From: Singulisphaera sp. GP187
GTDB lineage: Bacteria; Planctomycetota; Planctomycetia; Gemmatales; Gemmataceae
DNA: 53,405 nucleotides
Direction: 5' to 3'
Assembly: GCA_945905925.1 (NCBI GenBank)
Contig: CAMDQN010000030.1
Span: forward strand, 1-53,405
This document shows positions 1-53,405 of the stretch, one piece after another. The notes below the pieces were generated by a model, which worked only from the letters and a program-made list of their open reading frames with translations, did no database searches and had not been told where the DNA came from. Within the stretch, counting starts at the first letter, position 1, and every line of letters starts with the position of its first letter. The translations under genes and the position numbers were made by a program.

Positions 1-773
1 GCCTCGACCAGCTTGCTGGATGTGAGCACGTCCAGGGCTTTTCGCGTGTAGACATCGAGCGCCGCGACTTGCCCCCGGCTGTCGGCTTCGCGTCGAAACG
101 TGTCGAAGCTGTGAAGTAACGAACGGCGGTCGGAGAGTTGCTCCAACGAGACGCTCTTCAGCCGCATGTTGGCCAAGCCCTCGCCGTCCGGTTGGAACGG
201 GGCGTGGGCCGCGCCGAGGAACCCCGGTAGGCCCGGATTGGAGTAGGGTTTATGTCCGGTCTTCGTGGTCAGCCCAACGAACGGCGGGATGGTCGGATCG
301 ACAGCCCCTTGCAACCGCGACACGGCCGAACCGAGCGACGGCCGCCCACTCTGCTGCCCACCGGGGCCAATCGGGTACCCGCTCAGGCACAGGTCCGAGG
401 CGTGCTGGTCCGGGCAACCATACAGCGAGCGAATGATGGCGAACTTGTCCATCATCTTCGCCAGCCGCGGCATGTGCTCGCAGATCTGGATGCCGGTGAC
501 GTTCGTGGCGATCGGCTTGAACGACCCGCGGATCTCCACCGGGGCTTCCATCTTCAGGTCGTACATGTCCTGGTGCGACGGCCCGCCAGACAGGTAGATC
601 ATGATGACCGACTTGTGGCGGGTTCGCTCGCCCGAACCCGGTGAAGCTGCCTCGGCGCGGTACAGCGTAGGCAGCGACAGACCACCGAGCGCCAGCCCGC
701 CGATCTTGAGGAAGTGCCGTCGCGTGTGGCCGTCACACTGCGACGGCGAGGATTGGCTGAGGATGGAGAGCAT
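1..773 (-). CDS. DUF1501 family exported protein (C-terminus beyond window)
   Basis: About 257 codons are visible, reading off the left edge of the window, so the C-terminal half is missing. The start ATG (773) opens a protein with a twin-arginine signal (TRRHFLK at about residues 17-23, followed by a Gly/Leu-rich hydrophobic stretch). This is followed by the DUF1501 hallmark YLSGGPSHQDMYD, a later EHMPRLAKMMDKF segment and IIRSLYG. DUF1501 proteins are Tat-exported members of the alkaline-phosphatase/sulfatase-like fold that are very numerous in planctomycetes; their substrate is unknown. The gene lies 45 bp downstream of the TolB-like gene on the same strand, so the two, and perhaps the DUF1501 gene further upstream, may be co-transcribed. 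Family assignment is strong; function is not known. Confidence 0.9.
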   Translation of the reverse strand, partial: MLSILSQSSPSQCDGHTRRHFLKIGGLALGGLSLPTLYRAEAASPGSGERTRHKSVIMIYLSGGPSHQDMYDLKMEAPVEIRGSFKPIATNVTGIQICEHMPRLAKMMDKFAIIRSLYGCPDQHASDLCLSGYPIGPGGQQSGRPSLGSAVSRLQGAVDPTIPPFVGLTTKTGHKPYSNPGLPGFLGAAHAPFQPDGEGLANMRLKSVSLEQLSDRRSLLHSFDTFRREADSRGQVAALDVYTRKALDVLTSSKLVE

Positions 774-818
774 GCGAGAGCCTTTCGAGTTTGAATCCCA
801 GTGGGCGAGGGCCGATCG

Positions 819-2060
819 TTAGCGGCCGTCCTTCTTTCCCGCAGGTTGCCAGTGGCCGTGCATCGCGCACGAGCCCGCGGGGACGTTCGTGATAGGCCAG
901 ACATCCGTGCCGTCGATGGACGCGACGTAGAGTTGCATCGTGCCGCTGCGATCGGAGCCGAACAACAGCCACTTGCCGTCGGGCGAGACGGCCGGGTGAT
1001 AATGGCGCGTCCCGGGTTTCGACTTCGTCAGTTGCGTCACCTTGCCGTCGAGATCGACCCGCATCAGTTCGATGCTCTCGCTGACCTTCGCCGTGTAACA
1101 CACATGGCGGCCGTCCGCGGACCACACCGGCACGTCGCTGCTCTCGCTGTGAAAGTCCGGGTGCTTGAGCCGTTCGACGACACCGCGATAGCCGCCGCGA
1201 TCCGCGAGTTTCTTCAGCCCGGTGCCGTGCTTCTTCGCGATGTACGGGTGGCAGTTGTAATGCTCGCCGGAGACGAACAGCAGCCACTCCCCGTCGGGCG
1301 ACCACTGCGGCGCGAAGTTGAACGGGTTCTTCGTCTCCACCTTCCGCTTGTCGCTGCCGTCGGCGTTCGCGATGTAGATTTGGTAGTTCTCGTGATAGCT
1401 GATCCGCTTGCCGTCCGGCGACGCCGAGTAGCCGTAGGCGAACCCGCCGCCCTTGCCGGAGACATCACGCTTGTTCTTGCCGTCGGCGTCCATGATGTAC
1501 GGCTTCGACACCCCCTTGATGAGCGGGGTGAACCCGAAGCCCTTGCCGGCGGGCAAGAAGAACAGGCCGGTGTTGTAGATGCTGACACGGTCGACCGCCG
1601 TGAGATTCGTGACCTTGTTCGTCGCCAGGTCGAGCAAGCAAGAATCGACCAGCCAGCCTTCGGTCATGCGGAACGTCTTGTTCTTCCGCTCCCACGCCGC
1701 GTTCTCCGGGCTTTCCCACAGACTCAGGACGACGGCTTGCTTCCCATCCGGTGACCAGCCCGCGAACTGCGTCCAGGTGTGCTCGTTCTTCGTCAACTCC
1801 TCGGCGAGAATCTTTCGCCATTTGCCGTCGGCCGATACCACGCAAGCGCGATTGGTGACCCAGTTGACGAACTGCCCGCCTTCGAGGTCGTTGCGGCCCT
1901 CCGTGTAGCCGATCAACTGCGTGGGCTTCTCAGCGGCAGATGCCGCAGGCGAAAGCATCACGAGGAGCGACAACCCGACCGCGCTCAGGCCGCTGGCGCG
2001 AAGCCAATTGCGGCGAGAGGCGCGATCTGATAACGAAGCGGTGTCGTGCAGGGAGAGCAT
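819..2060 (-). CDS. TolB-like (PD40) beta-propeller exported protein
   Basis: The 413-residue protein has a twin-arginine-like N-terminus (SRRNWLRASG) and a hydrophobic segment ending AASAAE, so it is probably exported. The mature part is a beta-propeller built from repeated SPDGK-type blades, seen at about residues 100 (GWSPDGKQA), 213 (SPDGKRI), 254 (WSPDGEW), 310 (WSADGRH) and 358 (SPDGKWL). Such PD40/TolB-like propellers in planctomycetes are usually exported, and some are related to oligogalacturonate lyases; I see no specific catalytic signature, so no reaction is claimed. It lies 16 bp after the DUF1501 gene stop at 2077 and 45 bp before the next DUF1501 start, which fits an operon of three exported proteins. 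Confidence 0.8.
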   Translation of the reverse strand: MLSLHDTASLSDRASRRNWLRASGLSAVGLSLLVMLSPAASAAEKPTQLIGYTEGRNDLEGGQFVNWVTNRACVVSADGKWRKILAEELTKNEHTWTQFAGWSPDGKQAVVLSLWESPENAAWERKNKTFRMTEGWLVDSCLLDLATNKVTNLTAVDRVSIYNTGLFFLPAGKGFGFTPLIKGVSKPYIMDADGKNKRDVSGKGGGFAYGYSASPDGKRISYHENYQIYIANADGSDKRKVETKNPFNFAPQWSPDGEWLLFVSGEHYNCHPYIAKKHGTGLKKLADRGGYRGVVERLKHPDFHSESSDVPVWSADGRHVCYTAKVSESIELMRVDLDGKVTQLTKSKPGTRHYHPAVSPDGKWLLFGSDRSGTMQLYVASIDGTDVWPITNVPAGSCAMHGHWQPAGKKDGR

Positions 2061-2076
2061 GACGACCCTGGAGTGG

Positions 2077-3486
2077 TTAGAACAGTTCGGTGAGCGCGCG
2101 GCCGTCTTCCATCAGGTGGAAGGGGCGACCCTCGCGGTCGGTGGCGTGCAGGTCGTCGATGCCCATCGCGTGGAACACGGTGCGGGCGATGTGCTCTGGG
2201 GCGACCGGGTTCTGATCCGGGTATTCGGCGCGTTTGTCGGTCGTGCCGAACACCTGCCCGCCCTTGATGCCGCCACCGGCCAGTAGCACCGACTGGCAGG
2301 CCGTCCAGTGATCGCGGCCCGCACCGCCGGGGCCACCCGAACGCGGATCCCCGACCTTCGGCTTCCGCCCCATCTCGCTGGACACGATCACGAGCGTGGA
2401 TTCGAGCATCCCCTTCTGGTGCAGATCGTCCAGCAGAGCCGCGAACGGCCGGTCGAACTCCGGCAGAAGGCGGTCCTTCAGGCACCCGAAGTTGTTCCCG
2501 TGCGTGTCCCACCCGCCGCCGCTTTTGCACAGCGTGTCGAGTTCCTTGTCGCCCTTCCAGAAGACGGTGACGAAATGCACACCAGCCTCCACGAGCCGGC
2601 GGGCCAGCAACATCGACATCGAGTTGATGCCGGGGCCGTACCGCTCCCGCACGGCGACCGGTTCCGCCCGCAGGTCGAAGGCGTCGCGGGTGCCCTTCGA
2701 CGCCAGCAATGTGAACGCTTTCCGCTGGGGGATGCTGAACTCGCGGTTCGCCGCCGATTGCTCGGCTAACCCCCGCGCCCGGTCCAACTCGCCCAGCAGG
2801 GAGCGGCGGTCTTGCAGGCGGGTGACGGTGGTGTCGCCGGACAACGCGAGCGCGGGGACCTGGAAGTCGAGCGGTTTCTCACGGCTGCCATCGACGAACA
2901 CCGAGTCGAACTCGATGCCGAGGCGTGCCGCGAACTGCCCGGGCCGCGTGTACTGCGGCGCATCCTCCTTTTGCGGCAACGTGATCGCCGACGGCAGGTT
3001 CGGCAGCGGTGGCCGCTTCGACGCGACGACCGACGCCATCGACGGCCAGTCGGTCGGGTACGGCGTGCGGGCGTTCAGCAGTTGGTGGAAGGTGCGGTCC
3101 GGTGCGTGTCCGGTCAGGTTGTAGTAGTAGCCGGCGTGGTGGTCACCGGTGCCCCGCCGGTGGTCGCCGAGTGACCGGACGATCGCGAGGTGGTGCGCCT
3201 GTTTCGCCAGGTGCGGCAAGTGTTCGCACAACTGAATGCCCGGAGCAGATGTCTGTATCGGCTTGAACGTGCCGCGATACTCGACGGGCGCGTCCGGCTT
3301 CATGTCCCAGGTGTCGATGTGCGACGCGCCGCCACTGAGCCAGATCAGAATCGCCGACTTCGCCACCTTCCGCTTGCCGGCCGGTGTCGGTGTAGCCAGT
3401 GCGCGGCCGGCGAGGTTCACCCCGAAGAACGGCAACCCGCCGGCGAGGAGGAACGTCCGCCGGGACCGCAGCCAAGAGTGGTTCAT
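2077..3486 (-). CDS. DUF1501 family exported protein
   Basis: A complete DUF1501 protein of 469 residues. The start is placed at the ATG at 3486, because a GAGG Shine-Dalgarno lies 8 nt before it; a longer reading frame begins at 3510. The N-terminus carries a Tat signal (RSRRTFLLAGG). The body has the family landmarks WLSGGASHIDTWDMKPDAP, the QLCEHLPHLAKQA segment, SMLLARRLVEAGV, a GWDTHGNNF metal-site-like motif, SSEMGRKP and the C-terminal LLAGGGIKGGQVFG. Members are related to the alkaline phosphatase superfamily but their substrate is unknown. It is divergent from the LysR gene at 3619, with 132 bp between the two starts, so that regulator is its likely controller. Confidence 0.92.
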   Translation of the reverse strand: MNHSWLRSRRTFLLAGGLPFFGVNLAGRALATPTPAGKRKVAKSAILIWLSGGASHIDTWDMKPDAPVEYRGTFKPIQTSAPGIQLCEHLPHLAKQAHHLAIVRSLGDHRRGTGDHHAGYYYNLTGHAPDRTFHQLLNARTPYPTDWPSMASVVASKRPPLPNLPSAITLPQKEDAPQYTRPGQFAARLGIEFDSVFVDGSREKPLDFQVPALALSGDTTVTRLQDRRSLLGELDRARGLAEQSAANREFSIPQRKAFTLLASKGTRDAFDLRAEPVAVRERYGPGINSMSMLLARRLVEAGVHFVTVFWKGDKELDTLCKSGGGWDTHGNNFGCLKDRLLPEFDRPFAALLDDLHQKGMLESTLVIVSSEMGRKPKVGDPRSGGPGGAGRDHWTACQSVLLAGGGIKGGQVFGTTDKRAEYPDQNPVAPEHIARTVFHAMGIDDLHATDREGRPFHLMEDGRALTELF

Positions 3487-3593
3487 GTTGGAAACCTCGC
3501 GGAGGAGCATTCGCGCTGTGTGGACGCGCGAGGTGGGAAATTTCTTGTACCCGATCCAGCGGCCCGGCTCAAACAGTTCAACTGGACAATCTT

Positions 3594-3609
3594 CCTAACT
3601 ATCGTTAGG
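3594..3609. promoter_or_regulatory. Candidate operator, inverted repeat CCTAAC-N4-GTTAGG
   Basis: A perfect 6-bp inverted repeat with a 4-bp spacer ends 9 bp before the LysR-type start codon, and another CCTAA follows at once. It lies in the 132-bp divergent region shared with the DUF1501 gene. LysR regulators commonly bind dyads in such shared regions and repress their own gene. The operator role is inference from position and symmetry. Confidence 0.45.
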
Positions 3610-3618
3610 CTGCACCTA

Positions 3619-4578
3619 ATGAAAGAGAAAGGCAGCTCAACCCGGCGGTTTTTCAAGGAACTTCGGTTCCAACAGTTGCGAGCGTTGGTCGAGGTGGCTG
3701 GCCAGAAAAGCTTCGCCGGTGCCGCTCACAGGCTAGGACTGGCCACCCCTTCCGTTTGGCAGCAGGTCCGAGGGCTGGAAGTCGAGTTCGGCGTGGAACT
3801 CGTGAACGTCACCGGGAAGACCGTCGAGCTGACCGACGACGGGGCCGCCCTCGCGGACCTCGCCCGCCCGCTCGTCGCTGGGTTCGACTCGCTGCACGAG
3901 GCGTTCGCGGGTCGGACCAACCTCGGCCCGAAGCGTTTGGTGTTGGCTTCCACGCTCCAGTTGCTCAAGAACGAACTGCGTGAACCGCTCGCCGAATATC
4001 GACGTCGGCACCCGGACGTGCACCTCACGATCATTGACCGTCCGTCGACAGCGGCCCGGCAGTGTTTGGAGAACGGCGAAGCCGACATCGCGGTCGTCGG
4101 GTTGCTCGGAGCGACGCCGGGACCGTCTCTCGTCACCACCCGCCTCACGGCCTACCCGTTCGTACTACTCGCTCTCACCGGTCACCCGGTGTTGAGTGTC
4201 AGTCGGCTGACCGCCAGGGCCATCGCCAAACACCCGCTGGTGCTGCCGAGTGTCGTGGCCAATTCGCGTTCGCGGTTGGACGAGGTGTTCCGCCGGGCGG
4301 GTGTCGCGGACGAGTTGAACGTCGTGGCCGACGGCAGTAATTTTGATCTGCTGTTCGATTACGTGGTTCAGGGGTTCGGGGTGTCAGTCGTCTCGGTCAG
4401 CCCGCTGATCCTCGAGCGTCTCACGTCCGACCGCCACGGCCCACCGGTGGTCGTTCGTGACCTCACCCGGCTGTTCGGAGAGGAGGCCGTCGTCCTGTTG
4501 CGCCGCGCGGGCCGGTTCGAGGCACCGCACCACCGCGCCGTTACGGAACTCATTCAGGCGGCGCTCAAGCCAAAATAG
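3619..4578 (+). CDS. LysR-family transcriptional regulator
   Basis: The 319-residue protein begins at the ATG at 3619; the open frame extends upstream, but the alignable family region starts just after this codon. Residues about 15-75 form the winged helix-turn-helix (RFQQLRALVEVAGQKSF, AAHRLGLATPSVWQQVRGLE, then VELTDDG). Residues about 95-310 form the two-lobed substrate-binding-like effector domain (RRRHPDVHLTII, ENGEADIAVVG, VVQGFGVSVVS). It faces the DUF1501 gene at 2077-3486 across a 132-bp intergenic region containing a dyad, the usual LysR arrangement of regulator and target. The inducer is unknown. Confidence 0.9.
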   Translation: MKEKGSSTRRFFKELRFQQLRALVEVAGQKSFAGAAHRLGLATPSVWQQVRGLEVEFGVELVNVTGKTVELTDDGAALADLARPLVAGFDSLHEAFAGRTNLGPKRLVLASTLQLLKNELREPLAEYRRRHPDVHLTIIDRPSTAARQCLENGEADIAVVGLLGATPGPSLVTTRLTAYPFVLLALTGHPVLSVSRLTARAIAKHPLVLPSVVANSRSRLDEVFRRAGVADELNVVADGSNFDLLFDYVVQGFGVSVVSVSPLILERLTSDRHGPPVVVRDLTRLFGEEAVVLLRRAGRFEAPHHRAVTELIQAALKPK

Positions 4579-4968
4579 AATCGCTGCGGGAGGCCGCACT
4601 TGATGGTGGACAGGGAACGGCCTAAAGCGGCCTGAAGTAACGACTCAAACTTTGGGAGACCACGGGCGTATTGTTCCACGCCGGACACGAAATCCCGGAC
4701 CGCTCCCGTTCGGGATAGCGATGACCCCTCCCAGCTCAGCAGCCCCTCCGGCGGACCCGAGGGCTGGTCGCCCCTCCGCCGATGGGCGCGCACCACCCGC
4801 TTTTTCGACTACCGCGTGAGCGAATGGCCTCGCTCAAACCCTGCGATTCCCTGCGTTTCCCTTGGGGTAGTGTTTTCTGCACAGTGCTCATGACGAGATC
4901 GGTTCATTCGCTGCGTGGTTGGTCGTCACCCCGCGAGCATGAAAACGGGCGCGGGTTGGGATACGATA
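4579..4968. other. Non-coding stretch before the IS110 element
   Basis: No convincing gene lies here. A minus-strand reading frame at 4554-4796 has no recognisable motif and overlaps the LysR 3' end. The left end of the IS110 element must lie in this stretch or shortly after it, but I could not define it because IS110 elements lack long terminal inverted repeats. Confidence 0.5.
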
Positions 4969-5136
4969 CCCGTGACGCGATCCGGGACGGAGGCCGTTCC
5001 TTCCTGGTGCCTGACAAGCCCGATGCACAGTGTGGCCCGGACATCGCCGCGAACCCGAGAGTGTTGCCTCCGTACTGGAGAGCACGCAGAGCAGAATGCT
5101 CACCACCCCGATGTCTTCCCGGATCGCGTCACCGGG
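4969..5136 (+). ncRNA. Candidate IS110 bridge-RNA / SD-sequestering fold
   Basis: GTGACGCGATCC (4972-4983) is perfectly complementary to GGATCGCGTCAC (5121-5132). CCC (4969-4971) can pair with GGG (5134-5136) across one bulged C. The stem closes a roughly 168-nt segment immediately upstream of the transposase and takes in the first bases of its GGGAGG Shine-Dalgarno (5134-5139). IS110-group elements are known to encode a bridge RNA of about this length upstream of the transposase. An alternative is a simple protective hairpin hiding the ribosome-binding site from read-through transcripts. Confidence 0.4.
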
Positions 5137-5145
5137 AGGCCCGTC

Positions 5146-6384
5146 ATGGACATCCTCTACACCTGTTGTGCCGGACTCGACGTCCACAAGGACGACGTGG
5201 TCGTGTGTGTCCGCCGGTTGCGGCCGCGTCAGCGGAGTCCCGACCTCCAGACCCGGACCTTCGACACGCACACCTCGGCGCTCATGCAACTGGCCGATTG
5301 GCTGACCGCCGAAGGCGTGACCCACGTCGCGATGGAATCGACCGGCGTGTACTGGCGGCCCATCTGGAATCTGCTCGAGGGGCGCTTTGCCCTGATGCTG
5401 GTGAACGCCCAACACATGAGGCAGGTGCCCGGGCGGAAGACCGATGTCAAGGACAGCGCGTGGATCGCGCAGTTGCTCCAACACGGTCTGCTCCGAGCCA
5501 GTTTCGTGCCGCCAACCGCTCAGCGCCAGCTGCGCGAGTTGACGCGGCAGCGCCGACAGTTGATCCACACGCGGTGCGACGTCACGAAGCGCGTGCAGAA
5601 GGTGCTTGAGGACGGCAACATCAAGTTGTCGAGCGTCGCAACGGACGTCCTCGGCGGGTCGGGTTGGGCCATGATCGAGGCACTCATCGGCGGCGAGAGC
5701 GACGCCGAGGCGATGGCCGAATTGGCCCGCGGCCGGCTCCGCGCGAAGATCCCGGCTTTGCGCGAAGCGTTACACGGTCGGGTGACCGAGCACCACCGGT
5801 TCCTGTTGCGCGGGTTGCTCGATCAGGTGACCCAACTGAACGGCCAGATCGAGCGCCTGAGCGCGCGGATCGATGAGGTGCTCCCGTCGGGGTACCGAGA
5901 CGCACGAACCCGGCTCGCGACCATTCCCGGGTTCGGTGAGCACGTGGCCGAGTGCGTGCTGGCGGAGGTCGGCGCGGACATGAGTGTGTTTCCCACGGCC
6001 GCGCATTTGGCCTCGTGGGCGGGGATGTGCCCGGGCCAGCGCCAGAGCGCCGGCAAGCACGGCAGCGGGCGCACGCGACACGGGAACACGTGGTTGCGCA
6101 CGGTTCTGGTTCAGGCGGCGTGGGCGGCCAGCCACACGAAGAACACGTACCTGTCTGCCCAGTTCCACCGGTTGGTCGGCCGGCGCGGGAAGAAGCGGGC
6201 GCTGGTTGCCGTGGCCCACACGCAGTTGGTGATCGTCTACCACCTGCTGAAGTCGGGCACGGAATATCGGGAACTGGGTTCGGATTACTTCGACCGCCTC
6301 GACGCCGAACGCGCGACACGGAAGTTGGTGCACCGGTTGGAGCAGTTAGGGCACACGGTCACGCTCACCGCCCCGACGGCGTGA
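5146..6384 (+). CDS. IS110-family transposase (DEDD)
   Basis: The 412-residue protein starts at the ATG at 5146, 6 nt after a strong GGGAGG ribosome-binding site; longer frames upstream lie in the element's non-coding end. The RuvC-like DEDD domain is visible: GLDVHKDD (Asp12), HVAMESTGVYW, and the RKTDVKDSAWIAQLL motif. The C-terminal Tnp20-type domain follows with IPGFGEHVAE, LASWAGMCPGQRQSAGKHG and RHGNTWLR, including the candidate nucleophilic serine in QRQSAGK. Length and motifs are typical of the family, and no frameshift is seen, so the element may be active. Because the longer non-coding end is upstream, it fits the IS110 group rather than the IS1111 group. Confidence 0.93.
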   Translation: MDILYTCCAGLDVHKDDVVVCVRRLRPRQRSPDLQTRTFDTHTSALMQLADWLTAEGVTHVAMESTGVYWRPIWNLLEGRFALMLVNAQHMRQVPGRKTDVKDSAWIAQLLQHGLLRASFVPPTAQRQLRELTRQRRQLIHTRCDVTKRVQKVLEDGNIKLSSVATDVLGGSGWAMIEALIGGESDAEAMAELARGRLRAKIPALREALHGRVTEHHRFLLRGLLDQVTQLNGQIERLSARIDEVLPSGYRDARTRLATIPGFGEHVAECVLAEVGADMSVFPTAAHLASWAGMCPGQRQSAGKHGSGRTRHGNTWLRTVLVQAAWAASHTKNTYLSAQFHRLVGRRGKKRALVAVAHTQLVIVYHLLKSGTEYRELGSDYFDRLDAERATRKLVHRLEQLGHTVTLTAPTA

Positions 6385-6876
6385 GCGCCATTACCGACAC
6401 TCGCGATAACGACCCACAGATCGGGCCGGCGGCGGCGCGTTGACTCCTGCCACCACTCGGCCCAAGGTCGCACCGAATTGTTTTCAGAGCAGGACGGGCA
6501 ACATTTCCCCCTTCGACTTGGTATCGCAAATCGACCCGGCAACACTTTGTAAACTGATTTTAGTAAAGATGACTAAGAAGACGTGACCGACAAAAGTCTG
6601 TTTCAGGGGTAACGAACCCCCAAAACCAAGGCGATTTTGAAGACAGTTTCGCCGAAAATCGACTTTTGTCGGTCACGTCTAAGAAAACTTCTTGACCTGA
6701 GCCGAAGCGGTTGGGTAATCTCGCATTGCTTACCACTCCGCACTGCCGAGAATCTTCCCGCCACAACCTGCCAAGTACTCGAGAATTGCACGGCTCCTCG
6801 ATTTTTCAACGGTCGATGTCCCGCCGAACTTCCCGCAGAGACTGATCGCATCTTGAACACGATTAAGGAAGAGACA
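6385..6876. other. Intergenic region between IS110 and a secreted protein gene
   Basis: The first part is the right end of the IS110 element, whose boundary I cannot fix. The middle (6575-6684) holds a MITE-like palindrome listed separately. The rest up to 6860 has no recognisable gene, although the frame of the next CDS stays open through it. The next gene's Shine-Dalgarno (AAGGAAGAG) lies at 6865-6873. Confidence 0.6.
6579..6680. repeat. 102-bp MITE-like palindromic element with 20-bp terminal inverted repeats
   Basis: AGACGTGACCGACAAAAGTC (6579-6598) is exactly inverted at 6661-6680. The four bases just outside each end are AAGA (6575-6578 and 6681-6684), as expected of a 4-bp target-site duplication. 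The 62-bp interior has further dyads: GGGGT/ACCCC, GGCGA/TCGCC and CGATTTT/AAAATCG. It encodes no protein. This is the form of a miniature inverted-repeat transposable element; a structured RNA is the alternative. Confidence 0.7.
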
Positions 6877-7389
6877 ATGAAGACGTTGTCGGCTGTCGTT
6901 CTCACTGGGCTGCTGTGGTTCGGGTTATACGCGTCGGCGCGAAAGAGCGAGGCGGCAGATCCGCCCAAGCCGGAGGCGAAACAAGCCGTCGATCAGGTCG
7001 AGATCGGCAACGCAGAGGCCGAGAAAAAGCACAATCTCAAGGAAGAAGGCCGCGTGCAGAGCGGAACTCACGCCGGCAAGGCCTGGCGACATGCGCGAGA
7101 TGGCGGATCGTTCAGCTACGACATGAAGGTTCTCCCTGATGCGCCCATGACGCTGGTCTGCACCTATTGGGGCAGCGACAAGCGACGCACGTTCGACATC
7201 TTGGTTGATGGAAAGAAGGTTGCCACCCAGACCGTCAACAACAACAAACCGAACGAGTTCTTCGAGGTGGAGTACAAGATCCCCGCGGAGTTGACGCAGA
7301 AGAAGGACAAAGTCACCGTCAAGTTTCAGGCCCAACCCAGTGGTGTTGCCGGCGGTGTCTTCGGCTGCGAGACGAAGAAGGGTCAGTAG
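6877..7389 (+). CDS. Secreted DUF6805-like beta-sandwich protein
   Basis: The 170-residue protein starts at the ATG at 6877 with AAGGAAGAG upstream; the open frame begins further 5' in non-coding sequence. It has a hydrophobic N-terminal signal segment. From about residue 65 on it resembles the small domain found at the C-terminus of GH127-type beta-L-arabinofuranosidases (RRTFDILVDGKKVATQT, FFEVEYKIP, VTVKFQA, GVAGGVFGC). Here that domain stands alone, without a catalytic domain, so a carbohydrate-binding or accessory role is likelier than catalysis. It lies upstream of the sialidase-like gene with an 87-bp gap, on the same strand. Confidence 0.6.
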   Translation: MKTLSAVVLTGLLWFGLYASARKSEAADPPKPEAKQAVDQVEIGNAEAEKKHNLKEEGRVQSGTHAGKAWRHARDGGSFSYDMKVLPDAPMTLVCTYWGSDKRRTFDILVDGKKVATQTVNNNKPNEFFEVEYKIPAELTQKKDKVTVKFQAQPSGVAGGVFGCETKKGQ

Positions 7390-7476
7390 GGCGAACCTCG
7401 GTTCGTGTGACATCTCCGACGCTCTTGCCCTGAACGAGCGGACCACGACACCTTCACCGCCGACCGAGACGAAACA

Positions 7477-8628
7477 ATGTTTGCCCTCAACCTGTCGCGA
7501 CGGGGCTTTCTCAGTTCGGGTATTGCCCTCGCCGGTGCGGTCCTCCCCACCTTCGCTGCCGAGAACAAGTTCGACGGTGAACTCAAGTCCTTCCTGGGCG
7601 AGCCGGCGATCGAAACCACGCAAATCTTCAAGGGCGGTCGGTTTCCGAACGTCGTTGTCGCCGTCGACGGTTCGGTGCTCGCGGTCTGGGGCGGAGTCGT
7701 GGTGAAGCGCAGCGAAGACGGTGGCAAGACCTGGGGGCCGGAGATCGAAGTCGGCAAGGGTCACATGGGCGGCGGCGTCACCGTGAACGAAACCAATGGC
7801 GAGATCTTCGCGTTCGTGGGGAAAGTCCATCCGCCGACGACGGAAACGGTCTACCGTAGCAAGGATCACGGCAAGAGTTGGTCCGCCGTCGAAGTGGTGA
7901 TCAAGCCGGACAGCAAGGGGAACAAGCCGGAGATGCACATGAACGAGCATGGCATCACCCTGCGACACGGCAAGCACAAGGGCCGCCTCCTCCGCCCGGC
8001 TCGCTTCTACGGCAAAGCGAACTCGCGGGAGGAGTGGCCCAACCACTACACCAACGCCATCTACAGCGACGACGGTGGCAAAACGTGGCTGACCAGCGAG
8101 CCGTTTCCCGCGAACGGTACCGGCGAGGCGACCATCGCTGAGCTTTCCGACGGGCGCATCTACTACAACTCGCGTCGGCACTGGGCACCGAAGGGAGAAA
8201 ACCCGCTCCGCCGATGGACCGCGTGGAGCGCCGACGGCGGTGCAACCTGGAAGGACGCGTCGATCTGTGAGGTGCTGCCGGACGGCCCGCAAAACACTCC
8301 CTACGGCTTGATGGGCGGTTTGGTACGCCTGCCCGTCGCGGGCAAAGACATCCTGATCTTCAGCAATTGTGACAGCAAGGATGCACGCAACCAGGGCACG
8401 GTCTGGGCCAGCTTCGACGGCGGCAAGACCTGGCCGGTGAAGCGACTGGTTACCAGGGGGGCCTTCGCCTATTCGTCGCTTGATGCCGGGCGGCCCGGAA
8501 CCAAAGGCGAAGGTTGGATCTACCTCTTGGCCGAAACGAAAGGCGGGGAGTTGATGCGATTCAACCTGAGCTGGCTGCTGGCCGGCGAGAAGACGGGCGA
8601 TGGTGAAGTTCCCAAGTGGCTCAAGTGA
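7477..8628 (+). CDS. Sialidase-like exported protein (BNR/Asp-box six-bladed propeller)
   Basis: The 383-residue protein has a Tat signal (LSRRGFLSSG) and at least five Asp-boxes of the SxDxGxTW type: SEDGGKTW, SKDHGKSW, SDDGGKTW, SADGGATW and SFDGGKTW. It also has a GGRFPNVVVAVDG stretch near residue 50, in the place of the FRIP motif. Arginines and an HEHGITLRHG/GRLLRPARFY region are consistent with the exo-alpha-sialidase fold seen in many planctomycete proteins. The family includes true sialidases and many enzymes with other or unknown glycan substrates. It lies 58 bp upstream of a DUF1501 gene, probably in the same transcript. Confidence 0.85.
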   Translation: MFALNLSRRGFLSSGIALAGAVLPTFAAENKFDGELKSFLGEPAIETTQIFKGGRFPNVVVAVDGSVLAVWGGVVVKRSEDGGKTWGPEIEVGKGHMGGGVTVNETNGEIFAFVGKVHPPTTETVYRSKDHGKSWSAVEVVIKPDSKGNKPEMHMNEHGITLRHGKHKGRLLRPARFYGKANSREEWPNHYTNAIYSDDGGKTWLTSEPFPANGTGEATIAELSDGRIYYNSRRHWAPKGENPLRRWTAWSADGGATWKDASICEVLPDGPQNTPYGLMGGLVRLPVAGKDILIFSNCDSKDARNQGTVWASFDGGKTWPVKRLVTRGAFAYSSLDAGRPGTKGEGWIYLLAETKGGELMRFNLSWLLAGEKTGDGEVPKWLK

Positions 8629-8686
8629 TGCGCTGTTGGCACCCTCCCCGCCGTCCTACCAACATTATTCCACGAGCTGACTCGCG

Positions 8687-10033
8687 ATGTTCAACCTCAA
8701 TTTTTCGCGACGGGATTTCTTGCGGTCGAGCGTCGGACTTGCTGGCCTGACGCTGCCCACGTTCCTCCAGATGCGCGCTGAAGCGGCCAACACGCGCCGA
8801 ACTCCCGCGAAGTCGTGCATCATCATCTATCTGTGGGGTGGCATCGCCCACCAGGAGTCGTGGGATCCCAAGCCCGACGCGCTCGCGGCTCAGCGTGGCG
8901 AGTTCGGGGTCATCAAAACCGCCACGACGGGAATCCAATTCAGCGAACACATTCCGCTGATGGCGAAGCACACCGAGAAGTTCGCGATCGTTCGCTCGAT
9001 GCATCACGATATCGGCGGACACGGCGGCGCCCTGTACCGAAGCATGACCGGCCACAAGGCGCCCGATGGACCTGCCAAGGACCGCAAAAACTGGCCGTCG
9101 CTGACGGTGATGATTTCCAAATTCCGAGGCGCGAATAACGGCACGCCGCGCGCGATCTGTATGCCGTACTTGAATTACGACAACGGCGCTTTGATCCAGG
9201 GGCAATTCGGCGGTTGGCTGGGGGAGGGCTACGATCCGATCATGCTGAAGACGCCCGCGGGCGAGCCATACGGTGGCGTTTCGCGCTACACCAACGAAGA
9301 AATGGATTTGCGGCTCACCGTCCCGCGCGAGCGGTTCGTCACTCGCCGATCGTTACTGCAAGGTTTCGACGAAGCGCCGGGTGACACCAAGGATTATGAA
9401 AGCTACGACCGTTTCCGCCGAATGGCGGCGGACATGCTGGTCGGCTCGGGGGTGAATAAGGCCTACGATCTCGAACAAGAAGACCCGCGCATCCGCACGA
9501 TGTACGGCGATCACATCGGCGGTCAGAGCATGCTGTTAGCGCGGCGGTTGGTGGAAGCCGGCGTGCCCGTCGTGCAAGTGAACGCCGGCGCGGGCGACCT
9601 CGCCGGCGGTGGCGGTGACAACTGGGACACGCACCGCGACCACTTTTCCAAGATGAAGACGCGGTTGCTGCCCGTCTTCGACCGCGCATTCTCCGCGCTG
9701 CTGACCGACCTCGATCAGCGCGGCCTGCTCGACGAAACGCTGGTCGCCGTCATCACCGACTTCGGTCGCACGCCCATCATTAACGGCAACGCCGGCCGCG
9801 ATCACCACCCGGGCGTCTATTCGCAAGTCTTGGCAGGCGGCGGGATCCGTGGCGGTCAAGTGTACGGCAGCAGCGACCGCAACGGAACTCGGCCCGCGAC
9901 GCGCGCTTGCTCGCCCAGCGACTTCCACGCGACCGTCTACACGGCGCTCGGTATCGACCCGCACACGACAATCAAGGATCACATGGGACGACCGTTCGAG
10001 ATCTGCCACGGCTCGGCCCTGCCGCTGTTATGA
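8687..10033 (+). CDS. DUF1501 family exported protein
   Basis: The 448-residue protein has a Tat signal (FSRRDFLRSSVG), then IIYLWGGIAHQESWDPKPDA, FSEHIPLMAKHTEKF, IVRSMHHDIGGHGG, SMLLARRLVEAGVPVVQV, NWDTHRDHF, ITDFGRTP, AGRDHHPG and LAGGGIRGGQVYG, all in the family order. The metal-ligand-like histidines and aspartates of the alkaline phosphatase superfamily are retained. Its substrate is unknown. Its signal peptide is close to that of the upstream sialidase-like protein (both begin MF.LN.SRR), suggesting related export and joint expression. Confidence 0.93.
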   Translation: MFNLNFSRRDFLRSSVGLAGLTLPTFLQMRAEAANTRRTPAKSCIIIYLWGGIAHQESWDPKPDALAAQRGEFGVIKTATTGIQFSEHIPLMAKHTEKFAIVRSMHHDIGGHGGALYRSMTGHKAPDGPAKDRKNWPSLTVMISKFRGANNGTPRAICMPYLNYDNGALIQGQFGGWLGEGYDPIMLKTPAGEPYGGVSRYTNEEMDLRLTVPRERFVTRRSLLQGFDEAPGDTKDYESYDRFRRMAADMLVGSGVNKAYDLEQEDPRIRTMYGDHIGGQSMLLARRLVEAGVPVVQVNAGAGDLAGGGGDNWDTHRDHFSKMKTRLLPVFDRAFSALLTDLDQRGLLDETLVAVITDFGRTPIINGNAGRDHHPGVYSQVLAGGGIRGGQVYGSSDRNGTRPATRACSPSDFHATVYTALGIDPHTTIKDHMGRPFEICHGSALPLL

Positions 10034-10076
10034 AATGGCGTCCCTGGCTGGACTCCCACCGCGTTCAGGAGAGGGT

Positions 10077-10970
10077 ATGTGCAGGTGTCTGACGGCCCTG
10101 TCGGGGGCGATGCCGGTGTTGTTCGGGTTGCTCCTGAGCGCCGGTCCCGACGCGCACCTACAGGCCTACCAACCTGCTGACGCGGTTGCCGCGATAGAGA
10201 AACTCGGCGGATCCGTGCGCCCCCTTGGGGATGACGACAAGGGGTGGGAAGTCGAGTTTCATCTCAAAGGCCAAGAACTAACGGATAAAGGGCTGGCACA
10301 CGTTGCCGCACTCAAGAACGTCGTTTCGCTGAATCTGAGAGACACCAAGGTCACCGACGCGGGCTTGGTGCATCTGAAGGGCCTCACAACCCTACGGACC
10401 CTGCACCTCGAGCGAACCCAAGTTGGCGACGCGGGGATCGCGCACCTCACCGGTCTCTCAAACCTCGAGTATCTGAATCTGTACGAGACGAAGGTCACCG
10501 ACGCCTCGCTCGTGCATCTGGAAAGGCTCAAGAAACTGAACCGGCTGTACGTGTGGCAAACCAACGTCACCGACGGGGGCGTGGCGAAACTCGCAAAGGC
10601 ACTGCCGGAATTACGGATCGTCCGCGGGGTCGATCTCGCCAAACTGCCGGTCGCGTCCATCAAGCCGAAAAGCAAGGATCCCGTGCCACTGAAGTGGATC
10701 GCCGCGAGCGACGAGAAGCCGCCCAAATCGCAACTCGGATCCCAGATCACCGTGACATTCGAAAACAAAATGGCTCACACCGTAAAGGTGGTCTGGATCG
10801 GTTACGGCGGCGAACTCAAGTTTTACTTCGACCTCGCACCCGGTGCAAAGCGCCAGCAGAACTCGTTCTCCAAAGCCACGTGGCTGATCACCGACGAGCA
10901 GGAAAATCCGCACGGGTATTTCATCACCGGAACGGACGACGCGCTGGCGGTGATCCCCGGCAAGAAATAG
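10077..10970 (+). CDS. Leucine-rich-repeat protein with C-terminal VHL-beta-like domain
   Basis: I chose the ATG at 10077, which follows a GGAGAGG ribosome-binding site; the longer frame overlaps the preceding DUF1501 gene. The 297-residue protein has a hydrophobic N-terminal segment. Four to five repeats of the bacterial LRR type (VTDAGLVHLKGLTTLRTLHLERT) cover about residues 65-185. A final domain at about residues 220-295 (ITVTFENKMAHTVKVVWIGYGG, FDLAPGAKRQQNSF, ATWLITD, HGYFITG) has the strand order and key residues of the von Hippel-Lindau beta domain. In bacteria this domain is of unknown role; in animals it binds hydroxyproline peptides. The VHL match is by pattern recognition. Confidence 0.72.
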   Translation: MCRCLTALSGAMPVLFGLLLSAGPDAHLQAYQPADAVAAIEKLGGSVRPLGDDDKGWEVEFHLKGQELTDKGLAHVAALKNVVSLNLRDTKVTDAGLVHLKGLTTLRTLHLERTQVGDAGIAHLTGLSNLEYLNLYETKVTDASLVHLERLKKLNRLYVWQTNVTDGGVAKLAKALPELRIVRGVDLAKLPVASIKPKSKDPVPLKWIAASDEKPPKSQLGSQITVTFENKMAHTVKVVWIGYGGELKFYFDLAPGAKRQQNSFSKATWLITDEQENPHGYFITGTDDALAVIPGKK

Positions 10971-11077
10971 TGCCACGAAGGTAGCGACAATCGGTTGTGG
11001 ATGAAGGTGAGACTGCCCATACAGGCAAGGCTCAGACCGGCGGCGATGCCCCAGGGTGCGTACCAAGAGTTGAGACC

Positions 11078-12565
11078 ATGCTCCGACTCCAAGGCAATCC
11101 CAAAACACTCTGCGACGGCCTGACGCGACGTGATCTGCTGCACGTCGGCGGACTGGGGGCGTTCGGTCTCGCCTTGCACGATGTTCTCGGCTCCAAGCCG
11201 GCACAAGCCAAGCCAGCCGAACGCGACCCGAAGTTCGGCCGGGCGAAGTCGTGCATCCTGATCTACAAGTACGGCGCGCCGCCGCAGCACGAGACGTTCG
11301 ACCCGAAGCCGGACGCACCGGCCGAAATCCAGGGCGAGATGAAGGCGATTCCCACCAACGTGCCGGGAATCCAGATCGGGGATCACCTGCCGAAGATCGC
11401 CAAGATCATGGACCGGCTGACGGTGGTCCGCTCGTTGACCCACCGCTACCCGCTGCACGGCACCGTCTACGCCCTGACCGGCGTGCCGGACGTGGACACG
11501 AGAATCGAGGCTCAGCCCCGACACCCCCGGCAGTGGCCGTTCATCGGTTCCCTCGTGGACTACTTCGAGGAGAAGCGGGCCAATGGCCGCCCGCCCGAGA
11601 TTCCGCGGAACATCGCCCTACCGTTCCCGATGGGGTCGAAGAACGAAATCCCGCCGCTGGCCGGACCGTACGGCGCGATGCTCGGCTCGCGCTACGATCC
11701 CATCTACACGAACTTCGCGGCCCAGGGGACAAGCCAGGCACCGGATATCGTCGACAAAAGGGGCTTCAAGGATCCGCTGTTCGGCATCAAACCGACCGAC
11801 AAACTCCACCTCGGAGATGCGGCCACGGTGGAAAAAGACCTGTCCCAGCTTGAGTTGCGGCGCAGCCTGCTGTCACAGTTCGAGCAGGCCCGTCGAAGTC
11901 TGGACGCGAACGAGCGGCTCCAGACGTTCACGCACCAGCAGCAGACGGCATTCTCCCTGTTGACCTCGGGAAAAGTTCACGACGCCCTCGACTACACGCG
12001 CGAACGGATGAGCGTCCGGGAGCAGTACGGGATGACCCTCTTCGGTCAATCGTGTTTGGCGGCCCGGCGGTTGATCGAAGCGGGCACGAAGTTCGTGACG
12101 GTGTTCTGGGACGCCTACGGGCTGAACGCGGGCTCGTGGGACACGCACTACAACCATTTCGGCCGGCTGAAGAACTTCCTCCTTCCGGTCTTCGATCAGA
12201 CGTTCAGTGCCCTCATCCTCGATCTGGAACAGCGCGGGCTGTTGGACGACACGCTGGTCCTCGTGCTGAGTGAACACGGTCGAACGCCGAAGATCGACAC
12301 GAAGCCTAAGGGCGGAGGCCGGGACCACTGGTCGCGCGCGTACTCGCAAGTCTACGCGGGCGGCGGCATGGGGCGCGGCAAACTCATCGGGCGCACCGAC
12401 AAACACGCGGGCGATGTGATTGAAGCGGCGGTCTCCCCGAAGGACATCCTCGCGACGGCTTTCTATCTCCTGGGTATCGACCCGGAGAGTACCTTCAACG
12501 ATCCCACCGGCAGGCCGCTGCCCCTCACCGGCACCGGAGTTGTTCGGCCGGAACTCCTCAGCTAG
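11078..12565 (+). CDS. DUF1501 family exported protein
   Basis: The start is placed at the ATG at 11078, which gives 495 residues; the frame opens at 10997. A Tat signal (TRRDLLHVGGLGAFG) lies at about residues 17-35. Family landmarks are CILIYKYGAPPQHETFDPKPDAP, IGDHLPKIAKIMDRL, VVRSLTHRYPLHG, LAARRLIEAGTKFVTVFWDAYG, SWDTHYNHF, VLSEHGRTP, GGRDHWSRAYS and AGGGMGRG. It belongs to the longer PVC-type branch that often accompanies DUF1549/DUF1553 proteins; no such partner is visible beside it. It is followed after 59 bp by the SASA-type esterase gene. Confidence 0.93.
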   Translation: MLRLQGNPKTLCDGLTRRDLLHVGGLGAFGLALHDVLGSKPAQAKPAERDPKFGRAKSCILIYKYGAPPQHETFDPKPDAPAEIQGEMKAIPTNVPGIQIGDHLPKIAKIMDRLTVVRSLTHRYPLHGTVYALTGVPDVDTRIEAQPRHPRQWPFIGSLVDYFEEKRANGRPPEIPRNIALPFPMGSKNEIPPLAGPYGAMLGSRYDPIYTNFAAQGTSQAPDIVDKRGFKDPLFGIKPTDKLHLGDAATVEKDLSQLELRRSLLSQFEQARRSLDANERLQTFTHQQQTAFSLLTSGKVHDALDYTRERMSVREQYGMTLFGQSCLAARRLIEAGTKFVTVFWDAYGLNAGSWDTHYNHFGRLKNFLLPVFDQTFSALILDLEQRGLLDDTLVLVLSEHGRTPKIDTKPKGGGRDHWSRAYSQVYAGGGMGRGKLIGRTDKHAGDVIEAAVSPKDILATAFYLLGIDPESTFNDPTGRPLPLTGTGVVRPELLS

Positions 12566-12624
12566 CCCGAGGAGATGGCCGAGCAACCGAGTTCGGATTG
12601 CTTCCCCTCCGAGAGTTCGTCACG

Positions 12625-13836
12625 ATGTCGAGAGTACCGTTTGTTCCTTGGTGTGTCGCGCTGCTCGTGTCGCTCGGTTCGGAACCGAGCGCCGCCGCGG
12701 AACCGCCCAAGAAACTCCAGATCTATATCATGGCTGGCCAGTCGAACATGGTCGGCCACGCTCAATACCCAACCATTCCGGCCCTGCTGACGGCGGAGGA
12801 ACCTGGTGTCAAGCAACTCGCGAAGTTGATCTTCAAAGACGGTGCGATTGCGCCTGGGGATCCGAGGGACATGCTCGAGGTCCGCGTCAAGCGCGACGCA
12901 CTGGACGGCGACCTGCGTGCGAAGAAGATCACCGGCGACGCCAAGATTGCGGCGGCACAAGCCGAGTTGAAGGAACTCCAGGCGAAGGTCGATGCCCGGG
13001 CCAAGAAGATCAAGGACGCGTTCGCCATCTCCAAACGGGTTTACATCACGTCTATCGCCGACGGGCACAAAAGATCGGGGCCGCTCACCGTGGGGTACGG
13101 CGCCAGCCCCGAGAAAATCGGTCCGGAACTCGGGTTCGGCCTCGCGCTTGAGCAGAAGGTCGATGCACCGATTCTGTTGATCAAGACCTCGTGGGGCGGC
13201 AAATCCCTCCACTACGACTTCCGCCCCCCGTCCGCCGGCCCGTACGAGTTGAGTAAAGCGCAAGCCGACGGCAAAGACGCGCAGAAGATCAAGGACAACG
13301 CCGGCCTCAACTACCGGCTGATGAACGAGGCCGTCCGGGACGTGCTCAAGGATCTGAAGAAGCACCACCCCGAGTACGACGCCGGTGCCGGTTACGAGAT
13401 CGCCGGGTTCGTCTGGTTCCAGGGCTTCAACGACCAGTTCGATCCGGCGTTCCATGGCAACTACAAGACGAACATGATCGCCTTCGTGAAGGACGTGCGG
13501 AACGAGTACAAGGTTCCGAACCTGCCCTTTGTGATCGGCGTGCTGGGCACCGGCGCGACCAAAGAGGAAGTTGACAAGAATCCGGTTTCCCTGGGTCAGC
13601 GCGCCGCGGCCGCGGCACCGGAGTTCAAGGGCACCGTCGCGAGCGTCGAGAGCTACCCGTTCTACGCGCTCGACGCGCTGGCGATGTGGAAAGACGGGAC
13701 GTGGAGCAAGAAGCCCGTGGAGTTCTCGCAGATCGGCAGCGACCGCCCCTACCACTACATGGGCAGCGGCAAGTTCTTCGTCCGCCTCGGCGACGCGCTG
13801 GCGACGGAGATGGTGGAGTTGCGGAAGAAGCAGTAA
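12625..13836 (+). CDS. SASA/sialate O-acetylesterase-like SGNH esterase (CE6-like)
   Basis: The start is placed at the ATG at 12625, giving 403 residues with a signal peptide ending near SAAAEP. The SGNH-hydrolase block I is IMAGQSNMVGH (Ser40 as nucleophile). The block V region appears as FVWFQGFND, and a histidine-containing stretch PYHYMGSGKFFVRLGDALA occurs near the C-terminus. A Lys/Ala-rich, probably helical insertion at about residues 85-135 separates block I from the rest. Family members remove acetyl groups from sugars outside the cytoplasm. Its neighbours (DUF1501, sulfatase, sialidase-like) fit a role in stripping decorations from a complex glycan. Confidence 0.85.
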   Translation: MSRVPFVPWCVALLVSLGSEPSAAAEPPKKLQIYIMAGQSNMVGHAQYPTIPALLTAEEPGVKQLAKLIFKDGAIAPGDPRDMLEVRVKRDALDGDLRAKKITGDAKIAAAQAELKELQAKVDARAKKIKDAFAISKRVYITSIADGHKRSGPLTVGYGASPEKIGPELGFGLALEQKVDAPILLIKTSWGGKSLHYDFRPPSAGPYELSKAQADGKDAQKIKDNAGLNYRLMNEAVRDVLKDLKKHHPEYDAGAGYEIAGFVWFQGFNDQFDPAFHGNYKTNMIAFVKDVRNEYKVPNLPFVIGVLGTGATKEEVDKNPVSLGQRAAAAAPEFKGTVASVESYPFYALDALAMWKDGTWSKKPVEFSQIGSDRPYHYMGSGKFFVRLGDALATEMVELRKKQ

Positions 13837-13898
13837 TGGTCGGCTCGGGTGGGCCGAGCGGCACCAACTCCCGACGACTCGACACACCGGAGCCACCA

Positions 13899-15323
13899 AT
13901 GAACCCCCGTATCGGCATCGCCCGGATGCTCGCGGCCCTCGCCACTGTTGTTGCCCTGTCGGCGGGTCTTACTCGCGCCGACTCGCCGCACGTTGTGCTC
14001 ATCATGGTCGATGATCTGGGCTGGATGGACCTGCGCTGTCAGGGCAACGAGCGACTCAACACCCCGCGCCTCGACGCTCTCGCGAAACAAGGCGTCCGTT
14101 TCACAAACGCGTACGCGGCCTCACCCGTCTGCTCACCGACCCGCGGCGCGCTGATCACCGGAGTGTCGCCCGCGCGACTGCACATCACGCAGCACGGCAA
14201 GGATGGACCCGCGTTCTGGCCGAAGGATCGAAAGCTCCAACCGCCCGCCGCCGAACACGTACTGCCGCTCAAGACCGTCACGCTCGCGAAGCACCTCAAG
14301 GGAGCCGGATACGCCACCGGGTTCTTCGGCAAATGGCACCTCTCGGGCGAACTCGATCCCAAGGATCCGAACGCGGGCGGCCCGGACTTCTGGCCCGAGC
14401 ACCAGGGGTTCGACGTCAACGTCGGCGGCTGCGGACTCGGCGGGCCGCCGTCGTACTTCGACCCGTACCGGATCCCCGCGATCAAGCCGCGCAAGAAGGG
14501 CGAGTACCTGGAGGACCGGCTCGCGGACGAGACCGTTAGCTTCATGCGGGGCAACCACAAGAAGCCCATGTTTGTTTGCCTGTGGCCGTACAACGTGCAC
14601 TACCCATTCGAAGCACCCGAGGATCTGATCGCGAAGTACAAGGGCAAGGAGGGACCGGGCCTCAAGAACGCAGTCTATGCTGCCCAGGTCGAGGCGACCG
14701 ACCGGGCGATCGGGAAGGTTCTCGACGAGATCGACAAACTCGGCATCGCGGACAACACCATCGTCATCTTCACGAGCGACAACGGTGGTTGGGACGGAGC
14801 GACGGACAACCGGCCGCTGCGGTCGGGCAAGGGCGATCTGTACGAGGGTGGACTCCGGGTGCCGCTGATCGTTCGCTGGCCGGGTGTGGTCGCCGCCGGG
14901 AAGCCGGTGACCCCCAACTCGACCGACGATACGCCGGTCGTCAGCATGGACCTGTCCGCGACGATTCTCGACGCGGCCGACGTGAAACTGGGTCGGAACG
15001 AAACGCTTGATGGCGTGTCGTTGCGTCCCCTGCTCGAAGGCAAGAAGCTGGACCGCGACACGCTCTACTTCCACTATCCGCACTACGCATGGCACAAGGC
15101 CAACCGCCCGGGCGGTGCGGTCCGCTCCGGTCAGTACAAGTTGATCCGCCGCTACGATGACAACTCGCTCGAACTCTTTGATCTCGCGAACGACGCCGGC
15201 GAGAAGCAGAACCTCGCGGCCCAGAAACCGAAGGTGGCCGCGAACCTCGACGAACAACTCGGGCGCTGGCTCAAGGACACGGCCGCGCAGATGCCGACCG
15301 CGGCACTGAAGCAGAAGAAGTAA
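13899..15323 (+). CDS. Type I sulfatase (formylglycine-dependent)
   Basis: The start at 13899 gives 474 residues with a signal peptide (about residues 1-27). The N-terminal metal site is IMVDDLGWMDL (Asp38, Asp39). The sulfatase signature CSPTRG places the cysteine converted to formylglycine at Cys78. FFGKWHL supplies the conserved Lys and His, and FTSDNGGWDG and PLRSGKGDLYEGGLRVP follow, then the usual C-terminal subdomain with YFHYPHY and QYKLIRRYD. The protein is full length. It is one of many planctomycete sulfatases acting on sulfated polysaccharides; the sugar is not deducible here. An IS66 remnant begins directly after the stop codon. Confidence 0.95.
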   Translation: MNPRIGIARMLAALATVVALSAGLTRADSPHVVLIMVDDLGWMDLRCQGNERLNTPRLDALAKQGVRFTNAYAASPVCSPTRGALITGVSPARLHITQHGKDGPAFWPKDRKLQPPAAEHVLPLKTVTLAKHLKGAGYATGFFGKWHLSGELDPKDPNAGGPDFWPEHQGFDVNVGGCGLGGPPSYFDPYRIPAIKPRKKGEYLEDRLADETVSFMRGNHKKPMFVCLWPYNVHYPFEAPEDLIAKYKGKEGPGLKNAVYAAQVEATDRAIGKVLDEIDKLGIADNTIVIFTSDNGGWDGATDNRPLRSGKGDLYEGGLRVPLIVRWPGVVAAGKPVTPNSTDDTPVVSMDLSATILDAADVKLGRNETLDGVSLRPLLEGKKLDRDTLYFHYPHYAWHKANRPGGAVRSGQYKLIRRYDDNSLELFDLANDAGEKQNLAAQKPKVAANLDEQLGRWLKDTAAQMPTAALKQKK

Positions 15324-15330
15324 TTGTCAG

Positions 15331-15621
15331 TGCGGGCGTCACAACGGAGCCGGGCACCGGGACTGGTTGTGGACGTTCCTGGACCACGTCGGGGTCGAGC
15401 CGACGAGCAACTCCAGCGAGCGGTCGCTGCGGCACGCGGTGATCTGGCGGAAGCTGTCCTTCGGCACCCAGAGCGAGCGGGGGAGCCGGTTCGTGGAAAC
15501 GCTCCTGAGCGTGATCGAGACCTGTCGGCAGCAGAAGCGGATCGTGTTCGCGTTCGTGACCGCGGCCGTCGAGGCTCACTTCGCCCGAAGGCCCGCGCCC
15601 CTGCTACTCGCTGGGGGGTAA
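15331..15621 (+). pseudogene. IS66-family transposase, 3' remnant
   Basis: Only the C-terminal part of an IS66 (DDE_Tnp_IS66) transposase remains. It reads through RHNGAGHRDWLWTFLDH, VEPTSNSSERSLRHAVIWRKLSFG, SRFVETLLSVIETCRQQ and the end FAFVTAAVEAHFARRPAP. The catalytic Asp residues and N-terminal zinc domain are absent, and there is no start codon in a proper context. The homologous reading begins within a few bases of the sulfatase stop, so the left break lies almost exactly at the end of that gene. It is a dead fragment left by an insertion and deletion. Confidence 0.85.
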
Positions 15622-15777
15622 ACGAGGACGGGCACGCGTTTACCCGAAGGCTTGAAGTCGGTGTTGTTCGGCTTGCTTCGCGTCAGGCCGGCGGCCCGGA
15701 ACCTTCAACTCTTTTTGCATGCGGTTTCGGCATGCGTCCGTTAAAATCCGTGCGCGAAACGAAACTGGAGGCCGCAG

Positions 15778-16299
15778 ATGTCCACTCGCATCGCTCTCAC
15801 GCTCGGAATCGCGGTGCTCACCGCAAGCGGGTTGTTCCTCGCCGCCGAGGAGCCGAAGAACAAGGCCAAGGTCGAACTCCGCTGGGTCGAGCTCAAACCG
15901 ATCAAAGGAGTGACCGAAGCCGAGGGGATTCCGGCGAGCGAGGCCGAGGGCGACGTCGTGTATCCGCACACGAAGCCGGCCCTGGTGCTCACCAACAAGG
16001 AGGTCTCCGAGGCGAAGCTCACCAAACACGACCTCACGAAGAATGGTCTCGGCGTGAATTACATGGTGACACTTCACCTGACGAAGGAAGCCCGCGCAAA
16101 GCTTGCCGAGGGGCTGACGGGGAAGGAGTCGCGAATGATCACCGTTACGGTGGACGGCAAACACTGGGGCTGGAGCTGGTACGTGATCGACAAGGACAAG
16201 CGGGTCTCGGAGCAGATCCGCGCCGAGACGTTCCTTCCCCAAATCGGGTACTTCTCGTCCGAGGTCGAGGCGCAGCGTATCGTAGCTGCCTTCAAGTGA
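15778..16299 (+). CDS. Exported hypothetical protein (SecD-P1-head-like fold possible)
   Basis: The 173-residue protein begins at an ATG after a GGAG site and has a signal peptide ending about residue 23 (LAAEEPK). The mature part contains YMVTLHLTKEARAKLAEGL followed by ITVTVDGKHW and strands with the spacing of the P1-head subdomain of SecD-type proteins, where a similar 'LTKEGAAKFAEL...G..lai.lDG' pattern occurs. The similarity is short and the protein has no membrane helices besides the signal, so it is not SecD. The gene stands alone between the IS66 stub and a DUF1501 gene. Function unknown. Confidence 0.6.
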   Translation: MSTRIALTLGIAVLTASGLFLAAEEPKNKAKVELRWVELKPIKGVTEAEGIPASEAEGDVVYPHTKPALVLTNKEVSEAKLTKHDLTKNGLGVNYMVTLHLTKEARAKLAEGLTGKESRMITVTVDGKHWGWSWYVIDKDKRVSEQIRAETFLPQIGYFSSEVEAQRIVAAFK

Positions 16300-16476
16300 T
16301 GGAGGATCAGGTCTTCCGGTTGCTGTCCCAGTTCGCTGCAATGCCAATGGACAGTTAGGCATGCCGCCAACGTCGCCGAAAAGGCTCGCACCGACCAGAT
16401 CAACTGCGCGACCTGTGGACCTTTACGACCGGAACCGACCTCCTCCGAGAGTCCATCCACAGATCGGTGAACTTCC

Positions 16477-17814
16477 ATGAGCCTTGCCTCGCGTCCCGTC
16501 ACTCGTCGGGACTTTTTCACACTCGGGGGCCTGTCCCTCGGAGTTCTGTCTCCGCTGGGGCTGTCGTTGCCACGAGTGCTGGCGGACGAGTCGAGGGGTC
16601 GCGGCAAGAAGCAGATCAACGTCATCTTCCTGTTCCTGCAAGGCGGCGCCAGTCACATCGACATGTTCGACATGAAGCCGGACGCGCCGGACGACGTCCG
16701 CGGGAACTACTCCCCCGCGGCGACCAACCTGACCGGGTTGCAACTGAGTGACCAGTTGCCGAAGCTCCGCGCCTGCGCGGACAAGTTCTCCCTGATCCGC
16801 TCGATGTACACCGCCAAACCCGTCGATCACGGCGAAGGCGACGTCCATCTGATGTGCGGCAGCCCGGTCGACAAGAACCTCCAGGCCCCCGGCATCGGCG
16901 CGGTTCTGAGCATGCAGCAGAAGCTGGACTCCCGGTTCCTCCCGTTCGTGCATATGGGGAACATGAAGCACCCCGCCCACAGTGCCCCCGGGTTCGGCGG
17001 GTTCCTCGGGCGCCAATACGACCCGTACGTGCTCACCCAGGATCCGAACTCGCCGACCTTCGCGGTGCGGGAGTTCGAGCCGGACCCCGAAGTCGATGTG
17101 AGCCGACTCGCCGGGCGCAAGACGCTGCTCCGCTCACTCGACCGGTACCAGGCCGAGCGAGAAAGTGCGCCCGAGTCCGCTCGCGCGCGGGACACATTTA
17201 CCGAACACGCCTTTCAACTGGCGACCTCGCCGAAGGCCAAAGAGGCGTTCGATCTGTCGCGAGAACCGGCCACCGTCCGCGACGCGTACGGCCGCAACCG
17301 GGTCGGGCAGGGTATGCTCCTGGCCCGCCGGTTGATCGAGGCCGGTGTGCGGTTCGTCACCATTCAGGGGTACGTGGACACCGGGATCTACGCCTGGGAC
17401 CACCACTGGGGGATCTTCGGGCACCTCGACCAGCAGTTGCCGATCTACGACCGGTGCTATTCCGCCCTGTTGAACGACCTCGACGAGCGCGGGTTACTCG
17501 ACACCACGCTCGTCATCACGGCCGGCGAATTCGGGCGCACCCCGAAGCTGAACAAGGACAAACAGGGGCCCGGGCGCGACCACTGGTCGAACTGCTTCAG
17601 CCTCACGCTGGGCGGGGGCGGGGTGAAGACGGGACAGGTGATCGGTGCCAGCGATCGTCTCGGGGCCGTGCCCAAAGAACGCCCCGTGTCCGTCGCGGAC
17701 TTCGTCGCCACGGTCTACCACGCGCTGGGACTCGACCCGCACGAGGAATTCGTCGCGCAGGGCCGCCCGATGAAAATGCTCCCGACCGGAACCCCAGTGG
17801 AAGAGCTGTTCTAG
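16477..17814 (+). CDS. DUF1501 family exported protein
   Basis: The 445-residue protein has a Tat signal (VTRRDFFTLGGLSLG) followed by NVIFLFLQGGASHIDMFDMKPDAP, LSDQLPKLRACADKF, LIRSMYTAKPVDHGEGD, GMLLARRLIEAGVRFVTI, AWDHHWGIF, TAGEFGRTP, GRDHWSNCFS and LGGGGVKTGQVIG. All DUF1501 landmarks are present in order. This is the fifth member of the family in the window. Pairwise they are clearly divergent in sequence, so they are old paralogues rather than a recent tandem array. It is monocistronic as far as can be seen. Confidence 0.93.
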   Translation: MSLASRPVTRRDFFTLGGLSLGVLSPLGLSLPRVLADESRGRGKKQINVIFLFLQGGASHIDMFDMKPDAPDDVRGNYSPAATNLTGLQLSDQLPKLRACADKFSLIRSMYTAKPVDHGEGDVHLMCGSPVDKNLQAPGIGAVLSMQQKLDSRFLPFVHMGNMKHPAHSAPGFGGFLGRQYDPYVLTQDPNSPTFAVREFEPDPEVDVSRLAGRKTLLRSLDRYQAERESAPESARARDTFTEHAFQLATSPKAKEAFDLSREPATVRDAYGRNRVGQGMLLARRLIEAGVRFVTIQGYVDTGIYAWDHHWGIFGHLDQQLPIYDRCYSALLNDLDERGLLDTTLVITAGEFGRTPKLNKDKQGPGRDHWSNCFSLTLGGGGVKTGQVIGASDRLGAVPKERPVSVADFVATVYHALGLDPHEEFVAQGRPMKMLPTGTPVEELF

Positions 17815-18357
17815 AATCCGACGCTGTTCATTTTCGCGTTTTCCGCTGCAACGCGGCGAAGCCGACGCGGGCCTTGGCGCCCCGTTTCACTTCGGAGCCG
17901 GGGAGTGAGAAACTCTGCATCAATGCGGCCACCGCGTACCGGACACCGCCGTCAGCCGGCGGTTATCGCTCCGGTCCGGGCGAATCTTCCATTCGTCGGT
18001 CGTGCGGCCGTCCCTCGTTCTTTACCCCGTCCTGACCGTCAGGTGCGATACGAACAGCGTGCGTCTCGTCCAGGTCGCCGAGGAGCAACAGGCACAGGCG
18101 GTCGCCTCATAGGACGGCGAGCCGCGCCCTCACGAGCGGCTTTCAGGAGTACACGTCGAGCGGGGCGTGCGGGGCGTGCCGGACACCCCGTTGCCCCTGT
18201 GTGTTGAGAACCCGCCGTGGGTACGCACTCGCTTCTCGTCTTAACCTCTGAAAGAGGTTGCATTTCCGACACGAAATCGGCATCAAGGAATGGTGGCCGT
18301 TCTCGTCCGAGGGTGGCTGCCATTCGTTGACTGCATGGTCACCCATGTTGGCCCTGA
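17815..18357. other. Intergenic stretch without a recognisable gene
   Basis: Nothing convincing is seen on either strand. The stretch is part of the decayed zone that continues into the methyltransferase pseudogene. Confidence 0.5.
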
Positions 18358-18480
18358 GCGGAAGGACTTTACTCGAACTCGCTCAACCCGATCATCGCCG
18401 CCCACGCCCAGGCGGTGATCCCGCTGAAACTGGAACCAAAGTACTGCAGCAGTTGACGCGGACACTGATGGCGGAGTAAA
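18358..18480 (+). pseudogene. Remnant of the gene upstream of the methyltransferase
   Basis: The plus strand encodes a protein-like tail (LYSNSLNPIIAAHAQAVI, PLKLEPKY) in one frame. After an apparent one-base shift near 18445 it continues QQLTRTLMAE and then a TAA at 18478-18480. The upstream frame is closed by a TGA at 18355-18357. Its end lies 5 bp before the methyltransferase GTG, the spacing of an operon partner. The identity is unknown; a restriction endonuclease partner would be one guess. Confidence 0.35.
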
Positions 18481-18485
18481 CGCCC

Positions 18486-19118
18486 GTGCAACGCGCCCGA
18501 ATCTCCAACCCGGCCACTGCGCGGTGGGAGGAGTTTGGCCCGTGCTATGCGATATTCCCCACCGCATTCACGGACGGGGTCGTGGCCCAGAACACATGCA
18601 CGGGCGACGCGGTTCTGGACCCGTTCGCTGGGCGGGACACCGCGCTGTTCAGCGCGGCGAGCCGTGTGTATCTCAACGACAACGTGCGGTTGCTCCCGGA
18701 GTTGGCCACTCGCGGCGCGCCTCGCGCGAAACTCCTGTTGACTTCCCCGCCGTACTTCGGTGTGACGAACTACCACTACGACCAGTGGCTGCGGTTGTGG
18801 CTCTTGGGCGGGCGGACGCGTTACGAGCCGAGGGTCAGTATCGAGACAAGTTTGAACACCGAGCCGAGTACCGTCATCTCCTCCAACTCGTCTTTGAACG
18901 GGCAGCGCCACATTTGTCGTCCAACACGACAGTTTACGTTCGCATGGATCGCCGGGAACTCACCTACACCGCGACGCAGGAAGTGCTGACCGAAGTGTTC
19001 ACCAACAAGGCACTCCGCCGAATCGCGCCCGGTGAAGAAGGGGCAAACTCAGACTCGACTGTTCGGCCCAAACGCATCGAAGGTCGGGGAAGTCGATCTC
19101 ATTCTGCGCACGAAGTGA
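18486..19118 (+). pseudogene. DNA methyltransferase (N4/N6 type), frameshifted
   Basis: Three reading frames must be joined to follow one protein. Frame 1 (from GTG 18486) gives ISNPATARWEEFGP, the SAM-binding VLDPFAG and the catalytic TSPPYFGVTNYHYDQWLRLW. Near 18830 it shifts to a second frame with YRDKFEHRAEYRHLLQLVFE, TVYVRMDRRELTYTATQ and LTEVFTNKALRRI. Near 19030 it shifts again to a third frame with KKGQTQTRLFGPN and the end VGEVDLILRTK. The distance between DPFAG and SPPYF is also short for this family, suggesting an internal deletion. Motif order DPFAG-then-SPPY suits a type II amino-methyltransferase. It cannot make a working enzyme. Confidence 0.8.
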
Positions 19119-19425
19119 GGGCAGCAGATCCCCTGTGAAGAAGTCTGTGACGCCGAAAGGCGTTGAGCCCGCGTTGATCGCGTCCGCGGCGTTCGTTGGC
19201 GCGGCACGCGGAGCCACTCGCGGTGTTTCGGGCCCGAGCTGAGGGCGGGCAACAAACCGGCCGGAAGTGAGATCGTGTTCGATTCCGACCGTCGCCACCC
19301 ACCCGATAGCTAAAGAAAAGACCGCGTGATCAGCGTCGCGAGTTGCCAGTCGAAGATCGTGTCCGTCCCACCAGCTCCCAGTTGGGAGCTGGTGGGACGG
19401 ACACGGATCTGGTGATGTCATCGGG
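19119..19425. other. Intergenic stretch between the pseudogene and the accessory element
   Basis: No gene is supported. A minus-strand frame spells VFSLAIGWVATVGIEHD and FVARPQ around 19230-19320, which may be a fragment of a lost protein, but I do not recognise it. The stretch ends with the strong hairpin listed separately. Confidence 0.4.
19358..19405. repeat. 23-bp perfect inverted repeat with 2-bp centre
   Basis: Positions 19358-19380 and 19383-19405 are exact reverse complements separated by GT. The arm contains CCCACCAGCTCCCA / TGGGAGCTGGTGGG. No T-run follows on either side, so it is not a typical intrinsic terminator. It lies exactly between the methyltransferase pseudogene and the first minus-strand gene of the accessory element, and could be a terminal or protein-binding site. 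Confidence 0.7.
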
Positions 19426-19611
19426 TCAGTGACACGCGAGCGACGGCCAGTTCCGGAAGGCCCGGAGCGCGGCCCGCACGGCCCGGCGCAGGCGGTTCAT
19501 GAAGTCCTCGCCGGTGAGCACCCGGTGAACCTCGTCGGCCTGGACCTCAGGCAGGTCGTTGGGGACGCGGATCGTCACGTGGATCTCGTCGATCACCACG
19601 GTCTTGGCCAC
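19426..19611 (-). CDS. Small hypothetical protein, 61 residues
   Basis: A GTG start (19611) with AGGAG upstream opens a short acidic-then-basic protein. It begins AKTVVIDEIHVTIRVPNDLP, a beta-strand-like start, and continues into an amphipathic helix with many arginines (FMNRLRRAVRAALRAFRNW). No family is recognised. It is the last gene of the minus-strand accessory block. Good ribosome-binding site and codon bias similar to its neighbours support it as real. Confidence 0.5.
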   Translation of the reverse strand: MAKTVVIDEIHVTIRVPNDLPEVQADEVHRVLTGEDFMNRLRRAVRAALRAFRNWPSLACH

Positions 19612-19644
19612 GGTGGCTCCTGTGTGAAAGTCTGTGGGGCGAAC

Positions 19645-19713
19645 CTACGGCATCTCGCGGGCGGCGTCGAACACCATCAGAGCGAAGAAGATGGCGGCGA
19701 TCAGGTACAGCAT
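19645..19713 (-). CDS. 22-residue putative membrane peptide
   Basis: The ATG at 19713 follows a GGAG site and encodes MLYLIAAIFFALMVFDAA then a short polar end. That is one transmembrane helix and little else. A longer reading frame (up to 19875) exists, but its N-terminal part looks like shadow sequence. It lies 33 bp upstream of the 61-residue gene. Such one-helix peptides occur in phages and toxin-antitoxin loci, but nothing here fixes the role. Confidence 0.35.
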   Translation of the reverse strand: MLYLIAAIFFALMVFDAAREMP

Positions 19714-19916
19714 GGCGGTCTCCGGGATGTGGGGGTTGAGTGGTACGGGAACGGCGGTCACGAAGTCGGAGTTGGCGGATGAGATTCGATCGGAGAGTGG
19801 CGTTCGATTCTGGGTTATCGCACGGGCTGACGCACGCGCCCGAAGGCGCGTACTTGACCGGCCGATTTCCTTCACCGAACGCGCTCATTCGACTGAACCC
19901 TTTCCGCCGCTTCCGG

Positions 19917-20525
19917 TCAGTTCACGAGGCCGAAGCGGCGGGCGGCGCGTTTCAACCAGCTCCCGGTCTGGACGGCGACGGTCGTGGTCGTGACACTCAC
20001 CGCGCTGACGGCCGCCGCGGCGGCGTGCGGCACGACCAGGCAGACGATGCCGACCACCAGCCCGACGCCGAGGCCCACGCACAGCATCCGGCGCAGCGGG
20101 AGTGCCTCGCCGGCGACCGTGCCGACTGCGGCCACCGCGTCGCTCGCGGCCCGGCACCGGGACGTCACCGCCTCCTTCGTCTTCGTGGCCGCACCGGTCA
20201 ACGCATCACGCGCGGCGGTGATCCGGGCCTTGAGCCTCGCCCACGGGCCGGGCTTCTTCGGCGCCGGCGCGGCCGCGGGCGGCGGGGCGACGACCGCCGG
20301 TGCGGGTTCGGGCCGCTCGGGGGCGAGCATGGCGCGGAGTTCGGGGTTGGTCATGATCTCGACGATGGCGTCCTTGACGGCGAGCCGGGTGCCCTCGCGG
20401 GCGGCGTCGGCCACCGCCTGGTTGAGCCCGTCGGCCAGGGCGTCGATGATCCCGTCGAGGCGGTCGAGTTGGTCGGCCAGTTGCTTGCGCTGCGGCTTGC
20501 CGTTCATCGTGTCGGTCGCGGACAT
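19917..20525 (-). CDS. Hypothetical protein with helical N-terminus and two membrane segments
   Basis: The start is placed at the ATG at 20525, giving 202 residues. Residues about 10-70 are predicted helical (QLADQLDRLDGIIDALADGL). A Pro/Ala-rich linker follows (ERPEPAPAVVAPPPAAAPAP), then basic helices. One or two hydrophobic segments lie near residues 150-185 (MLCVGLGVGLVVGIVCLVV, then AAAAAVSAVSVTTT). The design of coiled or helical head, flexible linker and membrane anchor suggests a membrane-tethered protein. No family is recognised. Confidence 0.6.
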   Translation of the reverse strand: MSATDTMNGKPQRKQLADQLDRLDGIIDALADGLNQAVADAAREGTRLAVKDAIVEIMTNPELRAMLAPERPEPAPAVVAPPPAAAPAPKKPGPWARLKARITAARDALTGAATKTKEAVTSRCRAASDAVAAVGTVAGEALPLRRMLCVGLGVGLVVGIVCLVVPHAAAAAVSAVSVTTTTVAVQTGSWLKRAARRFGLVN

Positions 20526-20697
20526 GGTCTGGTTCTCCGGTTCTTGGGTGGTGGTTCTGGTGAATACGTGTTGCGGGAATGTCACGACGCGAGCCCAGGC
20601 GCGCGACCTCCCCGGCTGCGTCCGGCCCCATGACGAGACCGGGCGGGTACGGGCGGAGACGCGTGCGTGAGGGTCGTGGTGACGGAAGTTGCTCGTG

Positions 20698-21264
20698 TCA
20701 GGTCGGATCGAGGCGTGCGAGTACGGACTCGGCGGTGAGTACATCGGTCGCGGCGGCAAGTACAGCGAGCGCGGCGCCGGCGACGGGGCCGCCGGCCAGA
20801 CCCAGCGCCGTCGCCAGCACGCCGAAGCCGATGGCGGCGGTGAGCGTGCCCTGGCGGGCCAGCCACCACCGCGCGACGTTCACCCCGACCGCGAGCGCCG
20901 CGGCCGTCGGAACCGCGGACGTTGGTGCCGGCTCGTCGCGGTCGGCGTGCCCATACCGCGCGGGTGTGCGGGCGCGAGCGTCGTAGTCGTCGGGGTCGGA
21001 CCACGGATCCTTGGGTTCGCCCCAGCGATCGCGCTCCTCGTACTCGTCCTCGCGCCACCCGCCCGGGCGCGGCGCCGGGTGGTGCGTCGAGGGCCGGGTC
21101 GTGTTGACGAACACGCGGTCGACCAGGGCGGCAACGAGTACGTCGCGGACTGCGCCCCCAACAGCGCCGGCCAGTTCGGTCGCCAGTGCCGCGCGGACCT
21201 TGATCTTCAGTTCGGCGAGCGAGCCGGCCAGCCGGTGGACCCGTTGTGTGACGAGCGCGGTCAT
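20698..21264 (-). CDS. Hypothetical membrane protein, coupled to the clamp-like gene
   Basis: The 188-residue protein starts at an ATG whose first bases overlap the stop of the clamp-like gene (ATGA at 21264-21261), which indicates translational coupling. The N-terminus is helical (VHRLAGSLAELKIKVRAALA). A charged, disordered middle is rich in Asp, Arg and Pro (DEYEERDRWGEPKDPWSDPD). The C-terminus has two hydrophobic segments (AALAVGVNVARWWLA, IGFGVLATALGLAGGPVAGA). No family is recognised. The coupling implies that it is made together with the clamp-like protein. Confidence 0.65.
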   Translation of the reverse strand: MTALVTQRVHRLAGSLAELKIKVRAALATELAGAVGGAVRDVLVAALVDRVFVNTTRPSTHHPAPRPGGWREDEYEERDRWGEPKDPWSDPDDYDARARTPARYGHADRDEPAPTSAVPTAAALAVGVNVARWWLARQGTLTAAIGFGVLATALGLAGGPVAGAALAVLAAATDVLTAESVLARLDPT

Positions 21265-22646
21265 CGCGGGCCTCCGGTGCCGAGGTTCAACTGCTTCAGG
21301 TTGGTGAGCACGTTCGCCAGCACCTTCTGCTCCTTCTTCGACGCCTTCAGCGCGGCGACCAGTCGGGTGGCCTTCGTCGCGGCGTCGGCCAGCGCCGCGC
21401 GCAACTCCTCGGCGGCGACGAGCGGGTCGGGCGCGTCGTTCGCGGGCGGGTCGTGCCGGCCGCCGGGCGCGGGGCCGTTCGGTTCGTGCGGTTTCACAGT
21501 CGTACTCCTTTTCGGGTTGGGGGCGGGGATTGAGACGATCGCGTCGGGACCGGGCGCGCGGGGTTCGGGTGCCACGGTCAGTTCCGGGTCGAGGAGCGCG
21601 GCGCGCACGGTGACGCCGTCGCCATCGCCGACCAGGGACTTGTCGGGACTGATGCGCAGCGCGGTGCAGCCGAGCGCGAGTACGCGGGCCAGCGCCCGCC
21701 GGTCGAGAGCCACTCGCGCTGCCGGCCCCGCGACGGACGACCGGGCCAGAAGAACCTCCTTCACGGTGCCGCTATCGTCGCGGGCGCGAACTGCGAGGAT
21801 ACCGTCGGCGTCGAGGGTGATTGGCCGGAGTTCGTGCCCCTGGCACGGTAGTCCTGGCAACTGTGGGAGCAGCGCGGCCGCGTCGCCGCGGTCGAGCGCC
21901 ACGGCCGTCGGCGCGTGCCGTGGAACTACGCCGGCCACGTCCGGAAACTTGCCGGCGGGCGCGACGGCGAGCCACACCGTCCAGTCGCCCGCGGACACGA
22001 CCAGATGGGAAGCCGTGCGACCGACGCGCACCTCGGTCTCGTCGCGCACTTCGGGCGAACCGAACAGTGGGACTGCGGGGACCAGTACGTCTCCGGTGAA
22101 CGGGAACGTGAACCCATCGAAGAGAACCGCGATTTTCCCGTCGGTGGCGACGACCCGGCCCTTCGCGCCGCAGACCTGGACCCGGCTGAGCGCGAACCGC
22201 CCGTCCTCGCGACTGGACGTGCGCCCCGCCTCGTGCAGCGCGACGAGTACGCGGGCTGCGACCGGCTTGGTCTCCGGTCGCGGGAGCGGGTCGTGTTGCT
22301 TGCCGGGCAGCACGAATGTCACCGGAACCGAGCCGGGGGCGCCGTCCCCGGCCCATCGCGCGACGCCGTCGAGGTTTTCGCCCGCGTCGAACTCGACCAA
22401 CTCGTCGGAGTTGGCCGCGACGGTCTCGATCGCGGTCATCGGCACAACCAGAATCTCGGTGAGGCCACGCGCGGGCGCGGCGCAGCCAAATTCGAGCGTT
22501 ACTTCGGGGAAGGTCGCGGTGAGCGTGATGCGGCCGTTCGCCTGCCGGATCACGACGCACGGGGCCGGGCCGCGCGGACGCCCGGAGATGCACTTCGCGC
22601 ACGCGGCGCGGAACCGCCGGGCAAGCCTGCGCGGGAACGCGATCAT
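21261..22646 (-). CDS. Divergent DNA sliding clamp (DnaN/beta-clamp-like) with C-terminal extension
   Basis: The 461-residue protein follows the three-domain pattern of the bacterial beta clamp. Domain 1 (about residues 5-110) has GRITLTATFPEVTLEFG and ILVVPMTAIETV. Domain 2 (about 150-250) has FALSRVQVCGAKGRVVATDGKIAVL, VLVPAVPLFG, then the telling KFPDVAGVVP. Domain 3 (about 255-370) has AVALDRGDAAALLPQL and VALDRRALARVLALG. A tail of about 80 residues adds a Pro/Gly linker and a helical segment (AEELRAALADAATKA, KKEQKVLANVLTNL). Ordinary DnaN is about 370 residues and has no such tail. Its place among phage-like genes suggests a mobile-element clamp. Identification is by pattern, not by search. 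Confidence 0.75.
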   Translation of the reverse strand: MIAFPRRLARRFRAACAKCISGRPRGPAPCVVIRQANGRITLTATFPEVTLEFGCAAPARGLTEILVVPMTAIETVAANSDELVEFDAGENLDGVARWAGDGAPGSVPVTFVLPGKQHDPLPRPETKPVAARVLVALHEAGRTSSREDGRFALSRVQVCGAKGRVVATDGKIAVLFDGFTFPFTGDVLVPAVPLFGSPEVRDETEVRVGRTASHLVVSAGDWTVWLAVAPAGKFPDVAGVVPRHAPTAVALDRGDAAALLPQLPGLPCQGHELRPITLDADGILAVRARDDSGTVKEVLLARSSVAGPAARVALDRRALARVLALGCTALRISPDKSLVGDGDGVTVRAALLDPELTVAPEPRAPGPDAIVSIPAPNPKRSTTVKPHEPNGPAPGGRHDPPANDAPDPLVAAEELRAALADAATKATRLVAALKASKKEQKVLANVLTNLKQLNLGTGGPR

Positions 22647-22681
22647 GGAATCTCCTCGGATCGGGTGGTGGAGCGTTAAGG

Positions 22682-22972
22682 TCAGTCGACCCGCCAGCCG
22701 GCGCGTGCGAGTTCCTCAGCGGTGTCGAACCTCTCGTGCGGCAGCGCCAGGAACGCGGACAGGTCGGACGGCAGGAAAAATAGGTTTGTGAGGTACACGG
22801 TCGTGCTGAAGCCGGTCAGCCCGGCGGCCCGCGCGTCGAACACGACGCCCAGTTCCTCGGCTCGGCCGGGACGCCGGCGCACCAAGGGTAGAAAGGGCCA
22901 CACCGGCCACAACGCGGGCGCAGAGAGGATCAGCACCGTCCGGTCCCGCACACACACACGGCAATTCGCCAT
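22682..22972 (-). CDS. Small hypothetical protein
   Basis: The 96-residue protein starts at the ATG at 22972 after GGGAG. It contains MANCRVCVRDRTVLI near the N-terminus, with a Cys-x2-Cys pair, then a Pro-rich stretch and AGLTGFSTTVYLTNLFFLPSDL. No family is recognised. It sits between the DUF6744-like gene and the clamp-like gene, 35 bp from the latter. Confidence 0.55.
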   Translation of the reverse strand: MANCRVCVRDRTVLILSAPALWPVWPFLPLVRRRPGRAEELGVVFDARAAGLTGFSTTVYLTNLFFLPSDLSAFLALPHERFDTAEELARAGWRVD

Positions 22973-23009
22973 CGCAGTCTCCCGGAATGGGACGAAAGGG
23001 AACGAAGAA

Positions 23010-23032
23010 GGCCGGTCCACAATGGACCGGCC
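23010..23032 (-). terminator. Intrinsic terminator-like hairpin after the DUF6744-like gene
   Basis: GGCCGGTCCA-CAA-TGGACCGGCC is a perfect 10-bp stem. On the minus strand it is followed by TTCTTCGTTCCC. It lies 24 bp after the stop at 23056 and 38 bp before the next start at 22972. The weak U-run suggests partial read-through or attenuation. Confidence 0.6.
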
Positions 23033-23055
23033 CGGAAACGACAGCGGGTTCGCGC

Positions 23056-23934
23056 TCACACGGCGGGTTCGGCGGACTCGCCCGCGATCTCGGCGACCTT
23101 CGCACGCAGCGCACGCTCGGCGTCGGCAACCGCCAGGTCCAGCCGCTCGCGCTCGCCCGAGAGATACTCGGCGTAGGTTTGCAACTTGAACTTGGTCGTG
23201 CGGATCTTCTCGGCGGCGCGCTGGAGCGTGTCGGCCCGCGTGTCGGTCCCGAACTGCGCCACCGCGGCGCGGTGCTCGGCGACCACAGCCGCGAGTCCGT
23301 CGGCCACCGCCTGGGTGACCGAACGGTCACCTTCCTCGGTGCCCGCCGGCACGGGGAACCGGAGCAGTCGCCCGCCCACGCGGTTGAGGAACTCCTGGAT
23401 CTTGTCGGTGAAGCCGGCGTGTTGTTGTGGGACGAAGTAGCACCCGCCACCCGGTCGAATGCCGAACAGGTCCGCCTGGCGCTCGAACAACTTCTGCACC
23501 ACGCGCGTCACGTCCGAACCCGTACGCACCGCGATGCAGCGGTCGAGTTCCTCTTGCGCCGCGGTGGCGAGGCCGGGCAGCGCGCAGGACACGCTCCCGG
23601 TTTGCTTGTCGAGCGTGAGTGTGGTCTCCAGTGTGTACTCGTAGCGGTCGTCCTCGCGGGTCTCCTGGGTGAACTGGAACTTGATGGTGGTCGTGTCCTC
23701 GGCGACGGGGCGGATGATGCGCTGGTCGCTGAGTTTCTTGCACGCGCGGGCGAACGCGTGCCGAGGGGCCAGTTCGCGCGCCACCCCCGGATCGAGGTCG
23801 GCCGCTTCGAGCGCGCGCACCAGGTCGGCGTGCGGAACGGCGAGGCCGGGGCACGCCCAGGCGATCACCTCGCCGAGTAAACGGGTACCGGCGCCCACGG
23901 GCACCGGTAACGGAACGGTCGCGGTCACGGGCAA
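23056..23934 (-). CDS. DUF6744-like protein of the AAA+/vWA module
   Basis: The 292-residue protein has an N-terminal region with PRHAFARACKKLSDQRIIRPV, a mixed strand region (TIKFQFTQETRE, YEYTLETTLTLDKQTG), CYFVPQQHAGFTDKIQEFLNRVGGRLLRFPVPAG, and a long C-terminal helical part with coiled-coil character (FKLQTYAEYLSGERERLDLAVADAERALRAKVAEI). This layout agrees with my recollection of DUF6744 proteins of actinobacterial phages and bacteria; that name should be treated as provisional. It is the third member of a cluster with a vWA protein and a MoxR/RavA-type ATPase, so it may be their substrate or adaptor. Confidence 0.6.
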   Translation of the reverse strand: MPVTATVPLPVPVGAGTRLLGEVIAWACPGLAVPHADLVRALEAADLDPGVARELAPRHAFARACKKLSDQRIIRPVAEDTTTIKFQFTQETREDDRYEYTLETTLTLDKQTGSVSCALPGLATAAQEELDRCIAVRTGSDVTRVVQKLFERQADLFGIRPGGGCYFVPQQHAGFTDKIQEFLNRVGGRLLRFPVPAGTEEGDRSVTQAVADGLAAVVAEHRAAVAQFGTDTRADTLQRAAEKIRTTKFKLQTYAEYLSGERERLDLAVADAERALRAKVAEIAGESAEPAV

Positions 23935-23958
23935 CCTCCTTCGCGAGTAGAAACGAAG

Positions 23959-23985
23959 CGACCCGGCAGACCATCCGCCGGGTCG
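23959..23985 (-). terminator. Intrinsic terminator-like hairpin after the vWA gene
   Basis: CGACCCGGC (23959-23967) pairs with GCCGGGTCG (23977-23985). On the minus strand CTTCGTTTCT follows. It lies 36 bp beyond the vWA stop and 25 bp before the start of the next gene (23934). Confidence 0.6.
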
Positions 23986-24021
23986 GGTCTGTGAACCGTG
24001 GCGGTAAACGCCGCGCGAACC

Positions 24022-25431
24022 TCAAAGCGACAGGACGCGGCCGACGGCATCGCCCGCGGGATCGAGGGCCCGAACGGAATGGACCTCGTCGCTGACGAGC
24101 GCCAGATCACCGGGCGGGTTGTCGATCACCAGCGCGACGACGCGCGCCTTCGTCGCGCGCTTCCAGACGAGGAACCGGTCGCGCAGGTCGGCCGGAATGC
24201 GACACCGCGCGTCGGTCACCATCACCACATCGGTCACTCCCGTCGGGGCGCCGATCTCCTTGTACATCCGGGGCAGTTCTTCGATGGGCAGATCCAAGTC
24301 CGACCCGCGCCCGATGAACGCCGCGAGCCAGTCGCACAGCGCCGACTCGTCCCACCGACCGGGTGGCAGCGCCAGGAGTCGCTCGCCGGATCCACCGCTG
24401 TACGCGACCAAGCCCGCCCACCGGCGCTGTTGCCGTGCCACCCACGCCAGCGCCAGCGCGAGGGCTTTCGCGGTGTGCGCCTTGGCGCCTTCCATCGACC
24501 CGCTCTGATCGGTCACAATCAGGACCGGCCCCTTCCCGACCGGCTCGACAGCGTGGTGCTCCCGACAGAGAGTTTGACGTTCAACGAGCCGGCGCAAGGT
24601 GTCGAGTTCCAACTCCGGCACCGCGAGGCGCACCAACTCCGAGGGCAAGAGCCGCCCGATGTCGCCGCCCGGCTCGACGCCGACCACGTCGTCCAAGCCG
24701 TGGGAGACCTTCTGCCGCTGCTTCGACTGCGCGACGCGGCGGAACCGGCCCGCGAGTTCGCTGATCCTTCGCAGCGCCGGGTCGTTGCGCACCCGTCTGA
24801 AAAGCTCGGCGATGGCCCGCGGGTCGTTGCTCCCCGGTTCGCCCGGCCCCAAACCCATCGCGGTTGCCGCGTCCTTCAGATCGCTCACCTCTTTGCTCGC
24901 CTCGACGACGGCCTTACCCACCGCACGCAGGGCCGTCATTTCGTGCTCCAGATCGCCTTCGCCACCGACCACCGCGGGTGCCGAACCGCCCGCCTTCGTC
25001 GCGTCGTCCTTCTTGAGTTTGGCGAACTGCTCCGCGAAGTGCCCCGCGGCAATGCTCGCGGCCGTGTCGTCGAGCCGGGTGTCGGAGTGCAGCGCCCGGT
25101 ACTCCGGTGTGTCGAGCATCTGCGCCAGGAACTCGCGCCGCCGCGGGTCGGCGCACGAGTCCATCAACTTCGGTTCCGGCTCGAATGCCGCCGCGAAAAA
25201 GTCCGCCGCGGCGAACTCGTCGGTGCCGGATTTCTGGAGTCGTTCACTTTCGGCAATCAGTTCCCGCCCGCGGCGCAGTCCCCACGCATCGACCTCCAGC
25301 GCGGTCGGACCGGCCGTCTCGACGCTCTCGAAATCGGCCGTGCCGATTATGGCGTGCGGTGCCGCGCGGTCCGGCGGCCGAGCCGGTTTCGCGCTCAGAT
25401 CGAGCAACTTCAACAACTCGTTCGGGTCCAT
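24022..25431 (-). CDS. vWA (von Willebrand factor A) protein, ViaA-like partner
   Basis: The start is placed at the ATG at 25431, just after GGAG, giving 469 residues. The N-terminal two thirds are helical and unrecognised apart from a segment near residue 220 (LFRRVRNDPALRRISELAGRFRRVAQSKQRQK) much like the region before the vWA domain in ViaA-type proteins. The vWA domain spans about residues 300-465. Its MIDAS is DQSGSM (308-313), with VTDARCRIP supplying the later acidic residue. ViaA in Escherichia coli works with the AAA+ protein RavA. Here the ATPase gene lies directly upstream (25521-26651), supporting a pair. The vWA protein probably recruits the client on which the ATPase acts. Confidence 0.85.
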   Translation of the reverse strand: MDPNELLKLLDLSAKPARPPDRAAPHAIIGTADFESVETAGPTALEVDAWGLRRGRELIAESERLQKSGTDEFAAADFFAAAFEPEPKLMDSCADPRRREFLAQMLDTPEYRALHSDTRLDDTAASIAAGHFAEQFAKLKKDDATKAGGSAPAVVGGEGDLEHEMTALRAVGKAVVEASKEVSDLKDAATAMGLGPGEPGSNDPRAIAELFRRVRNDPALRRISELAGRFRRVAQSKQRQKVSHGLDDVVGVEPGGDIGRLLPSELVRLAVPELELDTLRRLVERQTLCREHHAVEPVGKGPVLIVTDQSGSMEGAKAHTAKALALALAWVARQQRRWAGLVAYSGGSGERLLALPPGRWDESALCDWLAAFIGRGSDLDLPIEELPRMYKEIGAPTGVTDVVMVTDARCRIPADLRDRFLVWKRATKARVVALVIDNPPGDLALVSDEVHSVRALDPAGDAVGRVLSL

Positions 25432-25460
25432 GACGAACTCCGTTGTGAGTGGAAAACAAA

Positions 25461-25497
25461 ACCGGCGCAACGACCGAGTTGCGGTCGTTGCGCCGGT
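25461..25497 (-). terminator. Intrinsic terminator between the AAA+ and vWA genes
   Basis: A perfect 16-bp stem (25461-25476 with 25482-25497, loop AGTTG) is followed on the minus strand by TTTGTTTTCC. It lies 23 bp after the ATPase stop and 30 bp before the vWA start. It is the strongest hairpin of the accessory block and would separate the expression of two proteins expected to work together, so regulated read-through is plausible. Confidence 0.8.
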
Positions 25498-25520
25498 CAC
25501 GGTTGACAGCGGGTGCGTAC

Positions 25521-26651
25521 TCAAACGGCTTCGATGCTGGCGAGCTTGAGCTTCCTGAGCTGGTCCTTCAGGTACGCGCGCGCCTTCTCCAACCGACCGT
25601 TGCCGGCGAGTGTCGAGAGCTGCTTGTCGATCTCTCCCAATTTCGCCGCAGCCCTCGCGGCGTCGGCGAGGTTGCGCACGTCGGTCGCGGCCAGCACCGA
25701 CTCCACTTCGAGGAGCAGTTGCGTAACGCGCATCCCGGTGGGGTTGGCGACCTTCGCGATCACCTGAGCCACCTTCTGCGGCTGCTCCTCTGGCGAATCC
25801 CACAAACAATGTTGCGCGACTTCGAGGTGTTCGGGCCGGACCCCGTCGGCGCCGCACAGGTACGCGAACGCCCGGACCGCGGTGACGGTCTTGAACTGGC
25901 GCCGGTCGCCCGGCACCACGCCCTCGCGCGCCAACTCGCGCAGGATCGTCTCCAGCGCGTCCTTCGCAGCGTTCGACCAGGGCAGTGCCGCGACCTCGGC
26001 GTGCGCCCGATCGACCTCGGGCGGTGTGATCGTGGCGGACAACTTGGGCGTGTGGTCCCGGTGCCACAGGAGCCGCTGGCGCCCGGCCTGCGAGCCGATC
26101 GGGCGCACCGCCTTGCGGAACAGGAACCGGTCCATGATCGCGGCCAGTTCCTTGCCACTATCGGGCGACGGCCACTCGTTACTCGCCGCGACCGCGAGCC
26201 GCAACGGCACCTTCACGGCCTCGCCGTCGTTCTCGAACACGCGCTCGTTGAGCACCTTCAGGAGCGTGTTGAGGATCGCACTGGACGCCTTCCAGATTTC
26301 GTCGGTGAAACAAACCTCGGCTTCCGGCAGGCGCCCCGTCGTGACGCGGCGGTAGCGGTCGGCCTTGAGCGCGGCCAGACTCACCGGCCCCATCACCTCC
26401 TCTACTGTTGTGAATTTCGTGAGCAGGATCGAGAACTTGCGGACGCTCATCCAGTTCATCACCGCGTCGAGCAACAGCGACTTGCCGCACCCCGGTGGGC
26501 CGACGAGTAACACGTGTTCGTTGGCCAACAGCGCGGTCAGGACGAGATCCACTTCCTCATCGCGTTCGATGAGTGCGGCCGACAATTCCCTGCGGGCTTG
26601 AGCGAACTTCTCCCGGACGGAATCGGGCTTCGGCGAACGGAGCGCGTTCAT
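25521..26651 (-). CDS. MoxR/RavA-type AAA+ ATPase
   Basis: The 376-residue protein has Walker A GPPGCGKS (residues 51-58), Walker B CFTDEIWKAS (Asp117, Glu118), sensor-1 region LRLAVAASNEWP and the second-region RFLFRKAV arginines. The IWKASSAILNTLLKVLNERVFEN stretch closely resembles RavA of Escherichia coli (a MoxR AAA+ ATPase), rather than CbbQ or YeaC types. After about residue 290 a helical C-terminus is found. The AAA+ and vWA genes are adjacent, as in ravA-viaA. MoxR ATPases act as chaperones or remodelling engines on vWA-bound clients. An AAGGAGGT-like site precedes the ATG. Confidence 0.9.
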   Translation of the reverse strand: MNALRSPKPDSVREKFAQARRELSAALIERDEEVDLVLTALLANEHVLLVGPPGCGKSLLLDAVMNWMSVRKFSILLTKFTTVEEVMGPVSLAALKADRYRRVTTGRLPEAEVCFTDEIWKASSAILNTLLKVLNERVFENDGEAVKVPLRLAVAASNEWPSPDSGKELAAIMDRFLFRKAVRPIGSQAGRQRLLWHRDHTPKLSATITPPEVDRAHAEVAALPWSNAAKDALETILRELAREGVVPGDRRQFKTVTAVRAFAYLCGADGVRPEHLEVAQHCLWDSPEEQPQKVAQVIAKVANPTGMRVTQLLLEVESVLAATDVRNLADAARAAAKLGEIDKQLSTLAGNGRLEKARAYLKDQLRKLKLASIEAV

Positions 26652-26683
26652 TAGTTCGACCTCCTTGGGACGTGTCGTGGAGA

Positions 26684-26703
26684 GCCGCGCGCAAACTGCG
26701 CGC
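26684..26703. promoter_or_regulatory. GC-rich hairpin upstream of the AAA+ gene
   Basis: GCGCGCA and TGCGCGC arms with a short loop lie about 33 bp upstream of the ATPase ATG. There is no T-run, so it is a 5' leader structure rather than a terminator. Role unknown. Confidence 0.4.
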
Positions 26704-26739
26704 GATCAGCTGGGTGGGCGATGACAACGAGCGCCGGGC

Positions 26740-26786
26740 TAACCGGCCCCTCGTATCATAATGACACTTTTTTGACTGTTATTTAG
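26740..26786. repeat. Left copy of a diverged 47-bp direct repeat
   Basis: This 47-bp AT-rich segment aligns without gaps to 33849-33895 at 31 of 47 positions. The shared blocks are TAA-N3, GCCCCTC, ATnnTGACAC-type and TATTTAG. It overlaps the stop codon of the exonuclease gene. The second copy likewise overlaps the stop codon of the tyrosine integrase gene at 33892. Confidence 0.45.
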
Positions 26787-27561
26787 CGCCCGTGCCGGTC
26801 GCCGCGAGGGCGGCGCGCACGAGCGCGAGCGCATCGTCCAGGAACGCCTGGCGCAGAATCCAGCGCAAGTAGCCGGCGTCTTCGGACGCGATCTGGGCCA
26901 GCGGGCGCCCGCGATACTTCCCGAACCCGAACACCACCACCCCGGCCGGGTCGCGGCGGAACGCGCCGCCGACATCGACCTCGGCGACGGTGGCGTGCAA
27001 CTCGGCGGGATCGCGCGGCAGTCCGTACCGCCCCACCTGAGCGTCTAGCACGGCCAGCGCGTATTTTGCGTCCGCCAGCGCCGCGTGGGCGCTCGCGCGT
27101 TCGGCGCCGAGGTAGTGCCGAACCGCGGCGGTCAGGTCGCGCGGTTCGTGGCGCCGGAACACGACCAGCGCGTCCAGAATCGCGCGACCGCCCACGCGGA
27201 ACGGCAGCCCGACTCTGGCGAACTCGTTCATCAACAACGGCACGTCGAAGTTCGCGATTCCGAACCCGGCGATATCGGAACCAACGAGCGCGGCGAACAG
27301 ATCGGGCGCGATGGCTGCGAACGCGGGTGCGCCGGTGACATCGGCATCGCGGATCCCATGAACAGCGCTCGCGCCGGCGGGGATCGGGCGCCCGGGATGT
27401 ACCCTCTGCACGAAGGGAACCGTCTTCCCGCCGGGGTAAACGGTCAGCGCGGCGACCTCAACGATCCGGTCCTCCCTGACGTCCGTGCCGGTGGTTTCGA
27501 GATCGATTACGGACAGCGCGCGGGTCAGAACGAGGTGCTCCAACTCGATGATCACGGTCAC
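26779..27561 (-). CDS. DEDDh 3'-5' exonuclease (DnaQ/ExoX-like)
   Basis: The 260-residue protein has the three exonuclease motifs: Exo I DLETTGT (Asp20, Glu22), Exo II GFGIANFDVPLL (Asp106) and Exo III HAALADAKYAL (His159, Asp164). The C-terminus (FGFGKYRGRPLAQIA, YLRWILRQAFLDDA) is the small domain found in exodeoxyribonuclease X and related proteins. It lacks the polymerase-binding parts of a true DNA polymerase III epsilon subunit. As part of the accessory element it could serve repair, recombination or proofreading together with the clamp-like protein, although the two genes are 4 kb apart. The next gene upstream (GP88-like) lies only 24 bp away. Confidence 0.88.
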   Translation of the reverse strand: MTVIIELEHLVLTRALSVIDLETTGTDVREDRIVEVAALTVYPGGKTVPFVQRVHPGRPIPAGASAVHGIRDADVTGAPAFAAIAPDLFAALVGSDIAGFGIANFDVPLLMNEFARVGLPFRVGGRAILDALVVFRRHEPRDLTAAVRHYLGAERASAHAALADAKYALAVLDAQVGRYGLPRDPAELHATVAEVDVGGAFRRDPAGVVVFGFGKYRGRPLAQIASEDAGYLRWILRQAFLDDALALVRAALAATGTGAK

Positions 27562-27585
27562 CTCCCGATCGGCCGAAGGGACCGA

Positions 27586-28284
27586 TCACGATCCGGGTTC
27601 GATCACCGGCAACGAGACGCGCGCGGCGGGCGTCGAGCGCCAGCAAAGCCCGCACCGTTCACACGTCACGCGTGGCGCGCGCGGAACGCCATCTTCGGCC
27701 GGGCACACGCACGGTCCGGGAGCCGGCTCGGGCCGCCGCAAGCGCCGAACGCGAAACACCAGGTCGGTGCCCTGCGGCGGAACGTCGGTGGATTCGGTCA
27801 TCAGCCACGCCACGCGCACTTGCGGCGGAACGCTCGTGGGCGCGCCGGTATCGACATCGGCCGAGTACCACGCACGGCAGTTGGGCAACGCGGCCATGCG
27901 GTCGATCACCGTTTTGATCGCCGGCACCCGCCACGACCGGGTGTAGAAATAGAACCGGACACGCGGGCTGTGGAGCATGATCGCCAGCCACTTACGGGCG
28001 TACCGAACCGAGTAAAAATCGCCGCCGGTGTGAACGCGCACGACGCGCACTCCGTGGGCGATCAAGTGCGCGCGGATCCGGCGCGCGAAGTCGCGGCGCC
28101 GGGACCGAATCAGGTTGGCGCGGTAGCGCGCCGCGGCCGCGGGCCGGTAGCGCTCGACCGCGACGGCGTAGCAGTGAGGCTGACAGGCGCTTGATAAACC
28201 CGGGCAGGTGTCCGGGGTGCCGGACGGCAGTCCGAACCCCCAGATCAAGCGACCACCGAGTTTGTGATTACCGGGAGTCAACAT
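27586..28284 (-). CDS. GP88-like phage/plasmid protein
   Basis: The start is placed at the ATG at 28284, following GAGG. The 232-residue protein shows the pattern of 'gene product 88' proteins from phages and plasmids: CPGLSSACQPHCYA near the N-terminus, a stretch of Arg-rich helix, VVRVHTGGDFYSVRYARKWL, and FYFYTRSWRVPAIK. The C-terminus adds two or three cysteine pairs (CVCPAEDG, CERCGLCW), which look metal-binding. The function of the family is unknown. Its presence marks the region as phage- or plasmid-derived. Confidence 0.7.
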   Translation of the reverse strand: MLTPGNHKLGGRLIWGFGLPSGTPDTCPGLSSACQPHCYAVAVERYRPAAAARYRANLIRSRRRDFARRIRAHLIAHGVRVVRVHTGGDFYSVRYARKWLAIMLHSPRVRFYFYTRSWRVPAIKTVIDRMAALPNCRAWYSADVDTGAPTSVPPQVRVAWLMTESTDVPPQGTDLVFRVRRLRRPEPAPGPCVCPAEDGVPRAPRVTCERCGLCWRSTPAARVSLPVIEPGS

Positions 28285-28318
28285 GTCGGAACCTCCTCTC
28301 GGCCAATGGAACCGCCCT

Positions 28319-28339
28319 GATCGGCACGCTGCCGACCGG
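28319..28339. promoter_or_regulatory. Hairpin before the GP88-like gene
   Basis: TGCCGAC and GTCGGCA-type arms (GATCGGCA / TGCCGACC with one G-U pair) flank a 3-nt loop about 35 bp before the GP88-like start. There is no T-run. It repeats the junction-hairpin theme of this block. Confidence 0.35.
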
Positions 28340-28345
28340 GCGAAG

Positions 28346-28525
28346 TCACCCGTCTTCACCTTCGCGGAGCTGAGAGACAGGCAGTACGGGGTGCAACGGG
28401 TCCGGCTGTTGGGCGGGGCGCGGTGCGCGCTCAACGAGTTCCTCCACGACCGTTCGGACCAACCGGTCGAGGAACGCGTTGAGCGCGCGGCGGGCGCGCT
28501 CTTCCGGTCCGATCTCGTCGGACAT
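28346..28525 (-). CDS. Small hypothetical protein, 59 residues
   Basis: The ATG at 28525 opens an acidic, helical protein (SDEIGPEERARRALNAFLD, RLVRTVVEELVER) with a Pro/Gln-rich C-terminus. No family is recognised. It lies between the serine recombinase and the GP88-like gene, immediately after a terminator. Confidence 0.5.
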   Translation of the reverse strand: MSDEIGPEERARRALNAFLDRLVRTVVEELVERAPRPAQQPDPLHPVLPVSQLREGEDG

Positions 28526-28552
28526 TGGGGCCTCCGAATGGGAAAACGAAAA

Positions 28553-28579
28553 CGCCCCGCACAACCGTTGTGCGGGGCG
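28553..28579 (-). terminator. Intrinsic terminator after the serine recombinase gene
   Basis: CGCCCCGCACAAC (28553-28565) pairs perfectly with GTTGTGCGGGGCG (28567-28579). On the minus strand TTTTCGTTTTCCC follows. It lies 21 bp after the recombinase stop and 28 bp before the next start. Confidence 0.85.
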
Positions 28580-28600
28580 CCGGGTCACTGAAGACAACGA

Positions 28601-30547
28601 TCACGCGCTGACGATCGGCCAGGCAGGGTAGCCCGGCAGCGGCTTGAACTCGAACCGGGCGTGGCGGTGGCGCCGGACCTTGCTCTCTCCTTCGGGTGGG
28701 TTCGTGACGAGTTGGTACGGGTCGGTCATCCCGGCTTCCGTCATCATCCGGTGCAGTGCCATCGCCCGCTGCGCCGCGGTGACGGTCAGCCCGAGTTCGG
28801 CCGCGGCCTCGTACTCCGTCCGGCCCGCGGCCCGGAGTGCGACCACGCGCTCGCGATACGCAACGCGCTGCGGTGGGTTGAACAGATCGACGGTGACCTC
28901 GCGGGTAACCAGTTCGCTCACGGCCCCGGCGGCGCGGCCGAGGAGCGGCGCGAGCGTGATGGTCAGCTTGGCCCGGAGCACCACCGCGCCGCCGTCGAGC
29001 AACCGGTACGGAAACACCTCGATCTTTGGAACGAGTTGGTGCATGAGCCGCCCGAACTCGGGATCACAGAACGCCATCCGACCGACCGCGGCCCGCGCCT
29101 TCTCCTTGAGCACCTCGACCGGCGGGATGTCCGGCGCCTCGTCCGGTTGCGCGACGACCGCCGCGCGCTCGGCATCGAGTTTGGCCTTCGCTCCCTCGGT
29201 CTCGGTCAACTTCGTCCGGAGCGCCTCGCTAAACCCCATGCTCGCGACCGCACCGGTCACGTTCGCGAGTTCGCATTTGACCTGACGGAGTTGCGCGTCG
29301 AGCCGCTTGAGCGCCTCGGTCCGACCGGAGCGCAACCCGGCCGCCGTCGCTTCGGCCTTGGCGCGGAACGCGGCGTCGAAGTCGGGCAACTCCTCCGCTG
29401 CCGCGAGGATCGCTGCGGCGAACCGCCGACCGGCCTCGTCACCGTTGAACGTGGCTCCGTTCCAGCACGAGTAGTCGCGGGCGCCGGCGCACATCATGTG
29501 GTCGGTCTGCCCGTGCCCGCCCCAGTAGTACAGCCGCCCGCACACCCCGCAGGTGATGTGTTGCCCGGGCCAGACGGTGCGCTTCTTCGGCACGCCGGCG
29601 CGGGTGTCCGGCGTGCCCGCCTTGCGCCCGCGGGCGCACGCGCCGTGCCGGGCGGCCAGAGCGGCGATCAGTCGATCGTACCGGTCCGGTTCGATGAACT
29701 GCAAGTTCGGAGCGCGACGCAGCAGCAGCTGGTCCGCGGGCGCCTTGATCGAGGGACGCCGCCCGGTCTTGTTCACCCGACGGCTCATCCGCTCGTTCCG
29801 CCGCCGGTACCCCTTGAGGATGGGGTTGTGGGTCACCTGCATCACCATGCGGCCGTCCCACCGCACGTTGTCCGCCCACACCCCCGGCCGCACGTTCTCG
29901 GCGTTCAGGCGGTCGGCCACCTCGGCGTAACTGGCGCCGGCCTCCAGCAGGGAGAACCACTTTTCGTAGACCGGCTCCGCGTCCGGATCCTTGCGGACGT
30001 CCGCGTCGGACTTCGCGCCCGGCGGCTTGATGTAGCCGTACGGGAACGTCTGCACGACCCCGCCCTCCTCGAACCGGTTCCGGAGGGTGCGCCGGATCCG
30101 CTTCGAGGTGTCCTTGTTGCCGCTCTCGTGCTTGAACGACGCGAAGAGCGCGTTCAGCCGCCAGTCGTCGCGGGACGTGTCGAGGGAGTCGTTGATCGCG
30201 ATCAGGCGCGTGCACGCGTCCTCGCACAGTTCACAGAAGTCGATCGCGCGGTTGCGGCGGCAAATGCGGCCGAGGTCCTCGACGACGACGAGGTCGAACC
30301 GGCCGGATTCGACCTCGGCTTCGGCCTGCGCCAGTTCCGCGCGGTCGAGGAGTTCGCCGGACCCCTGACTCTTGACGTGGACGAACTGAACGGGTCCAGA
30401 GTACCGGTCTCGGACGTACCGCTCGCAGAGGGCGATCTGGTCGGCCAGGCTGCGGAGGTCCTGGTGGACCGTGCTGATCCGGGCGATGATCAGCACCATC
30501 AGCATGACGCCGTTGCGGGGCACCAGCATGGGATCGAAACTCGACAT
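28601..30547 (-). CDS. Large serine recombinase
   Basis: The 648-residue protein has an N-terminal resolvase domain with the catalytic serine in IARISTVHQD (Ser25), then DQIALCERYV and FDLVVVEDLGRICR. A recombinase domain follows at about residues 160-275 (RTLRNRFEEGGVVQTFPYGY, NPILKGYRRR). A zinc ribbon is at about 335-365 (CGVCGRLYYW ... CAGARDYSC), then a coiled-coil section (about 400-455). The C-terminus adds a region with a possible helix-turn-helix (AAELGLTVTAAQRAM). Length and order are those of site-specific integrases of phages and conjugative elements. No att site can be recognised around it, so it may act elsewhere or as an invertase. Confidence 0.93.
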   Translation of the reverse strand: MSSFDPMLVPRNGVMLMVLIIARISTVHQDLRSLADQIALCERYVRDRYSGPVQFVHVKSQGSGELLDRAELAQAEAEVESGRFDLVVVEDLGRICRRNRAIDFCELCEDACTRLIAINDSLDTSRDDWRLNALFASFKHESGNKDTSKRIRRTLRNRFEEGGVVQTFPYGYIKPPGAKSDADVRKDPDAEPVYEKWFSLLEAGASYAEVADRLNAENVRPGVWADNVRWDGRMVMQVTHNPILKGYRRRNERMSRRVNKTGRRPSIKAPADQLLLRRAPNLQFIEPDRYDRLIAALAARHGACARGRKAGTPDTRAGVPKKRTVWPGQHITCGVCGRLYYWGGHGQTDHMMCAGARDYSCWNGATFNGDEAGRRFAAAILAAAEELPDFDAAFRAKAEATAAGLRSGRTEALKRLDAQLRQVKCELANVTGAVASMGFSEALRTKLTETEGAKAKLDAERAAVVAQPDEAPDIPPVEVLKEKARAAVGRMAFCDPEFGRLMHQLVPKIEVFPYRLLDGGAVVLRAKLTITLAPLLGRAAGAVSELVTREVTVDLFNPPQRVAYRERVVALRAAGRTEYEAAAELGLTVTAAQRAMALHRMMTEAGMTDPYQLVTNPPEGESKVRRHRHARFEFKPLPGYPAWPIVSA

Positions 30548-30805
30548 CGGAATGTCTCCTGGGGTCAGTGACGATACTCGCGCGCGACACGACCGGGGCC
30601 AAACGCGGCCCCGCGGTACGCGCGGATCGGCCCGACACCGGTCCCGGTTGGTTCCCGTACGCGGTGGCGCCGGGCGGAGTTGCCTCCGACCGGTAAGCCG
30701 ATGACACGAACGTACCGCCGCCCTCTCACGCCGCGCTCACGCGGCGGGCAATGTGGTGTGAGACTTTCGGGCGGCCGGGATGAACCGAGACGTGGATGCG
30801 GGCGG
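30548..30805. other. Non-coding gap upstream of the serine recombinase
   Basis: No gene is seen. It holds two short GC-rich dyads (GGGGCC/GGCCCC near 30600 and CGCCGCG/CGCGGCG near 30735) without T-runs. The recombinase promoter should lie here. Confidence 0.5.
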
Positions 30806-32167
30806 TCAGGCGGGCTTCTCGATGACGACGATTTGTGCCGACTCCAGTTTCAGGCAATACGACCGGAGTTTGATCCCGGGGATGATGTGCTTCCACAGTT
30901 CGGCGGGGAGGAGTCGTTTGAGGCGCCCGAACAAGGTCGGCATTGCAGAGGGCGATGCGTCGTCCGGGAACAAATCCCGTTCCTCGACGGCGGCCCCGAG
31001 CCGGCCCTTGCGGGCGAGCGCGACGAGCATCTCCCACGGGCGATCGTTATTGGCCCAGTTGATCGCGAGACGTTGCTTCTCCCAGTACACGGCACGAGGC
31101 GATGTGGTGAGGACGAGGCCGCCCCGCGCCACCGCCTCCTCCAGTGCGGACTGTCCGGGCGGCTCGTTCGCGTACAGCCGTCTCAGGTCGCCGAGCGCGG
31201 CGGCGACGCTCTCCGTCAGTTCGGGGTTCCGGGTGTTGGTGAAACGGTGCCGTAGGGTGTGCCGTCCGACCTCAATTACGTTCTCGGGGAGGCCGAGCCA
31301 CCCAACGTCCGGCGCCGGGTGGAATGCGGCGTACACCTGTGCCAGAATGACGCACGAGCCGCGAACAGCGGTCTCATCCTCGGGACCACAAATCGTGTGG
31401 AGTTGACGAATCGTTTCTTGCAAGTGGTCCCTGTCGCCTGCCACCTCAGCAACGGGTTTCGGAGCGGCACGCCCGAGCGCCGGAACGCAAGCCAGTACGG
31501 CCCGGTCCGCTCTCTCAAGGATCTCGGCGAGAACCTCGACCCGGCGAAACAGGCAGCGGGAGATGAAGTCCCCGATCGCGTGGAGTTCGGGGTTCAGGGA
31601 CACGACGAACTCGCCCGCGGTCACGTGCTCGCTCGGCTCTTCACGGAGGAGCCAGGCGCCGCGCGGTTCCAGGTAGTCCGCGGGATCGACCAGGTCGCGC
31701 CAGAACGGCCGCGCGATCGCCTCGATCTGTGCAATCATGACGGGCAGTTGATCGACCTCGCGCACCGTGCGGCTGATCGGCCGGGCCCCTGACCCCGTAA
31801 CCACCAGTTCCTGGTCGACGAACCGGAGTGGCAGGAGGGACTCCCCGACCGCGGTGGCGACGCGGCGGGACCGTAGCGCCGCGCGGAGCAGGCGAGCGTG
31901 ACGGGTCAGCGCAGCCGCGGTCGCATCGACCTGCCGGCGTGCCGGCGTATTGGCGCCGGCGCGAAACTCATGCAGTGACCAGCAGGCCGCGTCCCGGAAC
32001 CTGGGCCGTGCGGTGTACTCGCCCACCAGCGGCGCCACATAGTCCTTCAGCCAGATGCCGAGTTCCCGAACAGGCATCTCAGCCCAGTTCTGGACCGGTT
32101 CCGGCACGATCTGCCGGTAACGCCGTTCGGCCAACTCGATCCGGTCCACGGTGATCTCCTTCGACAT
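30806..32167 (-). CDS. Hypothetical 453-residue protein, possible C-terminal winged helix
   Basis: No family is recognised. The N-terminal half is helical (LGIWLKDYVAPLVGEYTAR, AALTRHARLLRAALRSRRVA). The middle carries YLEPRGAWLLREE and EVLAEILERADRAVLACV. The last about 100 residues (DRPWEMLVALARKGRLGAAVEERDLF, MPTLFGRLKRLLPAELWKH) have the spacing of a winged-helix-type module. It is divergent from the tyrosine recombinase at 32279. It could be a regulator of the element, but this is inference from position and the C-terminal pattern. Confidence 0.6.
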   Translation of the reverse strand: MSKEITVDRIELAERRYRQIVPEPVQNWAEMPVRELGIWLKDYVAPLVGEYTARPRFRDAACWSLHEFRAGANTPARRQVDATAAALTRHARLLRAALRSRRVATAVGESLLPLRFVDQELVVTGSGARPISRTVREVDQLPVMIAQIEAIARPFWRDLVDPADYLEPRGAWLLREEPSEHVTAGEFVVSLNPELHAIGDFISRCLFRRVEVLAEILERADRAVLACVPALGRAAPKPVAEVAGDRDHLQETIRQLHTICGPEDETAVRGSCVILAQVYAAFHPAPDVGWLGLPENVIEVGRHTLRHRFTNTRNPELTESVAAALGDLRRLYANEPPGQSALEEAVARGGLVLTTSPRAVYWEKQRLAINWANNDRPWEMLVALARKGRLGAAVEERDLFPDDASPSAMPTLFGRLKRLLPAELWKHIIPGIKLRSYCLKLESAQIVVIEKPA

Positions 32168-32178
32168 CCCTGAAAACT

Positions 32179-32205
32179 CTCACACCGAGTCTCATGCCGT
32201 GTGAG
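32179..32205. promoter_or_regulatory. Candidate operator, CTCACAC-N13-GTGTGAG
   Basis: A perfect 7-bp inverted repeat with a 13-bp spacer lies in the 111-bp divergent region between the 453-residue protein gene and the tyrosine recombinase. A related GTGTGAGACT occurs at about 30758, and CTCA/TGAG is common to both. A repressor binding the two divergent starts is plausible. Confidence 0.4.
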
Positions 32206-32278
32206 CGCGGCGTGATGGGCCGATTGTAGTCTGGCGCCGTGGCACGGAACCCGACCGTGCGGCGACCGGACCCGAGTC

Positions 32279-33733
32279 ATGGATGCCCCAGAACCACCCG
32301 AACCAACAAACCCGGCGACCGCGCCGACGGGCTGGAGGGAGCGCTACGGCGACAAGCACCGGTGGCGCCGGTTCGTTGCCTTCCCCGTCGGTATCGCGCC
32401 GCCGAGCAAGGTCCGGGTCTATCAGCGCGCCGGTCACTTCTTGCTGAACTGGTGGGATCCGTGCGCGAAGAAGAACCTGTCCGAGCGCGTGGACGGCGAC
32501 CTCCTCACGGCCCTGACCCGCGCCCGCGCGATCGACGAGCGCGTTACCACGATGCGAACGGCCGGCGTGGGCAGTGACCGACGGATCGGTCACGCAGACC
32601 TGGTCGGGCGATACCTCGCCGACCTCGGGCAACGGGCCGATGCCGGAGAAGTCGATCCGAAAACCGTTCGGCGCTACGAGAGTGCCTTGAGGCACTACAC
32701 CGTCTTCGCCGGTCAACCCAATGTTGTCAAGAGATACCCGACCGCCGGAACGGTTGATCGCGAGTTCCGGCTCGAATTCGCTGCATTTCTGGCGACCAGG
32801 GAGGTGACTGGTAACGGGCGCCCCGGTGCCGCGCGACAGATGCGCAGCCCTCAGTTCGTTGCGGATGCCATTCGGGCGCTATTCGCCTGGGGATGCGATC
32901 CGGACCGCGGCGGGCTCCTGCCCGACGGGTTCCGCAACCCGTTCCTGCGGTCCGGCACGCGTGCGCCGGTGCTCAAGGGCGACCCGCTCGCCGCGCCCGA
33001 CGTCACGCTCCCGATGGCGATCGACCTGATCCGCGCCTGCGACGCGTTTCAACTCCGATTATTCGTCCCGTTGCTCGTCTTCGGGCTGCGGGCGGCCGAG
33101 CCGTGCGTACTGTTCGCTGACCACTTGCACGACGGCTGGCTATCGGTGCCGTGCATCCCCGAACTGGGGTTGTTGACCAAGGGCCGCCGGGACAAACGGT
33201 TCCCTCTCCTGGAGGAGTTGGAGCCGTTCTGGGACGTGTTCCGCGCCGGGAAGGAGAAAGGACTACTACTCGAACGTCGCGCGGTCGCCGAGGGGCGGGA
33301 GAAAACGCCGCTGCGCATGACGCCACTTCTAGAATTGATCCGCGAGTATCGGTCGCGGTGCGAACAGACGAACGCGAAGTCGGCCGCCGAGCGGGTCAGC
33401 ATCCGAGACGGCGTGCTCCGGGACGCGGGCGGGTTGGACTACGACCACATCCAGAGCGAGTTCTCGAAACTGACGAACGGGTTGGGGTGGCCGACGCACG
33501 CGACCCTGAAGGATCTGCGCCACCTGTTCGCCACGACGCTCAACAACGCGGGCGTGCCGGACGGGTACGTGCGCTACTTGATGGGCCACGCGCCTGGGAA
33601 GGCCGCGGTTGTCGCGTACACGCACCTCGACCAACTCCGCCGCCACTATTCCACGGCCATCAAGCAGGAGTGGGCGCCTCTGCTCGCCGCCATTAACGAA
33701 CGAGTCGCCGCGCTGCGCGACGACGTTCGATGA
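32279..33733 (+). CDS. Tyrosine recombinase / phage-type integrase
   Basis: The 484-residue protein begins at ATG 32279. Residues about 20-100 resemble an arm-binding domain (YGDKHRWRRFVAF, LLNWWDPCAKKNLSER). Residues about 105-200 form the SAM-like core-binding domain (DLVGRYLADLGQ, VRRYESALRHY). The catalytic domain has the first arginine in VFGLRAAEP, the second box LKDLRHLFATTL (Lys in place of the usual first His), the histidine of LMGH and the tyrosine of VAYTHLD. All needed residues except that His are present. It is on the strand opposite to the rest of the block and only 158 bp from the end of the second integrase. Confidence 0.9.
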   Translation: MDAPEPPEPTNPATAPTGWRERYGDKHRWRRFVAFPVGIAPPSKVRVYQRAGHFLLNWWDPCAKKNLSERVDGDLLTALTRARAIDERVTTMRTAGVGSDRRIGHADLVGRYLADLGQRADAGEVDPKTVRRYESALRHYTVFAGQPNVVKRYPTAGTVDREFRLEFAAFLATREVTGNGRPGAARQMRSPQFVADAIRALFAWGCDPDRGGLLPDGFRNPFLRSGTRAPVLKGDPLAAPDVTLPMAIDLIRACDAFQLRLFVPLLVFGLRAAEPCVLFADHLHDGWLSVPCIPELGLLTKGRRDKRFPLLEELEPFWDVFRAGKEKGLLLERRAVAEGREKTPLRMTPLLELIREYRSRCEQTNAKSAAERVSIRDGVLRDAGGLDYDHIQSEFSKLTNGLGWPTHATLKDLRHLFATTLNNAGVPDGYVRYLMGHAPGKAAVVAYTHLDQLRRHYSTAIKQEWAPLLAAINERVAALRDDVR

Positions 33734-33848
33734 CTCGCATCGGCTTTCACCTCGGGGTCCGACATCTCTCGCGCTTTCTCGCCAACATCACGTCGTGAAC
33801 CGCACCGGCAATTCCCATCCAGAGCCATCAGCGAGGAGGGACAACGGA

Positions 33849-33895
33849 TAAGGTGCCCCTCAAGTAATAGTGACACGTTTCGATCATATATTTAG
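33849..33895. repeat. Right copy of a diverged 47-bp direct repeat
   Basis: Partner of 26740-26786, in the same orientation and without gaps. It covers the stop codon of the second tyrosine integrase. The two copies enclose about 7.1 kb that includes the exonuclease, GP88-like, serine recombinase, unknown protein and first tyrosine recombinase genes. Confidence 0.45.
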
Positions 33896-35253
33896 GCGAT
33901 CAATATAGTGTTGCGCGAGACCCACTCGCCGGCGACCGTAACCGCCGAACGATCCGCGAATGCGGCGAGGAGTTGCTCGCGCACGGTCTCGGGTCGGGTG
34001 TGCGTGTACACCGCGGTCATCCCGAGCCCGTGCCCCGGCGACCGCGAACCCGCCGCCGCGTGCCCCATGAGCAGGTTGCGAACCAGCGGGTCCACCCGCC
34101 CTTCTTGTAGCGCGGTCGCGAACTGGTGGCGAAGCACCTTCGGAGCCGTCTGGCCGACCAGCCCGGCGTTCCGCGCCGCCCGGATGAACTCGATCCGGAC
34201 CCGGTTCTCGTCCACCGCCCCGACGTCCCGCCAGAGCCGCCCGGCCAGTCGCACCCGTGCGGCCCGGTCGGGATCGGCTGGGATCGCATCCTGGTTGGTA
34301 AGACGGCGCACCAGTTCCCGCTCCAGGGCCGCGGTTGAGGACGCATCGAACCCCAAGTTGTCGTCGGTCCACCTGCGCCCTCGGAAGACGGGTCCGCAGG
34401 TGCGGCCCGCGAGGTGAACCCGGAGCACGTCCACCAGTGCGGGCACCAGCGGGATATCGCGCTGGTTCCGCGTCTTCACCTGCCAGCCGAGCCGGGGCTT
34501 GTTCCGCACCCGGATCAGCCCGGCCGTCAGATCCAGATCGTCGGGTAACAGCAGGTGGCACAACTCGCCCGGCCGAAGCCCGGTCAGAAGCAAGGTCAAG
34601 AACACCGGGAACTGCCAGTCGTCGCACGTCCCGAGGAACGCGCGTTCCTGGTCCGCGGTGAGGAGTTCGATCACGCGCGCGGTCTCGACGGGGATGCGGT
34701 CGATCTCGACCGCGGCGAACGGGTTCTCGACGTACGGCGGCAGGTGCCGGCGCCGGGCCGCGTGGTTGAACAGCGCCCGGCAGCACTCCAGCACGTACCG
34801 CACCCCCTTGTCCAGCAGCGCGCGTTTGGGTGTATTCGCGTGGCCGTTCGGGGACACACGAATGGTCCGCAAGTACCCGACGAACGCTGCGGCGTGCGTG
34901 GCCGAGAACTGCCCGGCGTGCCGCACCGGATGTTCGTTCAGAAACCGGAGCAGATGGTCCGTGGCCGTGCGATAGCGGGCGATCGACTGGACCGAAGACC
35001 GCCGCACCTGCTCGTGGTGCTCGAGCCAACGGGTCCGAAGGACGGGGATGCTGATCGGCTCGAACGAGAGCGCGGATGGCGCGCCGGTTTCGAGTTGGGA
35101 GTTGACTTGTGCGGCGAGTTGTCGGGCGGCGTCCCGCTCGGCCCCGGCGCGTGGCCGGCGGCGCGTGCCGTTTTCGAAGTAACACAGGTACCAGACGCGA
35201 CCGCGGAGATAGCCGGTCACCTTGCCGACGCGGAACGAGTTGGACTTGGACAT
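33892..35253 (-). CDS. Tyrosine integrase adjacent to tRNA-Ser
   Basis: I place the start at the ATG at 35253, preceded by GAGG; the open frame runs on into the tRNA gene and is not coding there. The 453-residue protein has a basic N-terminus (NSFRVGKVTGYLRGRVWYLCYFENGTRRR), a core-binding domain at about residues 65-175, and the catalytic residues in LLTGLRPGELCHL, KVLRHQFATAL (Lys in the first-His place), LLMGHAAAG and VYTHTRPE. It lies 129 bp downstream of the tRNA-Ser 3' end, the usual place of the integrase of an element inserted in a tRNA gene. It is therefore the best candidate to have integrated the 19-35 kb region. Confidence 0.93.
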   Translation of the reverse strand: MSKSNSFRVGKVTGYLRGRVWYLCYFENGTRRRPRAGAERDAARQLAAQVNSQLETGAPSALSFEPISIPVLRTRWLEHHEQVRRSSVQSIARYRTATDHLLRFLNEHPVRHAGQFSATHAAAFVGYLRTIRVSPNGHANTPKRALLDKGVRYVLECCRALFNHAARRRHLPPYVENPFAAVEIDRIPVETARVIELLTADQERAFLGTCDDWQFPVFLTLLLTGLRPGELCHLLLPDDLDLTAGLIRVRNKPRLGWQVKTRNQRDIPLVPALVDVLRVHLAGRTCGPVFRGRRWTDDNLGFDASSTAALERELVRRLTNQDAIPADPDRAARVRLAGRLWRDVGAVDENRVRIEFIRAARNAGLVGQTAPKVLRHQFATALQEGRVDPLVRNLLMGHAAAGSRSPGHGLGMTAVYTHTRPETVREQLLAAFADRSAVTVAGEWVSRNTILIA

Positions 35254-35274
35254 GCCATCCTCAGAGAACCCTCC

Positions 35275-35305
35275 TGCCACAAAGTGCCACAAAAACTGCC
35301 ACAAA
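35275..35305. repeat. Three direct repeats TGCCACAAA in the integrase promoter
   Basis: Copies start at 35275, 35285 and 35297, spaced about one helical turn. A partial fourth (TGCCACA) is at 35360 inside the terminator. They lie 22-52 bp upstream of the integrase ATG and next to the tRNA. Short repeated sites beside an integrase are typical arm-type integrase sites or autoregulatory operators. Confidence 0.55.
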
Positions 35306-35338
35306 CGGGAACGTCTGAGGGGTCCCAGAAAGGCAAAA

Positions 35339-35372
35339 GGCCCGTGCGGCAAGCATTTTTGCCACACGGGCC
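35339..35372 (-). terminator. Intrinsic terminator after tRNA-Ser
   Basis: GGCCCGTG / CACGGGCC with an inner GGCA/TGCC pair and one mismatch form a stem, followed on the minus strand by TTTTGCCTTTCT. It begins 11 bp beyond the tRNA 3' end, so it ends the tRNA transcript and insulates the integrase. Confidence 0.8.
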
Positions 35373-35382
35373 GACAAGACAG

Positions 35383-35469
35383 CGGAGAGGGAGGGATTCG
35401 AACCCTCGGTACGGTTTCCCGTACACAGCATTTCCAGTGCTGCACAATCGACCACTCTGCCACCTCTCC
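35383..35469 (-). tRNA. tRNA-Ser (anticodon GGA)
   Basis: Read on the minus strand, GGAGAGG (5') pairs with CCTCTCC (3') as the acceptor stem with a G discriminator. The anticodon loop is CTGGAAA within GCACTGGAAATGC, giving GGA (serine, UCC/UCU). A long variable arm (GTACGGG-AAA-CCGTAC) and a T-arm GGGTTCGAATCCC follow, as expected for serine tRNAs. There is no encoded CCA. A tyrosine integrase lies downstream of its 3' end, marking an integration target. Confidence 0.95.
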
Positions 35470-35573
35470 AGGAGTTCACCCGAAAGACGCCTGGAAGCAC
35501 CATCGGGTTCGCCCGTTCAATAAGCATAGTGCCCGCGGCGCACGGCGACAACGCGCGGCCCGCGAAGCCCGCG

Positions 35574-36194
35574 TCACGCTTTTCCGAGTACGAGATCAAC
35601 TACCCAACACCCGCGGACGTGCGGGCCTTCGCCGCGACAGTGGTCCAGAACGCCGCCATTGTCGCAACCCGCGTCTTGCAGAGCGTCCGCGAGGATCGGC
35701 ATCGCGCTGAAGTCACGCGAATCGTACATGTGTGCCGCGAGTGACACCGCGGTGTCACTGCGCCACTCCGGTAAGAATGGAGCGGTGCCTCCGCGCGGAC
35801 CGAGTACCTCGGCGAGAATGTCGCGGAAGTCGTACCTGTACGAGAACCCCCAAACCGGGGCGCGCGGCTGCGGTTCCGTCGACGCCCAGACCGCGAACCG
35901 CGCGTACCAGTTGATCTTTTGCGCGAACGGCCCGACTCCCTCTGCCCAGCGTTTCACCTTCCGCCGGAGCGTGCTCACGGCATCGGCCAACGATTCGTCA
36001 TCGGCGCGCCGCTCCAACAGATCGATCAGCGCGAGGCTGTCGGGGTTGCGAATGTGCTTGGCGACGAACCGACAGCACGCAACCGAATGCAACCGGACCT
36101 TCCGTGCCGAGGCGCGGAATTTCATCACGGCCCGGCGCATGTCGTACGCGTCGCCCTGCCGCCAGAGGTTCTTCGCCGCTCTTGCCTTTTTCAC
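35574..36194 (-). CDS. Gemmataceae paralogue-family protein of unknown function
   Basis: The start is taken as the GTG at 36194, which overlaps the TGA of the peptidase gene (GTGA), so the 206-residue protein is translationally coupled. The body has LWRQGDAYDMRRAVMKF, LHSVACCRFVAKHI and PDSLALIDLLERRADDES. The end, ILADALQDAGCDNGGVLDHCRG followed by HVRGCWVVDLVLGK, matches a C-terminal signature shared by many Gemmata proteins of unknown function (from memory). The molecular role is unknown. Confidence 0.75.
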   Translation of the reverse strand: MKKARAAKNLWRQGDAYDMRRAVMKFRASARKVRLHSVACCRFVAKHIRNPDSLALIDLLERRADDESLADAVSTLRRKVKRWAEGVGPFAQKINWYARFAVWASTEPQPRAPVWGFSYRYDFRDILAEVLGPRGGTAPFLPEWRSDTAVSLAAHMYDSRDFSAMPILADALQDAGCDNGGVLDHCRGEGPHVRGCWVVDLVLGKA

Positions 36195-38425
36195 TTCGGT
36201 TCGCCCAAGTGAGTCTTGAAGAACGTGGCGGTCTTCGCCCACAAACGCTCCATCACCACGGGGTCCGACGTGTACATGTGCGTCACGCCCGGCAGCGGCA
36301 GCGACTCGAAGTCGCGACCGGCGCGGAACAGCGCGTCGGAGAGCTTCAGTGTGTGCCGGTAGTACACGTTGTCGTCCGCGGTGCCGTGAACCAACAACAG
36401 CGGACGCTTCAAGTCCTTCGCGAGCGGAAGCAAGTTCGCGGCGTCGTACTCCTTCTTCGATTCGGGGAGAAGGCCCATGTAGCGCTCGGTGTAGTGCGTG
36501 TCGTAGTCCTCCCAGTCGGTCACCGGTGCGCCCGCGACCGCCGCCTTGAACACGTCCGGTTTCCGCAGCACGCCGTTCGCGGCCATGTACCCGCCGAACG
36601 ACCAACCCACGATCCCAACGCGGTCTTTGTCCAACTCCTTGAACTTGTCGCACAGAAGATGCAGCCCCTTCACTTGGTCTTCCAGCGGGACCGTGCCGAA
36701 CTTCTGGTAAACGCTGCGTTCCCACTCGCGACCCCTCCCAGGCGTGCCGCGGTTGTCCACCGCGACCACGATGAACCCTTGATCCGCGAGCCACTGCGGA
36801 ACGAGCCAGTTCCGCATCGCCTGCACGACGTGCAGGTGCTTCGGGCCGCCGTACACGTCGAGCAGCACCGGGTACTTCTTCTTCGGGTCGAAGTCGCGCG
36901 GGCGCACGATCGCGGTGTAGAAGTCACCCACTTTCTCGACCGTCACGTTCGGCGTGAAGTCAGGCTCCTTCGCGACGCTCGGCAACTCGCCGAGCGGCAC
37001 GCCGTCGCGGTTGAACACGGTGCTTTTCGGCATCGCTTTCAGCGTCGTGGACACCACAACAAAAGGCCCGCCATACTTGCCGAACACGGCGTTGTGAATG
37101 CCCGCGGCCGAGGTCAGAGCCTCGTCGTTCTCGGAGCCGGGGTTCACGTTCAAACTTCGCGTCTTGTGCCGGTAGATGTGGCGTTGCGTCGGGTCCGTGC
37201 CGCCGGCGTAGACGATGAAAGTGTCGAACCGCGACGAGTAAACGCTCATGATCGCGTCGGGCCGGTGTTTCGCGGGGACGAGGATGTTGTTGAGTACGCC
37301 GTCCGTGTTCCGGTGCTGAATCTCGGCTTCGCCTTCCTTGTCCGCGCCGAGCCATACGAAGCCGCCGAGCGCGCCATTCCACTGCGGGCCGTTGGACCCC
37401 AGGTTGACCCACGCCGCGTCCTTCTCTTCGAGTACCTTCTTCGTCTTGCCGCTTTTGATGTCTGCGCTCAGCAGCAGCAACTTCTGTTGCTTGCGGTCCT
37501 GTACCTGAAGCATTAGGGGGGCGAAGTCTTCCCAGCGCACCGCCGCGAGGTATTCGTACTCCTTGCGGTCCCAGTCGAGCCAAACCGTCTCGCCGCCCGC
37601 GAGGGGGATCACACCGACACGCACACTGACATTCTTCTCGCCGGGTCGCGGGTAGAACTGCTCCGCCGGTTTCTGATCGGGCTTCAGCGGGTCCGCGACG
37701 TACCACGTTTCCACGCCGGTGTGGTCGGCTTCTTCGTAAGCGATGTGCTTGCCGTCTGGCGACCACCAATACCCGGTGAACCGCGACATCTCTTCCTGCG
37801 CGACGAACTCCGCGAGACCGTGCGTCTTGATCAGGGTGCCGCCTTTCGTGACAGCGGTTTCGGTGTTTGTGGCGAGGTCGCACACGTACACGTCGAACCC
37901 GCGAACATACGCGACTTTCTTCCCGTCCGGGGACCACTTCGGATCGACGAGCGACCCCGTGCCGGTCTTCAGTTCGGTGGCCTTCCCGGTCGCACGCTCG
38001 AAGACGAACAGTTTGCCCGACAGCGGGAGCAGAATGTTCTTGCCGGTTGTGTCGAAGTGGAAGTCCGCGAAGCCGCCGGCGGAGAGCCGCATCCGCTCGC
38101 GCCGCGCCTTCTCTTCGGGCGTGAGGTTCTCTTCGCCGCCCTTCAGCAGCGATTCCGGCGACAGAAGTTCTTTCGACTGCCCGCTCGCGACATCGAACTC
38201 AAACAGTTTCAACCGGGGCTTGTCCACGTCGGCGCGGAGGAACAGCACCGTCCCCCCATCGGGGGACACCTTGGGGTTCTGCGGGCGCCCGAGCGTGAAC
38301 CGCCGCGTTTCGGCAAACTTCTTGAGGAACGACGTGTCCACGGGTTTCGGTGGGTTAGGTTCGGCCGCTGGCGCAAGTGCGGCGCAGAACAGAGTGAAGA
38401 CGAGCGCGAGGGTGGTGGTTTTCAT
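36191..38425 (-). CDS. S9 family peptidase (dipeptidyl-peptidase IV-like)
   Basis: The start at 38425 gives 744 residues with a signal peptide ending near APAAEP (about residue 21). The N-terminal about 450 residues form the DPP-IV-type eight-bladed propeller (NPKVSPDGGTVLFL, DPKWSPDGKKVAYV, YWWSPDGKHIAYEEADH). The alpha/beta-hydrolase domain has the catalytic serine in GWSFGGY (Ser609), an aspartate in HGTADDN (684 or 685) and the histidine in GVTHMY (His716). It should cleave dipeptides or short peptides outside the cytoplasm. It is coupled to the downstream Gemmata-type gene by a GTGA overlap. Confidence 0.93.
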   Translation of the reverse strand: MKTTTLALVFTLFCAALAPAAEPNPPKPVDTSFLKKFAETRRFTLGRPQNPKVSPDGGTVLFLRADVDKPRLKLFEFDVASGQSKELLSPESLLKGGEENLTPEEKARRERMRLSAGGFADFHFDTTGKNILLPLSGKLFVFERATGKATELKTGTGSLVDPKWSPDGKKVAYVRGFDVYVCDLATNTETAVTKGGTLIKTHGLAEFVAQEEMSRFTGYWWSPDGKHIAYEEADHTGVETWYVADPLKPDQKPAEQFYPRPGEKNVSVRVGVIPLAGGETVWLDWDRKEYEYLAAVRWEDFAPLMLQVQDRKQQKLLLLSADIKSGKTKKVLEEKDAAWVNLGSNGPQWNGALGGFVWLGADKEGEAEIQHRNTDGVLNNILVPAKHRPDAIMSVYSSRFDTFIVYAGGTDPTQRHIYRHKTRSLNVNPGSENDEALTSAAGIHNAVFGKYGGPFVVVSTTLKAMPKSTVFNRDGVPLGELPSVAKEPDFTPNVTVEKVGDFYTAIVRPRDFDPKKKYPVLLDVYGGPKHLHVVQAMRNWLVPQWLADQGFIVVAVDNRGTPGRGREWERSVYQKFGTVPLEDQVKGLHLLCDKFKELDKDRVGIVGWSFGGYMAANGVLRKPDVFKAAVAGAPVTDWEDYDTHYTERYMGLLPESKKEYDAANLLPLAKDLKRPLLLVHGTADDNVYYRHTLKLSDALFRAGRDFESLPLPGVTHMYTSDPVVMERLWAKTATFFKTHLGEPK

Positions 38426-38525
38426 GGCCACAGGATAGCACATGGGGTGCGAAACAACATCGCCCCGTTTAGCACCGGCCCCGCCAGGACCGCGCTCAAC
38501 GAGCGATCTCGCCCTTAAAACGAAA

Positions 38526-38551
38526 ACACGAGCGACTTGCGTCGCTCGTGT
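38526..38551 (-). terminator. Intrinsic terminator downstream of the 38577 gene
   Basis: ACACGAGCGAC pairs perfectly with GTCGCTCGTGT (loop TTGC). On the minus strand it is followed by TTTCGTTTTAAG. It closes the transcript of the exported protein gene and lies 100 bp before the peptidase start. Confidence 0.85.
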
Positions 38552-38576
38552 CGTGCGTTCGGTTGTTGTTTGCGAC

Positions 38577-39602
38577 TCAGTTCTTCGGCGCGATCGCGTC
38601 ACCGATGATGTCACCGGTGACCTTCCCGGTAAGCGTAACGTTCTTCTTCTCCGCCTTGGACTTGAGCGTCTTGACGATGTCGGCCAGCGGCTTGGCCTTC
38701 GGGTCGAGCGCGACCAGGATTGGAACGAATCCACTGAGGTCGGTGACCAACTTGGCGAGCGCGGCATCCATGTCTTCGGCCGCGTCCTCGTCCTTCATGC
38801 CGAAAATGACTTCCAGATTGATGTCGGCGGTGACCCGCGCGACGATGGTGAGCGTGTCGGTCTTCGGCAGTGCCTTCCCGAACCCGGTCAGGTCAATCGG
38901 CTTGTCCGGCAGGTTGCCGGCGACGCCATCGAGTTTGCCCTTGACCAGCGACACCGCGAACAGCGACACGTCGTCTTTGAGTGTCTTGATGAGCGTGGTC
39001 AGTTCGGCCTTGATCGGTGCCTTCTTGTCGCCCTTGGCCTGTTCCAGCGCGGTGGCGATGAGTTTCTTGTCGGTCGCGGCGACGATAGTGGTCTCGTTCG
39101 CGACGGCGGCGTAAATCGGGTTCCCGTCTCCTGGCTGGTACTTGAACATCGTGACGGCGCCGTCCTTGACCACGCTGAACTTATCGCCGTCCTTCTTGCT
39201 CACAGCCGTGGCGGCCTTCTCCAACTTATCCGGGTCGAACTTGCCGTGGACGATGACGAGCGCCTTCGTGTCGTCGCGGCCCGTACCGGACATCCCGGCC
39301 CACACCTTTTCGATGTCCTTCATCGGATCCAGACCCATCTCCTCCAGGAGCTTCTTGGCGTCCTGGCCCGAGAGCGCCTGCTTGATCTGGTCCAGCGCGT
39401 ACTTCTTGATGACGTCGGCGCCGACGATCTGCTTGAAATTGACGTAGACAATAGTGTCGGCGTCGGCCGGCAGGAGCTTGTCCGGTTCGGCGGCCTTGGC
39501 TTTGGCCGGCTGGGCCTTGTCCGGTTGGGCGGCGTGTGCGGCGGGAACGGTGAGGGTTGCGGCGAGCACAGCGGCAAGACCCAGGCGGGACAGACGCATC
39601 AT
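38577..39602 (-). CDS. Exported hypothetical protein
   Basis: The start is the first of two adjacent ATGs (39602), after GGAAGG, giving 341 residues. It has a signal peptide (to about residue 24), a Lys/Ala/Pro-rich linker and a mature domain beginning LLPADADTIVYVNFKQI, continuing with VWAGMSGTGRDDTKALVIVHGKFDPDKLEKAA, and VANETTIVAATDKKLIATALEQA. This arrangement of 'P.D....v.vn......' then a 'G.fd..k' strand-helix repeat is seen in DUF3352-like exported proteins of planctomycetes. Function unknown. It lies alone between two terminators. Confidence 0.7.
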   Translation of the reverse strand: MMRLSRLGLAAVLAATLTVPAAHAAQPDKAQPAKAKAAEPDKLLPADADTIVYVNFKQIVGADVIKKYALDQIKQALSGQDAKKLLEEMGLDPMKDIEKVWAGMSGTGRDDTKALVIVHGKFDPDKLEKAATAVSKKDGDKFSVVKDGAVTMFKYQPGDGNPIYAAVANETTIVAATDKKLIATALEQAKGDKKAPIKAELTTLIKTLKDDVSLFAVSLVKGKLDGVAGNLPDKPIDLTGFGKALPKTDTLTIVARVTADINLEVIFGMKDEDAAEDMDAALAKLVTDLSGFVPILVALDPKAKPLADIVKTLKSKAEKKNVTLTGKVTGDIIGDAIAPKN

Positions 39603-39859
39603 GAGTTTCGATCCTTCCTCAGAAAGGGAACCGGTCAGGCTGGTTTCGATGGCGGGACCGACTCCGGGCATCGGTCATGGCGTATTCTACCCGTGCGAAC
39701 CCCGCCCGGTTTCGCGGATTTCAGAATCCGCGTGCGCCCCCTGAGAACCTGGGGAATCGCGGCGAAGATGCCGGGATTTGTGGTAGGTGCCGCTTGCCGA
39801 GCGGCACGGCCGCCCAACTCGTGTCGTATCGCGTCCGAACCCGCATCGGCAATGCGGGC

Positions 39860-42800
39860 CTACTCGCGCTCGCGGGCGGTAACCGCGAGGTACGCTGCGC
39901 GCACGCTCGCGGTGGCCCGGCGGAACGCGGCGAGGAAATCCGAAGTCGTCGCGAACCCGAGCCGGTAAGCGAGTTTCGCCTGGTCGTCGGCCGATTCGGG
40001 GATCTCCGTTAACGCCCGGTCGGTCACGATCCGCAAACGCGCTTCCACGAGGCGCAGGAATGAATAGCCGTCGCGCAACGCGGTCGCGTCATCGACGGGA
40101 AGCACACCCGACGCAGCCAGCGAGTCGAGCGCGTCCCAGACGTTCGGGGTCAGCACGTCGGGGTGTTCGCGCCCGTACTTCAGTTGAAGCAGTTGCACCG
40201 CGAACTCCACGTCGGTCAGCCCGCCGGGGCCACGTTTCAGGCTCCGCGCACTGGCCGTCGATTCGAGCTTCTGGCGCATCGCGCGCACTTCGTCCACCAG
40301 TTGCGGGCACCACGCGGGACTGAGCATCGCGGCATGAACCGCGTCCATTACTTCGCCCGCGAACGTCGCGTCGCCGCGAACGACACGCGCGCGGCTGAGC
40401 GACTGGCGCTCCCAGAGTTGGCAGCCCGAACTGGCGAAATACCTGCGGAACTCGCTCAGTGGAAGCACGAGGCTACCGGACTTGCCCGTCGGACGAAGCC
40501 GCATGTCCACTTCGTAGAGCCGGCCCATCGGCCCCATTCGGCTTGCCGTCTTGATTACGCGCTGTGCCAGTTCGGTGAAGTACACGCGGTTCGACTCGCC
40601 GCACGACGTTGTTCCGTCGGCGGCATACACAAGCAACAGATCGAGGTCGCTGTGGTAACTGATCTCGCGCCCGCCGAGTTTTCCTAACCCCAACAGCAGA
40701 TAGGGACATAGTGGGTCGCTCTTCGACCCACTCGTTGCAACGAGTGGGTTTTGTGGGCTTCCGAGTTTCGCCTGAACCGCAGGCTCCACCAACTCCACCA
40801 CCTGAATCAGAATGGTATCCGCCACGTCCGAGAGGGCTGCGGTGGTGACGCGCACGTCTGCCTTGCCAAGCAAATCACCAACGCCAATGCGCAAGAACTC
40901 CTTGTCCTGAAAACTGTGCAGGATCGGGTCCGGGTCGGTCGCGCCGCGAAGGAGTTCGGCCAGTTCCGTGTGCAGTTCGTCGGCGGTCCGCGGTTGGTTC
41001 AGCACGAGCGAGTCGAGCAGTTCGTCCACCATGCCCGGGTTGTTGACGAGCAGTGCGGAGAGGAATGGGCTGCCCGCACACAGTTCGACGTAGAGTTTCA
41101 GGCTCGGCGGGCTGATGCTGAACAGTTCCCACAGCACGGCCTTCGCGCCGAGCGAGGCGCTGACGCGTTCGAGGTCGGTGAGCGCCGCGTCCGGGTCCGG
41201 GCTGGCGGCCACGGCGCGCAACAGCGGCGGCGCGATGCTCGCGAGGAAGTGTCTGCACCGCCGCGCGGATAGAAACGGCACGCTCTCTCGCGCGAGAGCA
41301 GACAAGTTCGCAAACGCTTTCGACACGTCGCGGAACGGGTAACGCCCCAATACTGCGCGCACGGTCTCCAGGTCCGGGTCGGGGTCGAGGATCAGGTCCG
41401 CTTCCGGCTCCGACTGCTCGTCTTCGCCCTGAAACGACTGGTGCAACAGGTGGTTCAGAATGGTGCGATCGATCGCGGTCTTGTCGTGCAAGTCCTTCAG
41501 GAACTGGTCGAGCGGATCGATGAGCAGATCGCGCGTGTCGAGCGGCGGCGGGTCGGATTCGTCGAGTGGCGAGCGCCGTTGCGCGGCGAGCGGGGGCGTG
41601 AGCCTCCCTGTTTCTTCGTTCGTCTCTTCGCTCGCTTCGTTAACAGGGGGCTGACGCCCCCCGCCAGCCTCGGAGTACCCCATCCGCCGCGCGAGCTTCC
41701 GCAACTCGTCGCCCTCAGCCGGGAGCCTGTGCGTTTGCAGATCAAACAGCAGTTGCAACCGGTGCTCGGTCTTGCGGAGGAATCGGTACGCGTCCGCGAG
41801 GATGTACGTCTCCTGCGAGTTCAAGCACCCGGCGATTTCCAATGCTTCGAGGGCGAGCAGCGTGTTCCGCTGGCGCACCGCAGGCAGGTCGCCGCCGTTT
41901 AGCAACTGAAGGAACTGCACCGTGTACTCGATGTCGCGGATGCCGCCGCGCCCGGTCTTCACGTCGCGCGGGAAGTCCGCGTCCTGGGTTTGTGCGCGTG
42001 TCGCCTTCGACTCCATCTGCCGCTTGAGCGCCTTCACCTCGTTGATCTCGGAGAAGCTGAAATACTTGCGGTACACGAACGGCTCGATCGCCTGGAGGAA
42101 GTCGCGAGCGAGCGAGGGGTCGCCGCCGACGTGCCGCAGTTTGATGAGCGCCTGCCGTTCCCAGGTGCGGCCCATCGTGTCGTAGTAGCTGAGCGTGCTG
42201 GCGAGCGATCGCGCGAGCGGCCCGCGGTTGCCTTCGGGCCGCAATCGCAGATCGACGCGGTACGCGAACCCGCGATCTGTGTGACTCGACAGGAGTCGCA
42301 CCAGTTCGCCGATCGCGCGCCCGAAGAACTCCGCGTTGCTGACGCCCGATCTTCGATTAGTTTCGCCGTCCGCATCGTAGACGAACATCAAGTCGATGTC
42401 GCTGGAGTAGTTGAGTTCGTCGCCGCCAAGTTTGCCGAACGCGAGCGCGGTGAGCGTCGCGGGCTGCCCGGTTGACGTGGTGGGATTGCCGAACCGCGCG
42501 CCGACAGTTCGCAACGCGTGTTGTAGTGCCACTTCAATTGACGCGTCCGCGAGCCGGGCGAGTTCGCGTGTGATCTCTTCGAGGGGCCGGTCGCGGATCA
42601 CGTCGCCGATGCCGATGCGGAGCGTGTGCCGGTCGCGAAACCGCCGGAACGCGCGGAGTGCGCCCGCGTCGTCGCCGGACGCATCGACTTCGCCTTTCAA
42701 CTGCGTGACGAGTTCCGCGGTGGACGGGTTCCGTTTGGGCACGTGGAACACGGTCGCGAGGAACTCTGGGTAGGCCGCGAGCGTGTCGGCGAAGAACTGT

Positions 42801-43072
42801 GAGGTCGCGAGCAGTTGGAGGGCGGCATCCAGTTCGCGACCGCGGTTTTCGAGTAATGCCGGCAGGTGTGTGCGCGCGTCCGGTCGCGCGAAGAGGCGTT
42901 CGAGATTATTGAGCGCCATGTCCGGGTCGGCGGTCCGCGGGAGCAACCGACCGAGCGGCGCGAACAGGTCCGGTGCCGATGTGCCAAAGTGGGTCGCGAG
43001 GGCCGCGAGGTTGCGCCGCGCGCGGTCCGCGTCCCGCACGGCTTTCAAGATGGTGTCTTCGAGCGAAGCCAT
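39860..43072 (-). CDS. glnE: Bifunctional glutamine-synthetase adenylyltransferase/deadenylyltransferase
   Basis: The 1070-residue protein has two nucleotidyltransferase domains. The first is near residue 212 (FGKLGGDELNYSSDIDLMFVYD), the second near 795 (GLGKLGGREISYHSDLDLLLVY). Each is followed by helical GlnE/GlnD-UR-type regions (RTWERQALIKLR, DVKTGRGGIRDIEYTVQFLQL; LWERQSLSRARVV, KRGPGGLTDVEFAVQLLQL). It is longer than the usual about 950 residues. One reason is a palindromic repeat at 41585-41668 read in frame within the inter-domain linker. GlnE controls glutamine synthetase by adenylylation in response to nitrogen status. Confidence 0.96.
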   Translation of the reverse strand: MASLEDTILKAVRDADRARRNLAALATHFGTSAPDLFAPLGRLLPRTADPDMALNNLERLFARPDARTHLPALLENRGRELDAALQLLATSQFFADTLAAYPEFLATVFHVPKRNPSTAELVTQLKGEVDASGDDAGALRAFRRFRDRHTLRIGIGDVIRDRPLEEITRELARLADASIEVALQHALRTVGARFGNPTTSTGQPATLTALAFGKLGGDELNYSSDIDLMFVYDADGETNRRSGVSNAEFFGRAIGELVRLLSSHTDRGFAYRVDLRLRPEGNRGPLARSLASTLSYYDTMGRTWERQALIKLRHVGGDPSLARDFLQAIEPFVYRKYFSFSEINEVKALKRQMESKATRAQTQDADFPRDVKTGRGGIRDIEYTVQFLQLLNGGDLPAVRQRNTLLALEALEIAGCLNSQETYILADAYRFLRKTEHRLQLLFDLQTHRLPAEGDELRKLARRMGYSEAGGGRQPPVNEASEETNEETGRLTPPLAAQRRSPLDESDPPPLDTRDLLIDPLDQFLKDLHDKTAIDRTILNHLLHQSFQGEDEQSEPEADLILDPDPDLETVRAVLGRYPFRDVSKAFANLSALARESVPFLSARRCRHFLASIAPPLLRAVAASPDPDAALTDLERVSASLGAKAVLWELFSISPPSLKLYVELCAGSPFLSALLVNNPGMVDELLDSLVLNQPRTADELHTELAELLRGATDPDPILHSFQDKEFLRIGVGDLLGKADVRVTTAALSDVADTILIQVVELVEPAVQAKLGSPQNPLVATSGSKSDPLCPYLLLGLGKLGGREISYHSDLDLLLVYAADGTTSCGESNRVYFTELAQRVIKTASRMGPMGRLYEVDMRLRPTGKSGSLVLPLSEFRRYFASSGCQLWERQSLSRARVVRGDATFAGEVMDAVHAAMLSPAWCPQLVDEVRAMRQKLESTASARSLKRGPGGLTDVEFAVQLLQLKYGREHPDVLTPNVWDALDSLAASGVLPVDDATALRDGYSFLRLVEARLRIVTDRALTEIPESADDQAKLAYRLGFATTSDFLAAFRRATASVRAAYLAVTARERE
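41585..41668. repeat. Palindromic repeat inside glnE, read in frame
   Basis: The arms GGCGAGCGGGGGCGTGAGCC and the complement of GGCTGACGCCCCCCGCCAGCC, with AACAG/CTGTT continuing inward, form an imperfect inverted repeat of about 28 bp with a central AT-rich loop. It keeps the glnE frame open and adds residues such as GGGRQPPVNEASEET and GRLTPPLAAQRR to the linker. Related copies lie at 43430 and 45040. Confidence 0.65.
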
Positions 43073-43113
43073 GATGCCATCTTACCGGTTAGCCGCGACC
43101 GAAAGGGAGTGTA

Positions 43114-43387
43114 TCACTTCAGCTTCCACACCATCGCCGTTACGCCCGGCGCGCTCGTGATCGCCCGCGTGTCATCGGCGGCGACTTGCGGTCGCTCAAC
43201 GTACCCACCCGGCCGGGCCGCGAAGCCCGAACGCTGCCGTGCCGTCGGGCGAAAGACAAAGGGCACTTCCAGACGTGCGGAACACAGTGGTGCCGAGGCG
43301 TGCGACCGCGTCATCGGGAAGCGCCGGCTCCGCCGCGAACGCGGGCGACACGAACAACGCGGCGAGCGCAATGAGGGCGTACCGCAT
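43114..43387 (-). pseudogene. WD40-type exported protein, internally deleted remnant
   Basis: The 5' end has a clean signal peptide and the start of a WD40 protein (MRYALIALAALFVSPAFAA, then ARLGTTVFR, ALCLSPDGTAAFG). It stops after 63 residues. A second frame then spells VERPQVAADDTRAITSAPG and the end VTAMVWKLK, just as WD40 repeats end. The middle with most blades and any other domains is missing. It is therefore a gene from which a large internal segment was deleted, with a frameshift. It lies between miaB and glnE. Confidence 0.65.
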
Positions 43388-43398
43388 GGCAAGATTCC

Positions 43399-44934
43399 TC
43401 AGATAAGAGGAAGAGAGAAGCGATTCTTTGGCGAGCCGGGGGCGTGAGCGACCGGAGCATCCGCGAGAGGTGAGGACGTTGCCTCCGGTCGCTTACGCTC
43501 CCGGCTCGCCAAGTCCAGACCCACACTTTCGTCCGTGAGCACGTTGCCGTACAGCGTGAACGGCGAGGCGTCCGTCACCGCGATGCGCACCGTTTGGCCG
43601 ATCAAGCGATCGGTGCCGTCGAACACGACGATGTGGTCGGCCATGCTGCGCCCGGTGAGCTGCGTGATGTGGTTCGCGCTCTCGCGGTTCGCCTGGTTCG
43701 ACGCACTCCGTTCGCGGCGGCTCGGGCCTTCGACCAGTACTTCCACCACGTTGCCCACTTGGGCGCGGTGGTCGGTGCGGCTGTTCTCGTTTTGCACCGA
43801 AAGCAGGTCGTTGTTGCGGCGTTTCTTCACGTCGTCGGGAACGTCGTCGGGGTAGCGGTCCGCGGCCTTCGTGCCGCCGCGCTCGCTGTACTTGAAAATG
43901 AACGAGTTCTTGAATGCGGCCACGCGAACCAGATCCATCGTCTTCGCGAAGCTCTCTTCGGTCTCGCCGCAGAAGCCGACGATGAAATCTGAACTCACCG
44001 ACACGCCGGGCACCAGTTCGCGACAGCGGCTGAGCATCTCCATGTAGTAGCTCGCGGTGTAGTTCCGCTTCATGCGCTTCAGGACTTCGTCGCACCCGGA
44101 CTGAACCGGCACGTGCAGGTACTTCACCACCTTCGGCAGTTCGCGCACCGCGTCGAGCAGGTCGTCGGTCATGTCCTTCGGGTAGTTCGTCACAAACTTG
44201 ATGCGATCCAACCCCGGAACGTCATGCATTCCCGCGATGAGATCGGAGAGTCGCGTTTTGCGATCGCCTTCGGTGTAGACGTAACTATTAACGGTTTGGC
44301 CGAGGAGCGTGACTTCCTTGCAGCCCTGATCGACGAGTTGCTTAACCTCGTTCCAGATGTGTTCAGGCGGGCGGCTCTGTTCCGGGCCGCGCGTACTCGG
44401 GACCACGCAGTAGGTACAGAACTTGTCGCAACCGATTTGAATGCGCACGTAAGCCTGGAACGGCGTCGGGCGCATGCTCGGATCGCGTGCCGGGTCGTAG
44501 CTGATGAAGCTCGCTTCGACTTCGCTCCGCCCGCCGTCCGTGCGCCCGAGGCTCACCGCGAGTTGCGGCTCGCGCGTGGCCCGCACTTTCGTGACCAACT
44601 CCGGCACCGCTCCGAGTTGCCCCGTGCCAACAATCATGTCCACGTACGGCGCGCGATTTCGAATCAAATCCTGATCCTTCTGCGCCATGCAACCGAGTAC
44701 CCCGATAACGGTGTCCGGTTTGTCGCGTTTCAACAGTCTAACGCGGCCGAGCGCCGAGTACGTTTTGTCTTCCGCGTGTTCGCGCACCGAGCAGGTGTTG
44801 AACAGCAGCACGTCCGCGTCGGCGGGCGAATCGGTGAGGGTGTAGCCGTGCTTGCGAAGGGCGCCGATGACCAACTCGCTGTCGAGCACGTTCATCTGGC
44901 AGCCGACGGTTTCGATGTACACTTTCTGCGTCAT
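43399..44934 (-). CDS. miaB: tRNA-2-methylthio-N6-dimethylallyladenosine synthase
   Basis: The 511-residue protein has the UPF0004 domain with the three cluster cysteines (Cys12, Cys48, Cys82). The radical SAM domain has C169-x3-C173-x2-C176 (GCDKFCTYCVVPSTRG), then HVPVQSGCDEVLKRMKR and SSDFIVGFCGETEES. The TRAM domain (about residues 395-470) follows. MiaB adds a methylthio group to N6-isopentenyl-adenosine 37 of tRNAs. The last about 35 residues (ASRERKRPEATSSPLADAPV) lie outside the normal family end and are encoded by a palindromic repeat (43430-43510). Confidence 0.96.
   Translation of the reverse strand: MTQKVYIETVGCQMNVLDSELVIGALRKHGYTLTDSPADADVLLFNTCSVREHAEDKTYSALGRVRLLKRDKPDTVIGVLGCMAQKDQDLIRNRAPYVDMIVGTGQLGAVPELVTKVRATREPQLAVSLGRTDGGRSEVEASFISYDPARDPSMRPTPFQAYVRIQIGCDKFCTYCVVPSTRGPEQSRPPEHIWNEVKQLVDQGCKEVTLLGQTVNSYVYTEGDRKTRLSDLIAGMHDVPGLDRIKFVTNYPKDMTDDLLDAVRELPKVVKYLHVPVQSGCDEVLKRMKRNYTASYYMEMLSRCRELVPGVSVSSDFIVGFCGETEESFAKTMDLVRVAAFKNSFIFKYSERGGTKAADRYPDDVPDDVKKRRNNDLLSVQNENSRTDHRAQVGNVVEVLVEGPSRRERSASNQANRESANHITQLTGRSMADHIVVFDGTDRLIGQTVRIAVTDASPFTLYGNVLTDESVGLDLASRERKRPEATSSPLADAPVAHAPGSPKNRFSLPLI
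43430..43510. repeat. Palindromic repeat forming the miaB 3' end
   Basis: Two 28-bp arms (43430-43457 and 43483-43510) match at 26 of 28 positions as inverted copies, separated by 25 bp. They begin GGCGAGCCGGG and end CCCGGCTCGCC. The left arm shares the GGCGAG-GGGGGCGT core with the element inside glnE. The translation of the right part gives ASRERKRPEAT at the end of MiaB. Confidence 0.8.
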
Positions 44935-45240
44935 GGTCGGGATACCGTTATGAGACGGGGCCGGCCCTTCTTACTCCCCTTCCCTTCAGGGAGGGGGTTG
45001 TGGGGTAGGTGAAGGATACACAGGTTGAAGAAAGGTTCAAAGGCGAGGGGGGCGTAAGTCCCCCGTTGAACCTCGAAAGGTCCGTTGGTGTGTACGTTTA
45101 ACAGGGGCTGATGCCCCCGCTCGCCTTCGGAGGAAAAGCGTTCGCGCGTGCGAATATTGTTCTGGAACTCGCGCCGGCCCCATGTTACTCTCCACATCCT
45201 GCCTCACAACCCCACCCTTTTTCCCAATCACGGAGTTCAC
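44935..45240. other. Intergenic region with palindromic repeats upstream of miaB
   Basis: No gene is seen. It contains a small CCCCTTCCCT/AGGGAGGGG dyad at about 44975-44997 and the larger palindromic repeat listed next. The divergent promoters of miaB and the thioredoxin-like gene should lie here. Confidence 0.5.
45040..45127. repeat. Palindromic repeat, third copy of the GGCGAG family
   Basis: Imperfect inverted arms begin AAGGCGAGGGGGGCGT and end GATGCCCCCGCTCGCCTT, with GTTGAAC / GTTTAAC as the inner part. It shares the GGCGAG...GGGGGCGTAAG core with the copies in glnE and miaB, but lies between genes. Confidence 0.65.
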
Positions 45241-45804
45241 ATGATCCGCACACTCGCCGCCGCTCTATTCGTGGCATGTCTGCCACAGTTCGTTACCGCT
45301 GCGGAACCGGCCCCGGCTCCGCACGCTAAGGCGAAGGTCGCCATCGGCGAAGCGGCACCCGTGTTCACCATCAAGGACGCGACCGGTAAGGTCGTCAATC
45401 TGGCCGAACTGACCGCGAAGGGGCCGGTCCTCGTCCGCCTCACCTGCGGCTGCTCCGGCTGCGACAAGGAACTCGCGTACTTCCAGAAGATCAACGAAGC
45501 GTACAAGGACAAGGGCCTCATCAGCCTGTACGTCTTCAAAGAACCCGACGCGAAGATGGCCAAGTACGCGGTCGAGAAGAAGATCGACGTGCTGTACGCG
45601 GTGGACACGAAGGGCGATAGCTGGGGCACGTTCCAGACGAAGAGCATGCCGACGAACATCCTGATCGCCAAGGGCGGGAAGATCGTGTCGATCGCGGCTG
45701 GGTGCGACCCAAGCGGGCTGCTCGCGAACGTCGTGTCCGACAAGACCGGCAAGTTGCTCGGCGTTGACGTGGTGGACGTGAAGAACAAGGTCGAGAAGAA
45801 ATAA
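45241..45804 (+). CDS. Exported thioredoxin-fold (TlpA/AhpC-like) protein
   Basis: The 187-residue protein starts at ATG 45241 with a signal peptide (to about residue 21). The mature part follows the AhpC/TSA-TlpA pattern: APVFTIKDATGKVVNLAEL, then VLVRLTCGCSGCDKELAYF with Cys71 and Cys74 as the redox pair (preceded by a third Cys69). It continues with KYAVEKKIDVLYAVD and the cis-proline region TKSMPTNILIA. It is a periplasmic thiol-disulfide or peroxide-handling protein; the exact partner is unknown. It is followed by a large palindrome before gnd. Confidence 0.85.
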   Translation: MIRTLAAALFVACLPQFVTAAEPAPAPHAKAKVAIGEAAPVFTIKDATGKVVNLAELTAKGPVLVRLTCGCSGCDKELAYFQKINEAYKDKGLISLYVFKEPDAKMAKYAVEKKIDVLYAVDTKGDSWGTFQTKSMPTNILIAKGGKIVSIAAGCDPSGLLANVVSDKTGKLLGVDVVDVKNKVEKK

Positions 45805-45815
45805 CTCCGCGTTCG

Positions 45816-45932
45816 CAGGGCTTCTGTCCTGTGCTACCAGCGACGGCCCCTCCGGGACGAAGACTGAAGACCACAAGGGTTTTCTCTTCGCCCCGGAGGG
45901 GCCGTCGCTGGTAGCACAGGACAGAAGCCCTG
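45816..45932. repeat. 48-bp near-perfect inverted repeat upstream of gnd
   Basis: Arms 45816-45863 and 45885-45932 differ at one position. The arms begin CAGGGCTTCTGTCCTGTG and the 21-bp centre contains AAGGGTTTTC. TGTGGTTTTTTGG follows on the plus strand, so it can also act as a terminator for the thioredoxin-like gene. It is a very long hairpin for a plain terminator. Confidence 0.85.
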
Positions 45933-46032
45933 TGGTTTTTTGGCCTTCCTCTCACCGCATCTTTCGCTTCGTGCTGCAGTCGCTAGAATGGACACGCTGC
46001 AAACGACCTATCACCCAGCAGAGGCTTTCACA

Positions 46033-47505
46033 ATGGCCGCACCGACCGCCGACATCGGACTCATTGGACTCGCCGTCATGGGCGAAAACCTCGTCCTCAA
46101 CATGGAGTCGCACGGGTACACCGTTGCCGTGTACAACCGCACCACCGCGAAGGTGGACGAGTTCGTCACCGGACGCGGGGCCGGCAAGAAGTTCGTCGGG
46201 GCCAAGTCGCCCGCAGAGTTCGTCGCCAGCATCAAGCGCCCGCGCAAGATCATCATGTTGGTGAAGGCCGGCAAGGCGGTCGATGATTCCATCGCAATGG
46301 TCGCGCCCTTCCTCGAAGCTGGCGACATCCTCATCGACGGCGGGAACACGCACTTCCCGGACACCACCCGGCGACTGAAGGAACTCGCCCCGAAAGGCAT
46401 CCGCTTCGTCGGGAGCGGCGTCAGCGGCGGCGAAGAAGGCGCGCTGAAAGGCCCAAGCATTATGCCCGGCGGTGACGCCACCGCGTGGTCCGAGATCAAG
46501 CCCATCTTCCAGGCCATCGCCGCGAAGGTGAAGGACGTGAGCGGGGCCATGGCGCCGTGCTGCGACTGGGTCGGGCCGGAAGGCTCCGGTCACTTCGTCA
46601 AGATGGTTCACAACGGCATCGAGTACGGCGACATGCAGCTCATCTGCGAGTCGTACCACCTGCTCAAGGACATCTGTGGGATGGCCCCGCCCGAACTGAG
46701 CGGCGTGTTCAGCAAGTGGAACAAGGGCGTGCTCGACAGTTACCTCATCGAGATCACGTCGGAGATCCTGGCGTACACCGACCCCGAGACGGGCAAACCG
46801 CTGGTGGACAGCATCCTCGACACGGCCGGGCAGAAAGGCACCGGCAAGTGGACCACCGACGCGGCCACCGACAACGGCGTGCCACTGACGCTGATCGCGG
46901 AGGCCGTGTTCAGCCGGTGCATCTCGGCCCAGAAAGACGAACGCGTCGCCGCGAGCAAGGTGCTAGCCGGGCCGGTGGCGCAGAAGGCCGCCGACAAAGA
47001 TCAGTTCATCGCGGACGTGGAGATGGCGCTGTACGCGGCGAAGATCGTGAGCTACGCACAGGGCTACGCGCTGATGGCGGCCCAAGCGAAGGCGAGTGGG
47101 TGGGAACTGAACAACGGCGGCATCGCGCTGATGTGGCGCGGCGGGTGCATCATTCGCAGCGCATTCCTCGGCAAGATCAAGGAAGCGTTCGACAAGAACC
47201 CGAAACTGGTGAATCTGCTCGTGGACCCGTTCTTCGCGGGCGAGTTGGGCAAGGCACAGAGCGGGTGGCGACGGGTGGTCGGCGCTGCCGCCGCGAACGG
47301 AATCCCGGTGCCGACGATCTCCAGCGCGCTGGCGTACTACGATGGCTACCGCACGGCGCGGCTCCCGGCGAACCTGCTCCAGGCGCAGCGAGACTTCTTC
47401 GGCGCGCACACCTACGAGCGGCTCGACAAGCCCCGCGGCCAGTTCTTCCACACCAACTGGACCGGTCGCGGCGGCAGCACCACCAGCAACGCCTACAACG
47501 CGTAA
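46033..47505 (+). CDS. gnd: 6-phosphogluconate dehydrogenase, decarboxylating
   Basis: The start at 46033 gives 490 residues, the usual length. It has the NADP-binding GLIGLAVMG (residues 9-17), then YNRT, KAGKAVDD, DGGNTHF, the catalytic GSGVSGGEEGALKGPSIMPGG, GHFVKMVHNGIEYGDMQL and, at the end, RGGSTTSNAYNA. It catalyses the oxidative decarboxylation of 6-phosphogluconate to ribulose 5-phosphate in the pentose phosphate pathway, yielding NADPH. An alternative start at 45988 exists. Large palindromes lie on both sides. Confidence 0.97.
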   Translation: MAAPTADIGLIGLAVMGENLVLNMESHGYTVAVYNRTTAKVDEFVTGRGAGKKFVGAKSPAEFVASIKRPRKIIMLVKAGKAVDDSIAMVAPFLEAGDILIDGGNTHFPDTTRRLKELAPKGIRFVGSGVSGGEEGALKGPSIMPGGDATAWSEIKPIFQAIAAKVKDVSGAMAPCCDWVGPEGSGHFVKMVHNGIEYGDMQLICESYHLLKDICGMAPPELSGVFSKWNKGVLDSYLIEITSEILAYTDPETGKPLVDSILDTAGQKGTGKWTTDAATDNGVPLTLIAEAVFSRCISAQKDERVAASKVLAGPVAQKAADKDQFIADVEMALYAAKIVSYAQGYALMAAQAKASGWELNNGGIALMWRGGCIIRSAFLGKIKEAFDKNPKLVNLLVDPFFAGELGKAQSGWRRVVGAAAANGIPVPTISSALAYYDGYRTARLPANLLQAQRDFFGAHTYERLDKPRGQFFHTNWTGRGGSTTSNAYNA

Positions 47506-47520
47506 TCCGACGTGGTCCCC

Positions 47521-47599
47521 AATGTGGTCCGCCGCTCCGCAGCGGTCTTCTCTTCGCAACGCAAAGGCAGAAGTCCGCCGCGGAGCGGCGGACCACATT
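47521..47599. repeat. Inverted repeat downstream of gnd
   Basis: AATGTGGTCCGCCGCTCCGC and the following GCGG form a 25-bp arm (47521-47545). Its inverted partner is at 47575-47599, with one mismatch, and a further partial match extends inward. Its 29-bp centre differs from the upstream one at 45816. With that repeat it brackets gnd. Confidence 0.8.
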
Positions 47600-47624
47600 A
47601 ACGCTTCTCCCCCGAGGGCACCCC

Positions 47625-48692
47625 GTGCCTCGTCACTTCGCCCGCGCCTTCGTTGTCGTGTTCCTGTTTGCGTCCGCGGCGATCGCGCAGCCACCCGCGC
47701 CCACACACAAGATCGTCGCGACCGACCGCCAGACCGTCGCCGCGACCATCACCTACAAAGTCAACACGACCAGGTTCGCAGTGACGCGGTGGATGGTCTT
47801 TCTGCCCGAACCGCCCGAACTCCCGTCGCAGGGAATGGTGAAAACAACCGGCGACGCGGGCACGAAAATCGTGACCGAGAAGAGTTCGCTCGCCCGCACA
47901 GTGCGTTACCTCGAAGTCTCCATCGCGAAGCCCGTGCCCGGTGGCGGGTTGTCGCTAAAGCTCGAAGTGGAAGCGACCCTCCGCTCACGAAAGCTAGTGG
48001 AGTTGCAAACCGGCGAAGCGCCACTCGCGGTCGCCGCGCTCACTGCCGCCGAGAAGAAATACTACCTCTCGCCCACCACGCGAGTGGACCACGACGCGAA
48101 ACCGGTTCAGGACTGGCTCACCGCGAAGACGCTCCGGCTCGGTAAGAACGAGGCGCCGATCGACTTCGCCGCGCGTGTGCTGGAAGTGATTCGCGCCGAC
48201 TACACCTACCACTACGACGCCGACAAGGACACACGCGCGTCAATCGCGTGCAAGGCGAGCCACACCGACTGCGGCGGGATGACGTACCTGTTCGTCGCAG
48301 CGATGCGAGCGAGCGGCGTGCCGGCCCGTGTGCTCGTCGGACGACAAGCAATCTCGCGCAAACCCGGAACCACGGCGGCGCAGCAAGAGTACGATCGGCC
48401 GCACGTCCGCGCCGAACTGTACGCCGCCGGTGTCGGCTGGGTGCCGGTCGATCCGGCCTACGCACGCTCCTCGAAGAACCGGCCGGTCGCGTCGTTCGTC
48501 GGCTTCGACCCCGGCGACCTACTGGTGCTACACGTCGATGTCGATTTGCAGTTACCGTACCCTGGCAAGGTGCGCGAGGCCCCACTCCTCCAAATCGGCC
48601 CGCACTACTGGACGGCAGGCAACGGCACCTTCGACGGGTACTTCGGCCCGACCGGTTGGGAAATGAAAGTGACCCCCAGCGAGAAGAAGTAA
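47625..48692 (+). CDS. Exported transglutaminase-like (cysteine protease fold) protein
   Basis: The start is taken as GTG at 47625 after GAGG, giving 355 residues with a signal peptide (to about residue 22, AIAQPP). The C-terminal half has the transglutaminase-core triad: Cys near 215 (SHTDCGGMTYLFVAAMRASGVPAR), His near 260 (RPHVRAELY) and Asp near 275 (WVPVDPAY). The N-terminal part is a beta-rich region. Such exported enzymes may be amidases, proteases or true transglutaminases; none is proven. It is 4 bp from the next gene. Confidence 0.85.
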   Translation: MPRHFARAFVVVFLFASAAIAQPPAPTHKIVATDRQTVAATITYKVNTTRFAVTRWMVFLPEPPELPSQGMVKTTGDAGTKIVTEKSSLARTVRYLEVSIAKPVPGGGLSLKLEVEATLRSRKLVELQTGEAPLAVAALTAAEKKYYLSPTTRVDHDAKPVQDWLTAKTLRLGKNEAPIDFAARVLEVIRADYTYHYDADKDTRASIACKASHTDCGGMTYLFVAAMRASGVPARVLVGRQAISRKPGTTAAQQEYDRPHVRAELYAAGVGWVPVDPAYARSSKNRPVASFVGFDPGDLLVLHVDVDLQLPYPGKVREAPLLQIGPHYWTAGNGTFDGYFGPTGWEMKVTPSEKK

Positions 48693-48696
48693 CGCG

Positions 48697-49605
48697 ATGG
48701 ACGAGCAACTGATCGCACTTTACCACCGGCACGCCGCGACCGCGTTCGACCGGGGCGCGCGACTCGCGGCTCTCATCGAGCAGAAGGCCTCCGGCGAGAA
48801 GTGTGCCTACGACGTCGGCAACGCGACACTCTCGTTCGGCAAACTGAAGTTCGAGGCGCCGTTGCTTGGCGCACACGCGAGCGGCAACGACTCGTGGCTC
48901 TGGTCGTGGTCGAACCGGAACCTGAAACTCACGATCACCAACCGCGCGCTCGGCGACCTCGTTCGCGTTACGGCCCAACGGCTCACCGTGCCGATGCTCG
49001 CGCATGCCGGATTCTCAATCGAGCCGCTGCTCGGGGCCGAACTCACGAAGCACGCGGCCAACGTGTTCGGCAGTATCCTGGCGCGCGAACTTGGGTACGA
49101 CGCGCACTACGTGACCGCTGAACCCGGACACCGCTCCGCGATCCTCGTTCGCGACGACCGGTTCAAGGTCGCCGAGCGATACCCGTTGAACCGCGTGCTG
49201 ACGCTGTTCCCGAAGGTGATCCGCTCGCTGCCGGTGTCCGACCACAGTGCTGCGCTGGCGGCCTACGCGCACGACTATTCGCTGACCGTGACCGAAGGGC
49301 ACGGCACGCTGACCGTTGGCGACGGCAAGGGCGAGATACTCGCGACCTTCGACGAACACAACCGGCTGACGAAGATGACTGGCACCAACGTGTCCGCACC
49401 GCCGGAGAAGAAGTCCACGCCCGCGAAGAGGGTGACCGCGAAGCCCCCGGTGAAGAAAACCGCGAAGGTGCCGAAGAAAACCACCACGAAAAAGGTGACC
49501 GCGAAGCCCGCGAACAAGAAACCCGTTGCCGCGAAGGTGCTGAAGAAGAAGGCGACCAAGCCCGCGCCGAAGACGAGCGCGAAAAAGCCCGTCAAGAAGC
49601 GGTGA
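48697..49605 (+). CDS. DUF6882-like protein with histone-H1-like Lys/Ala/Pro tail
   Basis: The 302-residue protein has an N-terminal domain of about 225 residues with the LLGAHASGNDSWLWSWSN strand typical of DUF6882-type proteins (LGS.AS..NTWLWAWAN). Its last about 75 residues (PEKKSTPAKRVTAKPPV, KKTAKVPKKTTTKKV) are almost only Lys, Ala, Pro, Thr and Val with no acidic residues, like the C-terminal tail of histone H1 and bacterial H1-like proteins. The tail could bind DNA or RNA. The gene follows the transglutaminase-like gene after 4 bp. Confidence 0.7.
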   Translation: MDEQLIALYHRHAATAFDRGARLAALIEQKASGEKCAYDVGNATLSFGKLKFEAPLLGAHASGNDSWLWSWSNRNLKLTITNRALGDLVRVTAQRLTVPMLAHAGFSIEPLLGAELTKHAANVFGSILARELGYDAHYVTAEPGHRSAILVRDDRFKVAERYPLNRVLTLFPKVIRSLPVSDHSAALAAYAHDYSLTVTEGHGTLTVGDGKGEILATFDEHNRLTKMTGTNVSAPPEKKSTPAKRVTAKPPVKKTAKVPKKTTTKKVTAKPANKKPVAAKVLKKKATKPAPKTSAKKPVKKR

Positions 49606-49647
49606 CTCCGTGGACCCACTCATCTCATTTGAAACCGGCAGGCTCGT

Positions 49648-49702
49648 GAAGCCGCTAGCGGCCGAACGCGATCAGGCCCGCGAAGCCGCTAGCGGCCGAA
49701 CG
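49648..49702. repeat. Tandem copies of a CCGCTAGCGG palindrome
   Basis: GAAGCCGCTAGCGGCCGAACG occurs at 49648-49668 and again at 49682-49702. Each copy carries the 12-bp palindrome GCCGCTAGCGGC. The pair lies between the converging 48697 and 49712 genes. Confidence 0.75.
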
Positions 49703-49711
49703 TGATCACCC

Positions 49712-52378
49712 TCACTCCGCCTTCGCGCTCTCGGCGAACTCCTTTAGCGCCTTCTCGTGCTTCGCCTGTTCGATCTTCAGTTCGCGAACCCGAGCTTGCC
49801 GCTTCTCGATCTCCGTTTCCTGATCGTCGAACTTCTTCAGGTAGCGCTTGAACGCGTCGGACTCCTTCGGGGCGCGCTCGATGTTCTTGCGGATGCGTTC
49901 CTGATCCTCCGCGATCTCCTTGAGTGCTGCCTGCTCGTCGGCGATCCCGCGTTGCGCGTCGTCCACCTTCGCGCGCAGGTCGAGCAGCTTTGTGAACACG
50001 TCGCGAACCGCAGGTTTCGCTTCCTTGATTGACGCGAAGTGGAGCAGGTTATCGCGATTGGCTTCGGTGAGCTTCCAGAATTCCGTACCGTCGGATTCTT
50101 CCGTTACGTCGAGCATCGCGAGCGTGCCGGCCTTCACCGGTAAGTCAAACGCGTAGAACCCGCGGGTCTCGTCGGCCTTCGCGGGCGAGACCACCTTCCA
50201 GCCCTTCGTTTGCAAGTGTTCGATGGCCACTGTGCGGTCCGCGGTGTCACGGTTGCGGATGGTGTACGTGGTGATGCGTTTGAGCGTGGAGCGGAGTGTC
50301 ACCTTGCCGTCAGTGATCCCAACCGCCAGCACCGTTGGCTTCTTCTCCTCCGACCGCACGAACACTTCGGCATCGAGCAACCCCTCGCGCGCCGACGCGA
50401 GGCTGTGGTTTTCCGAACCGGGCGACTCTTCAATCACCTCAAGCGTGGCCAGCGCGCCGGCCTTCGCGGGCACCTCGAACCGGTAAAAACTCCGCGTCTG
50501 GTCGTCGGGCTTGGCCGGTGTTACCAGCTTCCACCCCGGCATTTGCGGGTGCTCGATGATGACGGCGCGGTCCTGCGGGTTGCGGTTGCGAATCTGGTAC
50601 GTCGTGGCGCGGCGTGTAGTGGACCGGAGCGTCACGGCGCTATTGTTCGTCGCCACCGCAAGCAGCGTCGGCTTCCGGCTCTCCGTGCGCGAGACGACTT
50701 CGGTGCCGAGGTCGATGGCGTAGCTGACCAATCGCGTTTCGTTGGGTTTGATGTCGGGCAAGCGCGCATCGCCCGCGAACGTGCCGTTGTCGTACACCGT
50801 GACCGGACCTTGCGCGAGATGGAGTTTCGTCTTGTTCACCAACTTGAGGCCGAGCAGCGGATGCTTGGTGAGCGTGTTCGCGTTGTAGATACTGACCCGC
50901 GAACCTTCGACCGCTTCGTTCACGAGCGGGAGCAGCGCGGACTTCTGCTTTGCGAGCGTGATGGGTTCCTCGATGGTGTACTCGAACATATCGCCGAGCG
51001 CACCGTCGGCCGCGGCGAGCGCGCCGCCCTGCTTGTCGAGCGGGTCGCGGACCACTTGGGGCTTCGGCTTCTCTTCGCCGTTCGGCGCGGCCGGGTTGCC
51101 TCGCAGTCGGTTGACGTAGTCCGCGTAGGAGAGTCGGTCGCCCTGGATGTCGCGAATGTTCGGTCGCGGCACACGCGGCAGGTAGCCGCCGAGGTTGCCC
51201 GCGTAGCCGCCCTGAAGCCCGAATTGACCGCCTAGTTGTCCGAACTGACCAAAGCCGCCCTGACCGAACTGGCCGAACTGGTTACCACCTTGGTTCCCGA
51301 ACTGACCGAGGTTTCCTTGTCCAGGGTTCACGGTAAGTGGGACATCGCCCATACCCATGCCCATACCCATACCCATCCTCGCAACCGGGTTCAGCCCGCC
51401 CTGGTACATCGGTGGACGCAGCGACGCGAACAGGTCCGGTTCGACCATCGGGCGTGGCACGAACAGCGGGTCGTACAGATCCATCTGGAACGACATCGGC
51501 CGACCCGCGACGAGGCCCACCTTCACGTTGGTCCAGTCTTCGTCGGTCGTGTTCTCGACGGTCGCCCAGCCCTGAATGCGGGCCGCGCCTTTGTCGTCCA
51601 CGCTCAACCGGTAACTCGGTTTCCACAGCGGTGCTTCCACGACGTAGCCGACCGCGACCTTGCGCTTGCCGTTGCCACTGAACACCACGGACACGGCCTT
51701 CTTGTTGTCGCCGCGTGCGGTCGCGAGCATCTCCAGCGCCTTGTTGAATTCGGCCTGAATTTCGGGGCGAACCAACTTGATCTTCTTGAGTTGCTTCATC
51801 TCGACGGTTTGCAGGCCGTCTTCTGTCAGCAAGTTGAGAAGTTCGCCAGGGTCCGGTCCCATCGCGGGCGGCGGCTGGCGCTCGACGCTAACGATCTTCC
51901 CGACCGTGACGACACCGGTTTTGTCCGCGACTTCGACCTTCTCGCCGCGCACCTGGTGCATGAGTTGGCCCAGCGTGGGGTTCTCGGTCACGTCCACCGC
52001 GAAGCCCTTGAGCGCGAAGTCGAGCGGCATGCGGTTGTCGTAGGTGACCGCGCGAACCTTCCCGCCGTCCTTGTCGGTGAGAATCAGACTCTTCAGCAGG
52101 TCGTTGACATCGCCTTCGTCGAAGCGCAGGTCGAGCCGGGCGTCGCCGGTGACGTCGCCTTCGCGGTGGAAGTACGCGACGCCGGCGCTGAATAGCACGA
52201 CCCGCGTGATGGGCAGCGTGACCGCCGGCGGTTGCTTCGCGTCCGCAGCGGGAAGTTTCGGTGACGCGACCTTCGCGGGTTGTTTGGTGTCCGGCTGACC
52301 GTCACCGCGCGCGAGCGGAGCGAGGATCATGAGGCCGAACGTCAGCCCGACGACCGGCAAGAGGTGCGAGGGACGCAT
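49712..52378 (-). CDS. DUF4139-like exported protein with tandem repeat modules
   Basis: The start is placed at the ATG at 52378, giving 888 residues with a signal peptide (to about residue 25). It has an N-terminal domain (VVLFSAGVAYFHREGDV, VNDLLKSLILTDKDGG, resembling DUF4140) and a DUF4139-like strand-rich part (WATVENTTDEDWTNVKVGLVAG). A low-complexity loop has MGMGMGMGMG and repeated GQFGQ. Then come two copies of an about 100-residue module (LRSTTRRATTYQIRNRN ... LRSTLKRITTYTIRNRD). The C-terminus is a coiled coil (DQERIRKNIERAPKESDAF, ETEIEKRQARVRELK). Function unknown; probably a surface protein. Confidence 0.85.
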   Translation of the reverse strand: MRPSHLLPVVGLTFGLMILAPLARGDGQPDTKQPAKVASPKLPAADAKQPPAVTLPITRVVLFSAGVAYFHREGDVTGDARLDLRFDEGDVNDLLKSLILTDKDGGKVRAVTYDNRMPLDFALKGFAVDVTENPTLGQLMHQVRGEKVEVADKTGVVTVGKIVSVERQPPPAMGPDPGELLNLLTEDGLQTVEMKQLKKIKLVRPEIQAEFNKALEMLATARGDNKKAVSVVFSGNGKRKVAVGYVVEAPLWKPSYRLSVDDKGAARIQGWATVENTTDEDWTNVKVGLVAGRPMSFQMDLYDPLFVPRPMVEPDLFASLRPPMYQGGLNPVARMGMGMGMGMGDVPLTVNPGQGNLGQFGNQGGNQFGQFGQGGFGQFGQLGGQFGLQGGYAGNLGGYLPRVPRPNIRDIQGDRLSYADYVNRLRGNPAAPNGEEKPKPQVVRDPLDKQGGALAAADGALGDMFEYTIEEPITLAKQKSALLPLVNEAVEGSRVSIYNANTLTKHPLLGLKLVNKTKLHLAQGPVTVYDNGTFAGDARLPDIKPNETRLVSYAIDLGTEVVSRTESRKPTLLAVATNNSAVTLRSTTRRATTYQIRNRNPQDRAVIIEHPQMPGWKLVTPAKPDDQTRSFYRFEVPAKAGALATLEVIEESPGSENHSLASAREGLLDAEVFVRSEEKKPTVLAVGITDGKVTLRSTLKRITTYTIRNRDTADRTVAIEHLQTKGWKVVSPAKADETRGFYAFDLPVKAGTLAMLDVTEESDGTEFWKLTEANRDNLLHFASIKEAKPAVRDVFTKLLDLRAKVDDAQRGIADEQAALKEIAEDQERIRKNIERAPKESDAFKRYLKKFDDQETEIEKRQARVRELKIEQAKHEKALKEFAESAKAE

Positions 52379-52902
52379 TGAGGGGTCTTCCTGGTACGAG
52401 GGGGAAAATACGGTCCCAACGCGAATTGTAACGCCGCGTAGGTGTGAATGTTGGTGAAGAGACGAAGACACGCGATCAGACAATCTCGGCAGCAGAACGT
52501 GATCCGAAACGAACGAGTTGGCGGACCGAACTTGCGCGACGAACGCGGGCAAGTTGGAATCAGGCGCTCGGTTGGGTCTCAAGCCGATCACGCGTCGCGT
52601 GTGGGCGTTGAAGGGACGGCGCACTCGTTGTTGTAGTCGGACTCGTTACCAGTCGCTGTATCAGTACCGGTTTGTGCGCCCCGGCGAATCGGTCGCTGGA
52701 ACGCATCGGCCACGTTCGGAACATCGTGCGGACGCGACTGAGCTACTTGGCCAACAACCCAAAGTCGTTCAGCCCATCGTCGGCTTCCACTGGACCGTCA
52801 AACTCCGACAGTAATCTTTCAACGCGATTCGGTATTACGCATTTACAAGCCCGCCGCGCAAGCACAGGTTGCTCGTTACCTGCACGGCGGGCTGGTGAAA
52901 CA
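52379..52902. other. Intergenic stretch between two DUF4139-like genes
   Basis: No gene is recognised. Near its right end lies a GCCCGCCG/CGGCGGGC hairpin (52849-52892). The promoter of the left gene should lie in the first 150 bp. Confidence 0.5.
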
Positions 52903-52948
52903 GAAACGGCACAAGCCGCGAGCTTTCGCTCGTGGCTCGTGCCGTTTC
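52903..52948 (-). terminator. Hairpin downstream of the partial DUF4139-like gene
   Basis: Arms of 21 bp (52903-52923 and 52928-52948) match at 19 positions: GAAACGGCACAAGCC / GGCTCGTGCCGTTTC type with a 4-nt loop. It lies just after the stop at 52962. On the minus strand TGTTTCACC follows, a weak U-run, so it may be a terminator or a repeat. Confidence 0.6.
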
Positions 52949-52961
52949 ACTTCGCTTCACC

Positions 52962-53405
52962 TCAGTCGGTGATGTTGGCGAGGTAGTCTTCGTACTTCTT
53001 GCGGGCCTTGAACTCGGCCGCGGTTTCGGCCTTCTCCTTCGCGGTCAGCGCGTCGATTTCCTTCTCCTGCGCGCTGAGCTTCTTGAGGTAGGTCTCGTAC
53101 ACTTCCGCTTCCTTTGGGGTCTCGCGAAGGTTCTTGCGAATCCGGTCCTGATCGACGGTGAGCCGGCGCAGTTCGGTTTGCACCTGGTTCAGTTCGCGCA
53201 GTGCGATGTCCCAGTCGGCCTTGATCTTGAGCGCCTCCTGCAACTTCTGCTTGAGTGCCGGGCTGGCCTCGCTCAGGCTGATGAAGTAGCGGATCTGGTT
53301 CTCGGCACCGTTGGTCAGGCTCACGGTCGCGGTGACGTCCTTCTCTTCCTTGACGGTGAAACTCTTGGTCTCGTTGGCCGGCACCTTGGTCTGGAACCGG
53401 AACAC
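52962..53405 (-). CDS. DUF4139-like paralogue, C-terminal part (N-terminus beyond window)
   Basis: The frame is open to the right edge, so only the last 147 residues are seen. They contain FRFQTKVPANETKSFTVKEE and the coiled-coil ELNQVQTELRRLTVDQDRIRKNL, RETPKEAEVYETYLKKLSAQEKEIDALT. This corresponds to the end of the 49712-52378 protein (DQERIRKNIERAPKE, YLKKFDDQETEIE). It is thus a tandem paralogue lying upstream of it on the same strand, 584 bp away. Confidence 0.85.
   Translation of the reverse strand: MFRFQTKVPANETKSFTVKEEKDVTATVSLTNGAENQIRYFISLSEASPALKQKLQEALKIKADWDIALRELNQVQTELRRLTVDQDRIRKNLRETPKEAEVYETYLKKLSAQEKEIDALTAKEKAETAAEFKARKKYEDYLANITD

What the first reader, a model, noticed from the sequence alone, without database searches (positions are those of the whole stretch)
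19358..35469. A 16-kb tRNA-Ser-anchored element that carries its own sliding clamp
Seen: almost all genes on one strand, a tyrosine integrase facing the tRNA-Ser 3' end, a large serine recombinase, a second tyrosine recombinase, GP88-like and DUF6744-like genes, a clamp-like gene, an AAA+/vWA pair and a DEDDh exonuclease. No capsid, terminase or relaxase gene is seen. Known: elements next to tRNA genes with an integrase are typically integrative elements. Inferred: the cargo is a DNA-transaction or defence module with its own clamp, rather than an ordinary phage.
Basis: partly seen in the sequence, partly recalled or inferred. Interest (0 to 1): 0.82.

Follow-up and report, generated by a model that had tools for sequence, protein, structure and literature searches.

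The report
Mobile sliding-clamp cassette in tRNA island
A stretch of DNA plugged into a serine tRNA gene of a Gemmata-like bacterium carries a spare, fast-evolving copy of the ring protein that normally holds DNA polymerase on DNA, in a gene cassette that is scattered in many copies through related genomes, often beside anti-virus systems; what the spare ring does is still open.

Summary
Window 19299-35381 is an island at the 3' end of tRNA-Ser(GGA): its integrase also sits at tRNA-Ser(CGA) in two relatives, and similarity to the nearest relative with the same right flank stops at the tRNA's end. No second copy of the tRNA end was found, so an excisable element is not proven.

The island is composite. 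Its core (19299-26787) is a cassette, MoxR-vWA-DUF6744-orf-CLAMP-membrane proteins, whose clamp is matched in 28 of 95 Gemmataceae genomes, up to 12 matches each, with sharp ends and mosaicism. The clamp is a real, divergent beta clamp: all PDB profile hits are DnaN, its model superposes at Z 26, and the host has its own dnaN. It evolves faster than its partners. Copies lie beside recombinases (as here) or beside CRISPR I-C, Druantia, BREX-like or DISARM genes. The triad without this clamp occurs on plasmids and one phage, twice with dnaN.

Most likely it is a mobile conflict module of the MoxR-vWA kind with the clamp as fork sensor or decoy; the rival, a replication/processivity module, stays open. 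Eight searches of the held literature found no description.

The parts
19299..26787 (-). Clamp cassette (operon MoxR > vWA > DUF6744 > orf125 > clamp > orf188 > TM > orf62), the repeated unit
   Evidence: Same relative order wherever the genes are present in the copies whose listing I saw (the output was cut for about four copies); presence table; left border of homology at 19299 against G000:C32 and G025:C27, which share one left flank; 5' end by conserved sequence upstream of MoxR
19309..19320 (+). GCTAAAGAAAAG at the cassette's 3' end; a similar sequence lies inverted at the 5' end
   Evidence: 10 of 10 positions in window, G000b, G025a, G006a and 9 of 10 in five others on the left side; chance rate not computed; no target-site duplication seen
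19358..19405 (.). Perfect 23-bp inverted repeat after the last cassette gene, probably a transcription terminator (inferred)
   Evidence: I18
19426..19611 (-). orf62, small conserved cassette protein
   Evidence: Family in 23 of 33 copies, in some of them upstream of MoxR instead
19917..20585 (-). Predicted membrane protein (TM family)
   Evidence: Family in 26 of 33 copies; 26 of 27 members have a hydropathy TM segment
20698..21264 (-). orf188, predicted membrane protein
   Evidence: Family in 22 of 33 copies; 18 of 22 members have a TM segment
21261..22646 (-). Divergent beta sliding clamp, 461 aa: clamp domains (1-355), low-confidence linker, C-terminal helices 408-452
22682..22951 (-). orf125, conserved small protein between clamp and DUF6744
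   Evidence: Family in 23 of 33 copies
23056..23928 (-). DUF6744 protein, with QADLF at residues 151-155
   Evidence: plasmid and phage homologues; motif
24022..25431 (-). vWA protein, phrog_24053-like; some matches are annotated ViaA
25521..26651 (-). MoxR-type AAA+ ATPase
   Evidence: bpMoxR E 2e-48; phrog_19600 E 7e-67
26652..26787 (-). Cassette 5' end and probable promoter region (inferred), starting GCTAAATAAC (8 of 10 to the motif)
26779..27561 (-). DEDDh exonuclease, ExoX-like C-terminus; also matches the candidate defence model PDC-S48
   Evidence: found in 6 of 33 copies
27586..28284 (-). GP88-family protein (start may be 28434)
   Evidence: in 8 of 33 copies
28601..30547 (-). Large serine recombinase
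30806..32167 (-). orf453, no match in the other 32 copies at E<=1e-10
32279..33733 (+). Tyrosine recombinase int2, convergent with int1
   Evidence: int1 and int2 also in G009a and, partial, in G051a
33892..35253 (-). Tyrosine integrase int1, starting 128 nt from the tRNA 3' end
35382..35469 (-). tRNA-Ser(GGA), the integration site; element/tRNA junction near 35381/35382

Best explanation
A composite genomic island integrated at the 3' end of tRNA-Ser(GGA). Steps shown: (1) int1 is found at two different tRNA-Ser isoacceptor genes in three genomes, as a tRNA-Ser integrase would be. (2) The core is an operon of 7.5 kb that recurs, sharply bounded, in many places in Gemmataceae genomes and exchanges parts by recombination. 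(3) It encodes a true but divergent beta sliding clamp besides the host's own dnaN. Steps inferred: the cassette is a mobile conflict (anti-phage or anti-element) module built on the MoxR-vWA chaperone switch. DUF6744 and the fast-evolving clamp would sense DNA replication by the invader, the clamp acting as a decoy or fork sensor; the MoxR-vWA pair would be the ATP-driven switch; the small membrane proteins at the operon's end would be the effectors. Cassettes then travel with recombinases (as here) or accumulate beside other defence systems. I put the structural and evolutionary part (1-3) at about 0.8 (lowered from 0.85 when I checked the junction: the G009 and G010 alignments there cover the tRNA alone) and the functional reading at about 0.4; the score below is for the whole.
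For: Integration: int1 at tRNA-Ser(GGA) here and tRNA-Ser(CGA) in G009a and G017; window and G009a are similar from int1 through the tRNA and part at the tRNA's 5' end, 35470; the G013 alignment of the right flank (35381-35766) stops at the tRNA's 3' end although the contig goes on for 121 bases. Repeated unit: clamp matched in 28 of 95 family genomes; borders in same-genome pairs; parts exchanged (G014a clamp nearest G023a at 0.78, its DUF6744/vWA/MoxR nearest G023c at 0.94/0.89/0.88). Clamp: 10 of 10 PDB profile hits at E<=1 are DnaN, best 3e-10; the 50 Foldseek rows shown are all clamps; Z 26.1, 3.0 A over 333 residues; host dnaN separate. Conflict reading: clamp omega above DUF6744 in 78 of 82, vWA in 57 of 58, MoxR in 40 of 42 comparisons; predicted membrane proteins; 5' neighbours hit 130 PADLOC families against 11 for an equal number of control proteins; named neighbours CRISPR I-C (2 copies), DruE, PglX, DrmB+DrmMI; MoxR-vWA pairs are described cores of conflict systems (PMC7159879).
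Against: The triad outside Gemmataceae sits on plasmids and in a phage, not visibly beside defence, in part among replication-type genes, and in G288 next to a terminase gene. MoxR-vWA pairs also have non-conflict roles: the same paper lists RavA-ViaA and virus-tail assembly, some of this vWA's matches are annotated ViaA, and PMC7824862 proposes virion assembly for a jumbo-phage pair. PADLOC has no specific model for the four cassette proteins scanned (the small proteins were not scanned). Defence adjacency may only reflect islands that collect everything: neighbour orientation varies, some copies have recombinases, phage genes (G026a) or no convincing defence hit (two G023c proteins), and the control too had defence-type hits (mad3, mad8, a DRT). 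Pairs in the omega comparison are not independent. No effector activity is known.
Confidence: 0.45

Rival explanations
1. Replication/processivity module of the element: the clamp holds host or element polymerase on the excised circle, the DEDDh exonuclease proofreads, MoxR-vWA remodels the complex and DUF6744 links it to the clamp.
For: DUF6744 on 15 plasmid records and one phage, the whole triad confirmed in the 7 of 7 plasmid loci read and in the phage; dnaN directly upstream of it on two Alicyclobacillus plasmids, one also with a CHC2 zinc finger gene; plasmid dnaN matches in 229 records, some of them chromosome-sized; the exonuclease is related to phage polymerase exonuclease families (phrog_192, phrog_14632) and MoxR has marginal hits (E 0.09) to clamp-loader families; Prim-Pol gene near G016b.
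Against: No replicative polymerase, primase or Rep family was hit in the island, apart from those exonuclease and marginal ATPase hits; the exonuclease is in only 6 of 33 copies; recombinases are not general (Recombinase 4 and Phage_integrase 3 of 85 neighbour proteins from 23 copies); membrane proteins are conserved in the larger group of copies; the clamp evolves fastest.
Confidence: 0.3
2. Early-gene remnant of a prophage or satellite lineage: the cassette descends from phage early genes and persists without a selected function of its own.
For: Moorella phage MTATph1 has DUF6744, ATPase and vWA; G288 has the triad next to a terminase; G026a has portal, protease, capsid and connector genes 5' of its cassette.
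Against: Omega is below 1 in every comparison listed, gene order is kept, and clamp matches are spread over 14 of 39 genera. Explains origin better than persistence. Some copies are broken, though: several G006 matches have stops.
Confidence: 0.12
3. Mobility module: the clamp directs a recombinase or the cassette itself to replicating DNA, as clamps guide some transposition (recalled).
For: Dispersed copies with sharp ends and inverted 10-base ends in some; serine recombinases beside several copies.
Against: No transposase family was hit by the cassette proteins; the end motif was not found in all copies; no target duplication seen; the serine recombinases near copies match the window's at only 22-38% identity.
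Confidence: 0.08

Closest known systems
MoxR-vWA-centric ternary conflict systems (Kaur et al. 2020, PMC7159879; abstract, passages and section 7 seen)
   Same: MoxR AAA+ plus vWA protein in one operon, fast-evolving further component, planctomycetes among the carriers; Pfam calls the ATPase bpMoxR
   Different: None of the four named third components (VMAP, iSTAND, FtsH, beta-propeller on the vWA) is seen; DUF6744 and a sliding clamp take that place; 'sliding clamp' has 0 occurrences in that paper
Plasmid/phage MoxR-vWA-DUF6744 triads (Alicyclobacillus, Brevibacillus, Nocardia, Streptomyces, Rubrobacter plasmids; Moorella phage MTATph1)
   Same: All three proteins match the cassette HMMs in the 8 loci read; two Alicyclobacillus plasmids also have dnaN upstream
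   Different: The cassette-clamp HMM does not reach those DnaNs at 1e-3, and the TM, orf188 and orf125 HMMs have no match there; plasmid- or phage-borne rather than dispersed chromosomal copies
Bacterial beta clamp DnaN
   Same: Three-domain fold, Z 26.1; the TDG and PD..P stretches align
   Different: 9-17% identity to the structural matches listed, below Pfam detection, extra linker and C-terminal helices
tRNA-targeted integrative elements / genomic islands
   Same: Tyrosine integrase next to the tRNA 3' end; the same integrase at another tRNA-Ser isoacceptor
   Different: No distal att repeat found; no transfer genes hit; composite with an independently dispersed cassette

Membership tests
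tRNA-integrated genomic island | Integrase beside a tRNA gene, with the same element end at other tRNA copies | tested here: met
   int1 at tRNA-Ser(GGA) here, tRNA-Ser(CGA) in G009 and G017
tRNA-integrated genomic island | Direct repeat of the tRNA 3' end at the far boundary | tested here: not met
   None of 12 or more bases in the window. The 23-base core with up to 3 mismatches has 15 places in G000, G009, G017; 11 are tRNA-Ser genes and 4 were not checked. A shorter core would be missed
tRNA-integrated genomic island | Unoccupied site in relatives | tested here: inconclusive
   tRNA-Ser(GGA) with the same right neighbours in G009-G013, and none of 15 fetched loci of the genus has a match to an island protein, but the 3' side fetched varies from 121 bases to 20 kb and the window's left flank is not joined there in any
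Integrative conjugative element | Relaxase and type IV secretion genes | tested here: not met
   No such Pfam family in the 20 ORFs scanned
Prophage | Capsid, portal and terminase genes | tested here: not met
   None hit in the window island; capsid and portal are present 5' of the G026a cassette
MoxR-vWA ternary conflict system | MoxR and vWA pair | tested here: met
MoxR-vWA ternary conflict system | Third component VMAP, iSTAND, FtsH, or beta-propeller on the vWA protein | tested here: not met
   No such family among the Pfam hits of the cassette proteins scanned at E<=0.1, apart from bpMoxR for the ATPase itself; definition from PMC7159879 section 7
Beta sliding clamp (DnaN) | Three repeated clamp domains | tested here: met
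Beta sliding clamp (DnaN) | Sequence-profile relationship to DnaN | tested here: met
   10 of 10 PDB hits of profile A1 at E<=1 are DnaN; profile A6 has one hit at 1e-5 or better, also DnaN; the curated Pfam models do not detect it
Beta sliding clamp (DnaN) | Ring dimer loaded on DNA | not testable with these tools
   No assay; the E. coli C-terminal clamp residues (MPMRL, recalled) are not seen in the alignment

The most novel reading that the evidence does not exclude
A fifth kind of MoxR-vWA conflict system whose sensor is a decoy beta sliding clamp: it watches replication forks, answers through membrane effectors, and is itself a dispersed mobile cassette around which Gemmataceae assemble their defence islands.
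Probability: 0.33. Interest if true: 0.9.

Novelty: new variant of a known kind. Interest (0 to 1): 0.72.

Why it matters
A second, rapidly evolving sliding clamp that moves as part of a cassette and keeps company with defence systems would make the replication clamp a target or tool in conflicts between bacteria and invading DNA, and would put a function within reach for DUF6744. It also gives a concrete multi-copy test system: 76 clamp matches, fragments included, are already located in 28 Gemmataceae genomes.

Tried and rejected
Distal att site: exact repeats, fuzzy search and a genome pattern search gave no place outside what are, as far as checked, tRNA-Ser genes (11 of 15 checked). Transposon with target duplication: the GCTAAAGAAA ends are inverted, but lie in terminator- and promoter-like sequence, were not found in many copies, and show no duplication, so I do not claim a transposon. 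Clamp-binding motif as proof of contact: QADLF in DUF6744 looks like a clamp-binding peptide (PDB 4k3o is a clamp with AcQADLF), and ADLF is in all 25 Gemmataceae DUF6744 rows and in none of 12 outside rows; but the first residue varies (Q, H or E), the two Alicyclobacillus DUF6744 with dnaN beside them lack it, and a QxxLF string is not rare, so it stays a lead. int2 has QLRLF, by my reading inside its integrase core. DUF6744 fold: model weak (pLDDT 66.7), no Foldseek match at E<=0.001. Phage, plasmid and IMG/VR searches with the clamp alone found nothing. Literature, eight searches: led to PMC7159879 (abstract, 12 of 30 passages, section 7 seen); to PMC7824862 (passages seen; jumbo-phage MoxR-vWA pairs); searches gave no description of this cassette (listings only). 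Defence count caveats: the PADLOC tally counts families, not proteins, and one strong gene hits many models; the exonuclease of the cassette group itself gives 3 members to PDC-S48. 23 of the 32 fetched copies supplied 85 of 132 neighbour proteins (36,829 residues); G026a, G009b, G000b and G012b were left out because no MoxR was called, and G006a, G025a, G019b, G008a and G006b because too little DNA lay upstream; the window's own copy was not in the set; G012b was tested one by one. Control: 85 of 176 proteins (33,945 residues) from 20 stretches at positions I picked in the same genomes. Pfam control: no recombinase among the 25 of 151 families shown.


Full report
What is there. The gene list of the finding is right. 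HMM searches name int1 and int2 (Phage_integrase), a large serine recombinase, GP88, a DEDDh exonuclease with an ExoX-like C-terminus, a MoxR ATPase, a vWA protein, DUF6744 and a clamp-like protein, and the tRNA-Ser(GGA) is found by two programs. The block is richer in G+C (0.68-0.69) than both flanks (0.635).

Right border. Five relatives (G009-G013) have the same tRNA with the same right-hand neighbours, a peptidase and a small duplicated gene. Only G013 has DNA similarity beyond the tRNA itself: its alignment runs from window 35381 to 35766 and stops at the tRNA's 3' end although the contig goes on for 121 bases; the G009 and G010 matches there cover the tRNA alone. Conversely the copy in G009 (Gemmata sp. 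IIL30, by the matching record) is similar to the window from int1 through the tRNA (window 33871-35470) and parts from it at the tRNA's 5' end; there the tRNA is tRNA-Ser(CGA). A third int1 (91.5% over 212 residues, cut by the contig end) lies at tRNA-Ser(CGA) in G017. Two isoacceptor genes sharing the 3' end and the same integrase make site-specific integration at tRNA-Ser the sound reading. The left counterpart is missing: no repeat of the tRNA end in the window, and the 23-base core with 3 mismatches has 15 places in three genomes, of which 11 are tRNA-Ser genes and 4 were not checked. None of the 15 tRNA-Ser(GGA) loci fetched from the genus has a match to an island protein, but none is joined to the window's left flank either, so a complete empty site was not reconstructed.

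The repeated cassette. The clamp protein has 76 matches, fragments included, in 28 of 95 genomes of the family and 14 of 39 genera, with up to 12 in one genome. A phylum-wide search with the DUF6744 profile finds 5 of 392 genomes including the own one, and a scan of the species-level contig collection finds 25 loci, all titled as planctomycetes. I examined 33 copies including the window. The order MoxR, vWA, DUF6744, orf125, clamp, orf188, TM is kept wherever these genes are present in the listings I saw (one search's output was cut for about four copies). The clamp is in 33 of 33 by selection, DUF6744 in 26, MoxR in 24, vWA in 23, TM in 26 and orf188 in 22. In five copies (G051a-c, G053a, G094a) three other proteins, c20-c22, stand in place of the triad while the clamp stays; by inspection only, one looks like a vWA-type and one like an AAA protein. 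Same-genome pairs show sharp homology ends: G023b/d 7.4 kb at 92-99%, G071a-c about 6 kb at 86-87%, G051a/b about 6 kb at 85-90%; window against G000:C32 and G025:C27 (one shared left flank) has its left end at 19299. The vWA genes of G023b and d are identical while other genes of the pair differ at synonymous sites by 0.12-0.18, and G014a combines a clamp nearest to G023a with a triad nearest to G023c, so copies recombine. In the DUF6744 tree the copies of G023, and those of G009, fall on both sides (the split itself has weak support, 75/79, but the groups that hold them are starred at 95/96 and 99/99), which speaks for separate acquisitions.

The clamp. A profile of 17 clamps finds 10 PDB sequences at E<=1, all DnaN (best 3e-10); with the alignment used for folding only one passes 1e-5, again DnaN. 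The AlphaFold model is confident over most of residues 1-355. The 50 Foldseek rows shown are all beta clamps (best E 1.5e-21) and VIA-align gives Z 26.1, 3.0 A over 333 residues for the C. difficile clamp. The host's own dnaN is elsewhere (C2, 398-aa frame) and is the only PF02767 match in the genome, so the cassette clamp is a second clamp too divergent for Pfam. Beyond the ring it has a low-confidence linker and two C-terminal helices. By a simple dN/dS count it evolves faster than its partners: omega above DUF6744 in 78 of 82, above vWA in 57 of 58 and above MoxR in 40 of 42 comparisons with dS between 0.05 and 1 (pairs share branches, so these are not independent trials). Domain 1 and the linker change most.

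Neighbours. The 5' side of the cassette is variable. Six copies have the exonuclease (window, G009a, G016a, G016b, G087c, G006b), four of them with GP88, and near it a serine recombinase or an integrase. Others have defence genes: type I-C Cas genes (2 members each for Cas3, Cas5 and Cas7 models; copies G012a and G019a by gene order), a DruE in G023a, PglX in G023b, DrmB and DrmMI in G087b, all at very low E-values; weaker, partial matches are a MkoA/DpdJ-like helicase in G087a and G087d and LmuB/TmtA-like or LmuB/mad3-like proteins in G012b and G014a (mad3 also occurred in the control). Tested without a convincing hit: two proteins of G023c, one of G071a (the control gave the same two families), one of G051b (E 2e-10 to a type III enzyme), four further proteins of G023a, G014a and G012b, and G016b's large protein, which is a recombinase. 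Over 85 neighbour proteins PADLOC gives 130 families at 1e-10, over 85 control proteins 11; this is a tally of models, not of proteins. G026a has phage structural genes on that side.

Relatives elsewhere. DUF6744 is on 15 plasmid records and in Moorella phage MTATph1; HMMs confirm MoxR, vWA and DUF6744 together in the 7 plasmid loci and the phage locus that I fetched, and in the planctomycete G288, where a terminase gene lies beside them. Three other planctomycetes (G150, G170, G235) have DUF6744 without a MoxR or vWA match in the fetched stretches. Of the 7 plasmid loci read, two (Alicyclobacillus) have dnaN directly upstream and five do not in the stretch read. The cassette-clamp HMM does not reach those DnaNs, so a clamp may have joined the triad more than once, or diverged strongly.

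Reading. The triad looks like an old module of large mobile replicons. In Gemmataceae it gained a divergent clamp and membrane proteins and became a dispersed cassette. Because MoxR-vWA pairs are described cores of conflict systems (PMC7159879), because the clamp is the fastest-evolving of the four large proteins, because membrane proteins recur at the operon's end and because several copies touch defence systems, I favour a conflict module with the clamp as sensor or decoy. The plasmid and phage settings, and the non-conflict roles known for other MoxR-vWA pairs, favour the rivals, and nothing here excludes the replication rival. The island in the window is then one carrier: int1 put it at tRNA-Ser; orf453 and this serine recombinase are particular to it or to few copies.

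Novelty. DUF6744 occurs in no held paper, 'MoxR' and 'sliding clamp' together in three, of which I read passages of one, PMC7824862, which do not describe this; the other searches gave nothing relevant in their listings. The library lacks most subscription journals, so this is not proof of absence.

Noticed in passing
L158 / G016:C84 (window-oriented copy G016b, 10384-14355, minus strand): A single 1323-aa open frame joins a tyrosine recombinase domain (residues 219-393) to a large serine recombinase (624-912). In G006b the two are separate genes overlapping by 4 bases.
   Followed up: partly
window 18486-19138: Remains of what looks like a DNA methyltransferase (TSPPYF string) split between frames just left of the cassette; read by eye from the translation.
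   Followed up: no
window about 35572-35771: This 200-base stretch of a small gene beside the tRNA has many dispersed relatives (about 74-83% identity) in all six genomes searched; those genomes had 11 to 50 matches to the query, most of those listed to this stretch.
   Followed up: no
window 5146-6384: Open frame resembling an IS110-type transposase (recalled from its start; no search run).
   Followed up: no
L067/L068 (G026 copy): A cassette whose MoxR and vWA were not found, followed by HK97-type portal, protease, capsid and connector genes: cassette and prophage genes have met.
   Followed up: partly
G012b, G014a, G026a (clamp side) against window, G009a, G016a, G016b, G019a (5' side): GP88 moves within the unit: between clamp and orf125 in three copies, upstream of MoxR in five.
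   Followed up: no
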